From Knoellia subterranea KCTC 19937 (GTDB lineage: Bacteria > Actinomycetota > Actinomycetes > Actinomycetales > Dermatophilaceae), in contig NZ_AVPK01000001.1 in the NCBI RefSeq assembly GCF_000768685.1, positions 248,001 to 312,000 on the forward strand: 64,000 bases of DNA, in the 5' to 3' direction. The notes beneath the pieces are model-generated. The model had not been told where the DNA came from and made no database searches. It saw only the letters and a list, made by a program, of their open reading frames with translations. Shown piece after piece: positions 1 through 64,000 of this stretch (position 1 is the first letter of the stretch; every line of letters starts with the position of its first letter). The translations under genes and the position numbers were made by a program.

Positions 1-1089
1 CTGGCCGTGACGGTCGTCGTCGCCGAGCACCGCATCGAGCGCGTCCTCCAGTACGCCGACACCGTCGTCCATATCGGCACGAATGGCGTTGTGACACAGG
101 GCGATCCGGCGGAGGTCATGCTCACCGCGGAGGTCGCTCCACCCGTGATCGAACTCGGGCGATGGGCGGGCTGGTCGCCACTCCCCCTCTCCGTTCGGGA
201 CGCCCGCCGTCGGGCCAGGTCGTGGCGCCAGCTCCCGCCCGGGCAACCCGCCACCGGTCAACACTCCGCCGGTGAAGCGGCTGCCCCTGCTGGGCACCCG
301 CACGAGGGCGAAGCACTCCTCGAGGCCAGGGGCATCGTCGTCCGGCACGACGGCGTCGTCGCCGTGGCTGACGTCGACCTCACCCTCCGCTCTGGCGAGG
401 TCACCGCCCTGATGGGCCGCAACGGCGCCGGCAAGTCCTCGCTGCTCTGGGCCATCCAGGGCACGGGCGCCCTGACCAAGGGCACGGTCCGCATGACGAA
501 TTCCATTGCGGGACAGGCGATCGACGTCCGCTCCCTCGACGCCGCCCAGCGTCGTCGACACGTCGGACTCGTACCCCAGTCGGCCGCGGACCTCCTCTAT
601 CTCGACACGGTCGGCGCCGAGTGCGACCAAGCGGACCGCGAGAGCGGTCGCGACCCCGGGACCTGCCGCAGCCTTCTCGACGACCTGGCACCCGGCATAC
701 CCGATGATCGTCACCCACGTGACCTCTCCGAAGGGCAACGACTGGCACTCGTCCTGGCCGTCCAACTCACGGCCGACCCGCCCGTGCTGCTGCTCGACGA
801 ACCGACCCGAGGCCTCGACTACTCCGGCAAGGCCGCCCTCCGGCGGGCCCTGCACGGCCTCACCGCGCGCGGCCGCAGCGTCGTCGTGTCCACGCACGAC
901 GTCGAATTCGTCGCCGAGACCGCAGACCGGGTCGTGGTCATGGCCTCCGGAGAGGTCGTCGCCGACGGCCCGACGCGCGACGTCGTCGTCTCCAGTCCTG
1001 CCTTCGCCCCGCAGGTCTCGAAGATCACCGCGCCTCAGCCGTGGCTCACCGTCGACGACGTCCGGTATGCCGTCCCGGAGCCATCGTGA
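1..1089 (+). CDS. ECF transporter tandem ATPase subunit (5' end outside window)
   Basis: ATPase that powers an energy-coupling-factor importer at the inner face of the membrane. The frame is open from base 1, so the start lies upstream. The first visible ~45 residues are the tail of one ABC ATPase domain (VAEHR switch/H-loop, then ADTVVHI). After a Pro/Ala/Arg-rich linker comes a full second domain: Walker A GRNGAGKSS (bases ~415-441), signature LSEGQ (~724-738), Walker B VLLLDEP (~784-804) and H-loop STHD. Two ATPase domains in one chain is the usual CbiO/YkoD-like form in actinobacteria. The stop overlaps the start of the next gene, an S component. The transmembrane T component is presumably upstream. 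The substrate cannot be told from the ATPase. Confidence 0.85.
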   Translation: MAVTVVVAEHRIERVLQYADTVVHIGTNGVVTQGDPAEVMLTAEVAPPVIELGRWAGWSPLPLSVRDARRRARSWRQLPPGQPATGQHSAGEAAAPAGHPHEGEALLEARGIVVRHDGVVAVADVDLTLRSGEVTALMGRNGAGKSSLLWAIQGTGALTKGTVRMTNSIAGQAIDVRSLDAAQRRRHVGLVPQSAADLLYLDTVGAECDQADRESGRDPGTCRSLLDDLAPGIPDDRHPRDLSEGQRLALVLAVQLTADPPVLLLDEPTRGLDYSGKAALRRALHGLTARGRSVVVSTHDVEFVAETADRVVVMASGEVVADGPTRDVVVSSPAFAPQVSKITAPQPWLTVDDVRYAVPEPS

Positions 1090-1937
1090 CCGCGTTCGCC
1101 AACCCTCCCCGTTCCGCTGACCTGCCCAGAGGCGCGCGGGCGATCCGGCTGCGCCCACGGTCCATCGCGGCCATCGTCGCGGTGAGCCTTGCCGGTGTGG
1201 TCGCGTTCGGGTGGCCCCTCATCGTCGACCCCGGGTCCTCCCTCGGGCACTCGACCGACGCTCCGCTCGTCTTCTCCCTGCTCATGCCGCTGCTCCTGGC
1301 GGTGGTGCTCGCGGAGATCTCCGAAGGCGGCCTCGACGTCAAGGCCATCGCGATGCTCGGCGTCCTCTCGGCCGTCGGTGCCGCGCTGCGACCCATTGGT
1401 GCGGGGACGGCCGGGCTCGAGACCGTGTTCTTCCTCCTCATCCTCGGCGGGCGCGTGTTCGGCGCGGGCTTCGGCTTCGTGCTGGGCTCGACGACACTCT
1501 TCGCCTCGGCCCTGATCACGGGTGGTGTCGGTCCATGGCTGCCCTTCCAGATGCTCGGCGCCGCGTGGGTCGGGCTGGGCGCGGGGCTGCTCCCGCCGCT
1601 GCGGGGACGCGCCGAAATCGCGATGCTCGCGGCCTGGGGGGCGGTGTCCGCGCTGCTCTATGGCGTCGCGCTCAACCTCATGTTCTGGCCGTTCACCACC
1701 GGTCTCGACGGCGAGTTGTCGTTCGTGGCCGGCGCGCCCGTTGTCGAGAACCTGCACCGCTTCCTCGTCTATTCGCTGGCCACCTCACTCGGGTGGGACA
1801 TCGGTCGGGCCCTCACCAACATCGTCCTCATCGCACTCACCGGTCGGGTCGTGCTCCGCACCCTGCGCCGGGCCGCACGCAAGGCGGCGTTCGAGGCGCC
1901 GGTCGAGTTCACCGAGTCCACACCTGTCGCAGGCTGA
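1086..1937 (+). CDS. ECF transporter substrate-binding S component
   Basis: Integral membrane substrate-capture subunit of the ECF importer. It has 283 residues with about six hydrophobic segments: an N-terminal one (AAIVAVSLAGVVAFG), a pair around LLMPLLLAVVLAEI and AIAMLGVLSAVGAAL, then a Gly-rich stretch (GGRVFGAGFGFVLG) followed by WLPFQMLGAAW, typical of ECF S proteins. The GTG at 1086 is chosen because it overlaps the preceding ATPase stop as GTGA; a longer frame from 1041 would add an Arg-rich non-membrane tail inside the ATPase gene. Translational coupling with the ATPase implies one complex. The fold resembles S components assigned to cobalamin or thiamine-precursor uptake, but I see no substrate-defining residue; substrate unresolved. 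Confidence 0.8.
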   Translation: MTAFANPPRSADLPRGARAIRLRPRSIAAIVAVSLAGVVAFGWPLIVDPGSSLGHSTDAPLVFSLLMPLLLAVVLAEISEGGLDVKAIAMLGVLSAVGAALRPIGAGTAGLETVFFLLILGGRVFGAGFGFVLGSTTLFASALITGGVGPWLPFQMLGAAWVGLGAGLLPPLRGRAEIAMLAAWGAVSALLYGVALNLMFWPFTTGLDGELSFVAGAPVVENLHRFLVYSLATSLGWDIGRALTNIVLIALTGRVVLRTLRRAARKAAFEAPVEFTESTPVAG

Positions 1938-1995
1938 GGGCGAGCGTGCCGGACCTGCGGAGACGCGAGGTCGGCGCTTTGGCACAATCGCGAGC

Positions 1996-2535
1996 ATGGC
2001 CCCTCTCGAGACCGACAACACCCCTGCCTGGTTGAGCCGCGAGGAACTCGACAGTGCGCGGGAGCGGCTGCCCATCCTCTACGTCGACGCCGTGCCGGTC
2101 CGGGTCGACGAGCGTGGCGCCGTCGCCGCCGTGGGACTCCTGCTCCGGGCCAACACCGAGGGTGAGATCCAGCGCGAGCTCGTGTCCGGGCGCGTGATGT
2201 ACCACGAGCGCGTCCGGGACGCCCTGCTCCGTCACCTCGAGAAGGACCTCGGGCCCATGGCGCTGCCGGCGGTGCCGACGTCGCCCGTGCCGTTCACCGT
2301 GGCCGAGTACTTCCCCACGCCGGGCGTCACGCCCTTCCATGACCCGCGCCAGCACGCCGTGTCCCTGGCCTTCGTCGTCCCGGTGACCGGCGACTGTGCG
2401 CCGCAGCAGGATGCGCTGGACCTCGCCTGGCTCACGCCGGACGAGGCGCTGGCCCCCGGTGTCCTCGCCGAGATGGACCGCGGCCACGGTGTCCTGCTGC
2501 GGCAGGCGCTGGCGCACCTCGGTCACCCGGTCTGA
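1996..2535 (+). CDS. Nudix-like DUF4916 family protein
   Basis: 179-residue soluble protein of the actinobacterial DUF4916/Nudix-like group. It begins MAPLETDNTPAWLS and contains the family-like stretches ILYVDAVPVRVD, VGLLLRANTEGEIQRELVSGRV and YFPTPGVTPFHDPRQHAVSLAFVVPV. The classical Nudix box (GX5EX7REUXEEXGU) is not intact, so hydrolase activity on nucleoside diphosphates is uncertain. The ATG at 1996 has no Shine-Dalgarno; a -10-like CACAAT sits at 1983-1988, seven bases upstream, suggesting a leaderless transcript. It stands alone between the ECF genes and the convergent plsC. Family recognition is fairly sure; the reaction is not. Confidence 0.75.
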   Translation: MAPLETDNTPAWLSREELDSARERLPILYVDAVPVRVDERGAVAAVGLLLRANTEGEIQRELVSGRVMYHERVRDALLRHLEKDLGPMALPAVPTSPVPFTVAEYFPTPGVTPFHDPRQHAVSLAFVVPVTGDCAPQQDALDLAWLTPDEALAPGVLAEMDRGHGVLLRQALAHLGHPV

Positions 2536-2562
2536 GACCCTGCTTGCCCCGACCCGCAGGGG

Positions 2563-3327
2563 TCAGGCCTTGCGCCCCTTGTTGAACTTGTCGACGGTCC
2601 GGTTCATGTCGTGGTGGTCCTGGGCCTTCGCCTCGTCGGGCGTTGGCGCCTGCCCACCCAGCCGAGCCGGCTGGTAGATGAGGTCATCGCCCGTGAGCTC
2701 GGGGTAGGCCGCCTGCTGCGCGTGCAGCTGGGCCGTCATGACCTCCTGGAGGTGCGCCGTCGCCTCGGCACGGTTGGCGTCCGGCGCGACGTGGATCGGG
2801 GCTCCCACCGTGATGAAGATGGGGATCCCGCTGCGCCCCATGTGCTTGGGGACGTTCTTGCTCCACACCCGCTGTGAACCCCACAGCGTCGTCGGCAGGA
2901 TCGGCACACCGGCCTCCTGCGCCATCCGCACCGCGCCCGGCTTGAACTCCTTGAGCTCGAAGGACCGCGACATCGTCGCCTCCGGGAAGACGCCGACGAT
3001 CTCACCATCCTTGAGCGCCTGGACAGCGCGATAGAACGAGGCCCGACCGTCCTTGCGGTCCACCGGGATGTGCTTCATGCCGCGCATGAGCGGGCCCGCG
3101 ACGCGGTGGGAGAAGATCGACTGCTTGGCCATGAAGCGCACGAGGCGCTTGCTCTTGCGGGCGGCGAGGCCGGCATACGTGAAGTCGAAATATCCGGTGT
3201 GGTTGATCGCCATGACCGCCCCTCCGGTGCGGGGCACGTTGTCCTCACCCTCCATGCGGAACTTCAGGCCCTGCGCGGCGAAGACGCCACGGGCTGTGGT
3301 GATGACCGAGGAGTACACGGGTTCCAT
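2563..3327 (-). CDS. plsC: 1-acyl-sn-glycerol-3-phosphate acyltransferase (PlsC family)
   Basis: Membrane-associated acyltransferase that adds the second acyl chain to lysophosphatidic acid in phospholipid synthesis. The 254-residue protein has the HX4D catalytic box (NHTGYFD, residues ~43-49), the substrate-binding FPEAT motif (~115-119) and a short hydrophobic lead, with a basic C-terminus (NKGRKA). The length matches stand-alone PlsC-like enzymes. The start ATG at 3327 lies seven bases after a TAGGCT hexamer on the same strand, with a palindrome over it, so it appears to have its own leaderless promoter inside the last codons of the upstream truncated subtilase gene. Substrate range within the PlsC family cannot be judged from sequence. 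Confidence 0.88.
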   Translation of the reverse strand: MEPVYSSVITTARGVFAAQGLKFRMEGEDNVPRTGGAVMAINHTGYFDFTYAGLAARKSKRLVRFMAKQSIFSHRVAGPLMRGMKHIPVDRKDGRASFYRAVQALKDGEIVGVFPEATMSRSFELKEFKPGAVRMAQEAGVPILPTTLWGSQRVWSKNVPKHMGRSGIPIFITVGAPIHVAPDANRAEATAHLQEVMTAQLHAQQAAYPELTGDDLIYQPARLGGQAPTPDEAKAQDHHDMNRTVDKFNKGRKA

Positions 3328-3334
3328 GGACCCC

Positions 3335-3352
3335 AGCCTACGGTGCCGTAGG
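3335..3352 (-). promoter_or_regulatory. plsC promoter -10 with overlapping palindrome
   Basis: On the minus strand TAGGCT (3340-3335) lies seven bases before the plsC ATG. A perfect inverted repeat, CCTACGG-TG-CCGTAGG (3337-3352), overlaps this hexamer, so a dimeric repressor bound there would block it. The regulator is unknown. Placement at the promoter is inference. Confidence 0.45.
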
Positions 3353-4069
3353 TTCGGCCGACAGGCAGCGGCCCATGTGGTTCGCTACTGTCGGAACGGT
3401 GACCTCACCGGAGCCCGCGAACGGACGGACAACCCCCGCGCGGTAGGCCTCCAGGAGGGCATCGACGAGTTGCTCGGTATAGCTCATCGACAGGCTGACG
3501 CTGATGACCTTGGCGCCGTCCTTGATCGCCTGCCGCATCGCCCGGGCAGTCGCCTGGGACAGGTTGTCGATGGACGGGTCGCTGAGCCCGCAGCCGAGCG
3601 GGTCAGAGCTGTTCACCAACGGAAACATGACGGCGTAATGCCGCAGCGTCGCCTCGGGAGCGATGCCGGCGACCCCCTGCCGCCGGCCGCCGCCCTTGCC
3701 AGAGCCAACGATGAGTGACGCCATGCTCGTGGCGTGATCCGCGGATTTGTCCCGCGCCGTCGACTTCTGGCGACCACCGCCGGGGGCGAGACACTCCGTC
3801 GTCGTCGAGGCCACACGCCCCTTCAGTTTGGGCACGCTCGAGTCGAGGGGGCTGTCAATGAGCGCGATCGTGATGCCCTTGCCGGTCCCCACCCGGTTCA
3901 GCTCGTCGACACCCATCGCCGACCGCCCCCACTGGCCGTCGTCCAGTTGGTCCGCCGACGCGGCCGGTGGCGCGACGAGGGCAGCCCCGAGCACGGCGGT
4001 CATGGCCACCCCAGCCAGAGCTGAACGCACCCCCTGATCACGGTGTCGGACCTTTGCGTTGCCAGCCAT
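3338..4069 (-). pseudogene. truncated secreted S8 subtilisin-like protease
   Basis: N-terminal part of a secreted subtilase. Residues 1-~40 form a Sec signal peptide (basic start, hydrophobic SALAGVAMTAVLGAALVA, AxA-type site ending ASA). The catalytic Asp region is IALIDSPLDS (~71-80) and the catalytic His region SADHATSMASLIVG (~109-122). After DALLEAYRAGVV, where subtilases continue into the strand before the oxyanion Asn and then GTSxA, the sequence loses family character and stops after ~35 unrelated residues (PFAGSGEVTV...). No oxyanion Asn or catalytic Ser follows in any frame before plsC. At 243 residues it is about 60% of the usual length, so a 3' deletion is likely and protease activity is not expected. 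GGGGAG lies upstream of the ATG at 4069. Confidence 0.8.
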
Positions 4070-4203
4070 GGCACCCTCCCCAGATATCCCGTTCGGGCCG
4101 CGCGTAGCCGCCCGTGTCCCGCCTGTGCCGTCTCACAGGGGAAGGCCATACGGGGGTCAGGCGCGGTCGTGGGCGGACGGCATACCCGACCTCCGGAACC
4201 CGG

Positions 4204-4233
4204 TTGGGAGCACGGGTGACGTTCTGGGAGAAT
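4204..4233 (+). promoter_or_regulatory. candidate valS promoter
   Basis: TTGGGA (4204-4209), an 18-base spacer, then GAGAAT (4228-4233), with seven bases to the valS ATG. Four of six positions match each sigma-70-type hexamer. It implies a leaderless or near-leaderless valS mRNA, and no T-box-like leader is visible. Confidence 0.4.
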
Positions 4234-4240
4234 CGCGCCC

Positions 4241-6907
4241 ATGTCTGCTGACCTCACGCCATCTCGCGCTGCCACGATCCCGGAGCGTCCCTCGCTGGAC
4301 GGACTCGAGGACAAGTGGGGGCAGGTATGGGCGCAGGAGCAGACCTACCGCTTCGACCGGGAGGCCGCCCTCGCGGGCGAGCGCCAGCAGGTCTTCTCGA
4401 TCGACACTCCCCCGCCGACCGCGTCGGGCAGCCTGCACATGGGTCACGTGTTCTCCTACACGCACACCGACTGCATGGCGCGCTACAAGCGCATGGCCGG
4501 GTTCAACGTCTTCTACCCGATCGGCTGGGACGACAACGGTCTGCCGACCGAGAAGCGCGTCCAGAACTACTACGGCGTGCGCGGCGACGCCTCGCTCCCC
4601 CACGACCCCGGCTTCGAGCCGCCGCATCGCGGTGACGCGAAGAGCCTGCGTGCCGGTGACGCGCTGCCGATCTCGCGACAGAACTTCATCGAGCTCTGCG
4701 ACGAGCTGACCGTCGAGGACGAGAAGGCGTTCGAGTCGCTCTTCCGTCGCCTCGGTCAGTCCTTCGACTGGGACATCTCCTACCGCACGATCGACGACCA
4801 CTCGCGCGCCACGGCGCAGCAGGCGTTCCTGCGCAACCTGTCCCGCGGTGAGGCCTACCAGGCGGAGGCGCCGGGTCTGTGGGACGTGACGTTCCAGACG
4901 GCCGTCGCCCAGGCCGAGCTCGAGGCGCGCGACTACCCGGGTGCGTACCACCGGGTCGCGTTCCACTCTTCGAATGGACCCATTCATATCGAGACGACGC
5001 GGCCGGAGCTCATCCCGTCGGTCGTCGCGCTCATCGCCCACCCGGACGACGAGAGGTATGCCGACCTGTTCGGTTCCACGGTCCGCTCGCCACTGTTCGG
5101 GGTCGAGGTCCCGGTGCTCGCGCACCCGGCCGCCGAGATGGACAAGGGCGCCGGCATCGCGATGTGCTGCACCTTCGGTGACCTCACCGACGTCATGTGG
5201 TGGCGCGAGCTGCAGCTGCCGACGCGTTCGGTCATCACCCGTCAGGGCCGCATCCAGGCCGAGACGCCGGAGTGGATCGCCGGCCGTCCGGGCGAGGCGC
5301 TCTTCGGTGAGCTCGTGGGCAAGACCGTCCACTCGGCGCGTGAGACGGTCGTCGACGCCCTGCGCGAGTCGGGCGACCTCGACGGTGAGCCGAAGGCGAC
5401 CCAGCGCAAGGCGAACTTCTACGAGCGTGGCGAGAAGCCCCTCGAGATCGTCACGTCGCGCCAGTGGTACATCCGCAACGGTGGGCGGGACTTCGAAAGG
5501 AACGGCACAGACCTCAACGAGGCCTTGATTGCTCAGGGTCAGGCGATCGACTTCCACCCGTCGTTCATGCAGGCGCGCTACGCCAACTGGGTCGCCGGCC
5601 TCAACGGTGACTGGCTCATCTCGCGCCAGCGATTCTTCGGCGTCCCGATCCCCGTCTGGTACCCGCTCGACGCCGACGGCGAACCGGTGTGGGACAAGGT
5701 GATCGTGCCGTCCGAGGCCTCCCTGCCCGTCGACCCGGCGGCTCAGGCGCCGGAGGGATACGACGAGTCGCAGCGCGGTCAGGCCGGCGGGTTCATCGGC
5801 GACCCCGACGTGCTCGACACCTGGGCGACCTCGTCGCTCTCCCCGCAAATCGCCGCTGGATGGCGTCAGGTCGACGAGAACGGTTCTGTCACAACGGATC
5901 CGATCTTCGACAAGGTCTTCCCGATGGACGTGCGACCGCAGGGTCACGACATCATCCGCACCTGGCTCTTCTCGACCGTCGTGCGTTCGTTCTTCGAGCA
6001 CGGCACCGTTCCCTGGACCAACGCGGCCATCAGTGGCTGGATCCTCGACCCGGACCGCAAGAAGATGAGCAAGTCCAAGGGCAACGTCGTCACGCCCGAG
6101 GACGTCCTCAAGGAGCACTCGGCCGACGCCGTGCGCTACTGGGCGGCCTCGGGTCGTCTCGGCACCGACGCGGCCTACGACGTGGGTCAGATGAAGGTCG
6201 GCCGCCGCCTCGCGATCAAGGTCCTCAACGCGTCGAAGTTCGCGCTCTCGTTCGGAGAGGTGGACGGCGACCTCGGTGCGCTCGTCACCAACTCGCTCGA
6301 CCGGGCGCTGCTCGCCGGGCTGCGCGACGTGGTCGAGAAGGCCACGTCCGGCTTCGAGTCGTGGGACTACACCCGCTCGCTCGAGGTGACCGAGACCTTC
6401 TTCTGGACGTTCTGCGACGACTACCTCGAGCTCGTCAAGGACCGCGCCTACGGCGCCCAGGGCGACGACGAGGCGGCCTCCGCGCGCGCCACGCTCCGCA
6501 TCGCGCTCGACGTGCTCCTGCGCCTCCTCGGCCCCTTCCTCCCCTACGTCACCGAAGAGGTGTGGTCGTGGTGGCACGAGGGCTCGGTCCACGTGACCGC
6601 GTGGCCGACGGCCGACGAGATCGGCTGGAGCGGCGACGCCGTCGACCCGACCATGCTCGGTGCCGTCGGCGCGGCCCTCGCGACCGTCCGCAAGAGCAAG
6701 TCCGAGGCCAAGTTGTCGATGCGCGCAGAGGTCGCCCGCATCACGCTCGGCGGCCCCGAGGCGTTGCTCGACCACGTGCGGGCCGGTGAGCAGGACCTGC
6801 GCGCCGCCGGCAAGATCACCGGGTCTCTCGACCTCGTCGCCGCCGACGCCTGGGGCGCGAGCGACGTCGAGCTCATCCCCGTGGAGAAGCCGAAGCCCCA
6901 GCAGTGA
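4241..6907 (+). CDS. valS: valyl-tRNA synthetase
   Basis: Class I aminoacyl-tRNA synthetase that charges tRNA-Val. The 888-residue protein carries the HIGH-type signature as HMGH (residues ~65-68) after PPPTASGSL, the valine-site motif GWDDNGLPTE, a CP1 editing domain (~200-400; PHD and DKGAG-type stretches), the KMSKS loop (~608-612) and a C-terminal anticodon-binding domain. It ends soon after that domain (LIPVEKPKPQQ) and lacks the C-terminal coiled-coil of E. coli-type ValRS, as in one of the two bacterial ValRS lineages common in actinobacteria. It is coupled by GTGA overlap to the next membrane-protein gene. The start ATG is supported by the -10-like hexamer just upstream. Confidence 0.97.
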   Translation: MSADLTPSRAATIPERPSLDGLEDKWGQVWAQEQTYRFDREAALAGERQQVFSIDTPPPTASGSLHMGHVFSYTHTDCMARYKRMAGFNVFYPIGWDDNGLPTEKRVQNYYGVRGDASLPHDPGFEPPHRGDAKSLRAGDALPISRQNFIELCDELTVEDEKAFESLFRRLGQSFDWDISYRTIDDHSRATAQQAFLRNLSRGEAYQAEAPGLWDVTFQTAVAQAELEARDYPGAYHRVAFHSSNGPIHIETTRPELIPSVVALIAHPDDERYADLFGSTVRSPLFGVEVPVLAHPAAEMDKGAGIAMCCTFGDLTDVMWWRELQLPTRSVITRQGRIQAETPEWIAGRPGEALFGELVGKTVHSARETVVDALRESGDLDGEPKATQRKANFYERGEKPLEIVTSRQWYIRNGGRDFERNGTDLNEALIAQGQAIDFHPSFMQARYANWVAGLNGDWLISRQRFFGVPIPVWYPLDADGEPVWDKVIVPSEASLPVDPAAQAPEGYDESQRGQAGGFIGDPDVLDTWATSSLSPQIAAGWRQVDENGSVTTDPIFDKVFPMDVRPQGHDIIRTWLFSTVVRSFFEHGTVPWTNAAISGWILDPDRKKMSKSKGNVVTPEDVLKEHSADAVRYWAASGRLGTDAAYDVGQMKVGRRLAIKVLNASKFALSFGEVDGDLGALVTNSLDRALLAGLRDVVEKATSGFESWDYTRSLEVTETFFWTFCDDYLELVKDRAYGAQGDDEAASARATLRIALDVLLRLLGPFLPYVTEEVWSWWHEGSVHVTAWPTADEIGWSGDAVDPTMLGAVGAALATVRKSKSEAKLSMRAEVARITLGGPEALLDHVRAGEQDLRAAGKITGSLDLVAADAWGASDVELIPVEKPKPQQ

Positions 6908-7647
6908 CCTCGACGGCGCCCTCCCCGCGGCCGGCCACGGATCCCTCGCTCCCGGCCGCGCTGGGAGGGGCGCCGATCGCGGTGGGCGCGCTCACGGCAT
7001 ACACGGTCGTCTGTCTCGTTCACCTCGGCGCGCAACTGCGCGGTGCCGACGGGACGGCCAACCTCACCCAGTGGCTGGCCGTGCCCTGCCTCCTGGTCGC
7101 ACTCCTCGGGCTGACCCGGCTGCGGTCGCGCCTCACCCGCTACGCCGCCGCCGGGCTCGTCTGGTCGTGGCTCGGTGACTCGCTCCCCGACTTCGTCCCC
7201 GAGTCGGTCACCTTCATCGTGCTCATGCTCGCGTTCCTCGTCGCGCACATGTTCTTCATCGTCGGCTTCTGGCCATGGCGACGAGAATCGTTGCTGCACA
7301 GTCGAATTGCGTGGCTCTACGTCGCGATCGCGGTCGTCATGGTGGTCGCCTGCGCGGCCGAGGCGGGACCGCTCACGATCGGCATTGCCGTGTATGCCGG
7401 TGCGCTGGCTCTGATGGCGCTGCTCGCCCGGGGCGTCGACATGCTGGCGGGGCTGGGAGGCATCGCGTTCCTCATCTCCGACGGTCTGCTCGCCGTGGGT
7501 GAGTTCGTGCCGCGCATCGAAGTCCCGCAGAGCGGGTTCTGGGTCATGCTGACGTATCTCGGGGCCCTGGCCCTGATGACGCTGGGTGTGGCGCAGCGCG
7601 AAGCGCGGGGGTCAGGCGCTCGAGGTCGCCCGAACCCCGCCCAGTGA
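6904..7647 (+). CDS. YhhN-family (lysoplasmalogenase-like) membrane protein
   Basis: Polytopic membrane protein of 247 residues with about eight hydrophobic segments. It has the YhhN/TMEM86 family landmarks: an Asp-bearing segment GLVWSWLGDSLPD, then FLVAHMFFIVGF, and later GIAFLISDGLLA, whose acidic residues are conserved in lysoplasmalogenases. Family members in animals cleave the vinyl-ether bond of lysoplasmalogen; the bacterial role is not settled. GTG at 6904 overlaps the valS stop (GTGA), so it is probably co-translated with valS, a pairing with no obvious functional logic. Its 3' end overlaps the convergent gene at 7612 by 36 bases. Confidence 0.75.
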   Translation: MTSTAPSPRPATDPSLPAALGGAPIAVGALTAYTVVCLVHLGAQLRGADGTANLTQWLAVPCLLVALLGLTRLRSRLTRYAAAGLVWSWLGDSLPDFVPESVTFIVLMLAFLVAHMFFIVGFWPWRRESLLHSRIAWLYVAIAVVMVVACAAEAGPLTIGIAVYAGALALMALLARGVDMLAGLGGIAFLISDGLLAVGEFVPRIEVPQSGFWVMLTYLGALALMTLGVAQREARGSGARGRPNPAQ

Positions 7648-8301
7648 ACGCTTGGCGGCGAAGGCGCGGATGCGTCCGTGGCCCGTGGGCTGGACGACGA
7701 ACCAGGGCACGTTCCAGCCACTGAGGCCCAGTCGGTGGGTCACCACGGCGTCACGTCGAAGGTGGTCGACGCGACCCGTGCCCGGGTCGTAGACATCGAG
7801 CACCCGGTCACCGTCACCGGGCAGAACGAGGACGACGTGGCGCGGCAACTGCGCATTGCCGACATAGAGCAGCCCGGGCTCCCCTTCCGCGACGACGTCG
7901 ATGAGATGGTCGAACGCGTTCGCGAGGCTCTCCCCGGACAGGTGCCGGATCGTCGCGACGTCGTAGAGGGTGCCGCGCGTGGAGGCACCGAACTCGAGCT
8001 CGCGCTTGGCTCCCCACGGCGGCGTGCCCAGCGCCCGCGGCCAGGGAGTGTTGAGCCGCCGGTGCCCGGCGAAGAGCCCGTTCGTGCGGGACATGACGAC
8101 GCGCTCGTAGCCGGCGAATCGTTCCTTCTCGGTGGCGCCACTCGGCGACCCCGGCAGGTGCGGAGCCCCCGTGCGGACCCAACTCGCGAAGAGCGGATCG
8201 ACGAGCATCCGGGCCACGGTGAGGCACGCCGACCCACACGTCACCGGTGACTGCTGCACCGGGCCGGTGTCACCGGCGCGGAGTCGGTATGCGGTCGCCA
8301 C
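7612..8301 (-). CDS. peptidase C39-like (papain-fold) protein of unknown role
   Basis: 229-residue protein without signal peptide or membrane segment. The N-terminus QQSPVTCGSACL (residues 16-27) matches the oxyanion Gln plus catalytic Cys22 box of C39-type cysteine peptidases. LPRHVVLVL supplies a His near 155 and LDVYDPGTG an Asp near 172, the order and spacing of a Cys-His-Asp triad. Unlike bacteriocin-exporter C39 domains it is not fused to an ABC transporter and no peptide substrate is encoded nearby, so it may be a general peptidase, an amidase, or an inactive fold. The GTG start at 8301 has CAAGAT six bases upstream and no Shine-Dalgarno, consistent with leaderless expression. Confidence 0.55.
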   Translation of the reverse strand: MATAYRLRAGDTGPVQQSPVTCGSACLTVARMLVDPLFASWVRTGAPHLPGSPSGATEKERFAGYERVVMSRTNGLFAGHRRLNTPWPRALGTPPWGAKRELEFGASTRGTLYDVATIRHLSGESLANAFDHLIDVVAEGEPGLLYVGNAQLPRHVVLVLPGDGDRVLDVYDPGTGRVDHLRRDAVVTHRLGLSGWNVPWFVVQPTGHGRIRAFAAKRSLGGVRATSSA

Positions 8302-8352
8302 CCCGTCATCTTGGCCGGTCGTCGGTGCCTCGCGCCAGCACCCGACTGCCGG

Positions 8353-8760
8353 TCAGGCGGGCGAGCCGCCGTTCTGCTCCGCCCAGGTCGACAGGGAGCG
8401 CGCGTAGTCGACGTTCTGCCGGACGTGGGCGAGGGTGGTCTGAGTGGCCGGAATCTGCGTGACGTACCGGCGGGGACCGTTCGTGACCTCGACCTCGTAG
8501 TACCCCACGATCCGGGTCTCCTTCACCGCGAGGAACAGGAGTCCGAGGAAGCAGGCGAGGAAGAAGACGATCGCGCACACGATCGCCCAGGTCGGCAGGA
8601 AGCGCTCGGTTCGCGTCTGGTCCCGCACGATCCACGTCGAGCCGGCCATCGGGATCGTCTGTCCGGGGACGTGGATCGCGGTCGGCGTGAAGCTGATCTC
8701 GCCGACGCTGCCAACGATGTCTCCCGGACCCGGGTTTCCCGCGCGCTGCAGCTCCGTCAT
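8353..8760 (-). CDS. small membrane protein, unknown function
   Basis: 135-residue protein, not recognised beyond a general actinobacterial small membrane-protein look. The N-terminal ~45 residues are soluble with a beta-like stretch (GEISFTPTAIHVPGQTIPMAGSTWIV). One strong hydrophobic segment, AIVCAIVFFLACFLGLLFLAV (~60-80), follows. The C-terminal part (YYEVEVTNGPRRYVTQIPA, then HVRQNVDYARSL) would lie on the other side. ATG at 8760 is chosen over an upstream GTG at 8784 because GGGGAG lies seven bases before it. It is divergent from the DUF4129 cluster, and no partner is evident. Confidence 0.65.
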   Translation of the reverse strand: MTELQRAGNPGPGDIVGSVGEISFTPTAIHVPGQTIPMAGSTWIVRDQTRTERFLPTWAIVCAIVFFLACFLGLLFLAVKETRIVGYYEVEVTNGPRRYVTQIPATQTTLAHVRQNVDYARSLSTWAEQNGGSPA

Positions 8761-8865
8761 GCCTTCTCTCCCCTGCGTCTCCACCCCACCCTCCGAGGTG
8801 CCCGGGTCAACCTAACAGCCCGGACAAGATGCCGCCGATGCCGCTCCAGCGGGTACGTGGCGTCG

Positions 8866-8871
8866 TAGGCT
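8866..8871 (+). promoter_or_regulatory. -10 element of the DUF4129-MoxR-DUF58 cluster
   Basis: TAGGCT eight bases before the ATG at 8880, the same hexamer and spacing seen before plsC and the serine hydrolase at 40041. No Shine-Dalgarno is present, so a leaderless transcript is likely. The matching -35 is not clear. Confidence 0.4.
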
Positions 8872-8879
8872 CCCCCACC

Positions 8880-9644
8880 ATGGGGCGACGGGAATGGGCC
8901 TGGGGCGTGGGAACCGCCTGCGCGCTCCTGCTCAGCGCCTGGGTGTCCGGCGCCGGGAGCATCTCGGCGTTCACGCGTCCCACGATGGGGCCGCCGGCCA
9001 CCGAGGAGCACGGCGAAGTGTTCGACCAGGGTCAGACCGACAACGGCAGCCAGGCCGGCCCGCGGCAGGACGGCGCCGAGAGCAGCCACATCGTGACCGA
9101 GGTCGTCGTGTGGACGCTGCGCCTCCTGCTCGTGCTGCTCGTCGCCACCATCGCCTACCTCCTCGTCCGCGCCTTCCTGCGACGGCTGCGCCGGGACGTC
9201 GTGCAGCCCAAGGAGGAGGTCCGCGCCGGCGTTCTCCCCGACGTCCTCGTCGACGGACTGCGCTCCAGCGAGGCCGAACTCGATCGAGGGACGTCCAGCG
9301 AGGCCGTCATCAACGCCTGGTTGGCCCTCGAGCGCACCGCGGTTGCCGTCGGCGTCGATGACGACCGATCGCGCACCCCCGCCGAGCTCGTGGGAGCTGT
9401 CCTCGCCGACTACGACGTCGACCGCAATACGATCGAGTCCTTGGCCGCGCTCTATCGCGAAGCCCGGTTCTCGGTGCATCCCATCGGCGAACACCACCGG
9501 GCAGCGGCTCGCGCGGCGCTCCAACGCATCCGGGAAGACCTGGCCGTCCCACTCCAGTTCGCGGCCGCCGGTGCCGACGTCGGTGCCGGTGCCGGCGTCG
9601 GTGTCGCCGACACTCCAGAGCCCTCGACGGGGCAGGACCGATGA
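8880..9644 (+). CDS. DUF4129 domain membrane protein
   Basis: 254-residue membrane protein, first gene of a five-gene coupled cluster. The N-terminal hydrophobic segment (GVGTACALLLSAWVSGAG) may be a signal anchor. A ~50-residue extracytoplasmic linker follows, then a second segment VVVWTLRLLLVLLVATIAYLLV (~91-112), then a cytoplasmic DUF4129 domain with the typical AVINAWLALERTA, RTPAELVGAVL and LAALYREARFSVHPIGEHHR motifs, and a low-complexity Gly/Ala/Val tail. DUF4129 is often fused to transglutaminase-like proteins in MoxR/DUF58 gene sets; its function is unknown. ATG at 8880 is preferred over an in-frame upstream ATG because of the -10 spacing and the hydrophobic start. Confidence 0.8.
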   Translation: MGRREWAWGVGTACALLLSAWVSGAGSISAFTRPTMGPPATEEHGEVFDQGQTDNGSQAGPRQDGAESSHIVTEVVVWTLRLLLVLLVATIAYLLVRAFLRRLRRDVVQPKEEVRAGVLPDVLVDGLRSSEAELDRGTSSEAVINAWLALERTAVAVGVDDDRSRTPAELVGAVLADYDVDRNTIESLAALYREARFSVHPIGEHHRAAARAALQRIREDLAVPLQFAAAGADVGAGAGVGVADTPEPSTGQDR

Positions 9645-10138
9645 GCGCCCGTCTCCTGCAGGTGCTGCGCGGTCACGAGATCCTCGCCGCCGTCGGAGTC
9701 GCTGCAGCGCTCGGGCTGATCCTCATGGCCTTCCCCGTCGCCGACCGCGCGATGCTCCTCGTGGGGGCCGCCTCGCTCCTGTTCGCGGTGCTCGTCCTCC
9801 TCACCTGGTTGGTGCGTGATCACCGAGCCATCGAGTGGACGACCAGTTCCGGCGCTGCGCCCCGGCCCCGGGGCCAGGACCGCCGCATCACCGCACTCGC
9901 TCGCACCATCGACACCGCCCTGACCGGCGACGGGCAGGCACGCGCGTCGGTGCGCGCCACCCTGCGCTCGTTGGCCGAGGCCAGCCTCGCAACCCGAGGC
10001 CTCGCCGTGGACCCGGCCGACCCGGACGTGACGCGCGTCCTCGGAACGGAACTCACGGCATACCTGACAGCGGCGCAGCCGCACAACCCCACCGCCGACG
10101 AACTCACCTCGTTCGTCACCACCCTCGAGGAGATCTGA
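9641..10138 (+). CDS. membrane protein of the MoxR/DUF58 cluster
   Basis: 165-residue protein with two close membrane helices (ILAAVGVAAALGLILMAFPV and MLLVGAASLLFAVLVLLTWLV) and a cytoplasmic C-terminal domain rich in Ala, Arg and Thr that I do not recognise. ATG at 9641 overlaps the DUF4129 stop (ATGA). The next gene, moxR, begins directly after its stop, so it is an obligate operon member. It occupies the slot of the small membrane proteins found beside MoxR in other Micrococcales. Confidence 0.75.
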   Translation: MSARLLQVLRGHEILAAVGVAAALGLILMAFPVADRAMLLVGAASLLFAVLVLLTWLVRDHRAIEWTTSSGAAPRPRGQDRRITALARTIDTALTGDGQARASVRATLRSLAEASLATRGLAVDPADPDVTRVLGTELTAYLTAAQPHNPTADELTSFVTTLEEI

Positions 10139-11229
<1,091 letters not shown>

Positions 11230-11233
<4 letters not shown>

Positions 11234-12618
11234 GCGACGACGTCTCGACCGAGGCGCTGCCCGGGAGTCGGCTGTCGGCACGATGGCAGGTGACGCCTGC
11301 CCTGGCCCGGGTGAGTGTGCTCGGAGTGCTGTTGGTCTCGCTCGGGGTGATGTTGCGGCGACCCGACGCGGTGGCTCTGGGCACTCCTCTCGTGATCGTC
11401 GCAGTGTGGTCCCTCCTCCGCCGACCGTCGACCGAACCGGTCGTCCACACGTGGCTGCGGCACTCCGTGCTGCGCGAGGGGCAGACGACCGCCTGGACCG
11501 CCACGATCGAGCCCGGGGACGGCGTCGAAGAGGTCGGCCTCGCCGTCACCGAGACCGCCTTCACCCGCTACACGCCCACGAGCCAGTCGGTGGCGCTGGG
11601 GTCCGTGCCGGGTCCGCCCCAGCAGCTCGATGTGCTCTGCCAGAGCACGCGGTGGGGCCTGCGCCGACTCGGGCCGGCGACCTGCGCCGTGAGCAGCGCC
11701 TTCGGCTCCTTCCGGTGGGCGCCGCCTCCGGTCGAGGGCACGCTCGTCCCCACCGTTCCCCTGCCCGAGGCCTTCGCGGCCCGGGCCCCCGTCCCTGACC
11801 CGGACGGTCTCGTCGGCCGCAGTCGCTCCCGGCGACGCGGCGACGGCACCGAGATCGCCGACGTCCGGGCCTTCCGGTTCGGCGACCGATTGCGCCGAAT
11901 CCACTGGCCGGTGTCGGTGCGCACCGGAGAACTCCACGTCGCCACGACGTTCGCGGACGAGGACAGCGAGATCCTGCTGCTCGTCGACGCGATGCAGGAC
12001 CTGGGCCGCAGCACCGGTCTCGACGGCGACGACAGCAGTCTCGACAACGCCGTTCGTGCCGCCGCCGCGGTCGCCGAGCACTATCTGCGGGTCGGCGACC
12101 GCGTGGGACTTCAGGTTCTCGGCGCTCACCACAGCCCGCCCATCTCCCCCGGCTTGGGCAGCAACCAGTTGCGGCGCCTCCTCGACGTCCTCGCGAGGGT
12201 GCGCGTCGCCGACGGTGGCGTCGTCGACGAGAAGCGGCTTCAGGGTCAATTGCGCCATCCCGTCTCGGCCGGAACACTCGTCGTCGTCTTCACACCCGCA
12301 ATCTCCGTCGGCGTCCTTGCCCACGCCGCGGCCCTGGCCCGGCGGGGCACACCCACCGTCGTCGTCGACACCCTGCCCCGGTCGATGATCGCCCCGGACC
12401 TCGGCGACGACGAACTGTCCGGCCTCGTGCCCGAACACGACGTGTCCGTCGGTGCCCGGCTCGCCTGGCGCCTGCGGCTCCTGGAACGCACCCGCGAGAT
12501 GCAGCGCGCCCAACTCAGTGGCGTACCCATCGTCACGTGGGTCGGACCGGGAACCCTCGACCTCGTCCTGCGCGACATCGGTCGCCAGCACCGTTCACCA
12601 CGACTGGTCTCGCGATGA
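11230..12618 (+). CDS. DUF58 domain membrane-anchored protein
   Basis: 462-residue protein, likely partner of the MoxR ATPase. Two N-terminal hydrophobic segments (ARVSVLGVLLVSLGVML and AVALGTPLVIVAVWSLL) precede a beta-rich region and the DUF58 signature SRRRGDGTEIADVRAFRFGD followed by LRRIHWPVSVRTGEL (~200-235). A vWA-like fold follows, with ILLLVDAMQDLGR in the metal-site position; the canonical DxSxS is degenerate. ATG at 11230 overlaps the moxR stop (ATGA). The MoxR/DUF58 pair is widespread, and its substrate in actinobacteria is not established. Confidence 0.88.
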
Positions 12619-13250
12619 CCTCGCCCTCCTCGTCCACCTCGCGTTCGCAGCGCGGGCTGCGTGCCGCCATGGTCGTGGCCTCGATCGGTCTCACCGTGCT
12701 GGCCGCCGTGGCGTCGTCCGAGGGTGTCTTCTCCCAGGGCACCGTGGTCGGGACGCTCGTCGTGCTCGCGGCGACGCCGTGGGCCGTCGTCGCGCCTGCC
12801 TCACGCCTCCCCGCAGTGCTCATGGGGCTGCACTGCCTCAATTGGCTCGCGAACGTCGCCGTCCCGACGGGCGCTGGCGAGTGGGGGCTCATCGTCGTGG
12901 CGGCGATCGCGCTGCTCACGATCCATCTCGCGGCGGCCCTGTCCAGTGCGCTGCCGCCCGCGGCACACCTGCCGTCGGCAACTCTGCGGCGCTGGCTGCG
13001 CCGCAGCCTCACCGTCGTCGGCCTGTCGATCCCCGTGTGGGCCGTGCTCGCGGCCGAGTCGGCCCGTCCGCCGGCCGGCGTTCCCCTGATCACGTATGCC
13101 GCGGTGGCCGCTCTCGCGATCCTCTCGCTGGCCGTGTGGTTGGGGCAGCAGCCGAACCGGAGTCAGCCGGCGATGGCACCGAACGCGTCGGCGGGTGTGA
13201 GTTCGAGCGGAATCTCGTCGAGGACGGACAGGAGCGACCGCTCCTCATAG
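12615..13250 (+). CDS. membrane protein, last gene of the MoxR/DUF58 cluster
   Basis: 211-residue polytopic protein of unknown family with about five hydrophobic segments (AAMVVASIGLTVLAAVA, GTVVGTLVVLAATPWAVVA, GLIVVAAIALLTIHLAAAL, LTVVGLSIPVWAVLAAE, YAAVAALAILSLAVWLG). ATG at 12615 overlaps the DUF58 stop. The Ser-rich C-terminus ([16 protein letters not shown]) runs 88 bases into the convergent hemerythrin gene, so the tail may be poorly constrained. No enzymatic motif is visible. Confidence 0.7.
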   Translation: MTSPSSSTSRSQRGLRAAMVVASIGLTVLAAVASSEGVFSQGTVVGTLVVLAATPWAVVAPASRLPAVLMGLHCLNWLANVAVPTGAGEWGLIVVAAIALLTIHLAAALSSALPPAAHLPSATLRRWLRRSLTVVGLSIPVWAVLAAESARPPAGVPLITYAAVAALAILSLAVWLGQQPNRSQPAMAPNASAGVSSSGISSRTDRSDRSS

Positions 13251-13644
13251 CCGAAGTGGCTCTCCATGATCGCGCCCAGACCCTCGAGATGACCGAGGAC
13301 CGTGTCGCTGTCGGCTCCCGAGGTGAGCGAGTGCTCGAGCCCACGGATGAGGTGGTCCATCATGCTGTGGTCCTGGCTGAGTTTGGCCAGGACGGGCGCC
13401 AGGTCAGGGCGGGCGGCTGCGATTTGCGGGAACAGGGCGGCGTCCTCACTGCGGTGGTGCCCGTCGAGGGCGGCGCAGAAGCCGTGGCAGTAGAGCAGCA
13501 GGTCCGCGGCGAGGGTGTCTCGGTCCGCGCCCTCGTCGAGGCCGGCCCGGACGAGTTCCAAGGCATTCCGCAGACGTGTGTGAACCGCCCGGAGTTCGAT
13601 CGACCAGGCGCGTGCCCGGTCGATCTCGGCCCGCTCCTCGTGGT

Positions 13645-13648
<4 letters not shown>
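13163..13648 (-). CDS. hemerythrin-domain protein, probable CTG start coupled to clpX
   Basis: 161-residue four-helix hemerythrin HHE-type protein that would bind a di-iron site (oxygen or redox sensing). Ligand-type residues are His23 (AVHTRLR), His55 (CHGF), the HHRSED cluster (~64-69), DHSMMDH (~93) and ESHFGYEE near the C-terminus. A TTG start at 13561 would delete the first helix and His23. Extending upstream in the same frame gives a family-like N-terminus, [15 protein letters not shown], and the only start-like codon is CTG at 13648, which overlaps the clpX TGA as CTGA, exactly as ATGA overlaps elsewhere. I therefore propose a coupled CTG start. Non-canonical initiation needs protein-level proof. 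Confidence 0.7.
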
Positions 13649-14919
<1,271 letters not shown>

Positions 14920-15219
14920 GTGTTCAGGTCCCTTCGTGCAGACGGCTGGTGCGTCGCCCCTCGGTCCCGATGCCCGGGCCGGATGCAACACGTCCGACGC
15001 TACCTGCCAGCACCGTCGACGCAACCCATTGAACGCCCTCGACACCGGGCGAGTTGCCTTTGTCCGCTGAGGGCAGAACGCGCCGGGCGACCCTCCTTCC
15101 GAGCACGGACCGAGGACCGGCTCATCACAATTTCGCGCATCCCTTCCCGGTGTCGGCGTTCTGCTCTACAGTCCGATCGCCGGCATTGGAGCCGGCACCA
15201 TCCGAGGGGAGATCCACCC
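14920..15219. other. divergent intergenic region clpX / secreted repeat protein
   Basis: About 300 bases without a gene. Besides the clpX promoter candidate it holds TACAGT (15167-15172), a possible -10 for the plus-strand gene, a small inverted repeat GCCGGC-ATTGGA-GCCGGC (~15181-15198) and the Shine-Dalgarno GAGGGGAG ending eight bases before the ATG at 15220. No RNA gene or small coding frame with codon bias was seen. Confidence 0.5.
14997..15024 (-). promoter_or_regulatory. candidate clpX promoter
   Basis: On the minus strand TTGCGT (15024-15019), a 16-base spacer, and TAGCGT (15002-14997), about 78 bases before the clpX GTG. The same TAGCGT hexamer occurs before the M43 protease at 22363-22368. 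Sequence resemblance only. Confidence 0.4.
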
Positions 15220-16593
15220 ATGTCCACCAGGACTCGCTTTGTCGCGGCCACCGCCGCGGCCACCATGATCAGCGCCGCACTCGCCACCACCGGTGCGAGC
15301 GCTGCCACCACCGGCACTGCCGCATCGGCCCCCACGGCCACCGCCGGCGCGACCGCCTTCGAGGGCGAACAGGGCACCTACCAGTCGGTGAACCCGAACC
15401 GCATCCTCGACACCCGCACCGGCAACGGCGCACCCAAGGCCCTCGTGGGCGCCGGCAGGGAGATCTCCCTGCTCGTCGCCGGCCGCGGTGGCGTGCCCGG
15501 CGGCGTGTCCGCCGTCGTGCTCAACCTGACAGCCGTCGGCCCGAGCACCAACACGTTCCTCACGGCCTACCCGTCGGGGACCACTCGCCCGTCCACCTCG
15601 AGCCTCAACGTGCGGGCCTACACGAACCGAGCGAACCTCGTGACCGTCCCTGTCGGCACGGACGGTCGGGTCCGCATCTACAACAGCACCGGCACGACGA
15701 ACGTGCTCGCTGACGTCTTGGGCTTCTACAACGCCAACACGACGTCCAACACGGGTCAGGCCGGCAGCCAGTACTACACGGTCACACCGGAGCGGTGGTA
15801 TGACTCACGCGCCGACGCGGGCGCCATCCCCTCCGGCGACGGAGTGCGACTGTGGGGTGACTACGCCGAGTTCAACTCGATGATCACGGCCTTCGCGGCC
15901 AACATCACCGTGCTCCAGGGCAGCATCTCCGGCTATGTCGCTGCAGGCCCCACCGACGCACCCGGCGCTTCTACCGTGAACTACAGCCGCGGCCAGGTCG
16001 TCGCGAACATGAGCGTCGTCCCGGTGACCCTCGAAGACGGGTTGCCGACGTTCTACGTGATGAACAAGGGGCCGGGTTCGGTCCAGATCATCGTCGACGT
16101 CGTGGGCGTCTACACCGTCGGAGAGGAAGAGGGACTGCGCTTCCGCCCCCTCGCACCGACCCGAATCATGGACACCCGCAGCGGTGTCGGTGGCCCGGTC
16201 AAGCCCCTCGGAGCCGGTGAGGCCCGCCAGCAGCTCGCTCCGGCCAGCGTCGCGGGCGACCTCACCTACGCGCTCGTGGCGAATGCAACGGCTGCCGGAC
16301 CGACGTCGGCGACCTACGTCACCGCCTACAGCAACGACATCGTCAAGCCGGCGGTCAGCAACCTCAACGCCGCCAAGGGTGAGACCGCGGCCAACGCCGC
16401 CTTCATCGAGGTCGGCATGGGCAACCTCTTCCGGGTCCACAACGCGGCCGGGAGCACGCCCATGATCATGGACGTGACCGGCACGTTCGAGTACCACACG
16501 ACGGCTCCGGCCGGCGTGTCCGCCACGGAGCGCGGGGCGCGGGAGCGCGGCACCCAGCGGAGCGCTCCCGACCACGGTGCGGCGCGCCTCTGA
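15220..16593 (+). CDS. secreted protein with three R-x-x-DTR-x-G repeats
   Basis: 457-residue exported protein. Residues 1-29 form a Sec signal peptide (RTRFVAATAAATMISAALA, AxA site near ASA). The mature part is three ~125-residue units, each opening with a related motif: PNRILDTRTGNG (~57), PERWYDSRADAG (~187) and PTRIMDTRSGVG (~310). Each continues with VVLNLTAVGPSTNTFLTAYP-like, LNV/LNAAxG and VRIYNSTGTTNVLADVLGFY-like strands. Such beta-rich units are common in cell-surface proteins of soil actinobacteria, often next to hydrolase or peptidoglycan-binding domains; here they stand alone and the function is unknown. The C-terminal ~20 residues are Arg-rich with no sortase motif. The Shine-Dalgarno is GAGGGGAG. 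Confidence 0.8.
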   Translation: MSTRTRFVAATAAATMISAALATTGASAATTGTAASAPTATAGATAFEGEQGTYQSVNPNRILDTRTGNGAPKALVGAGREISLLVAGRGGVPGGVSAVVLNLTAVGPSTNTFLTAYPSGTTRPSTSSLNVRAYTNRANLVTVPVGTDGRVRIYNSTGTTNVLADVLGFYNANTTSNTGQAGSQYYTVTPERWYDSRADAGAIPSGDGVRLWGDYAEFNSMITAFAANITVLQGSISGYVAAGPTDAPGASTVNYSRGQVVANMSVVPVTLEDGLPTFYVMNKGPGSVQIIVDVVGVYTVGEEEGLRFRPLAPTRIMDTRSGVGGPVKPLGAGEARQQLAPASVAGDLTYALVANATAAGPTSATYVTAYSNDIVKPAVSNLNAAKGETAANAAFIEVGMGNLFRVHNAAGSTPMIMDVTGTFEYHTTAPAGVSATERGARERGTQRSAPDHGAARL

Positions 16594-16606
16594 CGCGAAG
16601 GTCCGA

Positions 16607-16659
16607 ACAGATACAGGTATGCCGTCCGCTCGGTGAGCGGACGGCATACCTGTATCTGT
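16607..16659. terminator. 24-bp perfect hairpin, bidirectional terminator with paired octamer
   Basis: Arms 16607-16630 and 16636-16659 are perfectly complementary over 24 bases with loop CGGTG. Each arm carries the GTATGCCG/CGGCATAC octamer. It sits between the convergent secreted-protein and clpP2 genes. There is no long U tract. Confidence 0.75.
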
Positions 16660-16676
16660 CGGCCGAAGCCCGGAGG

Positions 16677-17342
16677 TCAGCTCTCGAGAGCCGCCTTGCG
16701 GGAACCGAGGACCTCGTCGATCAGGCCGTACTCCTTGGCGTCGGCCGCCGAGAGGATCTTGTCGCGCTCGATGTCCTTGCGGACGAGCTCGACGTCGCGG
16801 CCGGAGTGCTGAGCGATCGTCTCCTCGAGCCACTCGCGCATGCGCAGCACTTCGTTGGCGTGGATCTCGAGGTCCGAGGCCATGCCGCCCGTGCCCTCGA
16901 TCGCCGGCTGGTGGATGAGCACTCGCGAGTTCGGCAGGGCATAGCGCTTGCCCGGGGCACCGGCGCCGAGGAGCACCGCTGCGGCCGAGGCAGCCTGACC
17001 GATGACGAACGTCTGCACGTCGGGGCGGATGTACTGCATCGTGTCGTAGATCGCGGTCATCGCCGTGAACGAGCCACCGGGGCTGTTGATGTACATGAGG
17101 ATGTCGCGGTCCGGGTCCTGCGACTCGAGCACGATGAGCTGGGCGATGACGTCGTCGGCGGACGCGTCGTCGACCTGCACGCCGAGGAAGATGATGCGGT
17201 CCTCGAAGAGCTTCGTGTAGGGGTCGGTCCGCTTCATGCCGTAGGAGGTGCGCTCCTCGAACTGCGGAAGGATGTAGCGGCTCGTGGGGGTGGTCATGGT
17301 CGCGGGCACGTGCAGGCCGCGCTGGGGGTAGTTCGCGTTCAT
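16677..17342 (-). CDS. clpP2: ClpP2, Clp protease proteolytic subunit
   Basis: Serine protease subunit of 221 residues; in mycobacteria ClpP2 stacks on ClpP1 to form the active mixed tetradecamer and docks ClpX/ClpC1. The catalytic Ser is in GQAASAAAVLLGAG (~115), the His in RVLIHQPA (~140) and the Asp in the DIERDKILSAADA region. The N-terminal TSRYILPQFEERTSYGMK and EDRIIFLGVQVDDASADD place it with ClpP2 rather than ClpP1. ATG at 17342 has AGGAG eight bases upstream; a downstream ATG (MTTPTSRY) is possible. It follows clpP1 by 25 bases, so they form one operon. Confidence 0.96.
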   Translation of the reverse strand: MNANYPQRGLHVPATMTTPTSRYILPQFEERTSYGMKRTDPYTKLFEDRIIFLGVQVDDASADDVIAQLIVLESQDPDRDILMYINSPGGSFTAMTAIYDTMQYIRPDVQTFVIGQAASAAAVLLGAGAPGKRYALPNSRVLIHQPAIEGTGGMASDLEIHANEVLRMREWLEETIAQHSGRDVELVRKDIERDKILSAADAKEYGLIDEVLGSRKAALES

Positions 17343-17367
17343 GTCTCTCGTTCTCCTGGTCGCCGGG

Positions 17368-17991
17368 TCAGTCGGTGACCGGGTTGTCGGACGTCTTGCC
17401 GGCCTGGTCCGCACGCGAGAAGACGTGGTCGACGAAGCCGTACTCCTTCGCCTCCGCCGCCGTGAACCAGCGGTCGCGGTCGGAGTCGGCCTCGATCTGC
17501 TCCGGCGTCTGCCCCGTGTGCTGGGCGATGAGCTCGGCCATCTGCTTCTTGATGTGGAGGAGCTGCTCGGCCTGGATCTTGATGTCGGAGGCCGTGCCAC
17601 CGATGCCCCCGGACGGCTGGTGCATCATGACTCGCGCGTGCGGGGTGGCGTAGCGCTTGCCCGGCGTGCCGGCCGACAGCAGGAACTGCCCCATCGAGGC
17701 GGCCATGCCCATCGCCACGGTGGCGACGTCGTTGGGGACCCACTGCATCGTGTCGAAGATCGCCATGCCGGCGGTGACCGAACCACCCGGGCTGTTGATG
17801 TAGAGCCAGATGTCCTTCTCGGAGTCCTCGGCCGCCAGGAGGAGCATCTGCGCGCAGATCGCGTTGGCGTTGTCGTCGCGGACCTCGGAGCCGAGGAAGA
17901 TGATCCGCTCCTTGAGGAGTCGGTTGTAGATGCTGTCGTCGAGGCCGAGCTTGTCGCCCGGACCGGCTGCGACGATCTCGTTGCTGCTCAC
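17368..17991 (-). CDS. clpP1: ClpP1, Clp protease proteolytic subunit
   Basis: 207-residue Clp serine protease subunit, first gene of the clpP1-clpP2 operon. It has [17 protein letters not shown], the catalytic Ser in [14 protein letters not shown] (~105), the His in VMMHQPSGG (~130), and [18 protein letters not shown] containing the Asp. [12 protein letters not shown] and [12 protein letters not shown] match ClpP1. GTG at 17991 is supported by AGGAGC six bases upstream. A near-match to the ClgR operator lies about 85 bases upstream, consistent with stress induction. Confidence 0.96.
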
Positions 17992-18075
17992 GTTGGTGCT
18001 CCTGCCGTCATGGGTTCTGACCTTTCGCTGACCCTAACGCGCAGGTGTGCCGCCGCACTCCCGACCCCGGCCCAT

Positions 18076-18089
18076 GTTCGCCGTGAGCA
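18076..18089 (-). promoter_or_regulatory. possible ClgR box upstream of clpP1
   Basis: On the clpP1 coding strand TGC-TCACG-GCGAAC resembles the published actinobacterial ClgR pattern CGC-N5-GCG with flanking A/T, one base off in the first half-site. ClgR activates clpP1P2 in corynebacteria and streptomycetes. The match is short, so confidence is low. Confidence 0.3.
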
Positions 18090-18111
18090 CAAAAGCGCGC
18101 GGGTATGCCGG

Positions 18112-19449
18112 TCAGCTCGCCGGGCGTGCCGGCTCGGCTTCTGCCGTGGTCGCCACGCGAGCGGGCTCGCGCACGGACTCGAGGATGAGCTGGACGAGCA
18201 GCGCCATGGTGCCGACGGCGAGGAGGCTGCGGAGCACTCCGACGTGGTCGCCGAGGAAGCCCAGCGCGGGCGGTCCGGCAATGAAGGCGAGGTAGCCGAT
18301 CGTCGCGACGACGGACATGCGGGCGGGGGCACGCTGCTCGTCGTCGGCACTCGCGCTCATGCCGACGGGGAAGCCGAGGGAGACACCGACGCCCCACACG
18401 GCCGCGCCGACGAAGGCCATCCACGAGGCGCCGAAGATGACGAGGAGTGAGCCGATGACGGCGACGACCAAGGTGACTCGAAGCACTGGGACGCGTCCGT
18501 AGGTGTCGAGCCAGCGGGTGCCGAGGAGGCGCCCGATCGTCATGAAGGTGAGGAAGGTGGCGAAGGCCAGCACGCCCGCCCAGGCCGGCAGCTCGTGGCC
18601 CTCGACGAAGGCGACGGCGAGCCAGTCATTCGCCGTGCCCTCGGTGAAGGCGGCCACGAGGACGACGAGGCCGATGAGGAGGGTGCGCGGCTCGAGCCAG
18701 GCGGAGCGCTGCTTCGCGGTGCCGGGCAGAGCGGTCTCGGCATCCCCGGGTACTCGACCCGAGTTCGGGCCGCTCGACCCCGGCTGCGAAATCGGGTCGA
18801 GCGCCCCATTGTCGGGTGACCCGATAATGGGGCGGTCAACGGCGGCGTCGGCGGCCTCGATGGACCGCGGCAGGAACTGGCGCATGGCCCAGAAACCCGC
18901 TCCGGTGACGAGCAGAGCCGCGCCGACGAGGTGCGGCAGGAGCGGCACCTCGGCCCACGACATCCCCGAGCCGATGAGGGCGGACACGACGGTTCCGCCG
19001 CTGAAGGCTGCGTGGAAGTGCGGCATGACCGTCTGGCCCAGGAGCCGCTCGACGGAGGCGCCCTCGAGGTTCATCGCGACGTCCCAGACCCCGATGCCCG
19101 AGCCGATGAGGAAGAGGCCGATGCCGACGACGAGTCGGGACTCGGCGACGTCGACCCCGTAGCCGACGACGGTGAAGCCGAGGATCCCGGCGACCATGCC
19201 GACGCGGATGGCGTTGACGACGCCGACGCGCTCGGCGATGCGCCCCGTCGAGGGCATGGCGAGCATCGAGCCGGCGGACATCGCGAAGAGCGTCGCACCG
19301 AGCTGACCTGCCGTGAGGTCGAGCGTCGTCTTCGCGTCGGCGATGCGCGAGGCCCAGCTCGCGAAGGCCACGCCGGCGAGGGCGAAGACGACGAAGACTG
19401 CGGTGCGCGCGGCGACGACGCGCTCGCGGGGCAGTGCGGGGGTGCTCAT
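18112..19449 (-). CDS. MFS transporter
   Basis: 445-residue major-facilitator permease with twelve predicted helices. The first motif region is FASWASRIADAKTTLDLTAGQLG, similar to the YbjJ/fucose-permease-like branch. The central cytoplasmic loop (~200-245) is unusually long and Gly/Pro/Ser-rich, and its DNA contains two strong inverted repeats (reported separately). ATG at 19449 has CAGGAG nine bases upstream. The gene is divergent from a LacI regulator with a palindromic operator between them, which suggests a sugar or sugar-derivative substrate. The substrate is not deducible. Confidence 0.85.
   Translation of the reverse strand: MSTPALPRERVVAARTAVFVVFALAGVAFASWASRIADAKTTLDLTAGQLGATLFAMSAGSMLAMPSTGRIAERVGVVNAIRVGMVAGILGFTVVGYGVDVAESRLVVGIGLFLIGSGIGVWDVAMNLEGASVERLLGQTVMPHFHAAFSGGTVVSALIGSGMSWAEVPLLPHLVGAALLVTGAGFWAMRQFLPRSIEAADAAVDRPIIGSPDNGALDPISQPGSSGPNSGRVPGDAETALPGTAKQRSAWLEPRTLLIGLVVLVAAFTEGTANDWLAVAFVEGHELPAWAGVLAFATFLTFMTIGRLLGTRWLDTYGRVPVLRVTLVVAVIGSLLVIFGASWMAFVGAAVWGVGVSLGFPVGMSASADDEQRAPARMSVVATIGYLAFIAGPPALGFLGDHVGVLRSLLAVGTMALLVQLILESVREPARVATTAEAEPARPAS
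18771..18832. repeat. two inverted repeats inside the MFS central loop
   Basis: CGCTCGACCC (18771-18780) pairs with GGGTCGAGCG (18794-18803). Immediately next, the arms CCCCATTGTCGGGT (18804-18817) and ACCCGATAATGGGG (18819-18832) pair with one mismatch around a single base. They encode the loop IIGSPDNGALDPISQPG. This looks like a palindromic element tolerated in a flexible loop. Confidence 0.6.
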
Positions 19450-19543
19450 GTGCGGGATCTCCTGGGGCTCCCCCGTCTCTAGTGCACCGACAGTGCTGCG
19501 ATTACGACTCTGACGGTGCGGTAGCGGCGGGTGGGAGGTACGA

Positions 19544-19564
19544 ATCGAATCGATTCGATAGTCT
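19544..19564 (+). promoter_or_regulatory. LacI-type operator overlapping the regulator's -10
   Basis: A perfect 16-base palindrome, ATCGAATC-GATTCGAT (19544-19559), has the central CG expected for LacI-family operators. TAGTCT (19559-19564) abuts it seven bases before the lacI-type ATG at 19572. Binding would autorepress the regulator and probably the divergent MFS gene. Confidence 0.65.
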
Positions 19565-19571
19565 GGTCCTC

Positions 19572-20642
19572 ATGACCCCTTCCCGTCAAACGTCGAAGGT
19601 CACGCTCAAGGACGTGGCCGCGCGCGCGGGCGTCTCGATCAGCACGGCGTCACTCGTCTTCAGCGGCCGTGGCCCCGTCGCCGACGCGACCGCCGAGCGG
19701 GTGCGGCAGGCGGCGACGGACCTGGACTACGCCGGCCCCGACCCCACCGCGAGCGCGCTGCGTCAGGGCCGGTCGGGAGCCGTGGCCGTGGTCGTCGAGG
19801 AGCGCCTGCTCCACGCCTTCCGCGACCCCTTCGCCCTCGCCGTCCTCGACGGACTCGCCCAGGAGCTGGACGCCCTGGGGTTGAGCATGCTGCTCGTCGC
19901 CGACCACGGCGACGGCGAGAGCAACCCGCTCGCCGCCCACGCCGTCGACGCCGCCGTCTTCCCACTCTGCGGACGTGCCGACAGCAGCCTCGTCGATCAC
20001 CTCGTCGCCCGCACCATCCCCATCGTCGGGGCCGGGGCGCCGGCGCACGGGTCCGTCGTGCACGTCATGGTCGAGGAGCGGGCGGCCCAGGCTGACGCGG
20101 CTCAGCACCTCGTCGACCTCGGGCACGAGCGACTCGCGCACGTCACGATGCCGCTGGCTCCGACCCCTCCCCCAGGTCCGCCGCGCACAGTGAGTCGCGG
20201 CGAGATCGCCGATGCGGCCTACGCCGACGCCCGTGAGCGCGCCCTCGGGTTCCTCGACGTCGCCCCCACGGGCACGATCGTGGAGGCCAGCCGGGCCGAC
20301 GTCGCCGAGGGTGAGGCCGCCGGCCGGCTCCTGCTCGACGTCCCCGCAGCCGAGCGCCCGACCGGCATCGTCGCGCAGTCCGACCTGCTCGCGGCCGGAG
20401 TCATCCGGGCCGCAGAGTCCCTGGGACTGCGCGTCCCCGACGACATCTCGGTGACCGGGTTCGACGCGGTCGACCTGCCGTGGCTCGACCACACGCTGAC
20501 CACGATCGAGCAACCCGGCGAGGCCAAGGGCCGACTCCTCGGCAATCTCACCCGACGCCTCCTGGCCGGCGAGAACCCCTCTGACACACCGTTCCCCGTC
20601 ACGCTGCGACTCGGCGACACCACAGCACCAGCCCCCCACTGA
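19572..20642 (+). CDS. LacI-family transcriptional regulator
   Basis: 356-residue repressor. The N-terminal helix-turn-helix and hinge are VTLKDVAARAGVSISTASLVFSGRGPVADATAERVRQAA (described by motif; residues ~9-47). The ligand-binding domain has the usual IVAQSDLLAAGVIRAAESLGLRVPDDISVTGFD near the C-terminus, so it senses a small, probably carbohydrate, ligand. ATG at 19572 lacks a Shine-Dalgarno; TAGTCT seven bases upstream suggests a leaderless mRNA. Family length is normal. Divergent pairing with the MFS gene and the shared operator argue that it controls that transporter. Confidence 0.92.
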   Translation: MTPSRQTSKVTLKDVAARAGVSISTASLVFSGRGPVADATAERVRQAATDLDYAGPDPTASALRQGRSGAVAVVVEERLLHAFRDPFALAVLDGLAQELDALGLSMLLVADHGDGESNPLAAHAVDAAVFPLCGRADSSLVDHLVARTIPIVGAGAPAHGSVVHVMVEERAAQADAAQHLVDLGHERLAHVTMPLAPTPPPGPPRTVSRGEIADAAYADARERALGFLDVAPTGTIVEASRADVAEGEAAGRLLLDVPAAERPTGIVAQSDLLAAGVIRAAESLGLRVPDDISVTGFDAVDLPWLDHTLTTIEQPGEAKGRLLGNLTRRLLAGENPSDTPFPVTLRLGDTTAPAPH

Positions 20643-20667
20643 CCGCCGACGACCAAGCCGAGAAACA

Positions 20668-20709
20668 CGTATGCCGTGTGCTCACGCTGAGGTGAGCACA
20701 CGGCATACG
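20668..20709. terminator. 18-bp hairpin terminator with paired octamer
   Basis: Arms 20668-20685 and 20692-20709 are perfectly complementary with loop GCTGAG, between the convergent lacI-type gene and tig. Both arms contain GTATGCCG/CGGCATAC. Confidence 0.75.
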
Positions 20710-20726
20710 ACGTGGTTCTTGAGGCG

Positions 20727-22118
20727 TCAGGCCTTCGTGGGCTCCTCGGCCGCGTCAGCAGCCTCGTCAGCAGCCTCGGCGTCGGTCTCGACCTCGTCGG
20801 CCAGGGCCTCGAGGTCGGCCTCGTCCTCGAGCTCCGGGTCGACGACGTCGGCCTGGGGCACGAGTTCGTTGAGGTCGATCGTGGTTCCGGCGGTGTCGGT
20901 GACGACAGCCTTCTCGAGGACGGCCGCGAGCGCCTTGCGACGAGCAACCTCCTGGACCATCGAGGGCACCTGACCCTGCTGGTCGATGGCCTGCGCGAAC
21001 TGGTTCGGGTCCATGCCGTACTGCTGGGCGCTCATGATGAGGTACTCGATGAGCTCGGGCTGCTCGACCTCGATCTCGAGCTTCTCGGCGAGGGCGTCGA
21101 GGAGGAACTGACCCTTGAGCGCCTTGCGTGTGCTCTCACCGACCTCGGCGCGGTGCTCGTCGTCCTCGAGACGACCCTCTCCCTCGAGGTGGCTGTGGAC
21201 CTCGGCCTCGACGATGCCGTCGGGGACGGCGACCTCGGTCACCTCGAGGAGGTGCTCGAGCACCTTGTCGCGGGCCTGGACGCCCTGCTCGAACTTCTTG
21301 GCCTGCTCGGCCTGCTTCGCGACGTCCTCGCGGAGCTCGTCCAGCGTGTCGAACTGCGAGGCGAGCTGGGCGAAGTCGTCGTCGAGCTCGGGGAGCTCGC
21401 GGACCTTGACCGACTGGACGGTGACGGTGCACTCGGCAACCTCACCCTCACGGTCGCCACCGGCCAGCGGGGAGGAGAAGCTGCGGCTGTCGCCGGCGGT
21501 CGCGCCGAGCACGGCCTCGTCGAGCCCGTCGAGCATGTTGCCCGAGCCGACCTCGTAGGTGACGCCCTCGACGCTGTCGATCTCGTCGCCGTCGATCTCG
21601 GCCTTGAGGTCGATGGACAGCACGTCGCCGTCCTCGACCGCACGCTCGACAGCGGTCAGGGTGCCGAAGCGCTGGCGGAGCGACGTGAGGCGCTCCTCGA
21701 TGTCCTCGTCGGAGGCCTTGACCTCGTCGACCTCAACGGCGATGCCGTCGAGCTCGGGCAGCTCGATCTCGGGACGCACGTCGGTCTCGACGGTGAACTC
21801 GAAGTCCTGGCCGTCCTCGAGCGGCACGGCTGTCACGTCGACCTCCGGCTGGCCGATCGCCTTGATGCCCTCGGCGTCGACGGCCTGCGAGAAGAAGCGC
21901 GGGAGGGCCTCGTTGACGGCCTCCTGCACGACGGCACCACGGCCGACGCGCTGGTCGATGATGCGAGCGGGAACCTTGCCCTTGCGGAAACCGGGGATCT
22001 GGATCTGGGATCCGATCGTCTGGTACGCCGCGTCGAGGTCGGGCTTCAGCTCGTCGAACGGGACCTCGACGATGAGCTTCACCCGGGTCGGGCTGAGGGT
22101 CTCGACGGCACTCTTCAC
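20727..22118 (-). CDS. tig: trigger factor
   Basis: Ribosome-associated chaperone and peptidyl-prolyl isomerase of 463 residues. The N-terminal ribosome-binding domain contains the signature GFRKGKVP (~44-51). The FKBP-type PPIase domain is ~155-240 (EDGDVLSIDLKAEIDG ... VTVQSVKVRELPELDD). The helical C-terminal domain ends in an acidic Ala/Glu/Asp-rich tail common in actinobacteria. GTG at 22118 (MKSAVETLSPTRVKL) is chosen over GTG at 22127 because GGAG lies eight bases before it and would overlap the longer start. It lies upstream of clpP1-clpP2 on the same strand, separated by the MFS/LacI insertion. Confidence 0.95.
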   Translation of the reverse strand: MKSAVETLSPTRVKLIVEVPFDELKPDLDAAYQTIGSQIQIPGFRKGKVPARIIDQRVGRGAVVQEAVNEALPRFFSQAVDAEGIKAIGQPEVDVTAVPLEDGQDFEFTVETDVRPEIELPELDGIAVEVDEVKASDEDIEERLTSLRQRFGTLTAVERAVEDGDVLSIDLKAEIDGDEIDSVEGVTYEVGSGNMLDGLDEAVLGATAGDSRSFSSPLAGGDREGEVAECTVTVQSVKVRELPELDDDFAQLASQFDTLDELREDVAKQAEQAKKFEQGVQARDKVLEHLLEVTEVAVPDGIVEAEVHSHLEGEGRLEDDEHRAEVGESTRKALKGQFLLDALAEKLEIEVEQPELIEYLIMSAQQYGMDPNQFAQAIDQQGQVPSMVQEVARRKALAAVLEKAVVTDTAGTTIDLNELVPQADVVDPELEDEADLEALADEVETDAEAADEAADAAEEPTKA

Positions 22119-22415
22119 TTCAGGCACTCCACACGTGTTGGGATCACTGGATGTTTGCGAGGGGTCTCGCGGATGAGATCAGGATCGGTTGCCGGTCGCC
22201 GGCGGAAGGCCAGCGAACAGCGGCGCGTGAGCACACGGCATACCGAAAGAAATCACACTCGCGCCCATGCTAACGGCACCGGGCACGTCCGCCGAATCGC
22301 CGCTGTGGGCACCGGCCACCGATCCCCTTCACGATTCGCCACACAACGGCCCACGGCGGGAGTAGCGTCCCGGCAGCGGTCCGAGCGGGCCGCTTCCCCT
22401 TAGGAGTCCGCACAC
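22119..22415. other. divergent intergenic region tig / M43 protease
   Basis: 297 bases without a gene. It contains one CGGCATAC octamer (~22226), TAGCGT (22363-22368) as a possible -10 for the protease, and AGGAG nine bases before the protease ATG. No clear tig promoter, RNA gene or small reading frame was recognised. Confidence 0.45.
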
Positions 22416-23366
22416 ATGTCACGACGTCTCATCCGTCCCGCGCTCGGCGTCATCGCGCTCGCAGCGTCCAGTTTCGCAGCGTCCGCTCCCGCCACCGTGG
22501 GCGCGTCCGCCGCTCCCTCCCCCGCCGTCGCCGAGTGCGACCCGACGACCGGCGCCACGTCGGCCGCCCGCATCCGCGACGACCACAAACACACCTCCAA
22601 GGAGCCCGCGCTCTACAACAAGAGCGAGGCCAACGCCTACGGCGTCCTGCCCAACCGCCCGTTGATGGCCGCGGGTTCGGTGACGATCCCGACCATCTTC
22701 CACGTCCTCTCCAAGGAGCCGCTCGACGCGGCCGCCACGACGCGGATGAACACGATGATCGCCGACCAGGTCGACGTCCTCAACGACTCGTTCTCCGGCA
22801 TCACGGCGCCCGACGCCGCGGACACCCCGTTCCGCTTCGACCTGACGAAGACGACGTGGAATGTCAATCCCGTCTGGAACACGGTCACCCCGGGCAAGGC
22901 CGAGCGCGACATGAAGAAGGCGCTCCACGAGGGCGACTCGCGCACGCTCAACGTCTATGTCGCGGACATCGGCGGCGGGCTCCTCGGCTGGGCCTACTTC
23001 CCCAAGGGCGTCGACAACAACGGTCGCAACTACATCGACGGCGTCGTCATGCTCGACGAGTCGATGCCGGGCGGCACCGCCGGCAAGTACTCCCTCGGTG
23101 ACACCCTGACCCACGAGGTCGGCCACTGGCTCATGCTCGACCACACCTTCAACAAGGGCTGCTCGGCGGCCGGTGACTACGTCGCCGACACCCCGCGCGA
23201 GGCCCAGCCGCAGTTCGACTGCCCCGAGGGTGCGGACACCTGCACGGCTCCGGGTCTGGACCCGATCCACAACTTCATGGACTACACGCAGGACTCGTGC
23301 ATGAACATGTTCACGCCGGGTCAGGCCAAGCGCATGAGTGACGCCTGGCAGGAGTTCCGCGACTGA
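22416..23366 (+). CDS. secreted M43 (pappalysin/cytophagalysin-like) zinc metalloprotease
   Basis: 316-residue exported metalloprotease. The signal peptide (RRLIRPALGVIALAASSFAASAPA, about 30 residues) is followed by a pro-region and a metzincin domain. The zinc site is HEVGHWLMLDH (~232-242), matching HExxHxxGxxH-type spacing with Leu in the loop. The Met-turn region is HNFMDYTQDSCMNMFTPGQ, and Cys pairs (KGCSAAGDY, FDCPEGADTC, DSC) suggest disulphides. These features match the M43 family found in many soil actinobacteria as broad extracellular proteases. ATG at 22416 has AGGAG nine bases upstream. It is monocistronic, followed by a strong hairpin. Confidence 0.88.
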   Translation: MSRRLIRPALGVIALAASSFAASAPATVGASAAPSPAVAECDPTTGATSAARIRDDHKHTSKEPALYNKSEANAYGVLPNRPLMAAGSVTIPTIFHVLSKEPLDAAATTRMNTMIADQVDVLNDSFSGITAPDAADTPFRFDLTKTTWNVNPVWNTVTPGKAERDMKKALHEGDSRTLNVYVADIGGGLLGWAYFPKGVDNNGRNYIDGVVMLDESMPGGTAGKYSLGDTLTHEVGHWLMLDHTFNKGCSAAGDYVADTPREAQPQFDCPEGADTCTAPGLDPIHNFMDYTQDSCMNMFTPGQAKRMSDAWQEFRD

Positions 23367-23393
23367 CGCGGTTCCCACCAGGAGGGAAAGCAA

Positions 23394-23434
23394 AAGGTAT
23401 GCCGCCCGCGCGCGTTGCGTGGGCGGCATACCTT
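23394..23434. terminator. hairpin terminator with paired octamer
   Basis: Arms AAGGTATGCCGCCC (23394-23407) and GGGCGGCATACCTT (23421-23434) pair perfectly over 14 bases with a 13-base loop. It lies between the M43 gene and tRNA-Gly and carries the octamer in both arms. Confidence 0.75.
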
Positions 23435-23442
23435 GCGTTCGG

Positions 23443-23513
23443 AGCGGGTGACGAGAATCGAACTCGCGTAATCAGTTTGGAAGACTGAGGCTCTACCATT
23501 GAGCTACACCCGC
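23443..23513 (-). tRNA. tRNA-Gly, anticodon TCC
   Basis: 71-base tRNA on the minus strand. The acceptor arms GCGGGTG and CACCCGC pair; the D arm is GCTC-AATGGTA-GAGC; the anticodon loop CTTCCAA (anticodon TCC) is closed by TCAGT/ACTGA; the T arm is GCGAG-TTCGATT-CTCGT; the discriminator is U. CCA is not encoded. A TAGGCT hexamer on the same strand at 23565-23560 may be its -10. Confidence 0.95.
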
Positions 23514-23639
23514 ACGCTCGTCGTGGATGGCGTGGACCGTCCGGCTCGGAGCAGGGGTTAGCCTAGTGGCCGCCTCCGCGGGATCCGAAATCGGGCCTGT
23601 CACACGACGTGTCGAGCCCGATCCTCGCGCGGGGACAAC

Positions 23640-23713
23640 CGGGGTATGGCGCAGCTTGGTAGCGCGTCCGCTTTGGGAGCGGAAGGTCGCCAGTTCGAAT
23701 CTGGCTACCCCGA
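23640..23713 (+). tRNA. tRNA-Pro, anticodon TGG
   Basis: 74-base tRNA. The acceptor arms CGGGGTA and TACCCCG pair; the D arm is GCGC-AGCTTGGTA-GCGC; the anticodon loop TTTGGGA is closed by TCCGC/GCGGA; the T arm is GCCAG-TTCGAAT-CTGGC; the discriminator is A. CCA is not encoded. Upstream, an imperfect inverted repeat (TCGGGC at 23591, GCCCGA at 23616) lies in the promoter region. The 3' end is copied twice downstream. Confidence 0.96.
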
Positions 23714-23717
23714 CACA

Positions 23718-23766
23718 ACGCATGGGCCCTGGCGTCGCGCGAAGCGCTTCGCCAGGGCCCATGCGT
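23718..23766 (+). terminator. tRNA-Pro terminator hairpin
   Basis: 17-base perfect arms (23718-23734 and 23750-23766, core GCATGGGCCCTGGCG) with a short inner GCGC-GAA-GCGC stem, five bases after the tRNA. Confidence 0.75.
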
Positions 23767-23780
23767 GAGCGGGGAAGCCT

Positions 23781-23917
23781 GATGACGGGAGTCGGGCGGC
23801 GGGGGTGAGGAACGAACCCGCGCCGCCCGCGGCTCTGGCTACCCCAGCCGGATGACGGGAGTCGGGCGGCGAGGCTGATGAACGAACGCGCTGGTTCCGC
23901 GGCTCTGGCTACCCCGA
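23781..23917. repeat. 70-bp tandem repeat carrying tRNA-Pro 3'-end copies
   Basis: Two diverged units, 23781-23850 and 23851-23917, keep exact 70-base register. Both open with GATGACGGGAGTCGGGCGGC and close with GCGGCTCTGGCTACCCC. The closing TCTGGCTACCCC is identical to the 3' end of tRNA-Pro (23700-23711), giving three copies. The last copy overlaps the stop codon of trmB. Confidence 0.7.
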
Positions 23918-24595
23918 ACGGGTCAGCGCGAACTCGGCGATGGTGCGGCCGGCAGCGAGCCCCTTGGCCTCGAAGCCGTCCCGCGGCCGCCACTCGGGCC
24001 GCTCCCCCTCGACGACGGTCCAGCCACTGTGGTGGGCGACCTGCTCACGGACGTGATCGGCATACACGGCGTGGTCGGTGGCGAAGCGGAGGACACCGTC
24101 CGGCGCGAGTCGATCGGCGAGCAGGGACAGGGTGTGCTGCTGGACGAAGCGGCGCTTGGCGTGCTTGGCCTTCGGCCACGGGTCGGGGAAGAACAGGTGA
24201 ACTGCCGCCAGGGTGCCCGACGGAACCCGATCGGCGAGAAGGGGAAGCGCGTCGCCGCGCTCGACCCACAGGTTCGTGAGCTCGAGCGGCTCGGCGGCGG
24301 CGAGCATCCTGGCGACGCCGGGGACGTGGACCTCGACCGCGATGAGGTCGTGCTCCGGGTGCGCCGCTGCAAAGGCAACGGCTGCCGCACCGTGGCCGGA
24401 GCCGATCTCGAGCACCACCGCGGCGGTTCGCCCGAACCACTTCTTGGCGTCGAGCGGCCCCTCCGACGGGATCGCGTGCTTCGGCAGCAGTCGCTCCATG
24501 CGTTCGGCGGTCAGTGGGGACGTGCGCCAGCGCGGAGTGAAGGTGCGGACACCCTGCCGCGGGGTGTGGTCGAGGGCCGAACGAGACGAGGACAC
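23909..24595 (-). CDS. trmB: tRNA (guanine-N7-)-methyltransferase
   Basis: Methyltransferase that makes m7G46 in the tRNA variable loop. The 228-residue protein has the SAM-binding LEIGSGHGAAAVAFA (~63-77), IAVEVHVPGVARML (~85), the family signature HLFFPDPWPKAKHAKRRFV (~133-151) and the C-terminal RPRDGFEAKG segment. The GTG at 24595 has TAACCT six bases upstream on the same strand and no Shine-Dalgarno, so it is probably leaderless. Its last codons lie in the 70-bp tandem repeat, and the short end TRSG suggests that the repeat reshaped the C-terminus. It sits beside two tRNA genes, which may be chance. Confidence 0.93.
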   Translation of the reverse strand: MSSSRSALDHTPRQGVRTFTPRWRTSPLTAERMERLLPKHAIPSEGPLDAKKWFGRTAAVVLEIGSGHGAAAVAFAAAHPEHDLIAVEVHVPGVARMLAAAEPLELTNLWVERGDALPLLADRVPSGTLAAVHLFFPDPWPKAKHAKRRFVQQHTLSLLADRLAPDGVLRFATDHAVYADHVREQVAHHSGWTVVEGERPEWRPRDGFEAKGLAAGRTIAEFALTRSG

Positions 24596-24665
24596 TGCTC
24601 GAGGTTATCCGCACGGACGTTGCGGCGATCACACCACCAACGTCACCCAGATCTCTCATTTGGTC

Positions 24666-24693
24666 TTGAGGGGGTGCGTGTTGCTGCTAACGT
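24666..24693 (+). promoter_or_regulatory. candidate conservon promoter
   Basis: TTGAGG (24666-24671), a 16-base spacer, then TAACGT (24688-24693), about 130 bases upstream of cvnA. It leaves a leader that includes the strong AGGAGGGG ribosome site. Confidence 0.4.
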
Positions 24694-24825
24694 CCCCGGA
24701 TGGGTGTGGTATCCACCAGATTCGCCATGCCCTTGCGAGCTCGCACCCCACGAAGTGTCGAGACCGTGTCGTAGTGGCCGTCCGCACCGGGACGCGGGGC
24801 CCGTCATCCTCAGGAGGGGAACCCC

Positions 24826-27534
24826 GTGACCGAGCCGGAGACGACTCAGGAGACTCGGCCCCACGACATCCCGTGGTACGCCATCGAGGAGTGGTCTCTC
24901 CGCCGCAAGCTCGCGCTCACGCTCGCGATCCCGATGCTCCTGGCGACCGTGCTCGGTGGGCTTCGCGTCACCAACGCCGCCGAGAACGCCTCCACCTACG
25001 GCCGTTACGAATCGCGCGCGACCGTCATTCAGCCCGGCGTCCGCATGATCGACGCCGCGTCGGTCGCGGCGGTGGCCAGTCGCCAGAACGACGCCGACGC
25101 GCTGGGGACCGCGCGCAGTGGTCTGTCCGACTCGATCACCGCCCTCCAGGCCGCCATGAAGGATGCCGACCTCACGGGCGACGAGCGTCGACTCCTCGGC
25201 GAGGCCATCACCGCCGCCGAGGGAATCAGCACGGCGGACGCCGGTGGCGCGAGCGACGCCGCACAGGTCCTGGACCCGCTCCGCACGATCTCGGGGCGTC
25301 TGACCACGGTTCTGACCGGTCTGGCCAGTGACGCGTCGGACACCCGCCTGGCAGCCATCAGCGACCTCATCGGTGGCCAGGTCGCCGTGACCGCCCAGCG
25401 CGTGCTCACGACGAACGCCGGTGCAAACGTCGACGCCTACGCCGTCGTCCAGGCGATCGGTGAGGAGCGCCGGGCGATCGAGGGCCTGCGAGCCACTCTC
25501 GGGCAGGACAACTCGTACGTCGCGGCGCTCGACCAGTCCAACGAGCTGCGCATGCAGAGCTCAACGGGAATCACCGAGGGTCAGGAGCTCCTGGCCATCC
25601 GCGACGCGACCAGCACCTATACCAACCTGTCCCGCACCGTGACCAACGACGCCGTCCAGTCCTTGGGTGAGCAGGCCTCTGACGCCAGGGGGTCCGCGAT
25701 CCGCGACGCGATCGTCATGCTCCTGCTCCTCGCAGCGGCCGTCGCGCTCGGTCTGGCTGTGGCCCGCCTCCTCCTCGAGCCGATCAAGGCCGTGCGTCTC
25801 GGTGCGCTCGAGGTCGCCAACGAGCACCTTCCGACCGCGCTGCGCAAGATCCGGGCCGGCGAGGAGCCCGACCCCGTCGAACCACTCCCCGTGCACACCG
25901 GCGAAGAGGTCGGCCAGCTCGCTCGGGCCGTCGACGTCCTGCACGGCGAAGCCATCCACCTCGCGACCCAGCAGGCCCGCCTGCGCGAGCAGGTCAGCGC
26001 CATGTTCGAGACCCTGTCCCGACGCAGCACGTCCCTCATCAACCAGCAGCTCGGCCTCATCGAGAACCTCGAGCGCGACGAGGACGACCCACGGCGCCTC
26101 GAGAGCCTCTTCCGGCTCGACCACCTGGCCGCACGAATCCGACGCAACGGCGAGAGCCTCCTCGTCCTGTCGGGATCCGCACCCCGCGGCGGTGCGGGTC
26201 AGGACCTCCCCCTCGCTGATGTCCTGCGGGCCTCGATCTCGGAGGTTCAGGACTACCAGCGAGTGCGGCTCTCCGTCACAGACCTCGTCGTCCGAGCCGG
26301 GGCAGCGCCCAACCTCATCCACCTCTTCGCCGAGCTCATCGACAACGCGTTGTCCTACTCCCCGCCGGACAGCCTCGTCACCGTGGCCAGCGTCCGGGGC
26401 GTCGACGGGGGCACCCTCGTCGAGGTCATCGACGACGGCCTCGGCATGACGCCGAAGGCGATCGAGGAGGCCAACAAGGCGCTGATCACTGGTGGCGAGG
26501 TCACGACCGAGACGGCCCGCCGAATGGGCCTCTACGTCGTCGGTCAGCTGGCCATCCGTCACGACGTCACGGTGCGCATCCGGTCGAACCCCGACAGCGC
26601 CGGCACGATCGTCGCCGTCTCCCTGCCCGCCGCCATCCTGGCCGCGGGTCGAGACACCGAACTCAAAACGGACCCGGCCGCACCCGTCGCCGACGAGCCG
26701 GCTGACGAGGCGACCTACGCGCCGGTCGCCTCCTTCGAAGAGGCGCAGCGCCAGCGCAACCTCTCGGCCGTGCCGAGTCCGGCTCCCGCGGAACCCGGTG
26801 GCCTGACCGGCGTGGCGTCCAGTGCGACGCCCACGACGCTGCCACACGTCCCGGTTGCTCCCCCGGAGGCTCCCGCCGTGACTCCCCCTGCGGCCCAGGC
26901 CGGTTCCGGCCTTCCCCGCCGCCAGCCGGGAGCCTCGAACCAACCCGCCAGTGCTGCGGCACCGACCACGCCCGTGGCTCCCCCGCCGGCTGCGGCCACT
27001 CCTCCGCGCCCGGCCTGGGCCACGTCTCGACCGACCGAGCCGGTCGCCGAGCCATTCGTCGAGTCGTCCCCCGCGTCGACCGCCGCATCGGTGGAGGCAC
27101 CCGCCCCCGTCGAGGAGGCACGCCCGTCGTTCGACATCGCCGACCTCGAGCCGGCACCGGTCGAGGAGACGCCGATCTTCGGTCAGATGCAGACGAGCTG
27201 GCTGAGCGAGAACGACAACAACACGGACCTGCCGTGGGCCACGCGCGAGATCGACGAGGGCTGGAAGGCCGCCGAGCGCGCCGAAGCAGCCGAGCCGGCC
27301 GGCCGGTCCAGCTCGGGCCTGCCCATGCGACGCCCCGGTTCGACACTCGTCCCCGGCCAGGCCGGCACCTCCGGCGGCGCCGCTGCCCGACGCGACCCCG
27401 AAGCAATCCGCGCCCACCTCAACCGTCACCTCGCCGGCGTCCGGCGTGGGCGAATGGGCACTGCCGACACCACTGAAGCCAGGACGCCGGTCCATGGCTC
27501 GACCCTGCTCGACGAGGAGATGGACCGATCATGA
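24826..27534 (+). CDS. cvnA: conservon sensor histidine kinase-like protein CvnA
   Basis: Membrane sensor that heads a four-gene conservon. Of 902 residues, TM1 is ~27-46 ([16 protein letters not shown]), a ~245-residue extracytoplasmic helical sensing region follows (NIT-like, no recognised ligand motif), TM2 is ~294-315, then HAMP. The phosphoacceptor-like helix is [20 protein letters not shown], as in streptomycete CvnA proteins, and the HATPase domain has [12 protein letters not shown] (~500-511) and VIDDGLGMT (~533-541). Residues ~620-880 are disordered and Pro/Ala-rich with two GLPxRxPG-type motifs. No response regulator is adjacent, as expected for conservons, which signal through the following small proteins. 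GTG at 24826 has AGGAGGGGA just upstream. Confidence 0.92.
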
Positions 27535-27947
27535 GTGACACCACGCCCGGGGCGGCACGACGCAACCTCGACTGGGTCGTGTCGAAGTTCGTCGACGATG
27601 TCGTCGGCGCGACCCACGCGATCCTCGTGTCGGCCGACGGGCTCCTCGTCGCCGGCAGCGCCCGCCTTCCGGGCGACCGCGCCGAGCAGATGGCCGCGGT
27701 CTCGTCGGGCCTGGCGAGCCTCGCGACCGGCGCCGCCCAGCTCTTCGACGGCGGGGCGGTGCTCCAGACCGTCATCGAGATGGAGCAGGGCTACCTGCTC
27801 CTCATGAGCGTCGGCGACGGCTCGAACCTCGCCGTTCTCACCTCCGGCACCGCGGACATCGGGCAGATCGGCTACGAGATGGCCCTGCTCGTCCAGCGGG
27901 TCGGCCCGATGATCCAGGCCGAGGCCCGGGGCACCCGGACCTACTGA
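27531..27947 (+). CDS. cvnB: conservon Roadblock/LC7 protein CvnB
   Basis: 138-residue Roadblock/LC7-fold protein ([30 protein letters not shown] is the typical opening, residues ~11-40). By analogy with MglB-type proteins it acts as partner or GTPase-activating factor for the Ras-like GTPase CvnD. Its ATG overlaps the cvnA stop (ATGA), so synthesis is coupled. Length and motifs are standard for the family. Confidence 0.93.
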
Positions 27948-27963
27948 CGACAAGGGATCCCTG

Positions 27964-28347
27964 ATGGCTCCGCAGCATCGCGACGACGAGGACCATGTGC
28001 CCACCGCGGGCATCGTGCGTCCCTATGCCCTGACGTTGGGCCGCACCCGCTCCTCGGTCAACCTCCCCGTTGAGGTGATGATCCAGCAGCTCCCCCTGGC
28101 TCGTCGGGCACAGTGGGCCGGACACGACCAGAACGCCCGCATCATCGAGGCCTGCGAGGAACGCACCTCGGTGGCCGAGATCGCCGCGGCGGTCGGGTTG
28201 CCCCTCGGTGTCGTCCGGGTCCTCCTCGGTGACCTCATCGAGCAGGGCTACCTCGAGGTGGCCGCCGTGGTCCTCTCCGACTCCTCGACCCTGACCGAAC
28301 GCAAGGACCTCATCGAAAGGACCCTCCGTGGACTTCGGGCAATCTAG
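27964..28347 (+). CDS. cvnC: conservon DUF742 protein CvnC
   Basis: 127-residue DUF742 protein. It shows VRPYALTLGRT near residue 18, a central ARIIEACEERTSVAEIAAAVGLPLGVVRVLLGDLIEQGYL-type winged helix-like core (~57-97), and no nuclease or kinase motif. In streptomycetes CvnC forms a membrane-proximal complex with CvnA, B and D. AAGGGA lies ten bases before the ATG. The 3' end overlaps cvnD by 20 bases. Confidence 0.9.
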   Translation: MAPQHRDDEDHVPTAGIVRPYALTLGRTRSSVNLPVEVMIQQLPLARRAQWAGHDQNARIIEACEERTSVAEIAAAVGLPLGVVRVLLGDLIEQGYLEVAAVVLSDSSTLTERKDLIERTLRGLRAI

Positions 28348-28939
28348 CCAGCCCGCAGGCGCCGCGTCGACCAAGATCGTCGTCGCCGGTGGCTTCGGCG
28401 TCGGCAAGACGACACTCGTCGGTGCCGTGTCCGAGATCGTCCCGCTGCGCACGGAGGCGCTCGTGACGAACGAGTCGACCGGTGTCGACGACCTCGCGGC
28501 GACGCCGATGAAGTCGACGACGACGGTGGCCATGGACTTCGGCCGTATCACGCTCGGCGAGGACCTCGTGCTCTACCTGTTCGGCACCCCGGGCCAGCGT
28601 CGCTTCTGGTTCATGTGGGACGACCTGGTGCGCGGGGCCATCGGTGCCGTGGTGCTCGTCGACACGCAGCGCCTCGACGAGGCCTTCGCTGCGGTCGACT
28701 ACTTCGAGGCCAAGCAACTGCCGTTCATCGTGGCGATCAACGAGTTCGACGGTGCCCAGAGGTTCCCGGTGGACGAGGTGCGCGAAGCCCTGGCCCTGCC
28801 GATTCACACCCCCGTCATGGCCATCGACGCCCGCAACCGCGAGTCCGCCAAGGCCGCGCTGGTGCGGGTCACCGAGTACGCCCTGGACCAGATCATCTCC
28901 GGCATCGGCGGTCCGCAGACGTCGGTCGCGCACTACTGA
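28328..28939 (+). CDS. cvnD: conservon Ras-like GTPase CvnD
   Basis: 203-residue small GTPase, output element of the conservon. The P-loop is GGFGVGKTTL (residues 21-30); TSTVAMDFGRI-type switch 1 reads TTTVAMDFGRI; switch 2 is FGTPGQRRFWFMWDDL; the guanine-specificity motif reads AINEFDG where TKxD/NKxD is usual. GTG at 28328 lies within cvnC with AAAGGA just upstream. No CvnE-type cytochrome P450 follows; instead a terminator and a convergent phosphatase gene. Confidence 0.92.
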   Translation: MDFGQSSQPAGAASTKIVVAGGFGVGKTTLVGAVSEIVPLRTEALVTNESTGVDDLAATPMKSTTTVAMDFGRITLGEDLVLYLFGTPGQRRFWFMWDDLVRGAIGAVVLVDTQRLDEAFAAVDYFEAKQLPFIVAINEFDGAQRFPVDEVREALALPIHTPVMAIDARNRESAKAALVRVTEYALDQIISGIGGPQTSVAHY

Positions 28940-28982
28940 CCCAGCGATCCGTCCCGGGCGCCGATCGAGGTGGCCCGGGACC

Positions 28983-29003
28983 GCACCCGCGTCACGCGGG
29001 TGC
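28983..29003. terminator. hairpin between cvnD and the PP2C gene
   Basis: GCACCCGCG-TCA-CGCGGGTGC, a perfect 9-bp stem with a 3-base loop, between convergent genes. It runs into three head-to-tail copies of GCGGGTGC (28997-29020), which may be slippage-prone. Confidence 0.65.
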
Positions 29004-29035
29004 GCGGGTGCGCGGGTGCGTGAGTGAGGTGTGGG

Positions 29036-30148
29036 TCAGCCGCGCACGATGACGAAGACGGCGCGGTCGTCTGCCTCGCCCGAACGGGCCTGTGAGACAA
29101 CGGCATCCGCAACCGAGTCGCCTCGGCGGATCATGGCCTCGGACGCCGCACCGAGCATGCGGTCGGTGCCCTCGGTGAGGTCGTGTCCGCGCGACTCGAT
29201 GATCCCGTCCGAATAGATCATGAGCGCGTCACCCATGCCGAGGGTGCCCTCGGTGCGGGCAAAACTCACGCCCTGCATGATGCCGAGCACGGGTCCACGG
29301 CCGCCCTCGAGGATCTCCCACGTTCCGGTGCCGTAGGAGAAGCGGACCGGTGCGGGGTGGCCGGCGTTGCCGACGGTGAAGTCGCCGGTGTCCAGGTTGA
29401 TGTCGACGTGGACCGCCGTGGCGAAGCCCTCTTCCCAGCCCTGTCGCACGAGGTAACGGTTGGCCTCACAGAGGAAGGCACCGGGGGTCAGGGAGCCGAG
29501 GAGGGCACCGAGCGCGCCCGACAACAAGAGGGACCGCGTGCCGGCCTCCTTGCCCTTGCCACTCACGTCCACGAGGGCCACCTCGAGGTGGCGTCCGTTG
29601 TGGGTCAGTTCGGCCACCATGAAGTCGCCGGAGAAGCCCTCGCCGTTGGCCGACCGGACGGCGGACTCTGCGGTCCAGCCGTCGGGGAGCCCGGGGAGTC
29701 TGGCGGAACGGGCGATCCGGTCGCGCAGCTCGACGAAGAGGTTCTCCCCGTGGAATCCGGTCGACCCGACGCGCACGCGCGAAGAGGCGACGATGACCAT
29801 CATGGCCATGAGCGCGAACATCGCCGAGACCATGAGGGTCTCGGCCATCGCCGTGCCCGACAGCCTCGGGATCGTGGCTGCGACCCCGATGCCGATGAGG
29901 ATGTAGAGCCCCACGAGGTGTCGGTGCGGGAGATAGAGCCCGCTCAACAGGACCAGCGGCGCCAGGGTCACGACCGGGACGCGCGTCGGCCAGCCCATGA
30001 TCAGCAGGACGAACGCGAGGGCGATGAGCGCAAGGACGACGAAGACGACCCGGTCGCGCCGCGGACCGGCCGCAGGCACGGTTCCCCCCAGCCGTCGCGT
30101 GAGGGAGGCGGGGGCCTTCCGCGCGAGGACGCTGACGTCCGTAGCCAC
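29036..30148 (-). CDS. membrane PP2C/SpoIIE-family serine phosphatase
   Basis: 370-residue membrane phosphatase. Four to five N-terminal hydrophobic segments (~35-130) precede a SpoIIE-type PP2C domain: GEGFSGDFMVAEL (first metal Asp), VALVDVSGKGKEAG, ATAVHVDINLDTGDFTVGNAGHPAP, LGMGDALMIYSDGIIESR and EADDRAVFVIV (last metal Asp). Such proteins dephosphorylate anti-anti-sigma factors or other Ser-phosphoproteins; no anti-sigma gene is nearby. GTG at 30148 is preferred to GTG at 30181 because AGGAG lies eight bases before it. Its position facing the conservon may link the two signalling pathways, but this is only proximity. Confidence 0.88.
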   Translation of the reverse strand: MATDVSVLARKAPASLTRRLGGTVPAAGPRRDRVVFVVLALIALAFVLLIMGWPTRVPVVTLAPLVLLSGLYLPHRHLVGLYILIGIGVAATIPRLSGTAMAETLMVSAMFALMAMMVIVASSRVRVGSTGFHGENLFVELRDRIARSARLPGLPDGWTAESAVRSANGEGFSGDFMVAELTHNGRHLEVALVDVSGKGKEAGTRSLLLSGALGALLGSLTPGAFLCEANRYLVRQGWEEGFATAVHVDINLDTGDFTVGNAGHPAPVRFSYGTGTWEILEGGRGPVLGIMQGVSFARTEGTLGMGDALMIYSDGIIESRGHDLTEGTDRMLGAASEAMIRRGDSVADAVVSQARSGEADDRAVFVIVRG

Positions 30149-30228
30149 CAGCACATCTCCTGTCGTGGGCTGCGCGGTCACACTAACCCACGGGTAGCCA
30201 CCGGGGGAAGGCCCAGATGGGCCCTCCG

Positions 30229-30696
30229 TCAGGGCAGGTCAGGCAGTGTTTTGTCCGCCTCGTAGGCGCTCACCATGTCGATCCGGCGCTGGTGGCGCTC
30301 CTCCCCCGAGAAGGGGGTGCCGAGGAAGGTCCGCACCATGGCGCGGGCTTCCTCGACCGTGTTCATGCGCCCGCCGATGGAGAGGACCCGGGCGTCGTTG
30401 TGCTCGCGGGCGAGCTGGGCGAGCTCCTCGTTGTAGCAGAGCGCGGCGCGCACGCCGGCGACCTTGTTGGCGGCCATCTGCTCACCGTTGCCCGAGCCCC
30501 CGAGCACGACGCCGAGCGACTCGGGGTCGGCCGCCACGGCCTCGGCCGCACGCAGGACGAAGACCGGGTAGTCGTCGAGCGGGTCGAGGTCGAACGGCCC
30601 GTGGTTGGTCACCTCGTGCCCCTCGGCCTCGAGGAAGGAGATGAGATCGAGCTGGAGGTCGTATGCCGCGTGGTCGCCGCCGATGTGGACGCGCAT
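30229..30696 (-). CDS. rpiB: ribose-5-phosphate isomerase B
   Basis: Interconverts ribose 5-phosphate and ribulose 5-phosphate in the pentose phosphate pathway. The 155-residue protein has VHIGGDHAAYDL at the start and VVLGGSGNGEQMAANKVAGVRAAL (~62-85, given by motif). In the active-site loop the Cys of E. coli RpiB is replaced and the Glu of GEQMAANK takes the base role, as in the mycobacterial enzyme. HNDARVLSIGGR and the C-terminal HQRRIDMVSAYE are family-typical. ATG at 30696 has AGGAGC upstream. The neighbours match the M. tuberculosis order (rpiB, Rv2466c, pepN). Confidence 0.95.
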   Translation of the reverse strand: MRVHIGGDHAAYDLQLDLISFLEAEGHEVTNHGPFDLDPLDDYPVFVLRAAEAVAADPESLGVVLGGSGNGEQMAANKVAGVRAALCYNEELAQLAREHNDARVLSIGGRMNTVEEARAMVRTFLGTPFSGEERHQRRIDMVSAYEADKTLPDLP

Positions 30697-30761
30697 GTCT
30701 CGTCGTGCTCCTGGTGTCGAACGTCAGTGGTGGGTTGAGTTGGCGGGGTCGTTGCCTGTGG

Positions 30762-31373
30762 TCAGTCGAACTGCGGACCAGCCGTGCGGGTGCGCTTGAT
30801 CTCGTAGAAGCCGGGCACACCCGCGACGAGACGGCTGCCGTCCCAGAGGTCGAGGGCGGCCTGACCCTTGGGGGCCGGCGTGACGACGGGGCCGAAGAAC
30901 GCCGCCCCGTCGATGTCGATGGTGGGCGTGCCGACGTCCTCTCCGACCTTGTCGATGACGGCCCGGGTCAGGGCACGCAACTCGTCCTGGACGGCGTCGG
31001 ACCGGATCTCCTCGACGGTCACGGGTGCAACACCCGCCTCCTCGAATGCCTCCGTGATGATCTGCTCGACGTCCTGCCGACCGCCCGGGTGCAGCCGGTT
31101 GCCGATGGCGTCGTAGAGCGGCTTGACGACGGCGTCGCCGTCACGCAGCCGGGCTGCGACGACGGCGCCGCTGAGGTCCTGCTTCGCCGTGAGCATGTCG
31201 CGGTACTCGTCCGGGATGTCGCGCGACTCGTTGAGGTAGAAGAGGCTCATCGGCTCCCAGGTGATGTCGAGCTCGCGGTGCGGGGCGACCTCGTCACCGA
31301 GCCAACGAGAGGTCATCCAGGCCCAGGGGCACGTGGGGTCGAAGTGGAACGTCACCGGGGTTGCGCTCGTCAT
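30762..31373 (-). CDS. DsbA-fold mycothiol-dependent nitroreductase (Rv2466c family)
   Basis: 203-residue thioredoxin/DsbA-fold oxidoreductase. The active-site stretch FDPTCPWAWMTSRW (residues ~11-24) has CPWA where M. tuberculosis Rv2466c has CPWC, leaving a single active-site Cys, as in many family members. The helical insert and cis-Pro loop GTPTIDIDGAAFFGPVV are present. Rv2466c reduces nitro compounds with mycothiol. ATG at 31373 has AGGA eight bases upstream. It is divergent from pepN, as in mycobacteria. Confidence 0.88.
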   Translation of the reverse strand: MTSATPVTFHFDPTCPWAWMTSRWLGDEVAPHRELDITWEPMSLFYLNESRDIPDEYRDMLTAKQDLSGAVVAARLRDGDAVVKPLYDAIGNRLHPGGRQDVEQIITEAFEEAGVAPVTVEEIRSDAVQDELRALTRAVIDKVGEDVGTPTIDIDGAAFFGPVVTPAPKGQAALDLWDGSRLVAGVPGFYEIKRTRTAGPQFD

Positions 31374-31514
31374 GAGCGACATCCTGCCACCCGGGCGCTG
31401 ACCTGCCCCCGGGGCGTCCTTCCGGGCCCGGGACGCGTGCGAGGATGGCAGGAACTGCGCCGAACACCGGCGCGCCCACCCACCCGAGCTGACCCTGCCA
31501 CCGAGGAGACCCCT

Positions 31515-34070
31515 GTGCCCGGCAAGAACCTCACCCGCGTCGAGGCCGAGGAGCGCGCATCGCTCGTCCAGGTCGAGGCGTACTCCGTCGAACTCGACCT
31601 CACCACGTCCGAGAAGACGTTCGCAACGACGAGCACCATCACCTTCACCGCCACCGAGGGCGCGTCGACCTTCGTCGACTTCATCGGTGAGTCCGTCGAG
31701 AAGGTGACGCTCAACGGCGAGACGCTCGAGACGGCATACGCAGACTCTCGCATTGCGATCAGCGGCCTGGCCGCGCGCAACGAACTGCGCATCGAGGCGA
31801 CCGGCACCTACATGAACACCGGTGAGGGCCTGCACCGCTTCGTCGACCCCGTCGACAACGAGGTCTACCTCTACAGCCAGTTCGAGGTGCCGGACAGCCG
31901 TCGCATGTACCCGGTGTTCGAGCAGCCCGACCTCAAGGCGCGCTTCACGTTCACGGTCACCGCGCCGAGCCACTGGCAGGTGCTCAGCAACTCCCCCACA
32001 CCGGAGCCGAAGCCGACCGAGCGCGACGGCGTCTCGACCTGGAGCTTCTCCCCGACCGAGCCGATCTCGAGCTACATCACGGCCCTCGTCGCGGGTCCCT
32101 ACGACGTCGTGCGCGACAGCCTCACGAGCCGTCGTGGTGAGGTGCCGCTCGGCATCTTCTGCCGCAAGTCGCTCACCCAGTTCCTCGACGCGGACAACCT
32201 CTTCGACCTCACGAAGAAGGGCTTCGAGTTCTTCGAGGAGGAGTTCGACGAGGAGTACCCCTTCGAGAAGTACGACCAGATCTTCACGCCCGAATACAAC
32301 ATGGGTGCGATGGAGAACGCCGGCTGCGTGACGTTCAACGAGATGTACGTCTTCCGGTCCAAGGTCACCGACGCGATCGTCGAGCGCCGCGCCCTCACCG
32401 TCCTGCACGAGCTCGCCCACATGTGGTTCGGCAACCTCGTGACGATGAAGTGGTGGAACGACCTCTGGCTCAACGAGTCGTTCGCCGAATGGGCGTCGAC
32501 GACCGCGCAGGCCGAGGCCACCGAGTGGACCGAGGCGTGGACGACGTTCGGCACCCACGAGAAGGACTGGGCCTACCGCCAGGACCAGCTGTCCTCCACG
32601 CACCCGATCGTCGCGCCGATCCGCGACCTCGAGGACGTCGAGGTCAACTTCGACGGCATCACCTACGCCAAGGGTGCGTCGGTGCTCAAGCAGCTCGTCG
32701 CCTACGTCGGACGCGACGCCTTCCGTGACGGACTGCGTGCCTACTTCGCCAAGCACAAGTGGACCAACACGACGCTCTCCGACCTCCTCACCGAGCTCGA
32801 GGCCACGTCGGGTCGCGACCTGCACACGTGGAGCAAGGCGTGGCTCGAGACGGCCGGCGTCAACACGCTCCGCCCCGTCGTCGAGGTCGACGACCGCGGC
32901 CTGATCTCGAGCGCCGTCATCGAGCAGTCCTACGCCGAGGGCTTCGAGACGATCCGTCCGCACCGCTTGGCGATCGGCCTGTATGCCGTCCGCTCCGGTT
33001 CCGAGGGCACGTCCCTCGTCCGCACGGACCGCCTCGAGATCGACCTCACCGGTGAGCGCACCGAGGTGGCCGAGCTCATTGGTCGCGAGCAGCCGGACCT
33101 GCTGCTCGTCAACGACGACGACCTCACCTACGCGAAGCTCCGCCTCGACGAGCGCTCGCTCGCCACGGCCCTCGAGCACATCCGCGGCTTCGAGAGCTCG
33201 CTGCCGAAGTCGCTCGTCCTCGCCTCGGCATGGGACATGACCCGTGACGCCGAGATGAGTGCGCGCACGTTCACCGACCTCGTCCTCGAGGTGCTGCCGG
33301 GCGAGTCGGACTCGACCCTCATCCGCACCCTCCTCGCCCAGCTGTCGACGGCCGTCCACCTCTACACCGCGCCGGAGAACCGCGACGCCACCCGCCGCTC
33401 CACCCTCGAGCGTCTGTGGGATGCCGCCAGGGCAGCTGCCCCCGGCAGCGACGCCCAGCTCCAGCTCGTCACCGCGGCAGCCGGCTTCACCACGACCGGT
33501 GACGACACGGCATACCTGCGCGGTCTGCTCTCGGGCACCGAGAGCCTCGAGGGTCTCGCGCTCGACACCGACATGCGCTGGACGCTCCTCACCGGTCTCG
33601 CCGGCGCCAACGCGCTCGAGGACGGCGAGATCGAGGCCGAGCTGCAGCGTGACGCCACGGCCACCGGCCAGGAGCGCGCAGCCCGGGCCCGCGCGTCGGT
33701 GCCGACGGCGGAGGCCAAGGAGGCAGCGTGGAAGGCCGCGGTCACCGACAAGGGCCTGTCGAACTCGATGGTCGACGCCTACGGGCTCGGCTTCGGCCGA
33801 CTCGGCGACGTCTCGGCACTCGACGGGTTCGTCGGGCGCTACCACGAGGTCCTCGACACGGTGGAGGACAAGGGCTCCATGGCCCTCGTCGAGGCCATCG
33901 TCCTCGGCTTCTACCCGCGCGGGCTCGCGTCGTTCGAGCTGCGCGACGCGACCCAGTCGTGGCTCGACACCCACACCGACGCCCACGACGCCCTGCGTCG
34001 TCTCGTCTCCGAGAACCGCGACCCGATCACCCGGGCCCTCGCGGCCCAGGAGCGTGACGCCCAGACATGA
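31515..34070 (+). CDS. pepN: aminopeptidase N (M1 family)
   Basis: Zinc metallo-aminopeptidase of 851 residues that removes N-terminal amino acids from cytosolic peptides. The exopeptidase motif is GAMEN (~263-267). The zinc site is HELAH (~298-302) with the third ligand Glu 18 residues on, in WLNESFAEW. The N-terminal beta domain and C-terminal ERAP1-like helical domain complete the M1 layout. GTG at 31515 follows GAGGAG by six bases and yields the expected PGKNLTRVEAEERA start. It is coupled (ATGA) to mscS. Confidence 0.96.
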   Translation: MPGKNLTRVEAEERASLVQVEAYSVELDLTTSEKTFATTSTITFTATEGASTFVDFIGESVEKVTLNGETLETAYADSRIAISGLAARNELRIEATGTYMNTGEGLHRFVDPVDNEVYLYSQFEVPDSRRMYPVFEQPDLKARFTFTVTAPSHWQVLSNSPTPEPKPTERDGVSTWSFSPTEPISSYITALVAGPYDVVRDSLTSRRGEVPLGIFCRKSLTQFLDADNLFDLTKKGFEFFEEEFDEEYPFEKYDQIFTPEYNMGAMENAGCVTFNEMYVFRSKVTDAIVERRALTVLHELAHMWFGNLVTMKWWNDLWLNESFAEWASTTAQAEATEWTEAWTTFGTHEKDWAYRQDQLSSTHPIVAPIRDLEDVEVNFDGITYAKGASVLKQLVAYVGRDAFRDGLRAYFAKHKWTNTTLSDLLTELEATSGRDLHTWSKAWLETAGVNTLRPVVEVDDRGLISSAVIEQSYAEGFETIRPHRLAIGLYAVRSGSEGTSLVRTDRLEIDLTGERTEVAELIGREQPDLLLVNDDDLTYAKLRLDERSLATALEHIRGFESSLPKSLVLASAWDMTRDAEMSARTFTDLVLEVLPGESDSTLIRTLLAQLSTAVHLYTAPENRDATRRSTLERLWDAARAAAPGSDAQLQLVTAAAGFTTTGDDTAYLRGLLSGTESLEGLALDTDMRWTLLTGLAGANALEDGEIEAELQRDATATGQERAARARASVPTAEAKEAAWKAAVTDKGLSNSMVDAYGLGFGRLGDVSALDGFVGRYHEVLDTVEDKGSMALVEAIVLGFYPRGLASFELRDATQSWLDTHTDAHDALRRLVSENRDPITRALAAQERDAQT

Positions 34071-35026
34071 CACCGGCGGACCTCAAGGCATCCCTGCTCA
34101 CGGCGGAGCGAGTCCAGGACTGGCTGCTCACCGATGGGCTGCGCATCCTCCTCACGATCGCCCTCGCGGTGGTCGTGAGGTGGATGCTGCACCGGCTCAT
34201 CAAGCGGGTCGTGCGGACCATGGCGGCAAAGTCCGAGACGCGTGAGGCCGAGCAGCTTCGGGACCGCTCGCGGGCCGGTCGCATCCTCGCCGACGCGACG
34301 GCCGCCACCCGCGCCCGGCACCAGCAGCGCACGGCCACCCTCGGGTCGCTCCTGCGCAGCATCGTCACGGTCGTCGTCGGACTCATCGCCGTGCTCACCG
34401 TGATGTCGACCGTCGGCATCGACCTCGCGCCGATCCTCGCGACGGCGGGTGTCGGTGGTGTGGCACTGGGCTTCGGTGCGCAGAGCGTCGTCAAGGACTT
34501 CCTCAGCGGCGTCTTCATGATCCTCGAGGACCAGTACGGCGTCGGTGACGTCATCGACACCGGCGAGGCCATCGGCACCGTGGAGGAAGTGACGCTGCGG
34601 GTGACGCGACTGCGCGACGCCAACGGGGTCACGTGGTACATCCGCAACGGCGAGGTCATCCGCATCGGCAACCTGTCGCAGCACCACGCGACGGCGGTCG
34701 TCGACGTCCCGGTCTCCTACGACGAGGACGTCGCCCGGGTGACGTCGGTCATCCACGGTGCGGCTGCGGCGATGGCCGAGGACGAGGCGTGGCAGGGACG
34801 GCTCCTCGGCACCCCGACCGTCGCCGGCGTCGAGTCGATCACCGGCCAGACGATGACGATCCGCGTCGTCATCGAGTCCTCGCCGAGCGACAAGGTCGAC
34901 GTGCAGCGCGAGCTGCGACAGCGCATCAAGACCGCCTTCGATGCGGCCGGTGTCAAGGCGCCGCAGGTGGGCCCGTTCGGCTTCGGTGGATTCGGTGGCA
35001 CGGGACAGGGCGGAGGCAAGGCATGA
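34067..35026 (+). CDS. small-conductance mechanosensitive channel (MscS family)
   Basis: 319-residue membrane channel that opens on hypo-osmotic shock. It has about three membrane segments: ILLTIALAVVVRWMLHRLI, SLLRSIVTVVVGLIAVLTVMS, and the pore helix with LATAGVGGVALGFGAQSVVKD, the Gly/Ala-packed TM3 signature. The beta domain (YGVGDVIDTGEAIGTVEEV) and a C-terminal alpha/beta vestibule follow, then a Gly/Phe-rich tail. Its ATG overlaps the pepN stop, and its own stop overlaps the globin ATG, so the three genes form one transcript. Confidence 0.92.
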   Translation: MTPADLKASLLTAERVQDWLLTDGLRILLTIALAVVVRWMLHRLIKRVVRTMAAKSETREAEQLRDRSRAGRILADATAATRARHQQRTATLGSLLRSIVTVVVGLIAVLTVMSTVGIDLAPILATAGVGGVALGFGAQSVVKDFLSGVFMILEDQYGVGDVIDTGEAIGTVEEVTLRVTRLRDANGVTWYIRNGEVIRIGNLSQHHATAVVDVPVSYDEDVARVTSVIHGAAAAMAEDEAWQGRLLGTPTVAGVESITGQTMTIRVVIESSPSDKVDVQRELRQRIKTAFDAAGVKAPQVGPFGFGGFGGTGQGGGKA

Positions 35027-35412
35027 GTTTCTACGACGAGGTCGGTGGGGCCGAGACGTTCCAGCGGCTCGTCCACGAGTTCTACGTCGGCGTGAAGGCC
35101 GATCCGGAGCTGCGGGCGCTCTATCCCGAGGAGGACCTCGGTCCGGCCGAGCGTCGGCTGCGGATGTTCCTCGAGCAGTACTTCGGCGGGCCCAACACCT
35201 ACAGCCAGGAGCGCGGCCACCCGCGTCTGCGGATGCGGCACGCTCCGTTCCCCGTGACGCTCGACATGCGTGACCGGTGGATGCGGCACATGCTCGCGGC
35301 GATGGACACGCTGGAGCTCGACGAGGCCCACGCCGAGGCGATGCGCGACTACTTCATGCGGGCCGCACACATGCTCGTCAACACCGACGACACCCCACAC
35401 GCGTCCCTCTGA
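35023..35412 (+). CDS. glbO: group II truncated haemoglobin GlbO
   Basis: 129-residue 2-over-2 globin. Heme-pocket residues are visible: Tyr(B10) in VHEFYVGV, the FLEQYFGGPNTYSQERGHPRLRMRH-type region (given in part) with the proximal His of RMRHAPF, and Trp(G8) in RDRWMRHM. GlbO proteins bind oxygen and detoxify nitric oxide or peroxide. ATG at 35023 overlaps the mscS stop. In M. tuberculosis glbO (Rv2470) also follows pepN and precedes aglA. Confidence 0.94.
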   Translation: MSFYDEVGGAETFQRLVHEFYVGVKADPELRALYPEEDLGPAERRLRMFLEQYFGGPNTYSQERGHPRLRMRHAPFPVTLDMRDRWMRHMLAAMDTLELDEAHAEAMRDYFMRAAHMLVNTDDTPHASL

Positions 35413-35461
35413 TCGACTGCTGCCGGTCGCGCGGGCGAGCGCGAGGCGGTAGGACTGACGG

Positions 35462-35956
35462 ATGACCACTGACCAGGGACTCGTCGACCACGCCCACGAA
35501 CTCCTGGCCGGCAACGCCTATGTGACGATCGGGAGCATCGACGACGACGGCCGGCCATGGACGTCGCCGGTCTACTTCGCCGCAGACGGTCTCACGGACT
35601 TCTATTGGGTCTCCAACGTCGGCTCACGGCACTCGGTCAACGTCGACGCCCGCCCGGACGTGAGCCTCGTCGTCTTCGACTCGACCGTCCCGGCGTACCA
35701 CGGACGAGCGCTGTATGCCGTCGGCTCGGCTTCCTGGGTCGACGACGCCGAGGTGCCCCACGGGCTGACGGTGTACCCCGGGCCGGAGTCACGAGGCGGC
35801 AGCGGTCTCACCGTCGAGGACGTCACGGGCGAGTCGCCCTACCGGCTGTATCGCGCCCGGGCCACCCATGTGTGGGTGCTCTGCCCGCGCGAGCCCCGGC
35901 AACCGTGCCCGCGCCATGGCCGCAACGAGGACCACCGCGAGCTCGTCCACGCCTGA
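35462..35956 (+). CDS. pyridoxamine-5'-phosphate-oxidase-fold protein
   Basis: 164-residue split-barrel flavin-binding-type protein. NAYVTIGSIDDDGRPWTSPVYFA (~18-40) is the typical first hairpin, and FYWVSNVGSRHSVNVDARPDVSLVVFD the dimer-core region. The C-terminal third (CPREPRQPCPRHGRNEDHRELVHA) is short and Cys/His/Arg-rich. Members bind FMN, F420 or heme; this one cannot be assigned. A TAGGACT stretch lies just upstream of the ATG. Function unknown. Confidence 0.75.
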   Translation: MTTDQGLVDHAHELLAGNAYVTIGSIDDDGRPWTSPVYFAADGLTDFYWVSNVGSRHSVNVDARPDVSLVVFDSTVPAYHGRALYAVGSASWVDDAEVPHGLTVYPGPESRGGSGLTVEDVTGESPYRLYRARATHVWVLCPREPRQPCPRHGRNEDHRELVHA

Positions 35957-36075
35957 ACGGACCTACCCCGACTGATGGCGAGTTGGCCGCGAGGGGAGTG
36001 CAGCCACGGCGACGAACTCGGGAACTCACAAACAGAACGGACACCGCGGGACACGGGCGGACGGCATACGGAACG

Positions 36076-37881
36076 ATGGGGAGGGTGACCCAGAGCACCA
36101 CTGACACCTCCGCCCAGAACGTCCCCGACGAGACCGCGGGTCTCCTGCACCCGGCCGACCCCAGCGACGCGCCGTGGTGGCACGACGCCGTGATCTACCA
36201 GATCTATCCGCGGTCGTGGGCCGACGGTGACGGCGACGGCGTTGGTGACCTGCCGGGCATCACGTCACGGCTCCCCTACCTGCGCGACCTGGGTGTCGAC
36301 GCGATCTGGCTGTCCCCGTTCTACGTCTCGCCGATGCACGACGCGGGGTACGACGTCGCGAACTACCGCGACATCGACCCGGTATTCGGCTCGCTCACGG
36401 ACGCCGACGCCCTCATCGACACCGCCCACGACCTCGGGCTCAAGGTCATCGTCGACCTCGTGCCCAACCACTCGTCGAGCGAGCACGAGTGGTTCCGGGC
36501 GGCGCTGGCCGCGGGGCCGGGAAGCCCGGAGCGAGCACGCTATGTCTTCCGCGAGGGCAGGGGCGAGAACGGCGAGGAACCGCCGAACAACTGGCCGTCG
36601 GTCTTCGGCGGCGAGGGCTGGACCCGGGTGACCGAGGCCGATGGGTCGCCCGGACAGTGGTACCTGCACATCTTCGACACGACCCAGCCCGACTACGACT
36701 GGACGAACCCCGAGGTGGGCGACGAGTTCGCCTCGATCCTCCAGTTCTGGTGCGACCGGGGTGTCGACGGCTTCCGCGTCGACGTCGCGCACGGCCTCGT
36801 CAAGGAGGAGGGCCTCCCCGACTGGGACGGTCCGATGCAGATGCTCGACGCGACCGACACGAGCGCCGAGGCCGCCCTGCCGCCCGGTGACGAGGAGTCG
36901 GCGCGGATCCACGAGACCGGCGACGGCCCGCGTCCGCCGATGTGGGACCAGGAGGGCGTGCACGACATCTATCGGCGCTGGCGCTCCCTCCTCGACGAAC
37001 AGCCTTCTCCCGAGCGGATTCTGTGCGCCGAGGCATGGGTCAAGCCGGAGAGTCGGCTGGCTCGCTACGTCCGCAGCGACGAGATGCACCAGGCCTTCAA
37101 CTTCGACTTCCTCGACACCCACTGGAATGCCGAGAAGTTGCGCGCCGTCATCACGACGTCGTTCCGCGAGAACGACGCCGTGGGTGCGCCGACGACCTGG
37201 GTCCTCTCGAACCACGACGTGGTCCGACACGCGTCCCGGCTCGGGCTCGACCAGTCCCTCCCCCGTCCCAACGGGATCGCCGCCGACCAGGCGCAGCCCG
37301 ACGCCGCCCTCGGCCTGCGGCGGGCACGCGCCGCAACGATGCTCATGCTCGGGCTCCCGGGGAGCAGCTACGTCTATCAGGGCGAGGAGCTGGGGCTGCC
37401 CGAGTCGACCGACATGCCGCACGAGTTCCGGCAGGATCCGACCTTCCACCGCACCGAGGGCAAGGAGATCGGACGCGACGGGTGCCGTGTGCCGATGCCG
37501 TGGGTGAAGGACGCACCGAGCCTGGGGTTCGGGCCGTCCGACCGCACGTGGCTGCCGCAGCCCGCTTCCTATGGTCCGCTTGCCGTCGATCAGCAGGACG
37601 GCGTCGAGGGTTCGACGCTGGAGCTCTATCGCTCCCTGCTGTCGGCGCGGCGGACCGACCGGCTGGGGCTGGGTTCGGCGCAATGGCACAAGCTGTCGGG
37701 CGGAGACGTCATCGCCTTCGTCAACGCCTCGGCCGATGGGTCACGCCGCACGCTGGTCGTCGTCAACCTCGGTGCGGATCCGGTGGAGCTGCCCGAGGGA
37801 GCGATGGTGACCCACGCGTCGGGCGACCGCGTCGACGACGGACGCGTTCCCACGGATGTCGCCGTCTGGGCGCGGATCTGA
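36076..37881 (+). CDS. alpha-glucosidase (GH13)
   Basis: 601-residue GH13 enzyme that hydrolyses alpha-1,4 (or alpha-1,6) glucosidic ends of oligosaccharides. The N-terminal WWHDAVIYQIYPRSWADGDGDG is typical. Catalytic residues are Asp ~236 (GFRVDVAHG), Glu ~319 (LCAEAWV) and Asp ~381 (LSNHDVVRH). It resembles mycobacterial AglA (Rv2471), which also follows glbO. The start is uncertain: ATG at 36076 has no good Shine-Dalgarno, and GTG at 36085 is an alternative with GGGGAGG directly abutting. It is followed after three bases by a phosphodiesterase gene. Confidence 0.9.
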   Translation: MGRVTQSTTDTSAQNVPDETAGLLHPADPSDAPWWHDAVIYQIYPRSWADGDGDGVGDLPGITSRLPYLRDLGVDAIWLSPFYVSPMHDAGYDVANYRDIDPVFGSLTDADALIDTAHDLGLKVIVDLVPNHSSSEHEWFRAALAAGPGSPERARYVFREGRGENGEEPPNNWPSVFGGEGWTRVTEADGSPGQWYLHIFDTTQPDYDWTNPEVGDEFASILQFWCDRGVDGFRVDVAHGLVKEEGLPDWDGPMQMLDATDTSAEAALPPGDEESARIHETGDGPRPPMWDQEGVHDIYRRWRSLLDEQPSPERILCAEAWVKPESRLARYVRSDEMHQAFNFDFLDTHWNAEKLRAVITTSFRENDAVGAPTTWVLSNHDVVRHASRLGLDQSLPRPNGIAADQAQPDAALGLRRARAATMLMLGLPGSSYVYQGEELGLPESTDMPHEFRQDPTFHRTEGKEIGRDGCRVPMPWVKDAPSLGFGPSDRTWLPQPASYGPLAVDQQDGVEGSTLELYRSLLSARRTDRLGLGSAQWHKLSGGDVIAFVNASADGSRRTLVVVNLGADPVELPEGAMVTHASGDRVDDGRVPTDVAVWARI

Positions 37882-37884
37882 CCC

Positions 37885-38700
37885 ATGGCGCGCGCAGCCG
37901 ACTTCGCCTACTTCGACCACGTCGGGCCCATCGCGATGGCCCACCGTGGCGGGGCGGCGTACGGCCCCAACGTCGGTCTCGAGAACACGATGGGCGCCTT
38001 CCGCCGCGCCGTCGAACTCGGCTACCGCTACCTCGAGACCGACGTGCACGCGACCGCCGACGGTGAGCTCGTCGCCTTCCACGACACCCGCCTCGACCGG
38101 GTCACCGACGTCGAGGGCGCGATCGTCGACCTCCCCTATGCCGCGGTGCGTGAGGCCCGCATCAACGGCACCGATCCCGTCCCGCTCCTCACCGAACTCC
38201 TCGAGGAGTTCCCAACGACGAGGCTCAACATCGACATCAAGGCGGATTCCGCGCTCGAACCCACCGTCGAGACCATCCGCCGGCACCACGCCATCGACCG
38301 CGTCTGCATCGGCTCGTTCAGCGAGCGTCGGGTGCGCGCCGCCCGGAAGGCGCTCGGGCCCAGGCTCGCCACGGCAGCGGGTCAGGTGGGAACCGGAGCA
38401 CTGCGTTTCGCCCCGGGGCCGCTCTCCCGGGCGCTCCACACCCCCGCGCCGGTGCTGCAGATCCCCGCCGTGCATCGTCTGCGTGGACGCGAAATCACGC
38501 TTGTGACACCGCAATTGGTATCCGTGGCTCACCGTCTGGGCAAGCAGGTGCACGTGTGGTTCCACGAATGGAGCGACGAGTCCGCGCGCGAGATGCACCG
38601 CCTCCTCGACCTCGGTGTCGACGGGATCGTCACCGACCACATCGCCACGCTGCGTGAGGTGCTGGCCGAGCGGGGCCATCCGCTGCGTCCCCCGACCTGA
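37885..38700 (+). CDS. glycerophosphodiester phosphodiesterase
   Basis: Hydrolyses deacylated phospholipid head-group diesters to glycerol 3-phosphate and an alcohol. The 271-residue GDPD TIM barrel has the catalytic HRGG (MAHRGGAAYGPNVGLENTM-type opening, His ~19), the metal site YLETDVHATADGELVAFHD (Glu, Asp, His), and a C-terminal LGVDGIVTDHIATL. There is no signal peptide, so it is cytosolic. It starts three bases after the alpha-glucosidase stop, suggesting one transcript, and is followed by palindromic repeats. Confidence 0.92.
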   Translation: MARAADFAYFDHVGPIAMAHRGGAAYGPNVGLENTMGAFRRAVELGYRYLETDVHATADGELVAFHDTRLDRVTDVEGAIVDLPYAAVREARINGTDPVPLLTELLEEFPTTRLNIDIKADSALEPTVETIRRHHAIDRVCIGSFSERRVRAARKALGPRLATAAGQVGTGALRFAPGPLSRALHTPAPVLQIPAVHRLRGREITLVTPQLVSVAHRLGKQVHVWFHEWSDESAREMHRLLDLGVDGIVTDHIATLREVLAERGHPLRPPT

Positions 38701-38729
38701 GCAGGCCCAGACGCACGCGTCGAACAGGT

Positions 38730-38821
38730 GCGCCGGTCGCGCGACCGGCGCAGTGATTCGTGACCGGCGTCCGCATGCGAGCGCCGGTCACCATCCTGAG
38801 CGCCGGTCGCGCGACCGGCGC
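38730..38821. repeat. cluster of three related palindromic hairpins
   Basis: GCGCCGGTCGC-GCGACCGGCGC, a perfect 22-base palindrome, occurs at 38730-38751 and again at 38800-38821, 70 bases apart. Between them GTGACCGGCG (38760-38769) pairs with CGCCGGTCAC (38782-38791). All share the core GCCGGTC. They lie between convergent genes. Confidence 0.75.
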
Positions 38822-38854
38822 AGAAGATGATCTGGCGCCAGCGAGCCGCCGAGG

Positions 38855-39508
38855 TCAGGTGCGGGTGAGGGCGTGACCGGCCGCCGTGGTGAGCCGCGTC
38901 CATCGTCCGCTGCGTGCCAGCGTCGCTTGCGTGCCCGGGGTCAGGAAACCCAGCGCGTATGCCGCGAAGGCCAGGGCCGCAGGCAGCTCCGGTTCTCCGT
39001 CGGTCGCCTCCAGGACCCGACCCCACACCTGCGTGCGCAGGGCGGCCACAGCGTGGGCACCGGCACCGTCGGGCGTTCCCGACGCGACCTCGGCGATCCC
39101 GTCGGATGCGGTGCGCTGCAACGCTTCTGACGTCACGACCCCCACGGGCTCCCACCCCGAGCGTGGCGGTGACACGGCGGCCCAGGGGACTGTCACGTTC
39201 ATGGGCGGCACGGGCAACGACGCGCGCTCCCCCGGTCGCGCGACGCGGTCGGACACTGCGGCGAGCGGCACGACGACATCCAGCTCGGCCGGCTCGGCAA
39301 GCGCCGAGGTCCGCAGACCGAGGGTCGTCCCCGTCCCCATGAGCCCCGCGCCCGGCAGAACGCAGACCCACGACGCGAGCACCGGCCCGACGGCCTGGAG
39401 CCGCACGGCACCGTCGGCATCGAGGGCTCGGGCGCGGGCTGCATACCGGCCAAGATCCTGGAGTGACTCAGAATCGGCGAGAACGAGCTCGGTGACCACA
39501 GCGCTCAC
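38855..39508 (-). CDS. conserved actinobacterial protein (Rv2474c-like position)
   Basis: 217-residue soluble, Ala/Val-rich protein without recognised catalytic motifs. Features include DLGRYAARARALDADGAVRLQAVGPVLASWVCVLPG near the N-terminus and SGRWTRLTTAAGHALTRT at the end. GTG at 39508 overlaps the stop of the thioesterase gene (GTGA), favouring it over GTG at 39520. In M. tuberculosis Rv2474c follows the thioesterase Rv2475c in the same way, so the pair is an old one, but the function is unknown. Confidence 0.75.
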   Translation of the reverse strand: MSAVVTELVLADSESLQDLGRYAARARALDADGAVRLQAVGPVLASWVCVLPGAGLMGTGTTLGLRTSALAEPAELDVVVPLAAVSDRVARPGERASLPVPPMNVTVPWAAVSPPRSGWEPVGVVTSEALQRTASDGIAEVASGTPDGAGAHAVAALRTQVWGRVLEATDGEPELPAALAFAAYALGFLTPGTQATLARSGRWTRLTTAAGHALTRT

Positions 39509-39981
39509 CGGCGCGACCACCGGAAGGAGACGGGCTCACCGACGTGGACGGCCAGCGCGGCACGGTCCTCGTCGGTCAGCCGCCGAGGTCGGGCGGACGC
39601 GAAATCGTAGAGGACGAGGCCCGTCTCGGCGAGGGCATAGACACGTTCGCCGAGAGACTCGGGATCGCGGACGGCATACCCGAGATTGAATCCGGCGCCG
39701 TGAACTCCGGTGACCCACATGTCGACCTCGATCGGCTCGGGTCGGTAGGTGAGCGGCGCGACGTACTCGATCTCGTGACGCGACACGATGACGCCGGTGT
39801 CGAGCAGTGAACGCTCCTCCCCGAACCACTCGCGGAAGCCGATGACGCGGGCGTCCTCGAGGAGGCGGAGGTACTGCACGTTGTTGACGTGGCCGTAGGC
39901 GTCCATGTCCGACCAGCGCAGCGGCACCTGGGTGCGATAGGGCCGTTCGGACGGGGCGGCGGCGGGTGTGTCCTGCGACAT
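39505..39981 (-). CDS. hotdog-fold acyl-CoA thioesterase
   Basis: 158-residue 4-hydroxybenzoyl-CoA-thioesterase-like hotdog protein that hydrolyses acyl-CoA thioesters. The catalytic motif is RWSDMDAYGHVNNVQYLRLLED (Asp ~27), followed by IEYVAPLTYRPEPIEVDMWV and a GFNLGYAV strand. Length is normal. It corresponds to Rv2475c by position and family. ATG at 39981; it is coupled to the downstream hypothetical gene. Confidence 0.9.
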   Translation of the reverse strand: MSQDTPAAAPSERPYRTQVPLRWSDMDAYGHVNNVQYLRLLEDARVIGFREWFGEERSLLDTGVIVSRHEIEYVAPLTYRPEPIEVDMWVTGVHGAGFNLGYAVRDPESLGERVYALAETGLVLYDFASARPRRLTDEDRAALAVHVGEPVSFRWSRR

Positions 39982-40028
39982 GCGCCCAGTGTCTCAGCCC
40001 CCGACCGAGTCGCCGAGTGCGCGGTCCC

Positions 40029-40034
40029 TAGGCT
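40029..40034 (+). promoter_or_regulatory. -10 element of the serine hydrolase gene
   Basis: TAGGCT six bases before the ATG at 40041, identical to the hexamers before plsC and the DUF4129 gene. No Shine-Dalgarno is present, so a leaderless transcript is likely. Confidence 0.45.
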
Positions 40035-40040
40035 GGTCGG

Positions 40041-41432
40041 ATGTCGCTCTCGTCCTCGACCTTGGCCCGCCTCGACCACATCCTCGCCAGCGGGCAACGG
40101 GAGCACCGGCTGCCCTCTGTCGCAGCGGGACTCGTGCGCGGCGGCGAGCTCGTGTGGTCGGGCGCGGTCGGCACCGTCGATGGCCGTGAGGGTGGCCGGC
40201 AGGCCGATGCGGACACGCAGTACCGGATGGGGTCGATCACCAAGACGTTCGTCGCGGTGGCCGTGATGCGCCTGCGCGACGAGGGACTGCTGGAGGTGAC
40301 CGACCGCTTCGGCACACACGTCCCCGGCGGCACCCTGGACGACGTGACGATCGAGCAGCTGCTCTCCCACGCCGGCGGCGTGCAGGCCGAGACGAACAGC
40401 GACTGGTGGGAGCGGACGCCGGGCGGTGACTGGGACGCCCTCGTCGCGTCCGGGGTGGGGACGCGCTTCCGCTCCGGCCGCCGCTTCCACTACTCCAACA
40501 CCGGGTATGCCGCCCTCGGTCGCCTTCTCGAGGTGGTGCGTGATCGGCCCTGGTTCGAGGTGGTGCGCGACGAGCTGCTCGAGCCCCTCGGCATGACGCG
40601 AACGACGTTGCGGCCCAACGGTTCTGCTGCCCAAGGACTCGCGGTTCACCCCTTCGCGGACGTGCTGTTGCCCGAGCCCGAGCACGATGCGGGAGCGATG
40701 GCTCCGGCCGGGCAGCTGTGGACGACGGTCGACGACCTGGCCCGGTGGGCGGCGTTCCTCGGCGGCCGGGTCGAAGGGCTGTTGTCGGCCGAGACTCTGG
40801 CCGAGATGGTCGAGCCGCACCACGTCGTCGACGAGCCGGGGCAGGCCTGGACCGGGGCACACGGACTGGGCTGGCAGGTGTGGAACGTCGCTGGGGCACG
40901 TCTCGCCGGGCACGGCGGGTCGATGCCGGGCTTCCTCGCGATGCAGCGCGTCCACCTCGACGCGTCCGGTGGGGACGGCCCGGCGGGTGCGGCCGGAGAC
41001 GGCGTCGTCCTCTTCACGAACACCACGGCCAGCCCTGCCCTCAAGCATCTGCCGGGCACCCTGCTGCGGACCCTGCGCGAGCTGGAGCCGGCTCCGGTGC
41101 AGCCGTGGGTGGCTGCGGGGTCGAGCGACGTGCTCGAGCTCGCCGGCACCTGGCACTGGGGCGCGGCGACCGAGACCGTGCGGTTCGTCGGCGAGCACCT
41201 CGTGCTCGGGACGCCGGGGACGGGTCGGGGTTCGCGCTTCGCACGCGTCGGTGACGGATTGGACGAGTGGGTCGGGCTCGACGGCTACTACACGGGCGAG
41301 CCGCTGCGGGTGCTGCGGCGCGCTGACGGTTCGGTGTCGTACCTCGACCTCGCGACGTTCCGGTTCACCCGGACGCCCTATGACTCCGACGCCGACGTGC
41401 CCGGTGGCGTCGACGAGCACGGCTGGGTTTGA
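40041..41432 (+). CDS. beta-lactamase-family (S12-like) serine hydrolase
   Basis: 463-residue serine hydrolase of the class C beta-lactamase/DD-peptidase fold. The SxxK motif is SITK (Ser ~65), the second motif is YSN (HYSNTGYAALGRLL, ~150), and the third is HGG (AGHGGSMPGF). A C-terminal ~100-residue beta domain (WHWGAATETVRFVGEHLVLG) follows. No signal peptide is present, so it is probably cytosolic, an esterase or peptidase rather than a resistance enzyme. It precedes recQ on the same strand with 85 bases between, where recQ has its own -10. Confidence 0.85.
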   Translation: MSLSSSTLARLDHILASGQREHRLPSVAAGLVRGGELVWSGAVGTVDGREGGRQADADTQYRMGSITKTFVAVAVMRLRDEGLLEVTDRFGTHVPGGTLDDVTIEQLLSHAGGVQAETNSDWWERTPGGDWDALVASGVGTRFRSGRRFHYSNTGYAALGRLLEVVRDRPWFEVVRDELLEPLGMTRTTLRPNGSAAQGLAVHPFADVLLPEPEHDAGAMAPAGQLWTTVDDLARWAAFLGGRVEGLLSAETLAEMVEPHHVVDEPGQAWTGAHGLGWQVWNVAGARLAGHGGSMPGFLAMQRVHLDASGGDGPAGAAGDGVVLFTNTTASPALKHLPGTLLRTLRELEPAPVQPWVAAGSSDVLELAGTWHWGAATETVRFVGEHLVLGTPGTGRGSRFARVGDGLDEWVGLDGYYTGEPLRVLRRADGSVSYLDLATFRFTRTPYDSDADVPGGVDEHGWV

Positions 41433-41517
41433 GCGTCATCCACAGGGTGGCGATCCTGCGCTCCCCGTCCACAGGGGCGGCGTCGTTGTCGGGACGCGGG
41501 CCTACGGTGGGGACACC

Positions 41518-43674
41518 ATGACGAACGAGATGTATGCCGCCAGCGCGCCGGCCGATGCCGGCGCACCGTCCGATGTGGCCGAGTTCGGCGGAGAGGCGCG
41601 GTCGGCCCTCCAGCGCCTCGTCGGGCGGGAGGACGTCGACTTCCGCGACGGGCAACTGGACGCGATCACCGCGTTGGTTCGCGACCGGTCGCGGGTCCTC
41701 GTCGTGCAGCGCACCGGGTGGGGCAAGTCGGCGGTCTATTTCGTCGCGACGGCGCTGCGCCGCGCCCAGGGCGCCGGGCCGACGGTGATCATTTCACCGC
41801 TCCTTGCCCTCATGCGCGACCAGATCGCGGCGGCGGAGCGCGCCGGCATCCACGCGGTGACGATGAACTCGGCCAACGCGCAGGACTGGGACGACGTGCG
41901 TGCGGCGCTGGCCGCCGACTCGGTCGACGTCCTGCTCGTGAGCCCTGAGCGCCTCAACAACCCCCGCTTCCGCGACGAGCAGCTGCCCGACCTGGCCCGT
42001 CGGTGTGGCTTGCTCGTCGTCGATGAAGCCCACTGTGTCTCGGACTGGGGTCACGACTTCCGCCCGGACTACCGCCGCATCCGCGACCTGCTCGAGGACC
42101 TGCCCGCCGACATCCCCGTGCTCGCGACGACGGCCACGGCCAACCAGCGCGTCGTCACGGACGTCGTGGAGCAGTTGGGTGTCGGTGGGCGTGAAGTGCT
42201 CACGGTGCGTGGTGGGCTGGCCCGCGACTCGCTGCGCCTCGGGGTGCTCTCGTCGATGTCGCCGGAGCAGCGGCTCGGTTGGCTGCTGGCCCACCTCGAC
42301 GAGCTGCCGGGATCCGGCATCGTCTATGCCCTGACCGTGTCTGCTGCCGAGGAGGTCGCGGCGGCTCTCGCCGAGGCAGGTCACCGGGTCGCGTCCTACA
42401 CAGGACGCACCGACCCCGCGGACCGCGAGCGCCTCGAGGCCCAGCTCCGTGACAACGAGGTCAAGGCCCTCGTCGCGACGTCCGCGCTCGGCATGGGCTT
42501 CGACAAGCCCGACCTCGGCTTCGTCGTGCACCTCGGAGCACCCTCGTCACCGGTGGCCTACTACCAGCAGGTCGGTCGTGCCGGTCGTGCGACCGAACGC
42601 GCGGACGTCCTGCTCCTCCCCGGCCCGGAGGACAAGGACATCTGGCTCTACTTCGCCTCTGTGTCGATGCCGCGCCAGGAGCAGGCCGACGCGGTCCTCA
42701 CCGCACTGGCCGAGGCCGGTCGTCCGCTCTCGACTGCCGCCATCGAGACCATCGTCGACGTGCGCCGCACCCGGCTCGAGCTGCTCCTCAAGGTGCTCGA
42801 CGTCGACGGCGCCGTGACCCGCGTCCAGGGCGGTTGGGCCTCGACCGGCCAGCCGTGGACCTACGACGCCGAGCGCTACGGCCGAGTGGCCCAGTCCCGC
42901 AAGGACGAGCAACAGTTGATGATCGACTACGAGCGCACGAGCGAGTGCCGGATGGCCTTCCTCCAGCGCACCCTCGACGACGACACCGCGGTGCCGTGTG
43001 GACGATGCGACTCGTGTGCCGGCCCGTGGTACGCGACGGACGTCCCCGACACCGTCGTGGGTGCCGCCCGCCAACGGCTCGCACGCGTGGGTGTGGACCT
43101 CGACCCACGCGCGCAGTGGCCCACCGGCATGGACCGGCTCGGCGTTCCCGTCAAGGGCAAGATCTCGCCCGACGAGGCACTCTCCTCCGGCCGCGCCCTG
43201 GCGCGGCTCAGCGACCTCGGGTGGGGGCAGCGGCTACGTGAGGTGCTGCGTGAGGATGCGCCCGCGTCCCCCGAGCTCCTCCGCGCCTGTGTCGGAGTGC
43301 TGGCCGAATGGGGCTGGTCGCAGCGGCCCGTCGGCATCGTCGCGGCGCCGTCCCGCCGCCACCCGCAGTTGGTCCAGTCGCTCGCGCAGGGCCTGTCCGA
43401 GATCGGGCGCCTGCCGTTCCTCGGCACGCTCGACCTGGTCCACGGGGGCCCGACGGGCGAGCCGGGCGGCAACAGCGCGTTCCGGCTCGCCGGGGTCTGG
43501 GAGCGGCTCGGCGTCGGCCCGGATCTGGCGTCAGCCCTCGCGCAGTCGCGCGGCCCGGTCCTGCTCGTCGACGACCTTGTCAGCTCACGCTGGACGCTCA
43601 CCGTCGCAGGTCGCGAACTCCGCCGGGCGGGGGTCGACGAGGTGCTCCCCTTCGCCCTCGCCGTCGACGGCTGA
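41518..43674 (+). CDS. recQ: RecQ-family DNA helicase with PRTase-like C-terminus
   Basis: ATP-dependent 3'-5' DNA helicase, 718 residues. It has Walker A RTGWGKSAVYF (~62-72), motif II DEAHCVSDWGHDFRP (~164-178), motif VI QQVGRAGR, and a zinc site with Cys residues in CRMAF and CGRCDSC (~480-505). Instead of an HRDC domain the last ~200 residues end with GPVLLVDDLVSSRWTLTVAG (~679-698), which matches the PRPP-loop signature of type I phosphoribosyltransferases such as ComF. The ATG at 41518 has TACGGT nine bases upstream. The unusual Walker A (TGWGKS instead of TGGGKS) is notable. Confidence 0.9.
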   Translation: MTNEMYAASAPADAGAPSDVAEFGGEARSALQRLVGREDVDFRDGQLDAITALVRDRSRVLVVQRTGWGKSAVYFVATALRRAQGAGPTVIISPLLALMRDQIAAAERAGIHAVTMNSANAQDWDDVRAALAADSVDVLLVSPERLNNPRFRDEQLPDLARRCGLLVVDEAHCVSDWGHDFRPDYRRIRDLLEDLPADIPVLATTATANQRVVTDVVEQLGVGGREVLTVRGGLARDSLRLGVLSSMSPEQRLGWLLAHLDELPGSGIVYALTVSAAEEVAAALAEAGHRVASYTGRTDPADRERLEAQLRDNEVKALVATSALGMGFDKPDLGFVVHLGAPSSPVAYYQQVGRAGRATERADVLLLPGPEDKDIWLYFASVSMPRQEQADAVLTALAEAGRPLSTAAIETIVDVRRTRLELLLKVLDVDGAVTRVQGGWASTGQPWTYDAERYGRVAQSRKDEQQLMIDYERTSECRMAFLQRTLDDDTAVPCGRCDSCAGPWYATDVPDTVVGAARQRLARVGVDLDPRAQWPTGMDRLGVPVKGKISPDEALSSGRALARLSDLGWGQRLREVLREDAPASPELLRACVGVLAEWGWSQRPVGIVAAPSRRHPQLVQSLAQGLSEIGRLPFLGTLDLVHGGPTGEPGGNSAFRLAGVWERLGVGPDLASALAQSRGPVLLVDDLVSSRWTLTVAGRELRRAGVDEVLPFALAVDG

Positions 43675-44457
43675 ACCGACGGATCCGGCTCCCGAGCCGT
43701 TCTGCCCCTCCCGAGGCTCATCGATGAGGCTCCCGATCACGGACCCGGCTCCCGAGCCGACTCTTGCACCGATGGGGGCCGCCTCCGGCGGGGTGAGCCG
43801 GACCGTGACGAGCGGCAGGAACGCCTGGACGGACGGACCGATGAGCAGCGCATAGAGCACCGTCCCCACGCCGACGACGCCACCGAGCAGCCAGCCGACG
43901 ACGAGCACCGACACCTCGAGTGCGGTGCGCACCAACCGGATCGACAGTCCTGTCCTCCGGGCCAGACCGGTCATGAGGCCATCGCGCGGGCCCGGGCCGT
44001 ACTGGCTGCCGATGTAGAGCGCGCCACCGAGTCCGTTGATGACGATGCCGCCGAGGAGGAAGGTCCAGCGCACCCACATCGCCTCGGGCGCATCGAGCAG
44101 CGCGAGCATCACATCGGTGGCGATGCCGATGACGAAGACGTTGGCGACAGTGCCGAGCCCGGGCCACTGGCGCATCGGGATCCACAGGAGCAGCACGAAC
44201 CCGCCGACGATGATGACGATCGTCCCGAAGCTGAGGTCGACGTGCTGTTGGACGCCGTAGTGGAAGACGTCCCACGGATCGAGCCCGAGCCCGGCGCGGA
44301 TGAACATCGCCATGGCCGTGCCATAGAGCCACAATCCGATGACGAGCTGCACGAGACGTCGGGCCGTGTGCCCCGCGCGGAGCTGTTGCATGGGGGTCAT
44401 CGGGAGGAGTTCCACGCGGCGCGAGGCGCCGGTGCGGAGGGCGGCGATCGGACTCAT
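43585..44457 (-). CDS. YczE/YitT-type membrane protein
   Basis: 290-residue membrane protein with five or six helices: RLVQLVIGLWLYGTAMAMFI followed by the family motif GLGLDPWDVFHYGV, FGTIVIIVGGFVLLLWIP, ATDVMLALL, WTFLLGGIVINGLGGALYIG, QYGPGPRDGLMTGLA, and VGWLLGGVVGVGTVLYALL. In bacilli YczE is controlled by the MocR-type YczR, and here too it is divergent from a MocR regulator. The C-terminal ~70 residues are Gly/Ser-rich with a repeat (GSGAGSV twice) and overlap the 3' end of recQ by 90 bases. ATG at 44457; a shorter start at 44400 is possible. Confidence 0.82.
   Translation of the reverse strand: MSPIAALRTGASRRVELLPMTPMQQLRAGHTARRLVQLVIGLWLYGTAMAMFIRAGLGLDPWDVFHYGVQQHVDLSFGTIVIIVGGFVLLLWIPMRQWPGLGTVANVFVIGIATDVMLALLDAPEAMWVRWTFLLGGIVINGLGGALYIGSQYGPGPRDGLMTGLARRTGLSIRLVRTALEVSVLVVGWLLGGVVGVGTVLYALLIGPSVQAFLPLVTVRLTPPEAAPIGARVGSGAGSVIGSLIDEPREGQNGSGAGSVGSAVDGEGEGEHLVDPRPAEFATCDGERPA
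43686..43759. repeat. paired palindromes at the recQ/YczE 3' overlap
   Basis: CGGCTCCCGAGCCG occurs at 43686-43699 and 43746-43759, each a 6-bp stem around CC. Near-palindromic GAGGCTC/ATCGAT material lies between. The first lies 12 bases after the recQ stop and could terminate recQ; both encode the GSGAGSV repeats of YczE. Confidence 0.55.
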
Positions 44458-44474
44458 GACTCCAGAGTGCCGCC

Positions 44475-44516
44475 CAAGTGGCCTCTACATCCATGGCCAC
44501 TTGTGGGACAGTGGCC
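44475..44516. promoter_or_regulatory. MocR-type operator between YczE and regulator genes
   Basis: CAAGTGGCC (44475-44483) and GGCCACTTG (44495-44503) form a perfect 9-base inverted repeat, and a third half-site CAGTGGCC lies at 44509-44516. They fill the 61-base gap between the divergent starts, fitting binding by the MocR protein. Confidence 0.6.
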
Positions 44517-44518
44517 CC

Positions 44519-45973
44519 ATGGCCGCACCCTCGCTCACCGCCCGTCGCGCCGCGGAACTCATCGGGACACCGGATCGCGACCGTCCGGCATACCGGTTCG
44601 TCGCCGACACGCTTCGGCTCCTCATCGCCGACGGGCGGATCGCCGTCGGGACCCGACTTCCGAGTGAGCGCGACCTCACGGGCGCGCTCGGCCTGAGCCG
44701 CACGACGGTGAGCAGCGCGTATGCCGTGCTGCGCGAGAGCGGGTACGTCGCCTCGCGTCGTGGTTCGGGCAGTGTGGCAGCCCTCCCGTCCGGAGTCGTG
44801 CGCCGCGACACCGGGCTGCACCTGTCGGCGAACGTGCCCGAGGGGACAATCGACCTCACCTGTGCGGCGCTGCGTGCCCCGGCAGGCATGACCCAGGCCG
44901 CCGAGGCCGCGATCGCGGCGGCTCCCGACTACCTGTGCGGGAGCGGGTACGTCCTCCACGGCATCCCCGAGCTTCGCGAGGTCATCGCGGCCCGCTACAC
45001 GGAGCGGGGGCTGCCGACCAGCGCCGACGAGGTGCTCGTCACGACAGGTGCCGTCGTCGGAACGGCGATCGCCGCGCGTGCCCTGCTCTCCCCCGGCGAC
45101 CCGGTCGTCATGGAGACGCCGACCTACCCCAACATCTTCCCGACGCTGCGCGAGCTGCGCTCCCGGATCTCGGCCTTCCCCGTCGAGCCGACCGGATGGG
45201 ACATCGACACCGCGGTCTCGACGGTGCGCGCCTCGGGTGCGCGGGCGGCATACCTGCTCCCTGACTTCCACAACCCGACCGGCAACCTCATGCCCGACGA
45301 GCAGCGGGCCACGCTCGCGCGCGCTCTCGGACGGGCGAAGGTGACGGCCATCGTCGACGAGACCGTGGCCGAGCTCGGACTCGACCACGAGGGACCGATG
45401 CCCCTGCCGTTCGGTGCGCACCACGCCGACACGGTGTCCGTCGGGAGCGCCTCGAAGTCGCACTGGGGCGGGCTGCGGATCGGCTGGGTGCGAGCATCCG
45501 GACCGACGCTGGAACGTCTCGCGGCCGCACGGGTGCCGCTCGACATCGGGGCGCCGGTGATCGACCAGCTCGTGCTTCTGGAGCTGATGAAGCGATCGCC
45601 CGGGATCACCGCCGAGCGACGGGCGGGCCTCGTCTCCGCCCGCGACACGCTCACCGGTGCCCTCGAGGTCGAGCTCCCGGAGTTCCGGTTCGTCGTGCCG
45701 CGTGGCGGGCTGTGCGTGTGGATCGAGCTGCCCGCGCCGGTCGCGAGCGAGGTGACTCTCGCCGCCGAGGACGCCGGGCTGCTCGTCGCCAGCGGTCCGC
45801 GGTTCGCGGCCGCCGGTGGGCTCGACCGGTGGATCCGCATGCCGTACGTGCTTCCGCCTGCGGACCTCGTTGAGGCGGTGTCCCGGCTGGCCGTGGCCTG
45901 GCGTGCGGTGAGAGCTGGCGCCACTCCTGCGCGACGGCGGGGTGGGTCGCGACAGGGTCCCCTCGTCGCCTGA
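44519..45973 (+). CDS. MocR-type regulator (GntR wHTH fused to aminotransferase fold)
   Basis: 484-residue PLP-dependent-type transcription factor. The N-terminal GntR winged helix spans ~20-85 (LPSERDLTGALGLSRTTVSSAYAVLRESGYVASRRGSG, by motif). A class I aminotransferase-like domain follows, with VVMETPTYPNIFPTLREL, YLLPDFHNPTGNLMP and the PLP-lysine region VGSASKSHWGGLRIGW. Members sense PLP or amino-acid-derived ligands. It is divergent from the YczE-type gene with inverted repeats between, so it most likely controls that gene and itself. Confidence 0.92.
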   Translation: MAAPSLTARRAAELIGTPDRDRPAYRFVADTLRLLIADGRIAVGTRLPSERDLTGALGLSRTTVSSAYAVLRESGYVASRRGSGSVAALPSGVVRRDTGLHLSANVPEGTIDLTCAALRAPAGMTQAAEAAIAAAPDYLCGSGYVLHGIPELREVIAARYTERGLPTSADEVLVTTGAVVGTAIAARALLSPGDPVVMETPTYPNIFPTLRELRSRISAFPVEPTGWDIDTAVSTVRASGARAAYLLPDFHNPTGNLMPDEQRATLARALGRAKVTAIVDETVAELGLDHEGPMPLPFGAHHADTVSVGSASKSHWGGLRIGWVRASGPTLERLAAARVPLDIGAPVIDQLVLLELMKRSPGITAERRAGLVSARDTLTGALEVELPEFRFVVPRGGLCVWIELPAPVASEVTLAAEDAGLLVASGPRFAAAGGLDRWIRMPYVLPPADLVEAVSRLAVAWRAVRAGATPARRRGGSRQGPLVA

Positions 45974-45983
45974 GCACCCCGGT

Positions 45984-45989
45984 TAGGGT
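45984..45989 (+). promoter_or_regulatory. -10 element of tesB
   Basis: TAGGGT seven bases before the GTG at 45997, with no Shine-Dalgarno. This supports the 45997 start and a leaderless mRNA. Confidence 0.4.
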
Positions 45990-45996
45990 GACGCCT

Positions 45997-46953
45997 GTGA
46001 GTGAGCCCCTGGAGCCCCAGACCCGACCGGCATTGTCCGGCCTGCTCGACATCCTCGACCTCGAGGAAGTCGGCCGGGCCGACGTCGAAGTGAGGCCCTC
46101 GACCGACTCGGCCGGCGCGGACCCGATGCGGTTCGCGGAGGAGATGACCCTCTTCGTCGGGCAGAGCCAGAAGATGCCGCACGGGCGGGTGTTCGGCGGC
46201 CAGGTCCTGGCCCAGGGTGTCATGGCGTGCGGTCGCACCGTCACGAGCGACGACAGCGGAGCACCCCGCCCCATTCACTCTCTGCACGCGTACTTCATGC
46301 GCCCGGGAGACGACACCCAGCCCATCACGTTCGCCGTGGAGCGGATGCGCGACGGCCGGTCCTTCTCGACGCGTCGGGCCCACGCCATCCAGAACGGCAA
46401 GCCCATCCTGTCGATGAGCTGCTCGTTCCAGGAGCCCGCGGACGGCCTCGACCACCAGGACGAGATGCCTGACGTTCCGGGGCCGGACGGGCTCCAGTCC
46501 CTCGCCGACGTCTTCGGCGGGATCGACCACCCGGGGGCGCAACACCTCGCCGAGCGACCGATCGAGCAGCGGCACGTCGAGGGGCAGCTCTTCCTCGCTC
46601 CCGGCGACGAGCAGGTCGCCCAGCAGAGTGTGTGGACGCGAGCGGTCGGCACGTTGCCCGAGGACCCGCTCATCCACGCGGCAGTGCTCGCCTACGCCTC
46701 CGACTACGCCCTGCTCGAGCCGGTTCTTCGCCGTCACGGACGCCAGTGGATCGGTGGGGGGCTCAACGTGGCGAGCCTCGACCACGCCATGTGGTTCCAC
46801 CGCCCGGCCCGCGCCGACGACTGGTGGCTCTATGCGCAGCAGTCGCCGTCGGCCCAGGGAGGGCGTGGGCTCGGCATTGGTCGGATGTTCACCCAGGACG
46901 GCACCCTTGTCGCGACGGTCGCCCAGGAGGGCATGCTCCGCGTCCGCGACTAG
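45997..46953 (+). CDS. tesB: acyl-CoA thioesterase II
   Basis: 318-residue double-hotdog thioesterase that hydrolyses medium- and long-chain acyl-CoA. The motifs are HGRVFGGQVLAQ (~63-74), LHAYFMRPGD, RRAHAIQNGKPILSMSCSFQ, and in the second half SLDHAMWFHRPARADDWWLY and GRGLGIGRMFTQDGTLVATVAQEG, all TesB landmarks including the catalytic Asp/Thr/Gln region. GTG at 45997 is preferred over GTG at 45988 by the -10 spacing. It is convergent with the ABC exporter operon, with a 4-base overlap of the 3' ends. Confidence 0.93.
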   Translation: MSEPLEPQTRPALSGLLDILDLEEVGRADVEVRPSTDSAGADPMRFAEEMTLFVGQSQKMPHGRVFGGQVLAQGVMACGRTVTSDDSGAPRPIHSLHAYFMRPGDDTQPITFAVERMRDGRSFSTRRAHAIQNGKPILSMSCSFQEPADGLDHQDEMPDVPGPDGLQSLADVFGGIDHPGAQHLAERPIEQRHVEGQLFLAPGDEQVAQQSVWTRAVGTLPEDPLIHAAVLAYASDYALLEPVLRRHGRQWIGGGLNVASLDHAMWFHRPARADDWWLYAQQSPSAQGGRGLGIGRMFTQDGTLVATVAQEGMLRVRD

Positions 46954-47663
46954 TGGGCACCGCCCGCCGTCGCGGATTCCGCCGGCTCTCCGATCGCGCC
47001 GTCGGCGATCTCGAGGACGCGGTCGGCGAGCGAGAGCAGCACCGGGTCGTGTGTTGTGACCACCGTCGTCATCTGCCCCTCCTTGGCGAGGCGCACGATG
47101 AGCTCCATGATCTCGCGACCCGTCTCCGAGTCGAGTTGCCCGGTCGGCTCATCGGCGAGCAGGAGCCCGGGCCGCGCCGCGAGCGCTCGGGCAAGGGCCA
47201 CGCGCTGCTGCTGACCTCCCGAGAGCTGGCCGGGGCGCTGCTTGGCGTGCTTGGCGAGCCCGACGTGGTCGAGCGCCTCGGTGACGCGCGCCTCTCGTTC
47301 GGCGGGGTCAACTCCCCTGAGCCGCAACGGAATCTCGACATTCTCGTGCGCATTGAGGATGGGCACCAGGCCGAAGGACTGAAACACATAGGCGACCGTT
47401 GTGCGGCGCAGCGCAAGTACGTCGTCGTCGGAGAGAGCCGTGACCTCGACCCCGTCGACGCGGACCGTGCCGGCGTCGGGGCGGTCGAGCCCACCGATGA
47501 TGTTGAGCAGACTCGTCTTGCCCGACCCCGAACGGCCGCGCACGGCGACGACCTCACCCGTCCCCGCCGTCAGTGAGACCCCACGCAGTGCGTGGACTGC
47601 TGTGGGTCCCGACCCGAAGGTCCGCTCCACTCGTGAAACCTCGAGGTATGCCGGCGTGCTCAC
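46950..47663 (-). CDS. ABC exporter ATPase (MacB/LolD type)
   Basis: 237-residue ATPase of the FtsX/MacB exporter family, last gene of a four-gene operon. It shows Walker A GRSGSGKTSLLNI (~43-55), YVFQSFGLVPILNAHENVEIPL (Q-loop, LolD-like), signature LSGGQQQRVALARALA, Walker B LLLADEPTGQLDSETG and H-loop VTTHD. The GTG at 47663 overlaps the stop of the upstream ATPase gene. Together with the second ATPase it may form a heterodimer driving the two permeases. The substrate is unknown: lipoprotein, peptide or envelope lipid are family options. Confidence 0.92.
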   Translation of the reverse strand: MSTPAYLEVSRVERTFGSGPTAVHALRGVSLTAGTGEVVAVRGRSGSGKTSLLNIIGGLDRPDAGTVRVDGVEVTALSDDDVLALRRTTVAYVFQSFGLVPILNAHENVEIPLRLRGVDPAEREARVTEALDHVGLAKHAKQRPGQLSGGQQQRVALARALAARPGLLLADEPTGQLDSETGREIMELIVRLAKEGQMTTVVTTHDPVLLSLADRVLEIADGAIGEPAESATAGGAH

Positions 47664-48598
47664 TGGGCGTCGCCCCTCTCGTTCGCGTCGGGTCGAGGCG
47701 CCTCCGGCCAGACGGTGATGTGGTCGCCCTCGAGTTCGATGCGGACCCGGTCGCGCAGCCCGAGTGAGGCCACGAACGCCTTGGGTAGCTGCAGGCGTCC
47801 GGCGCGGTCGAGCACTGCGTACTCCTGACTGATGACGAGCTCGCCGCCGTCAGTGTCGCGGGTGACGTGGCGACGCACCTCGGATGCGGTCCGGCCGTCG
47901 CGGATGGCGACGGTTCGCGTGACCTGCTCGCTGACGTGCGGGTCGTGGGTGACGACGATGACGGTGGTGCCGAGCTCCTCGTTGGCCCGGCGGATCGCCG
48001 AGAACACCTCGTCGCTGCTACGGGAGTCGAGCTCACCCGTGGGTTCGTCGGCGAGGAGGACGACAGGGTTGTTCGCGAGGGCGACACCCAGCGCAACCCG
48101 CTGCTGCTGACCGCCCGAGAGCCCGTCGAGCCGACGGTCGGCGCAGTCGGCGACGCCAAGCACCTCGAGGAGTTCGCGGGCACGTGCCTCCCGGTGCCCG
48201 CGTGAGGCGAACACCATCGGCAGCTGGATGTTCTCGATGGCGGAGAGATACGGCAGGAGGTTCGCGGTGGCCTGCTGGTAGAGAAAGCCGACCGTTGACC
48301 GCCGGTAGCGCAAGCGCTCGGCCCGGCCCATCGTCAGGAGGTCATGCCCCGCCACCCGGGCCGACCCAGCACTCGGCAGGTCGAGACCGCTGAGGATGTT
48401 GAGAAGCGTGGACTTGCCCGAGCCGGACGCACCGACGATGGCGACGAGCTCGCCGCGGGCGACCTCGAGGTCGAGCCCCTGCAGGGCCACGACCTCCACT
48501 CCTTCGGACGTGAAGATGCGGACGAGTCCGTCGCAGACCACGGCCTGCTCGACGCTCCCCTCGGCATCGACGGCGGCCGCCTGTTGGATCAGGGTCAT
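47660..48598 (-). CDS. ABC exporter ATPase with C-terminal AbrB-like domain
   Basis: 312-residue ATPase, partner of the preceding-type subunit. The ABC domain (~20-245) has Walker A GASGSGKST (56-64), YQQATANLLPYLSAIENIQLP, signature LSGGQQQRVALGVALA and Walker B VLLADEPTGELDSRS. The extra C-terminal part, ~259-300 (EYAVLDRAGRLQLPKAFVAS, then LGLRDRVRIELEGDHITVWP), has the swapped-hairpin pattern of AbrB/MazE-type DNA-binding domains (VDxxGRxxLPKxxxxxLGLxxGDxVxV). The role may be dimerisation or DNA-linked autoregulation. ATG at 48598; overlaps at both ends show coupling. Confidence 0.88.
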   Translation of the reverse strand: MTLIQQAAAVDAEGSVEQAVVCDGLVRIFTSEGVEVVALQGLDLEVARGELVAIVGASGSGKSTLLNILSGLDLPSAGSARVAGHDLLTMGRAERLRYRRSTVGFLYQQATANLLPYLSAIENIQLPMVFASRGHREARARELLEVLGVADCADRRLDGLSGGQQQRVALGVALANNPVVLLADEPTGELDSRSSDEVFSAIRRANEELGTTVIVVTHDPHVSEQVTRTVAIRDGRTASEVRRHVTRDTDGGELVISQEYAVLDRAGRLQLPKAFVASLGLRDRVRIELEGDHITVWPEAPRPDANERGDAQ

Positions 48599-51486
48599 GC
48601 GGACTCTCCTCCACGTAGGTGCTCGCCGAGCGAGGCACGTCGGGTACGAAGGTGCTCGACGACGAGTGCGAGCACGGCCAGAAGGAACGCCGCGCCCGCG
48701 GCAGCGGCTCCCACGGACCATCGGGGTGTGAGGGTCGGGCGCGGACCGGTCGTGTAGGCACCGAGGTCGAGCGCGCTCGAGACGAGGACCGGTGCGGCCA
48801 CGCCGACCGCGGCCCCGACGAGGACGGCCGTGGCGAGGAGCGGCAGCACCTCGACGCCGAGGAGTCGCGCTTCGGCCGCTCGGGGCACGCCCATGGTCCG
48901 CAGGCGCAGCAGCAGTTGACGCCGTTCGGGTCGGCTCGCGATGAGCAGGAGCACGACCGCGAGGAAGGCGAGGATGCTCGCGAGCGCGGCGGCGACGGCA
49001 TACAGGCGGGTCACGAAGGAAGGCAGCGCGCGCGCCGCGCTCTCGTCCACGATCTCTCGCGCCGAGGCGGCACCCGTCTCGAGCTCTCCGAGGGCGGCAC
49101 GATCGGTGCGGCTCGCTGTCATGAGGTCCGTGCTCGCCTCCGGCGAGGCCCGGACATAGACACTCGTCGGCTGGATGGCCACGCGGTCGGCCAGCTGGTC
49201 GAACGGGACGAATCCGGTCGTCACGGTGCGTCCGCCCGTGACCCGGGCGAATCGAGGGTCGACCATGGTCACCGTCGCGGGGACGTGCGTTCCGCCGAGC
49301 TCGAGCTCGATCTCGTCACCGACGGAGGCTCCGTCGCTGAGCCACACCGGGATGCGATCGGGCCCGGCGTCGAGCGGGGCCTGGCCCGTGTCGAGCGGCG
49401 TCCCGGCGATGACGGACGAGTACTTCGCCGGGTCGAGCGCGATGACCGTCAGCGAGCGGGCTCGCTGCCCCGTCGACACCACGGCGCCGGCAATCTGCGC
49501 GTTCGAGTCGATGTGGGCCGGTGCAACTGCCTGCACACCGGGTCGTGACGAGAGCGCGGCGACGTCCTGCGGATCGATCCGCACCGCATCGACGCGCACG
49601 TCGGCCCCGACCATGAGGTAGGCGGATTCGGTGCGCTGCTGTCCGATCGTCACGAAGATCGAGGCGAGGACGGTGAGCACGCTCGCGCCGACGACGAGGG
49701 CGAGCAGGGGTAGCCCCGAGGTCGTGCTTGACCGTGAGGTCCGAGCCAGCCCGAGGAAGGGCACATAACCCTTGCCCCGCCCGGCCCAGCGCGACAGCGC
49801 CCGCAGCGGTGCCGGGAGGAGGCGGAAGACGACCACCGCGGCAGCCGCGGCGACGAGCACGGGTGCGAGAGCGGCATACCAGTCGGTCTGTCCCCCACTG
49901 ATGACCTCACCGCGCGAGCGGACGGTCACGACCGCGAGGACCGCCAGGGTGATGAGGGCGACCTCCGCGACCACCCGGCGCGCAGCTCGCACGAGATGCG
50001 AGGTGCCGACGCGACCGGTCGTGGCGTCCCGGACGTGTCCGAGGGCGAGCACGGCGATGGCGATGGCGGGTGCCGCGACGACGAGACCCACCTGCAGCCA
50101 CGACGACCACGGGGTGGTCCCGTCGAGGAGCAGGACGGCAAGTCCCGATGCCACAGCGACGCCCGCGACTCCCCACGTCAGTGGGCCGACGAGAGCCACC
50201 GTGAGCACATTGCGGGTCGACGCCCCGCGGGCCGTCATCAGCGTGAGCTCGCGCAACTTCCCGGCCGTCGCCACGAGGGCAGTCAGCATGAGGACGATGA
50301 TCGCCAGGGCGGTGATGCCGGCCGACGCGAACGACGTGACGACGCTCGTGCTCGTGAGGGAGCGCAGGTACCGCTGGACCAGGCCTGGGACGTCGGTGAT
50401 GAGGGTCGGGCGCTCGGGAAGTCGGGTCAGTTCGACGGACGAGGCCAGTCGACCGGTCGCCTTCTCGAGGCGCGTCGCGTCGGCTCGGGTGAGGTCCTCG
50501 CGGACGGTGTATCGCCACGTGTGGGTCAGCGCGGACGAGCCCATGGGCGAGAACTCCTGGAGCTGGAAGCCCTGGAGGGTGTCGGTCAGCGCTGGATAGC
50601 TCTCGAGCGGAAGGACGAGCGCGCCGCGCCGCACCGAGCCACCCTGCGGCGACGGGATGGCAGCGACGTCGAGCAGCTGCGGCTCGGGTTGCCAGAAGGC
50701 GTCCCCGGGATCGCGTGGCCTGAAGGTTCCCGAGACGATGACATGGACGGTGTCGCGCACCCCGCCGGGCAGGGAGTTCACCGCCCCGAGGACGAGAACC
50801 TGTCCGACCTTGATGCCGAGGGCACTCGCCACGGCTTCGGACACGCCCACCGGCATGACCCGCGCGCGGCGTCGGACGTTGTCGTCGATGAGCCGGGTGT
50901 CGGTCGCCTCCCCCGGGCTCGTCCCCGATGTCCACGTGACGTGCGTGTCCAGTTGGTCCTGGACACGCAGGACGACCTGTTGCGGTTCGGCTGCTGTCCT
51001 GACGCCCTCCGGGGCGGCACTGAACGGTTGGCTCTGGGCCGCGAAGGTCGGGGTCCCGACGAGGTCCCGATCGCTGCCCAGGGCCCGACGGACCGCATCG
51101 TCGACCATCGTGAAGGGGGCGCCCACGCCACCCCCGGGCCCCTCGCCCCCATCCACGCCCTCGACGAATCCAGCACTCTGCGGCGTGAGCGCGAACGTCA
51201 GGTCGCGCTGGCTCTGGGTTGCCGAGCGGAGCTCGTCCCCCAGAGCGCGGTCGTATGCCGTCGACTGCAGTCTCGGTGCCCCCACCAAGTAGACGGCCGC
51301 CGTGGCCGCGATGAGGGCGAAGAGGATCGAGGCGAGCCGTTGTCGTCCGGCGCTGCGGCGCAGCACGGTGCCGACGTCCAGGTCGCTTCCTGCGGATGGC
51401 GCCTCGCGCCTGCCTCTGCCCTTCCCCGGGTGCAGAATCGCCCCGAACTTCGGGAGGCGGTGCGGTCCCTCGTGACGCCCGGTCAT
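48595..51486 (-). CDS. FtsX-family ABC permease (963 residues)
   Basis: Large permease of the MacB/FtsX superfamily. One N-terminal helix (LASILFALIAATAAVYLV) precedes a ~280-residue extracytoplasmic domain, then a helix block (VTSFASAGITALAIIVLMLTALVATAGKLREL and further), a second extracytoplasmic domain (~690-860) and three C-terminal helices (AVAAALASILAFLAVVLLLIA, EVLPLLATAVLVGAAVGVAAP, VGAAAAGAAFLLAVLALVVEHL). Duplicate FtsX domains give the usual 8-10 helices. ATG at 51486 overlaps the stop of the first permease gene; upstream in-frame sequence is Arg-rich and non-membrane. Confidence 0.88.
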   Translation of the reverse strand: MTGRHEGPHRLPKFGAILHPGKGRGRREAPSAGSDLDVGTVLRRSAGRQRLASILFALIAATAAVYLVGAPRLQSTAYDRALGDELRSATQSQRDLTFALTPQSAGFVEGVDGGEGPGGGVGAPFTMVDDAVRRALGSDRDLVGTPTFAAQSQPFSAAPEGVRTAAEPQQVVLRVQDQLDTHVTWTSGTSPGEATDTRLIDDNVRRRARVMPVGVSEAVASALGIKVGQVLVLGAVNSLPGGVRDTVHVIVSGTFRPRDPGDAFWQPEPQLLDVAAIPSPQGGSVRRGALVLPLESYPALTDTLQGFQLQEFSPMGSSALTHTWRYTVREDLTRADATRLEKATGRLASSVELTRLPERPTLITDVPGLVQRYLRSLTSTSVVTSFASAGITALAIIVLMLTALVATAGKLRELTLMTARGASTRNVLTVALVGPLTWGVAGVAVASGLAVLLLDGTTPWSSWLQVGLVVAAPAIAIAVLALGHVRDATTGRVGTSHLVRAARRVVAEVALITLAVLAVVTVRSRGEVISGGQTDWYAALAPVLVAAAAAVVVFRLLPAPLRALSRWAGRGKGYVPFLGLARTSRSSTTSGLPLLALVVGASVLTVLASIFVTIGQQRTESAYLMVGADVRVDAVRIDPQDVAALSSRPGVQAVAPAHIDSNAQIAGAVVSTGQRARSLTVIALDPAKYSSVIAGTPLDTGQAPLDAGPDRIPVWLSDGASVGDEIELELGGTHVPATVTMVDPRFARVTGGRTVTTGFVPFDQLADRVAIQPTSVYVRASPEASTDLMTASRTDRAALGELETGAASAREIVDESAARALPSFVTRLYAVAAALASILAFLAVVLLLIASRPERRQLLLRLRTMGVPRAAEARLLGVEVLPLLATAVLVGAAVGVAAPVLVSSALDLGAYTTGPRPTLTPRWSVGAAAAGAAFLLAVLALVVEHLRTRRASLGEHLRGGESA

Positions 51487-54400
51487 CGGGACTCCCCCAT
51501 CCTCAACTCGGAGGCGATGTCGCCACCGGTGCGCCGCAGGACGAGCACCCCGAGGAGGCCGAGCACGGCGATGACGACGGCGGCCAGGCCCGCGAGGGCA
51601 CCCCACGGGATGACGACGAGCACGGACGGAACCTGCGCGTGGCCATCGCCGCCGACGAGGAAGGGCACGACGACCCAGGCCGCGGCCGCGCCCATCGCCA
51701 CGCCGACGAGCACGGTGAGTCCGACGATGCACACGCGCTCGAGGGTGAGGATGCGTCGGATCCGACCAGGCGGCATACCCAGGGCCAAGAGGATCGCGTT
51801 GTCGTGGTGGCGGGCGCGCGCGAGCGACGCGGTCGTGGCGGCGAATCCGACCGCCGCGAGGACGAGTGCGGCCCCCGTGACCAGGAGCATGGCCGCTTGC
51901 ATGCCAGCGTTGACGGGATTGCTCCGGCGTCCGGCCTCAACATCGTCACGCACGACGAGTGCGGCCGCCAGCACGCCGGCCTCGCGGAGGGCAGTGGCAG
52001 CCCGGGGCCCGTCCGTGGGTGCGAGCCACCACTCGCGTGGCACCGGGGCGACGGATGGCCAGGCCAGTTCGGTGCCGGCGTAGCCAGTGGTGGCATAGAA
52101 CGTCGGCAGGTCGAGCAGGATCGCCCGGGTCGGGTCGGTCGCCGTGGGGATCACGTCGACGAGGGCGTCGACCTTTGCCGGGATGTTGCGCCCGGCGACG
52201 GGCAGTCCCAGGGTGCCCCCGACGTCGAGGTCGAGGGCGGACGCGAGGTCACGGGTCATCACGACGGGGACGCTCCTCACGGCGGGCGCCGCGACGCCGT
52301 ACCTCAGGTCCACGCCCTGCGACCGGTCCGTGAGGAGATCCGTCCCGGGCACCGGCGTCCCGTCCGCACGGACATCCGTGGCCTCCATGCCGAGGACGAG
52401 GCCGGGGACGGTGTCGCGCAGGAAATCCGGCAGGGTCATGGTGAAACCAAGGAGGGACACCGGCTCGGCCAGAGCGAGGTCCCCCTGCGGCATCTCGAGC
52501 GCAACGGCCCTCGACGTCGACGTGACGGTACCCAGAGGCAGGGACGTGACGTAGCCCCGGGCGTCGCGGACGAGCACCTGCCCGGTGAGCCCGAAGTTGT
52601 CGATGCTGAAGCCCTCGAGCGAACCGGCGGTGGCGAGGAACCTCGTGCGGAACGTGAGTTCCTTCGTGCCGGTCGGCAGGGTCACGGCCGTGACGTCAGG
52701 GCGCTGGCGGGCCAGCGAGTCGGTGATGGAACTCCACGCCCGGCCGCCCAGCGCGTCCGGACGCAGGCTCATGACTCGACCCGCGGTCGTGGCGTCGACC
52801 CCGAGCACCGTGACGTCCGCAACGCTCCGCATCTCCGACGTCTCACGCAGCACGGGCATCGCGCGGTCCGACCCACCGGCGACGCGTTCGGCGAGCGGCC
52901 GCCCGAGCGTGCCGTCGACCCGCACCGAAGCGCCAGCCTCGAACGCCGACTGGTCCGCGAGCGCGCGCCCGGCCGTCGCCGAGTGAGCCAGCGCGAGGGC
53001 ACCCATGGAGACGCAGAGCAGGATGAGCAGGATCGTGCCACCCTGGGCTGCGAGCCGGCGAGAGAGCTGCCACGCGCCCCAGGCGCGGTCGAGCCCGACG
53101 TGTCCCACGGACACGCGCTCCACCTGACGGGTCGCGCCGGGCAGGAGCCGCAGGCACAACACGGCCAGCCCCGCGACGACGCACGCCGGCGCCGCGATGG
53201 TGAGGGGGTCGACCGTGGTGGACCCGACGACGTCATAGCGACGCAACTGCAGTACGGCGAGCACCCCGATGCCCACGAGGGCAAGGTCGAGACCGCCGCC
53301 GGACACCACCTGAAGGACTGCCGGCAGTCGCGAGCCGACACCACCCGCCCCGGCGCTGCCGCCTGCCGAAGCCGCCCGTCCCAATCCGGTGCTCCCCGCG
53401 CCCGAGCGCAGGGCGGTGAGAACGATGACGAGCGTCGCGAGCAGGGCCATGGTGGCGAGGGCGATCCACAACCCCGGCTCCCGGACAGCCTCCCCGACCG
53501 AGTCACCGGCGAGTGAGACGTCTGCGGCGCGGGCGATGACACGAGTGAGGAAGGGCGCAACGACGACAGCACCGACGGCGCCCAGTCCGACGACGAAGCC
53601 CGCGTCGGCCAGGGCCATCGTCACGAGCTGGCCCGTGGACAGTCCGCGGGTGCGCATGAGCCTCGTCTCGTCGGCTCGCAGGCCGACGAGGAGCCGCGCG
53701 GCCATGACGAGGGATGAGGCACCGAGGAGGATGAGGAGCACGGTCGGCGTGAGCAGCGAGGCCCGGATGCGCTGGGCCACGACGGTCGCGTCGTCGAGCT
53801 GACCGGGCAGGGTCGTCTCGACGCGCGCATTGCTGAAGATCGGCGACGGCGTGGCGGTGGCGCCGGGCTGCGCGTCCCGGTCGTCCCCCACGACCTCCCG
53901 CAGGGCGGCCAGCCCTGTCGTCAGCCGGTCGCGGATGTCGCTGATGGAAGTGACCGTCGCGTCGTCGAAACGTGCGCCCGCCCGCCACGTGATCGGACTC
54001 GGACCGACGGCTCCGCTCTCGAAGACTCCGTCGGCGAGCACGAACGGTCCGAAGGTCGTGTATTCCGAACGCTGCACGCCCGAGAGACTGAGCGGGTCGT
54101 CGATCCAGACGGCGGCGGTCGGGTCGCGAGGGCGATAGGTGCCGACGAGACGGACGACGAGGTCCTTCTCGGACTCGTTGACGAGGCTCGGCAGGGCCAA
54201 CTCCTCGCCGAGGGTCAGGTCCAGCGCTGCGGCTGCTTCCACGGGCAGGACCACTTCCTGGGCGGATCCCGAGCCAGCGCCCGCCGTGGGCCATGCCCCG
54301 GACACGAGGTCCGCGCGGTCGCGCAGTCCGGTCACGTCGGCGACCTGCGCACGTGCCGTCGCATCCGCACCGGTGATGCCGCGGGCCGTCAGGTAGGCGA

Positions 54401-54683
54401 CCCGGCTGATCTCGAGCTCGCCACCGATGGCCTCCATGCGCTGACGCACCGTCCGGTCGGCCTCGGCCAGGGTCCCGGGCCTCACCGACGCCACGACCGT
54501 GATGGTGCGGTCGGCCCGATTGCCGCTGGCGAGACTGGTGCGCACGCCCGCGTCCGAGATCGCACCGGAGAGCAGTTGGAGGGTTGCGACCACGATCATC
54601 GACATCAACGTGGCGATGACGACGGCGACGACGGCGAGGACGTGGGTGCCCATCCGCCGCCGCAGCAGGGTCAGCAAACCCAT
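51483..54683 (-). CDS. FtsX-family ABC permease (1066 residues), first gene of exporter operon
   Basis: Large FtsX-type permease. TM1 is VLAVVAVVIATLMSMIVVATLQLL (~15-38), followed by a ~270-residue external domain, a central helix cluster (~300-540, e.g. PTVLLILLGASSLVMAARLLVGL), a second external domain (~600-880), and three C-terminal helices including AAMLLVTGAALVLAAVGFAATTASL with the FtsX motif LARARHHDNAILLALGMPPGRIRRI. GAGGAGG lies nine bases before the ATG at 54683. Four overlapping genes run from here to 46950, forming one transport system. Confidence 0.88.
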   Translation of the reverse strand: MGLLTLLRRRMGTHVLAVVAVVIATLMSMIVVATLQLLSGAISDAGVRTSLASGNRADRTITVVASVRPGTLAEADRTVRQRMEAIGGELEISRVAYLTARGITGADATARAQVADVTGLRDRADLVSGAWPTAGAGSGSAQEVVLPVEAAAALDLTLGEELALPSLVNESEKDLVVRLVGTYRPRDPTAAVWIDDPLSLSGVQRSEYTTFGPFVLADGVFESGAVGPSPITWRAGARFDDATVTSISDIRDRLTTGLAALREVVGDDRDAQPGATATPSPIFSNARVETTLPGQLDDATVVAQRIRASLLTPTVLLILLGASSLVMAARLLVGLRADETRLMRTRGLSTGQLVTMALADAGFVVGLGAVGAVVVAPFLTRVIARAADVSLAGDSVGEAVREPGLWIALATMALLATLVIVLTALRSGAGSTGLGRAASAGGSAGAGGVGSRLPAVLQVVSGGGLDLALVGIGVLAVLQLRRYDVVGSTTVDPLTIAAPACVVAGLAVLCLRLLPGATRQVERVSVGHVGLDRAWGAWQLSRRLAAQGGTILLILLCVSMGALALAHSATAGRALADQSAFEAGASVRVDGTLGRPLAERVAGGSDRAMPVLRETSEMRSVADVTVLGVDATTAGRVMSLRPDALGGRAWSSITDSLARQRPDVTAVTLPTGTKELTFRTRFLATAGSLEGFSIDNFGLTGQVLVRDARGYVTSLPLGTVTSTSRAVALEMPQGDLALAEPVSLLGFTMTLPDFLRDTVPGLVLGMEATDVRADGTPVPGTDLLTDRSQGVDLRYGVAAPAVRSVPVVMTRDLASALDLDVGGTLGLPVAGRNIPAKVDALVDVIPTATDPTRAILLDLPTFYATTGYAGTELAWPSVAPVPREWWLAPTDGPRAATALREAGVLAAALVVRDDVEAGRRSNPVNAGMQAAMLLVTGAALVLAAVGFAATTASLARARHHDNAILLALGMPPGRIRRILTLERVCIVGLTVLVGVAMGAAAAWVVVPFLVGGDGHAQVPSVLVVIPWGALAGLAAVVIAVLGLLGVLVLRRTGGDIASELRMGESR

Positions 54684-54834
54684 CCCCCAACCTCCTCGTC
54701 GGTCGCGTGGCAGCCGCCCTGCCGGCCGCCACCCTCGTCAACCTAACGAGGCAGCCCGGCCAGAGGTTGTCTCGCCGACGAAAGAATCCGCTTCGTGACT
54801 TTTGCAACCTGTGTGCGCGCCGCGATTCCGCGGA
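54684..54834. other. intergenic region between treZ end and exporter operon
   Basis: Contains CCGCG-ATTC-CGCGG (54820-54833), a weak hairpin just after the treZ stop, CCTCGT-CAACCTA-ACGAGG (~54733-54751), a 6-bp inverted repeat in the exporter promoter region, and the exporter ribosome site. No clear -35/-10 pair was found. Confidence 0.4.
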
Positions 54835-56553
54835 TCAGGGAAAGACGAGATCCGGTATGCCGGGTGCGGACACTGTGACCGCGTCCCGACCGAGATCGGC
54901 CGAGACCGTCATCCCGCGGTGCGACATGACGAAGGTCTTGCCGTCGTCCTCGACGTGGCAGGTGACGTCGGCGAATCGCGTGGTATCCGTGCCGATCACG
55001 GAGCGGCGCAGGGCAATCAGGTCGGTGTACCACCGCAGGAGTGAAGCGTGCGGCTCCGACGAGAGTTCGTCCCACCGCAGCACGCTCGCGTCACGCGTGG
55101 CGCGTGACTGCGGGTCCGGGATCTCGTCGGCCGTCCACCCGTGCGCTCCGAACTCGGCGCGACGGCCAGCCCGCACGGCCTCGGCCATGGCCTCGTCGGT
55201 GAAGTCGGTGAAGAACTGCCACGGGGCCGACGTCGCGAACTCCTCCCCCATGAACACCATCGGTGTCCCCGGGCCGAGGAGGTAGAGCGCCGCACCGATC
55301 GCCTGCCGACCCGGGCTGAGCGTCGCTGAGATCCGGTCGCCGGTGGCCCGGTTGCCCACCTGGTCGTGGGTCTGGAGGTAGGTGACGAGTCGGCGGCCGT
55401 CGAGGCTGTCGACGTCGATGGGCTTGCCCCACGCACGACCGCGGAACGTGGACCACCGGCCGTCATGGAGGAATCCCCGGGTGAGGACGTGGGCGAGGAC
55501 GTCGAGCGGACCACCATCGGGAAGGCTGCGCGTGCCGCCCCCGAAGTCCTCGTAGTAGCCCTGCGTCTCCCCCGTCAGCGCGACGTGCAGCCCGTGGTGC
55601 ACGTCGTCGGCCCACTGGGCCGTCATGCCGAGCCCACCCTCGGCGGTGGTCGTGACCATTGCGGTGTCGTTGAGGTCGCTCTCCGCGATGAGGTCAAGTG
55701 GGCGGCCCAGCGAATCCGCCAGTGCCGCAACGGAATCCGATAGTTCTGCGAGGAGGTGCCGCTCCCCTTCATCGACAAGGGCATGGACGGCGTCGAGGCG
55801 CAGGGCGTCGACGTGGAAGTCGCGGAACCAGCGCAGCGCGTTGTCGATGATGAACGCCCGCACCTCGTCCGAACCCGGAGCGTCGAGGTTCACGGCTGGC
55901 CCCCACGGGGTCGTGTGAGTCTGCGTGAAGTAGGGCCCGAACCGGCCGAGGTAGTTGCCGCTCGGACCGAGGTGGTTGTAGACGACGTCGAGGCACACCC
56001 CGAGCCCGCGTGCGTGGCACGCGTCGACGAATCGCTGGAAGGCGAGCGGACCACCCAGGGCGTCGTGGACGGCATACAGGTCCACACCGTCGTAGCCCCA
56101 GCCCCAGCGGCCGGGGATCGCGGCGACGGGCAGGATCTCGACGACGTCGACGCCGAGGTCGACGAGGTAGTCCAGGCGCGCGATCGCGGCATCGAACGTG
56201 CCTTCGTCGGTGAAGGTCCCGATGTGGCATTCGTAGACGACACCGCCCAGCGTGCCGGCCCCGTCGCGAGGGCCCCGCCACGTCGCATCGGCCCACTGGT
56301 GCGCCGCGACGTCGAACCATCGGCTGGGTCCGTCCACTCCGTGCGGTTGCCACGCACTGCGGGGGTCCGGAAGAGCGGGCGACTCGCCATCGAGGACAAA
56401 GGCGTAGTCGAGAACGGGGTATGCCGTCGGGTCCCCTTCCCAGCGCCACCACCCTCGGTCATCGCGCGCCATGGGCTCACGGGCCGGGCTCTCGCCGGGC
56501 GCACCGAACTCGATCTCGACCCTGGCGACGTCGGGGGCCCAGACCTCGATCAT
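54835..56553 (-). CDS. treZ: malto-oligosyltrehalose trehalohydrolase
   Basis: Releases trehalose from maltooligosyl-trehalose, the last step of the TreY-TreZ route. The 572-residue protein has an N-terminal CBM48-like domain (IEVWAPDVARVEIEF), then a GH13 barrel with WGYDGVDLYAV, VCLDVVYNHLGPSGNYL, the nucleophile Asp in DALRLDAVHALVD (~250), the acid Glu in LIAESDLND (~285) and LQTHDQVGNRATGDR. Its ATG at 56553 overlaps the treY stop. Last gene of treXYZ. Confidence 0.96.
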   Translation of the reverse strand: MIEVWAPDVARVEIEFGAPGESPAREPMARDDRGWWRWEGDPTAYPVLDYAFVLDGESPALPDPRSAWQPHGVDGPSRWFDVAAHQWADATWRGPRDGAGTLGGVVYECHIGTFTDEGTFDAAIARLDYLVDLGVDVVEILPVAAIPGRWGWGYDGVDLYAVHDALGGPLAFQRFVDACHARGLGVCLDVVYNHLGPSGNYLGRFGPYFTQTHTTPWGPAVNLDAPGSDEVRAFIIDNALRWFRDFHVDALRLDAVHALVDEGERHLLAELSDSVAALADSLGRPLDLIAESDLNDTAMVTTTAEGGLGMTAQWADDVHHGLHVALTGETQGYYEDFGGGTRSLPDGGPLDVLAHVLTRGFLHDGRWSTFRGRAWGKPIDVDSLDGRRLVTYLQTHDQVGNRATGDRISATLSPGRQAIGAALYLLGPGTPMVFMGEEFATSAPWQFFTDFTDEAMAEAVRAGRRAEFGAHGWTADEIPDPQSRATRDASVLRWDELSSEPHASLLRWYTDLIALRRSVIGTDTTRFADVTCHVEDDGKTFVMSHRGMTVSADLGRDAVTVSAPGIPDLVFP

Positions 56554-59030
56554 GACGTCCTCACCAAGAGCGCGACAGGAAGGTCCGAGAGCAGGTCAGC
56601 CAACACCGCGTTACCAGAGAAAGTGCGAGTTTGACTGTCCGACAGCACATTTCGCCATTGGCCATGTGGGAGACGGACCGATGCCTGACCGAAACCACCG
56701 GCAGCGGCAAGTCGATCGGCCTCGAGCGTCACGAGAGCCAGAACGTCGTCGCCGGCCTGACCACGACTGAAGGCGATGGCGTGCGGCGTGTCGCAGTCGA
56801 GGCCCGCGTACGACGTGGTGTCACCGACAAACCACTCGGGGTGCTCGCGACGTAGGCGCAGCGCGGTGGCGGTCACGAGCAACTTCTCGTCGTCGAGGTC
56901 GCGTGGAGTCCCGTCGGCATCGAGGCGAGCGAGCCGCTCCGTGCGATCGGCCCAGTCGACCGCGCCACGGTTGTCGGGGTCGACGAGGGTGAGGGCCTGC
57001 AGTTCCGCACCCTGATACACGTCGGGCACACCGACAGCGACGAGCTGGAGCAGCTTCTGCCCGAGCACGTTGGCCCGGATCGATTCGGAGTGGTGCGACA
57101 GCCAGGTGCCGACGAGCGTCGCAATGGCCCTGTCGGCCACGACGCTTCGAGCGAAGTCCACGACGGCCCCTTCGTACTCGGCGTCGCCATCGATCCAGGC
57201 AGTGTGGTCCTTCGCCTCGCGGATCGCCTTGAGGACATAACCCTCGATCCGGTCCGGCGACATGGGCCACGTGCCGATCACGGTCTGCCACACGAGGTAC
57301 TCAGTCGCCGGGTCCACGCGCGAGGAGCGCTGTGCCGCAACGAGATCCGACGCCTCCCGCACCCACGCAGCCCAGCCGTCGGCATCCTCGGCGAGCGTCA
57401 TGAGTCTGGCCCTGACGTCCTCGGACCTCTTTGTGTCGTGCGTCGTGAGGGTCGACATCGTCGTGGCCCAGGTCGCCACTTGCCGCGCCTGGAACGCGTG
57501 GAACTCGGCCGGGTCGATGGACAGGTGCGCAGGATGCCCACCCACCTCATTGGCGCCGACCATGCGAGCCCAGCGATAGAACGCGGTGTCCTCGATGCCC
57601 TTGGCCATGACGGGTCCGCACGTCTGCTGGAACCGCACGACGAAGTCGTCCACCAGGGCGCGATCCGCTCCTTCGGGGACGACACCCTGCGCCAGGGACA
57701 GGAGCCGGTCGAGATCGGCATGGGCCGCAGGGCGGAGCTGCGCCCGGGCGCGGTCACCAGCAGCTGTCAGCACCTCGACCTGCTCCGATGGCGCGGGTTC
57801 GCCGGGGACGACATAGGCGCGATAGCGGTCCATCGCCACGAGGAGAGCCCTCAGGGCCTCGAGCACGAGGTCGGGGTTCAGCCCGTCATGGATGCGGTGG
57901 ACGACCAGGCGGAGACGGGTGACCTCGGCGACGAGGACGTCATCGACGACGAGTTCCTTCGATGCGGCAACCACGTCGTCGAGCTCCGCGCGCTCCGCCC
58001 GGGCATGCTCCGCCCACAGCTCGTCGAGGACGGCATCCCCACGTGACGAGGTCAGCACCTGTTGCACCCGCAGCAAGGTGTCATATCCGGTGGTCCCGGC
58101 ACACGGCCACGAGGGAGGCAACTGCTCGTCACCCTCCAGGATCTTCTCCGCGACGACCCACGCCCCGCCGGTCGCTTCGGCCAACCGGGCGAGGTAGCCC
58201 TCGGGATCGGCGAGCCCGTCCGGGTGATCGATGCGGAACCCATCGATCGCCCCCTCGCGCCAGAGGTCGAGCAGGAGAGCGTGGGTCGCATCGAAGACAT
58301 CGTTCTCCTCGACCCGCACGGCGATGAGCGACGTGACGTCGAAGAAGCGGCGGTAGTTCAGGTCCGTGCTCCCGGCCCGCCAGTGCGTGAGCAGGTAGGG
58401 CTGCGCCTCGACCAGTTCCGCGATCGGCAGGGTCTCCGTCCCGGGCGCAACGGGGTACTCGTGCCCGTAGTAGCGGAGCACCGTCTCGTCCCCACCTGCG
58501 CCACCGTCGCCCGCCATGGTGAGTTCACCCGCGCGCAGCACCTCGTCCAACGACGCACCCAGGACCGGCATGAGCACGCGCCCCCGGCGCCCGTCGGCGA
58601 ACCACCTGCCCACCGACTCCCACTCGATGTCGAACCAGTGCGCGTGCGGCGATGCCTCACCGTCGCGGAGCAGGGACCACAAGGGGGCGTTGCGCCACGT
58701 CTGTTCCGGCACGGTCATGTGGTTGGGGACGACGTCGACGATGATCCCGAGCCCGACGGCATGTGCGGCCGCGACAAGCCGGTCGAACGCCTCCCGACCA
58801 CCCGCCGCCTCACTCAGCACCGTGTGGTCAACGACGTCGTAGCCGTGCGTCGACCCCGGTGCGGCTTGGAGGATCGGTGACAGATACAGGTGTGAGACAC
58901 CGAGATTCGCGATGTATGCCGTGCGCTCAGCTGCCGCGTCGAAGCCGAACCCACCGTGGATCTGGAGGCGGTAGGTGGAGGTGGGCACGGCGCGACGCGA
59001 GGTGCTCACGAAGACGGGGGCGGACGGCAT
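56550..59030 (-). CDS. treY: malto-oligosyltrehalose synthase
   Basis: GH13 isomerase that turns the reducing-end alpha-1,4 bond of a maltodextrin into an alpha,alpha-1,1 bond. The 826-residue protein starts with PTSTYRLQIHGGFGFDAAAE, contains VDVVPNHM, the nucleophile in GFRIDHPDGLADPEGYL, VVAEKILEGDEQLP and GTTGYD, all TreY hallmarks. The start is ambiguous: ATG at 59030 is taken, with a TTG at 59036 directly after the treX stop and a GTG at 59012 as alternatives; none has a strong Shine-Dalgarno. The ATG is itself part of a GTATGCCG octamer. Confidence 0.95.
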   Translation of the reverse strand: MPSAPVFVSTSRRAVPTSTYRLQIHGGFGFDAAAERTAYIANLGVSHLYLSPILQAAPGSTHGYDVVDHTVLSEAAGGREAFDRLVAAAHAVGLGIIVDVVPNHMTVPEQTWRNAPLWSLLRDGEASPHAHWFDIEWESVGRWFADGRRGRVLMPVLGASLDEVLRAGELTMAGDGGAGGDETVLRYYGHEYPVAPGTETLPIAELVEAQPYLLTHWRAGSTDLNYRRFFDVTSLIAVRVEENDVFDATHALLLDLWREGAIDGFRIDHPDGLADPEGYLARLAEATGGAWVVAEKILEGDEQLPPSWPCAGTTGYDTLLRVQQVLTSSRGDAVLDELWAEHARAERAELDDVVAASKELVVDDVLVAEVTRLRLVVHRIHDGLNPDLVLEALRALLVAMDRYRAYVVPGEPAPSEQVEVLTAAGDRARAQLRPAAHADLDRLLSLAQGVVPEGADRALVDDFVVRFQQTCGPVMAKGIEDTAFYRWARMVGANEVGGHPAHLSIDPAEFHAFQARQVATWATTMSTLTTHDTKRSEDVRARLMTLAEDADGWAAWVREASDLVAAQRSSRVDPATEYLVWQTVIGTWPMSPDRIEGYVLKAIREAKDHTAWIDGDAEYEGAVVDFARSVVADRAIATLVGTWLSHHSESIRANVLGQKLLQLVAVGVPDVYQGAELQALTLVDPDNRGAVDWADRTERLARLDADGTPRDLDDEKLLVTATALRLRREHPEWFVGDTTSYAGLDCDTPHAIAFSRGQAGDDVLALVTLEADRLAAAGGFGQASVRLPHGQWRNVLSDSQTRTFSGNAVLADLLSDLPVALLVRTS

Positions 59031-59036
59031 ACGCAA

Positions 59037-61229
59037 TCAGACCTGACGTTCCGAGGTCGCGGCTCCCGTCGGCACGGGCGCGGTCTCGCGCGGAGTCCGC
59101 AGGACGACGACCGAGTGGGGGCCGACGGTGATGCCAGATCCGGCTTCGTGCCAGCCGGGGTCGACAACGTCAGCACAGGTGTCGATCTCGATGAGCCACC
59201 GCTCGCCCCACTCGGTGGAGGGGATGGTGAAGGCGGCCTCTTCGTCGTCGGCGTTGAAGAAGACGAGGAAGTCGTCGTCGGTGATCATCTGTCCGCGGTT
59301 GTCGGGTTCGTGGATGGCACCACCGTTGAGCCACACCATGATTCGCAACGCGTCGCCGGACCAGTCTTCCTCCGCCATGGGTTCGCCGGAGGGCCGGAGC
59401 CAATAGATGTCGCCCATCGTCGACTGTCCGCCGTGGTCGGCCGAGCCGGCGAAGAATCGACGCCGCCGGAAGACCGGGTGGTTGCGCCGCAACCGAACGA
59501 CGGCCTTGGTGAACTCGAGCAGCTCGAGTTGGTCCTCGTCGAGCTGCCAGTCGACCCACGCGGTCTCGTTGTCCTGGCAATAGACGTTGTTGTTGCCGCC
59601 CTGGGTGCGCCCGATCTCGTCGCCGTGGCTGATCATGGGAACTCCCTGGGACAGCAGCAGCGTCGTGAGGAAGTTGCGCAGCTGGCGCAGGCGCACCGAC
59701 CGGATCTCGGGATCATCGGTGGGGCCCTCGACGCCGTGGTTCCACGAGCGGTTGTGACTCTCGCCGTCGAGGCCGTTCTCGCCGTTGGCGGCGTTGTGCT
59801 TCTCGTTGTAGGACACGAGGTCGCGCAGGGTGAAGCCGTCGTGCGCCGTGATGAAGTTGATCGACGCGATGGGCTTGCGGCCGCTGTGCTCATAGAGGTC
59901 GCTCGACCCGGTGATGCGAGAAGCGAACTCTCCCAACGTTGCCGGCACACCCCGCCAGAAGTCACGGACGGTGTCGCGGTACTGCCCGTTCCACTCGGTC
60001 CACATGGGTGGGAAGTTGCCGACCTGGTAGCCGCCATCACCGACGTCCCAGGGCTCGGCGATGAGCTTGACCTGAGAGATGACCGGGTCCTGCTGGATGA
60101 TGTCGAAGAACGCGGAGAGCTTGTCGACCTCGTGGAACTGACGCGCGAGCGTGGCGGCAAGGTCGAAGCGGAAGCCGTCGACGTGCATCTCGGTGACCCA
60201 ATAGCGCAGCGAGTCCATGATGAGCTGGAGGACGTGCGGGTTGCGCATGAGCAGGCTGTTGCCCGTGCCGGTGGTGTCGTAATAGTGCTGCTTGGCGGTG
60301 TCGACGAGTCGGTAGTAGCTCGCGTTGTCGAGGCCCCGGAAGCAGATCGTCGGACCGAATTCGTTGCCCTCGGCCGTGTGGTTGTAGACGACGTCGAGGA
60401 TGACCTCGATGTCGGCCTCGTGGAGGGCCTTGACCATCGCCTTGAATTCGGTCACCTGCTGGCCTCGCTCGCCCTGTGCATAGGCGTTGTGCGGAGCGAG
60501 GAAGCCGATGGTGTTGTAGCCCCAGTAGTTCGTGAGCCCCTTGGCCTGGAGCGAGGTGTCCTGGACGAACTGGTGCACGGGCATGAGCTCGATGGCGTTG
60601 ACGCCGAGGCCCTTGAGGTGGTCGATGATCACCGGGTGCCCGATCGCGGCATAGGTCCCGCGGATCTCCTCGGGCAGGTCGGGGTGGGTCATCGTCAGGC
60701 CCTTGACGTGCGCCTCGTAGATCACCGTCTCGTGGTAGTCGTGACGCGGCGGCCGGTCGTGGGACCAGTCGAAGTAGGGGTTGATCACGACGCTCAGCAT
60801 CGTCTTGCCGAGGGAGTCCTCGGTGTTGCGCTGCGTGGGGTCGAGGAAGTCGTAGGCGAAGAGTGCCTGGTCGTTGGTGACCTGCCCCTCGATCGCCTTG
60901 GCATAGGGATCGAGCAGGAGCTTGCTCGGGTCGCAGCGGTGCCCGGCCTCCGGGTCGTAGGGGCCGTGGACGCGGTAGCCGTAGCGCTGGCCCGGTTGGA
61001 GCCCAGGGATATAGCAGTGCCAGACGAAGTGGTCGATCTCCGGCACCGAGATCCGCGTCTCGACGAGTTCACCGTCCGGCCCGTCGTCGATGAGGCACAG
61101 CTCGACGAACTCCGCGACCTCGCTGAAGAGGGCAAAGTTGACGCCACTGCCGTCGTAGGTGGCACCCAGGGGGTATGCCGTTCCGGGCCAGATCTCCATG
61201 GCCGCCTTCCAGTTCACGTCGTGGGTCAT
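59037..61229 (-). CDS. treX: glycogen debranching enzyme TreX/GlgX
   Basis: Cuts alpha-1,6 branches of glycogen to supply linear maltodextrin for TreY. The 730-residue protein has an N-terminal CBM48 domain ([19 protein letters not shown]), and a GH13_11 barrel with [13 protein letters not shown], the nucleophile Asp in [10 protein letters not shown], the acid Glu in [27 protein letters not shown], and a C-terminal beta domain. ATG at 61229 has AGGAG only two bases upstream; ATG at 61199 ([12 protein letters not shown]) with GGAAGG five bases upstream gives the more usual N-terminus. First gene of treXYZ. Confidence 0.95.
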
Positions 61230-61355
61230 GACTCCTCACACGGGACGACGGCGGCCCACGTGACGCGAGCGACAGTCATCCGTTGATGCTGCTGGGTAGG
61301 GTTCGCGCAGAGATCCAACCTACCGAACCAGACCCCCTCCGGAGGAACCCCCCCC

Positions 61356-62111
61356 GTGACCGCTCCCCGCACCGCCGTCATCACCGGAGCCGCCCGCGGT
61401 ATCGGCGCCGCAACCGCCCGTCGGCTTGCCAAGGACGGGTATGCCGTGGCTGTCGTCGACCTCGACGAGTCCGCTTCCGAGGTGGTTGCGTCCTCGATCC
61501 GTGAGGCCGGCGGTTCGGCGCTCGGCGTGGGCATCGACGTGTCCGATGCAGAGCAGGTCGAGGCCGGTGTGGCGCGCATCGCCGACGAGCTGGGGGCGCC
61601 GGTCGTCCTGGTCAACAACGCCGGAATCATCCGAGACAACCTCATCTTCAGGATGTCCGAGGCCGACTGGGACTCGGTCATGAACGTGCACCTGCGCGGC
61701 GCCTTCCTCATGACGAAGGCCTGCCAGGCCCACATGACGGCGGAAAAGTTCGGACGCATCGTCAACCTCTCGTCCTCCTCGGCACAGGGCAACCGCGGGC
61801 AGGCGAACTACTCGGCGGCCAAGGCCGGACTCCAGGGCTTCACCAAGACGCTCGCGATCGAGCTCGGCAAGTTCGGCGTGACGGCCAATGCCGTGGCCCC
61901 GGGCTTCATCCAGACCGACATGACGGCTGCGACGGCCGAGCGCGTGGGCGTGTCCTTCGAGGACTTCCTGGCGCATGCCGCCTCGCAGACGCCGGTGGGT
62001 CGCGTGGGTCAGCCCGACGACATCGCGGCGACGATCTCCTTCCTCTGTTCCGAGGAGGCCGGGTTCGTCTCGGGCCAGGTCATCTACGTGGCGGGCGGTC
62101 CGCTCGACTGA
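61356..62111 (+). CDS. fabG: 3-oxoacyl-ACP reductase-like SDR (FabG)
   Basis: NAD(P)H-dependent short-chain reductase of 251 residues. The nucleotide site is TGAARGIG (~10-17), NNAG occurs at ~87-90, and the catalytic set is Asn, Ser (NLSSSSAQG), Tyr and Lys (YSAAK, ~152-156), followed by PGFIQTDM. This matches FabG-type enzymes; substrate may be acyl-ACP or acetoacetyl-CoA. GTG at 61356 is preceded by GGAGGAA and a run of eight C that fills the spacer. It is divergent from treX and unrelated to it in function. Confidence 0.88.
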   Translation: MTAPRTAVITGAARGIGAATARRLAKDGYAVAVVDLDESASEVVASSIREAGGSALGVGIDVSDAEQVEAGVARIADELGAPVVLVNNAGIIRDNLIFRMSEADWDSVMNVHLRGAFLMTKACQAHMTAEKFGRIVNLSSSSAQGNRGQANYSAAKAGLQGFTKTLAIELGKFGVTANAVAPGFIQTDMTAATAERVGVSFEDFLAHAASQTPVGRVGQPDDIAATISFLCSEEAGFVSGQVIYVAGGPLD

Positions 62112-62148
62112 CCAGCCTGGCTGGGCTGACTCCACCGCCAGCAAACTC

Positions 62149-62178
62149 TTGACTGATTGGTTAATTAACTACTACGTT
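62149..62178 (+). promoter_or_regulatory. ArsR-SRPBCC promoter in an AT-rich patch
   Basis: TTGACT (62149-62154), an 18-base spacer containing the palindrome TTAATTAA, then TACGTT (62173-62178) six bases before the ATG at 62185. No Shine-Dalgarno is present, so the mRNA is probably leaderless. The AT-rich palindromic spacer is the likely ArsR operator. Confidence 0.6.
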
Positions 62179-62184
62179 AATCAC

Positions 62185-62553
62185 ATGCCCGATCAGCTCA
62201 GCACCACGTTCGCCGCCCTGGCCGACCCCACGAGGCGCGCCATTCTGGCCCGCCTGTCCACCGGGGACGCCACGGTCGGCGAACTTGCCGAGCCGTTCGA
62301 CATGTCGCTGCCGGCGATCTCGAAGCACCTCACGGTCCTCGAGAAGGCCGGCCTCGTCACCAAGAGCCGGGATGGGCAGCGGCGCCACTGCCGCATCTCG
62401 GTCGCACCCCTCAAGGACGCGACGTCGTGGCTCGAGCTCTACCGCCAGCACTGGGAGCAGCAGTTCGACAACCTCGGCGACTACCTCGCGACCATCCACG
62501 AGCCCCCGGCCGACAACGGCACGGGAGCCCACACCCCCCAGGAGTCATCATGA
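62185..62553 (+). CDS. ArsR-family winged-helix repressor
   Basis: 122-residue ArsR/SmtB-type repressor. TTFAALADPTRRAILARLSTGDATVGELAEPF leads to the recognition helix SLPAISKHLTVLEKAGLV (~41-58). No Cys metal site (ELCVCD) is present, so it is the non-metal subgroup typically paired with SRPBCC proteins. Its stop overlaps the next ATG. Start by leaderless promoter spacing. Confidence 0.92.
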   Translation: MPDQLSTTFAALADPTRRAILARLSTGDATVGELAEPFDMSLPAISKHLTVLEKAGLVTKSRDGQRRHCRISVAPLKDATSWLELYRQHWEQQFDNLGDYLATIHEPPADNGTGAHTPQESS

Positions 62554-63053
62554 CCAGCAGCACCGCCGCCACGGGCGCCCACGAGCGCGCCACCATCACC
62601 ACCTCCGGCTCGGAGATGGTCATCACCCGCACCTTCCCCGGCACCGCCGACCTCGTCTTCGAGGCCATGACCAACCCCGAGCACATCCGCAAGTGGTGGG
62701 GCGCCGGGCACGGCGAGATGACCGTGTGCGACGTCGACCTCCGCGAGGGCGGCGCCTGGCACTTCGCCCAGGTCGCCGGGTCCACGGGCGAGGAGGTCTC
62801 GTTCTCCGGTCACTACAAGACGATCGAGCGCCCGGGACGCCTCGTCCACACCGAGAAGTTCGACAACATCGACAGCCCCTATTCCGTCATCGACACGACC
62901 TATGTCGAGGAGGACGGCCGCACGACGCTCACCGCGACGATCACGTACGACTCCCCCGAGACCGTCCAGGCCGTCATCGACTCGGGCATGGAGCACGGAC
63001 TGCAGAGCAGCTACGACGCCATCGACGACGTCCTCGCGGAGCTCGCCGCCTGA
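62550..63053 (+). CDS. SRPBCC/AHSA1-like ligand-binding protein
   Basis: 167-residue START/AHSA1-fold protein: VITRTFPGTADLVFEAMTNPEHIRKWW (~25-51, in part), WGAGHGEMTVCDVDLREGGAWHF, and a long C-terminal helix SPETVQAVIDSGMEHGLQSSYDAIDDVL. Binds hydrophobic small molecules by family analogy. AGGAG lies five bases before the ATG, which overlaps the ArsR stop. ArsR-AHSA1 pairs are common, with the SRPBCC protein under ArsR control. Confidence 0.9.
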   Translation: MTSSTAATGAHERATITTSGSEMVITRTFPGTADLVFEAMTNPEHIRKWWGAGHGEMTVCDVDLREGGAWHFAQVAGSTGEEVSFSGHYKTIERPGRLVHTEKFDNIDSPYSVIDTTYVEEDGRTTLTATITYDSPETVQAVIDSGMEHGLQSSYDAIDDVLAELAA

Positions 63054-63060
63054 TCCAGCA

Positions 63061-63122
63061 GTCGAGAGGAGAGAACACGCCGCCAGCCCACCGGCATACG
63101 CGGCGTGTTCTCTCCTCTCGAC
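63061..63122. terminator. 23-bp perfect hairpin after the ArsR-SRPBCC operon
   Basis: Arms 63061-63083 and 63100-63122 (core GAGAGGAGAGAACACGCC) are perfectly complementary. The 16-base loop holds the CGGCATAC octamer. It lies eight bases after the operon stop and just before the next gene. Confidence 0.7.
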
Positions 63123-63133
63123 CGGGCCTGTGG

Positions 63134-64000
63134 ATGACGCCGCGGCGAGATCGCGGAAATTCGGCATGCTCACGGGGTGCACCGAGCCCTCTGCCCGAGT
63201 CGCTCGCTGCCGGACCGTTCAGCACGGACCAGGCCCGCGAGCAGGGTCTGCCTGTCTCCCGACTGCGACGTGGGGACCTGACCCATCCCACTCGCGGCGC
63301 CCACGTTCTCGAGGTGCCGACGACGCTCGCCTCGCGCGCTCTCGCCTTCGGCGTCGGTATGCCGTCCGCGCGCGCATACTCGCATCTCACCTCCGCGAGG
63401 TTGCAGCGTTTCCCCCTCCCCTCCGCCCTCGAGGAGGAGGCCGACTCAGGCCCGCTGCACGTGATGGCTGAGACTTCCGATGGTCGGGTGATGCGAGCGG
63501 GGTGCGTGGGGCACCGCGGACTCGAGATTCGTGAGGTGGTCGATGTCGACGGGCTGCGACTGGTGGGCCCGGCCGATACCTGGGTGGACCTCGGCGAACT
63601 GCGCCGCGGCCGCCTCACCGTGGACGATCTCGTGGTCGTCGCCGACGCGATCACTGCTGAGCTGGATGCCTCCGCGTCAGCCGCCGTCACGAGTGGCGCA
63701 CGAACTTCTCCCGGCGTGAGGGCCCTGCACAAAGCTCTTCATCAACGGATTCGTCCCCGCGGCAAGGTGGCGCTTGCGCGGGCCCTCGATCTCACCCGCC
63801 CCGGGTCGGGTCACCCATGGAGACACGGGCCCGGCTCATGTTCGTCCGAGCCGGCTTCCCCGAACCGGAAGTGTGCGGCGTCATCACCGACGAGGCAGGC
63901 GAATTCCTGGCGCAGGGCGACCTCGTGTGGCGGCGCGAGAGGGTTGTCGCGGAGTACCAAGGAGCGCCCCACGCCGACATCGGCCGCCGGAGCGCCGACA
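63134..64000 (+). pseudogene. DUF559/AbiEi-like endonuclease-domain gene, frameshifted, runs off window
   Basis: Two frames together read as one actinobacterial DUF559-type protein. Frame one starts at ATG 63134 and gives a typical N-terminal part: FSTDQAREQGLPVSRLRRGD, GVGMPSARAYSHLTSARL, LEIREVVDVDGLRLVGPADTWVDL and HQRIRPRGKVALARALDLTRPG. Near 63800-63817 the homology jumps frame to METRARLMFVRAGFPEPEVCG, then DLVWRRERVVAEYQG, the PD-(D/E)xK-like nuclease core, open to the window edge. No stop is met in either frame here, so a one-base indel or a sequencing error is the simplest explanation. Function in the family (vsr-like nuclease or antitoxin-like) is not established. Confidence 0.65.

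Follow-up and report, generated by a model that had tools for sequence, protein, structure and literature searches.

The octamer GTATGCCG, which is non-palindromic and reads CGGCATAC on the opposite strand, is hugely over-represented in the genome of Knoellia subterranea KCTC 19937. We consider it, with somewhat better than even confidence, to be the core of a directional DNA-uptake sequence by which a cell would tag DNA as its own, possibly the first of its kind in a Gram-positive phylum. To our knowledge, self-DNA uptake tags have so far been known mainly from two Gram-negative families.

In the window, by which we mean the whole 64-kb stretch of DNA analysed, the word occurs 46 times (24 copies on the plus and 22 on the minus strand, spanning 693 to 63364), just as the earlier note had estimated for exact copies on both strands. 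Because 100 dinucleotide-preserving shuffles yielded a mean of only 0.91 copies (maximum 4), the excess is about 50-fold; the over-representation proposed in that note thus holds and exceeds the twentyfold given there. The copies and hairpin pairs are as follows:

693..700, minus strand, GTATGCCG copy
1065..1072, plus strand, GTATGCCG copy
3171..3178, minus strand, GTATGCCG copy
4178..4185, minus strand, GTATGCCG copy
5056..5063, plus strand, GTATGCCG copy
6995..7002, minus strand, GTATGCCG copy
7392..7399, plus strand, GTATGCCG copy
10056..10063, minus strand, GTATGCCG copy
10927..10934, plus strand, GTATGCCG copy
13094..13101, plus strand, GTATGCCG copy
16617..16649, no strand, inverted pair GTATGCCGTCCGCTC..GAGCGGACGGCATAC, hairpin between convergent called genes, ~23 nt from stop codon
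18103..18110, plus strand, GTATGCCG copy
20669..20708, no strand, inverted pair GTATGCCGTGTGCTCA..TGAGCACACGGCATAC, hairpin between convergent called genes, ~18 nt from stop codon
22236..22243, minus strand, GTATGCCG copy with extended consensus (GTATGCCGTGTGCTCA)
23397..23431, no strand, inverted pair GTATGCCGCCCGCGC..GCGTGGGCGGCATAC, hairpin between convergent called genes, ~30 nt from stop codon
24058..24065, minus strand, GTATGCCG copy
30661..30668, plus strand, GTATGCCG copy
31732..31739, minus strand, GTATGCCG copy
32981..32988, plus strand, GTATGCCG copy
33508..33515, minus strand, GTATGCCG copy
35713..35720, plus strand, GTATGCCG copy
36062..36069, minus strand, GTATGCCG copy
38957..38964, plus strand, GTATGCCG copy
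39672..39679, minus strand, GTATGCCG copy
40505..40512, plus strand, GTATGCCG copy
41532..41539, plus strand, GTATGCCG copy
44586..44593, minus strand, GTATGCCG copy
44719..44726, plus strand, GTATGCCG copy
45246..45253, minus strand, GTATGCCG copy
47646..47653, plus strand, GTATGCCG copy
48996..49003, minus strand, GTATGCCG copy
49872..49879, minus strand, GTATGCCG copy
51253..51260, plus strand, GTATGCCG copy
51771..51778, minus strand, GTATGCCG copy
54855..54862, plus strand, GTATGCCG copy
56070..56077, minus strand, GTATGCCG copy
56419..56426, plus strand, GTATGCCG copy
58914..58921, plus strand, GTATGCCG copy
59025..59032, minus strand, GTATGCCG copy
61173..61180, plus strand, GTATGCCG copy
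61439..61446, plus strand, GTATGCCG copy
63092..63099, minus strand, GTATGCCG copy
63357..63364, plus strand, GTATGCCG copy

Rather than being confined to the window, the enrichment is genome-wide: the 3.57-Mb genome holds 2,444 copies (strands 1,233/1,211), compared with 54 of the reversed word. In 452 kb of the genome, GTATGCCG is the top over-represented 8-mer under both an order-1 (293 observed versus 6.0 expected) and an order-3 Markov model (293 versus 13.0). Our detailed examination covers about 866 kb of the genome, with genes called by a simple custom caller.

Called genes contain 382 of the 536 classified copies (0.52 per kb, versus 1.23 per kb between genes), where the word is usually framed as Tyr-Ala or Ala-Tyr, as would suit an excess arising from biased codon or dipeptide use in a GC-rich genome. 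Synonymous shuffling rules out this source, to which we assign next to no probability: the coding DNA of a 732-kb contig (C1) contains 323 copies, far above the codon-aware expectation of 23.4 (60 synonymous-codon shuffles), its intergenic DNA contains 122 instead of 3.6, and the reversed word shows no comparable abundance. Across the 866 kb, TAT encodes Tyr in 176 of the 204 Tyr-Ala contexts compatible with the motif versus 110 of 487 others, and GCA encodes Ala in 149 of the 223 compatible Ala-Tyr contexts versus 6 of 441 others, which bears out the earlier suggestion that the motif imports these otherwise rare codons. Combined with the shuffling, these codon tests strongly support the view that selection acts on GTATGCCG as a DNA word, not on protein.

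Over the 732 kb, the word has a mean spacing of 1.6 kb and is balanced between strands (220/233), with no marked skew in 40-kb bins, although the terminus may lie elsewhere. Four 100-kb stretches of other carriers are likewise balanced (39/31, 26/34, 31/41 and 28/28). Neighbours 60–600 bp apart are on opposite strands in 82 cases versus 11 on the same strand. Same-strand copies avoid each other up to about 1 kb (about 0.15-fold at 60–400 bp), whereas opposite-strand copies show no avoidance. This exclusion is weak or absent in genomes using one-letter variants of the word (opposite:same 74:45 in G042, 29:22 in G178 and 25:23 in G089), as well as in G164 (17:12). Chi of E. coli, measured alike over 450 kb, shows a strand skew (79:48) together with clustering of copies on the same strand (2.05-fold at 60–600 bp).

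Among 31 close pairs, 30 are inverted. Those of the plus-minus type lie between called genes in 15 of 16 cases, never between divergent ones, and form hairpins of -18 to -47 kcal/mol at 7–77 nt from a stop codon; from their sequence, some appear to be terminator-like and may terminate transcription. Intergenic copies that stand alone reach their highest density, 1.35 per kb, between divergent genes and their lowest, 0.39 per kb, where genes converge. The 108 unpaired intergenic copies share an extended consensus of 19 bases, fading beyond about that length, in which the core is joined by a looser flank, GTATGCCGTNNGNNCNNNT, with some enrichment of A at -8 to -12 and of T at +8 and +18.

In the three longest stretches free of copies (12–15 kb) there are island-like genes, namely polysaccharide, Rhs-like/IS110-like and restriction-modification-like ones, as named by eye rather than by family search. 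Density falls to 0–0.7 per 4 kb in ten segments below 65% G+C, versus about 2.7 at 67–71%, and is also lower above 71% (1.73 per 4 kb, 11 segments). A phage of a Tetrasphaera host carries 2 copies in 49 kb versus 0.75 expected, and a comparison of a stretch of the window with plasmids gave distant matches only, mostly transporter. G006 keeps 9 of 9 K. subterranea sites in place and K. remsis keeps 6 of 8, versus 20–22% of random 8-column windows; the alignment with G008 says little because it spans only 885 columns, which contain none of the K. subterranea sites and a single G008 site, itself not kept.

At least 400 copies are present in 106 of the 186 sampled genomes of the family, representing 30 of its 53 sampled genera, and only background levels occur in 362 sampled genomes from other families of the order. 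Other members of the family have a dialect that differs by one letter, GGATGCCG or GTACGCCG, in up to 4,480 copies; the dialect carriers, assigned by judgement from word counts, fall along genus lines as judged from genus membership, g5, g15 and g32 containing exceptions. Because several genera use dialects, the seeming loss of the word in many genera is in part rejected. By these assignments, none of the three words reaches carrier levels in 63 of the 186 genomes, and whole sampled genera lack all three at such levels.

By family search, the genome encodes comEA and comEC, and it has a flp/tad-like locus, in which the tad genes were read by eye and the Flp pilin was found by family search. 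We rejected the presence of competence genes as a correlate of the word: ComEC is found in 180 and Flp pilin in 172 of the 186 family genomes, in carriers and non-carriers alike, and the word-less genera g27 and g46 nonetheless have matches to both. No gene at 20 Flp loci (those of G030 and G113 seen in part) separates carriers from non-carriers. The matches listed from the open-licence literature include, in the portions available, no natural transformation in this family and, in titles and the beginnings of abstracts, no actinobacterial element of this form, in keeping with the earlier note, which knew of none. No transformation experiment was found in the open-licence literature searched, and nothing relevant appears in the accessible part of PMC2843746, a paper on common octamers.

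If GTATGCCG is an uptake tag, free DNA carrying it together with the looser flank would be recognised at the cell surface by a putative receptor belonging to the Flp-pilus/ComEA route. The word would be the starting point from which entry or strand processing proceeds one way, so that each copy would serve about 1 kb on one side, and one DNA strand would cross ComEC and recombine into the chromosome. Such word-dependent uptake and recombination would result in preferential replacement of tagged alleles and hence in the spread of the word, which selection and/or molecular drive could maintain on both strands, in intergenic DNA as well as at synonymous positions. A subset of the inverted pairs may have been co-opted as transcription terminators, and a changed receptor specificity could have given rise to the dialects and, elsewhere, to loss.

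An uptake signal, one of the candidate roles listed in the earlier note, fits most of the features tested, and the repair-guiding site also listed there remains the main rival. Chi (GCTGGTGG in E. coli) is a directional octamer with lineage-specific wording, and at a Chi-like hotspot an AdnAB- or RecBCD-type nuclease-helicase would read the word in one orientation and switch to recombination; such a site would be expected to act strand-specifically, to have dialects and to be absent from foreign DNA. The orientation-specific behaviour with its range of about 1 kb, the dialect change between lineages, the depletion in island-like stretches and the occurrence of the word regardless of competence genes are all consistent with this mechanism, which we nevertheless regard as unlikely, since it is weakened by the E. 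coli control: Chi is skewed and clusters on one strand, whereas GTATGCCG is balanced, also in other carriers, and self-avoiding on one strand. Moreover, Chi is not known to form hairpins resembling terminators or to have a consensus extending over 19 bases. Less probable still is a structurally scattered binding site for a chromosome-organising or abundant DNA-binding protein (a nucleoid protein, methyltransferase or regulator). It would account for the broad coverage and for copies being both genic and intergenic, but not readily for a non-palindromic word missing, along with its dialects, from whole sampled genera, and exclusion on the same strand only is hard to obtain from a simple binding site. 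Of the chromosome-organisation role listed in the earlier note, a strand-skewed form is disfavoured by the even strand counts over 732 kb; KOPS/AIMS would be expected to show skew rising towards a terminus, which may lie elsewhere.

The resemblance of the inverted pairs to terminators and the higher intergenic density could also point to a selfish or regulatory repeat, with hairpins (terminators or REP-like units) spreading between genes and single words as their debris. We find this very improbable, as close pairs account for only 62 copies, most copies fall within called genes, in which the choice of synonymous codons is adapted to the word, and single intergenic copies, unlike terminators, are commonest between divergent and rarest between convergent genes. 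REP or MITE repeats would, in addition, be expected to form an extended homologous unit, whereas the consensus here ends after about 19 bases.

Among known words, HIP1 of cyanobacteria (GCGATCGC) is likewise a hugely over-represented octamer, but it is palindromic. The self-tag reading of GTATGCCG finds its parallels in the DNA uptake sequences (DUS) of Neisseriaceae, such as GCCGTCTGAA, which the minor pilin ComP recognises; DUS also number hundreds to thousands of copies. According to the accessible parts of the sources, DUS are spaced 1.1–1.5 kb apart, near the value found here, and form inverted pairs that are terminators (PMC2397512), are scarce in recently acquired DNA (PMC2397512, PMC3630211) and differ by one-letter dialects among lineages (PMC3630211); the pairs and the dialects are echoed by GTATGCCG, whose gaps and low-GC segments point towards a similar scarcity. 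AT-DUS (ATGCCGTCTGAA; PMC3630211) even shares the letters ATGCCGT with it, probably by chance. In contrast to DUS, the host of GTATGCCG is a high-GC Gram-positive with Flp/Tad-type pilus genes, and at the 20 Flp loci compared in this family, two of them seen in part, no gene stands out as a ComP-like receptor by separating carriers from non-carriers. The K. subterranea genome also shows strong orientation-specific exclusion, a property compared here among family genomes and with E. coli Chi. The uptake signal sequences (USS) of Pasteurellaceae (AAGTGCGGT, ACAAGCGGT), in the portions of the literature available, similarly combine a short core with a looser flank, occur about once per kb and form inverted terminator pairs in both orders, but their extended flank is AT-rich, whereas that of GTATGCCG has A and T at the few positions given above.

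Should GTATGCCG prove to be an uptake sequence, sequence-specific bacterial 'sex' would have arisen separately in high-GC Gram-positives, with a different pilus. The dialects, switches and losses among the 186 sampled genomes would then make the family a natural setting in which to test how such a code spreads, by drive or selection, and how uptake codes form species barriers, and hard-to-engineer environmental actinobacteria might gain a practical route to transformation. Through the orientation-specific exclusion, the long-standing question of whether DNA enters directionally would become readable from genomes.

More tentatively, and as a possibility we rate below an uptake function as such, the word may belong to a directional code in which each copy works on one side only, through single-strand or one-way entry, so that the two strands are tagged independently, and in which GTACGCCG, GGATGCCG and GTATGCCG in this family and GTACGNCG in further actinobacterial families, as dialects of a single ancestral word, act as mating barriers among genera. 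GTACGNCG may be a class-wide ancestor or instead another word, because its closest pairs in G693 are all opposite, fitting overlaps at CGTACG. For this comparison, G640 contributed 5.4 kb only; in 40 kb of G693, GTACGNCG occurs 89 times versus 27.4 after codon shuffling.

The octamer GTATGCCG occurs exactly 46 times in the window (24 copies on the forward strand and 22 on the reverse), compared with a mean of 0.91 in shuffled sequence, which bears out the earlier note's claim of about 46 copies on both strands and a strong excess. Nor is the enrichment confined to the window: the whole genome (G000; 3,566,056 bases in 33 contigs, with the window at C1:248001-312000) carries 1,233 forward and 1,211 reverse copies, against 54 of the reversed word used as a control. 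In 452 kb of this genome, GTATGCCG is the top-ranked 8-mer under order-1 and order-3 Markov models and ranks second under an order-5 model, behind TATGCCGT, which belongs to the same extended word. Among its 24 one-letter neighbours in these 452 kb, CTATGCCG (24 versus 5.0 expected) and GTAGGCCG (37 versus 9.7) lie well above the order-1 expectation, GCATGCCG (58 versus 32.7) and GGATGCCG (70 versus 41.1) moderately above, and the remainder close to it or lower. The reversed control, GCCGTATG, is also raised (about 400-580 copies per genome) in G013, G014, G017, G047-G050 and other sampled genomes; 20 kb of G017 held a single copy.

The earlier proposal that selection acts on the DNA, bringing the codons TAT and GCA into genes, is upheld by codon shuffles and context tests alike. 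In the called genes of the 732-kb contig C1, the excess persists over a codon-aware expectation (323 copies versus 23.4 in 60 synonymous-codon shuffles), and the intergenic parts of this contig hold 122 copies, compared with 3.6 expected from base composition. Across 866 kb of the genome, TAT is used in 176 of 204 cases of the context xxG-TAY-GCC-Gxx, compared with 110 of 487 other Tyr-Ala pairs, and GCA is the Ala codon in 149 of 223 cases of xCG-GCN-TAC, compared with 6 of 441 elsewhere. Summed over four further carriers (family genomes rich in the word; 100 kb each), the corresponding fractions are 112/119 versus 64/217 for TAT and 61/89 versus 11/234 for GCA. The own genome contains fewer copies than expected of the near-cognate GTACGCCG, both in genes (46 versus 91) and between them (0 versus 6.9), a pattern that conversion of near-misses to GTATGCCG would produce.

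In the same 866 kb, the word is denser between genes (1.23 per kb) than within them (0.52 per kb). The 108 unpaired intergenic copies yield the extended consensus GTATGCCG-T(64)-C-C/T-G(84)-C-C/T-C(78)-A/G-C-C-T(59), with A enriched at positions -8 to -12; these unpaired copies are most dense at divergent gaps (1.35 per kb) and least dense at convergent ones (0.39). The T at +8 also holds within genes: against a synonymous control word, p is 6.6e-4 for sense and 1.5e-6 for antisense copies, with small control sets of 28 and 12 sites. Thirty-one pairs of copies lie less than 60 bases apart, 16 of them +-, 14 -+ and one --. All 16 +- pairs are predicted to fold into hairpins (-18 to -47 kcal/mol), and 15 are intergenic (seven convergent, eight tandem, none divergent), sitting 7-77 nt from a stop codon, while nine of the -+ pairs are intergenic and five lie within genes. 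Each of the window's three pairs is found at convergent gene ends.

Along C1, 453 copies (220/233 by strand) are spaced by a mean gap of 1,604 bases, with no marked strand skew in 40-kb bins, the most uneven being 9/15, 4/8 and 8/13. On inspection by eye of their open frames, one of the three widest copy-free gaps (15.1, 13.2 and 12.1 kb) contains a polysaccharide locus, and the other two each contain an IS110-like transposase, in one as part of a type III restriction-modification-like island and in the other beside Rhs-like genes. Copy number also varies with base composition:

Copies of GTATGCCG in 4-kb windows, by G+C content
below 62% G+C: 4 windows, 0 copies
62-65% G+C: 6 windows, mean 0.67 copies
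65-67% G+C: 13 windows, mean 1.92 copies
67-71% G+C: 149 windows, about 2.7 copies
above 71% G+C: 11 windows, mean 1.73 copies

The type III restriction-modification-like island, which spans G000:C1:415889-429071 and includes IS110-like genes, is adjoined by a truncated TadA/CpaF-like ORF of 217 aa, all read by eye. The one phage examined, TJE1 of Tetrasphaera jenkinsii, has 2 copies in 49 kb, compared with 0.75 expected.

The word is widespread in the family. All nine sampled genomes of the genus hold 1,971-3,277 copies each, and at least 400 (range 404-4,724) are present in 106 of 186 family genomes and 30 of 53 genera; the count is 150-399 in 14 genomes and below 150 in 66. Outside the family, it reaches at most 180 copies, within a few-fold of the control, in 362 genomes from the order's other families (table read by eye), and 58 loci from other actinobacteria contain 15 copies in 1.1 Mb. 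Individual sites appear to be conserved in place, although the samples are small: 9/9 own sites are intact in G006 of the same genus (9/12 in reverse) and 6/8 in Knoellia remsis (6/6 in reverse), against a background of 20-22% of random 8-column windows being identical. Over 14.7 kb of the Flp region, identity to G006 is 79%, and over 8 kb identity to K. remsis is 77%; K. remsis has 11 copies in 14.7 kb.

Some of twenty low-count genomes, sampled over 40 kb, use one-letter dialects instead. Genome-wide, GGATGCCG reaches 2,099-4,480 copies in G025, G026, G042-G045 and G178, compared with 241-1,336 in all other family genomes (the highest being G153 and G158 of genus g46), and GTACGCCG reaches 752-4,185 in G010-G012, G020-G023, G027, G083 and G087-G089, compared with 33-1,011 in the others. 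The cut for GTACGCCG is a matter of judgement, because G143 (865), G146 (1,011) and G175 (870) overlap the low end of its list, yet carry GTATGCCG; by these judgement-based lists, 63 of 186 family genomes have none of the three words. Codon-aware tests support both dialects as words, with 131 versus 26.1 (G178) and 199 versus 34.6 (G042) for GGATGCCG, and 128 versus 24.9 (G089), 26 versus 7.0 (G010) and just 15 versus 5.6 (40 kb of G022) for GTACGCCG. GTACGGCG and GTACGACG both outnumber GTACGCCG in a 40-kb sample of G083. Among the 63 genomes with none of the three words, Janibacter melonis (G092, L107-L108) has one of its own, CGAAGGGG(G), with 31 genic copies versus 4.5 and 12 intergenic versus 0.3 in 40 kb.

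Further words were seen alongside these. G044 and G045 are rich in both GTATGCCG (about 1,200) and GGATGCCG (about 2,100-2,200), and have possibly been caught in the middle of a dialect switch. In G082 (L085-L086), a genome without a Flp pilin match, CGATGCGG occurs 37 times versus 8.1, and in G016 (L101-L102), whose four sampled congeners use GTATGCCG, GGTCTACG occurs 15 times versus 2.1; either may be a further dialect or a replacement. In G184 (L091-L092), the 8- and 10-mers of a longer repeat around CCGCACCTACTCGACC reach 13-17 copies in 40 kb; this repeat is apparently unrelated to the octamer. Several other families of the class (L211, L207, L221, L258-L259) strongly over-represent GTACGNCG, with a maximum of 12,732 copies in a genome of 5.3 Mb. 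GTACGCCG forms part of this word, which could be either an older relative or an independent word centred on CGTACG.

The spacing of copies depends on their orientation. At 60-600 bases in the own genome, 82 neighbours lie on opposite strands versus 11 on the same strand (p 1.4e-14), an opposite-strand fraction of 0.88, compared with 0.36-0.56 for 27 other similarly abundant 8-mers. Relative to chance, same-strand all-pairs density is as low as 0.15 (60-200 bases), 0.14 (200-400) and 0.21 (400-600), then rises to about 0.5 (600-1,000), 0.67 (1,000-1,500) and 0.93 (1.5-2 kb), while opposite-strand density stays at 0.75-1.21 up to 2 kb. Exclusion also occurs in carrier G008 (17:5, opposite to same), with a trend in G138 (11:3) and G116 (8:2), and is not seen in Phycicoccus elongatus Lp2 (G164; 17:12); pooled at 60-300 bases, these four carriers show same-strand pairs at 0.39 of chance (8 versus 20) and opposite-strand pairs at 1.46 (29 versus 20). 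It is weak or absent in the dialect genomes G042 (74:45), G178 (29:22) and G089 (25:23). In our reading, once one copy is present, a further copy pointing the same way is not needed within about 1 kb, while the other direction is left unaffected, which implies a site acting one way.

Such directionality would be accounted for by a Chi-like site. In 450 kb of E. coli, however, the 127 Chi sites (79:48 by strand) form same-strand pairs at 60-600 bases at 2.05 times chance (21 versus 10.3); same-strand copies of Chi cluster, whereas those of GTATGCCG in the own genome avoid each other. A Chi-like action explains neither this contrast nor the strand balance of GTATGCCG. We consider it unlikely, and that the word is the site of another DNA-binding protein seems more improbable still. 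On balance, GTATGCCG would seem to be a DNA uptake sequence, since its set of properties matches the published anatomy of the uptake sequences of Neisseriaceae and Pasteurellaceae. The properties compared, with parts of PMC2397512, PMC7811141, PMC3630211 and PMC12616744 as the reference, are abundance, strand balance, intervals of 1-1.6 kb between copies, pairs that resemble terminators, what looks like scarcity in islands, sites conserved in place and dialects that differ by one letter.

The open-licence literature yielded no report of an uptake sequence in Actinobacteria/Actinomycetota, an absence that is no proof, and no such word in actinobacteria was among the matches listed there for broader topics, in agreement with the earlier note, which knew of no described actinobacterial element of this form. 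Transformation of the actinobacterium Micrococcus luteus is reported, in part of PMC4322843, to depend on the biogenesis of Flp pili; the term 'uptake sequence' is absent from the main text of that paper and of PMC8467076. In the own genome, comEA (SLBB plus helix-hairpin-helix) and comEC are found together on contig C14, and C28 carries a locus resembling tadZABC-flp-tadE (its genes named by eye, the pilin excepted). Among the named records returned, with very near ones left out, ComEC is closest to that of K. remsis (77%). Since non-carriers have the same competence and Flp genes as carriers, these genes allow the uptake hypothesis without testing it. Two similar neighbouring ORFs of 151 and 144 aa (L138:8310-9635) precede the Flp pilin gene, and were seen in the own genome only, among 20 loci compared. 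They may be sortase-like.
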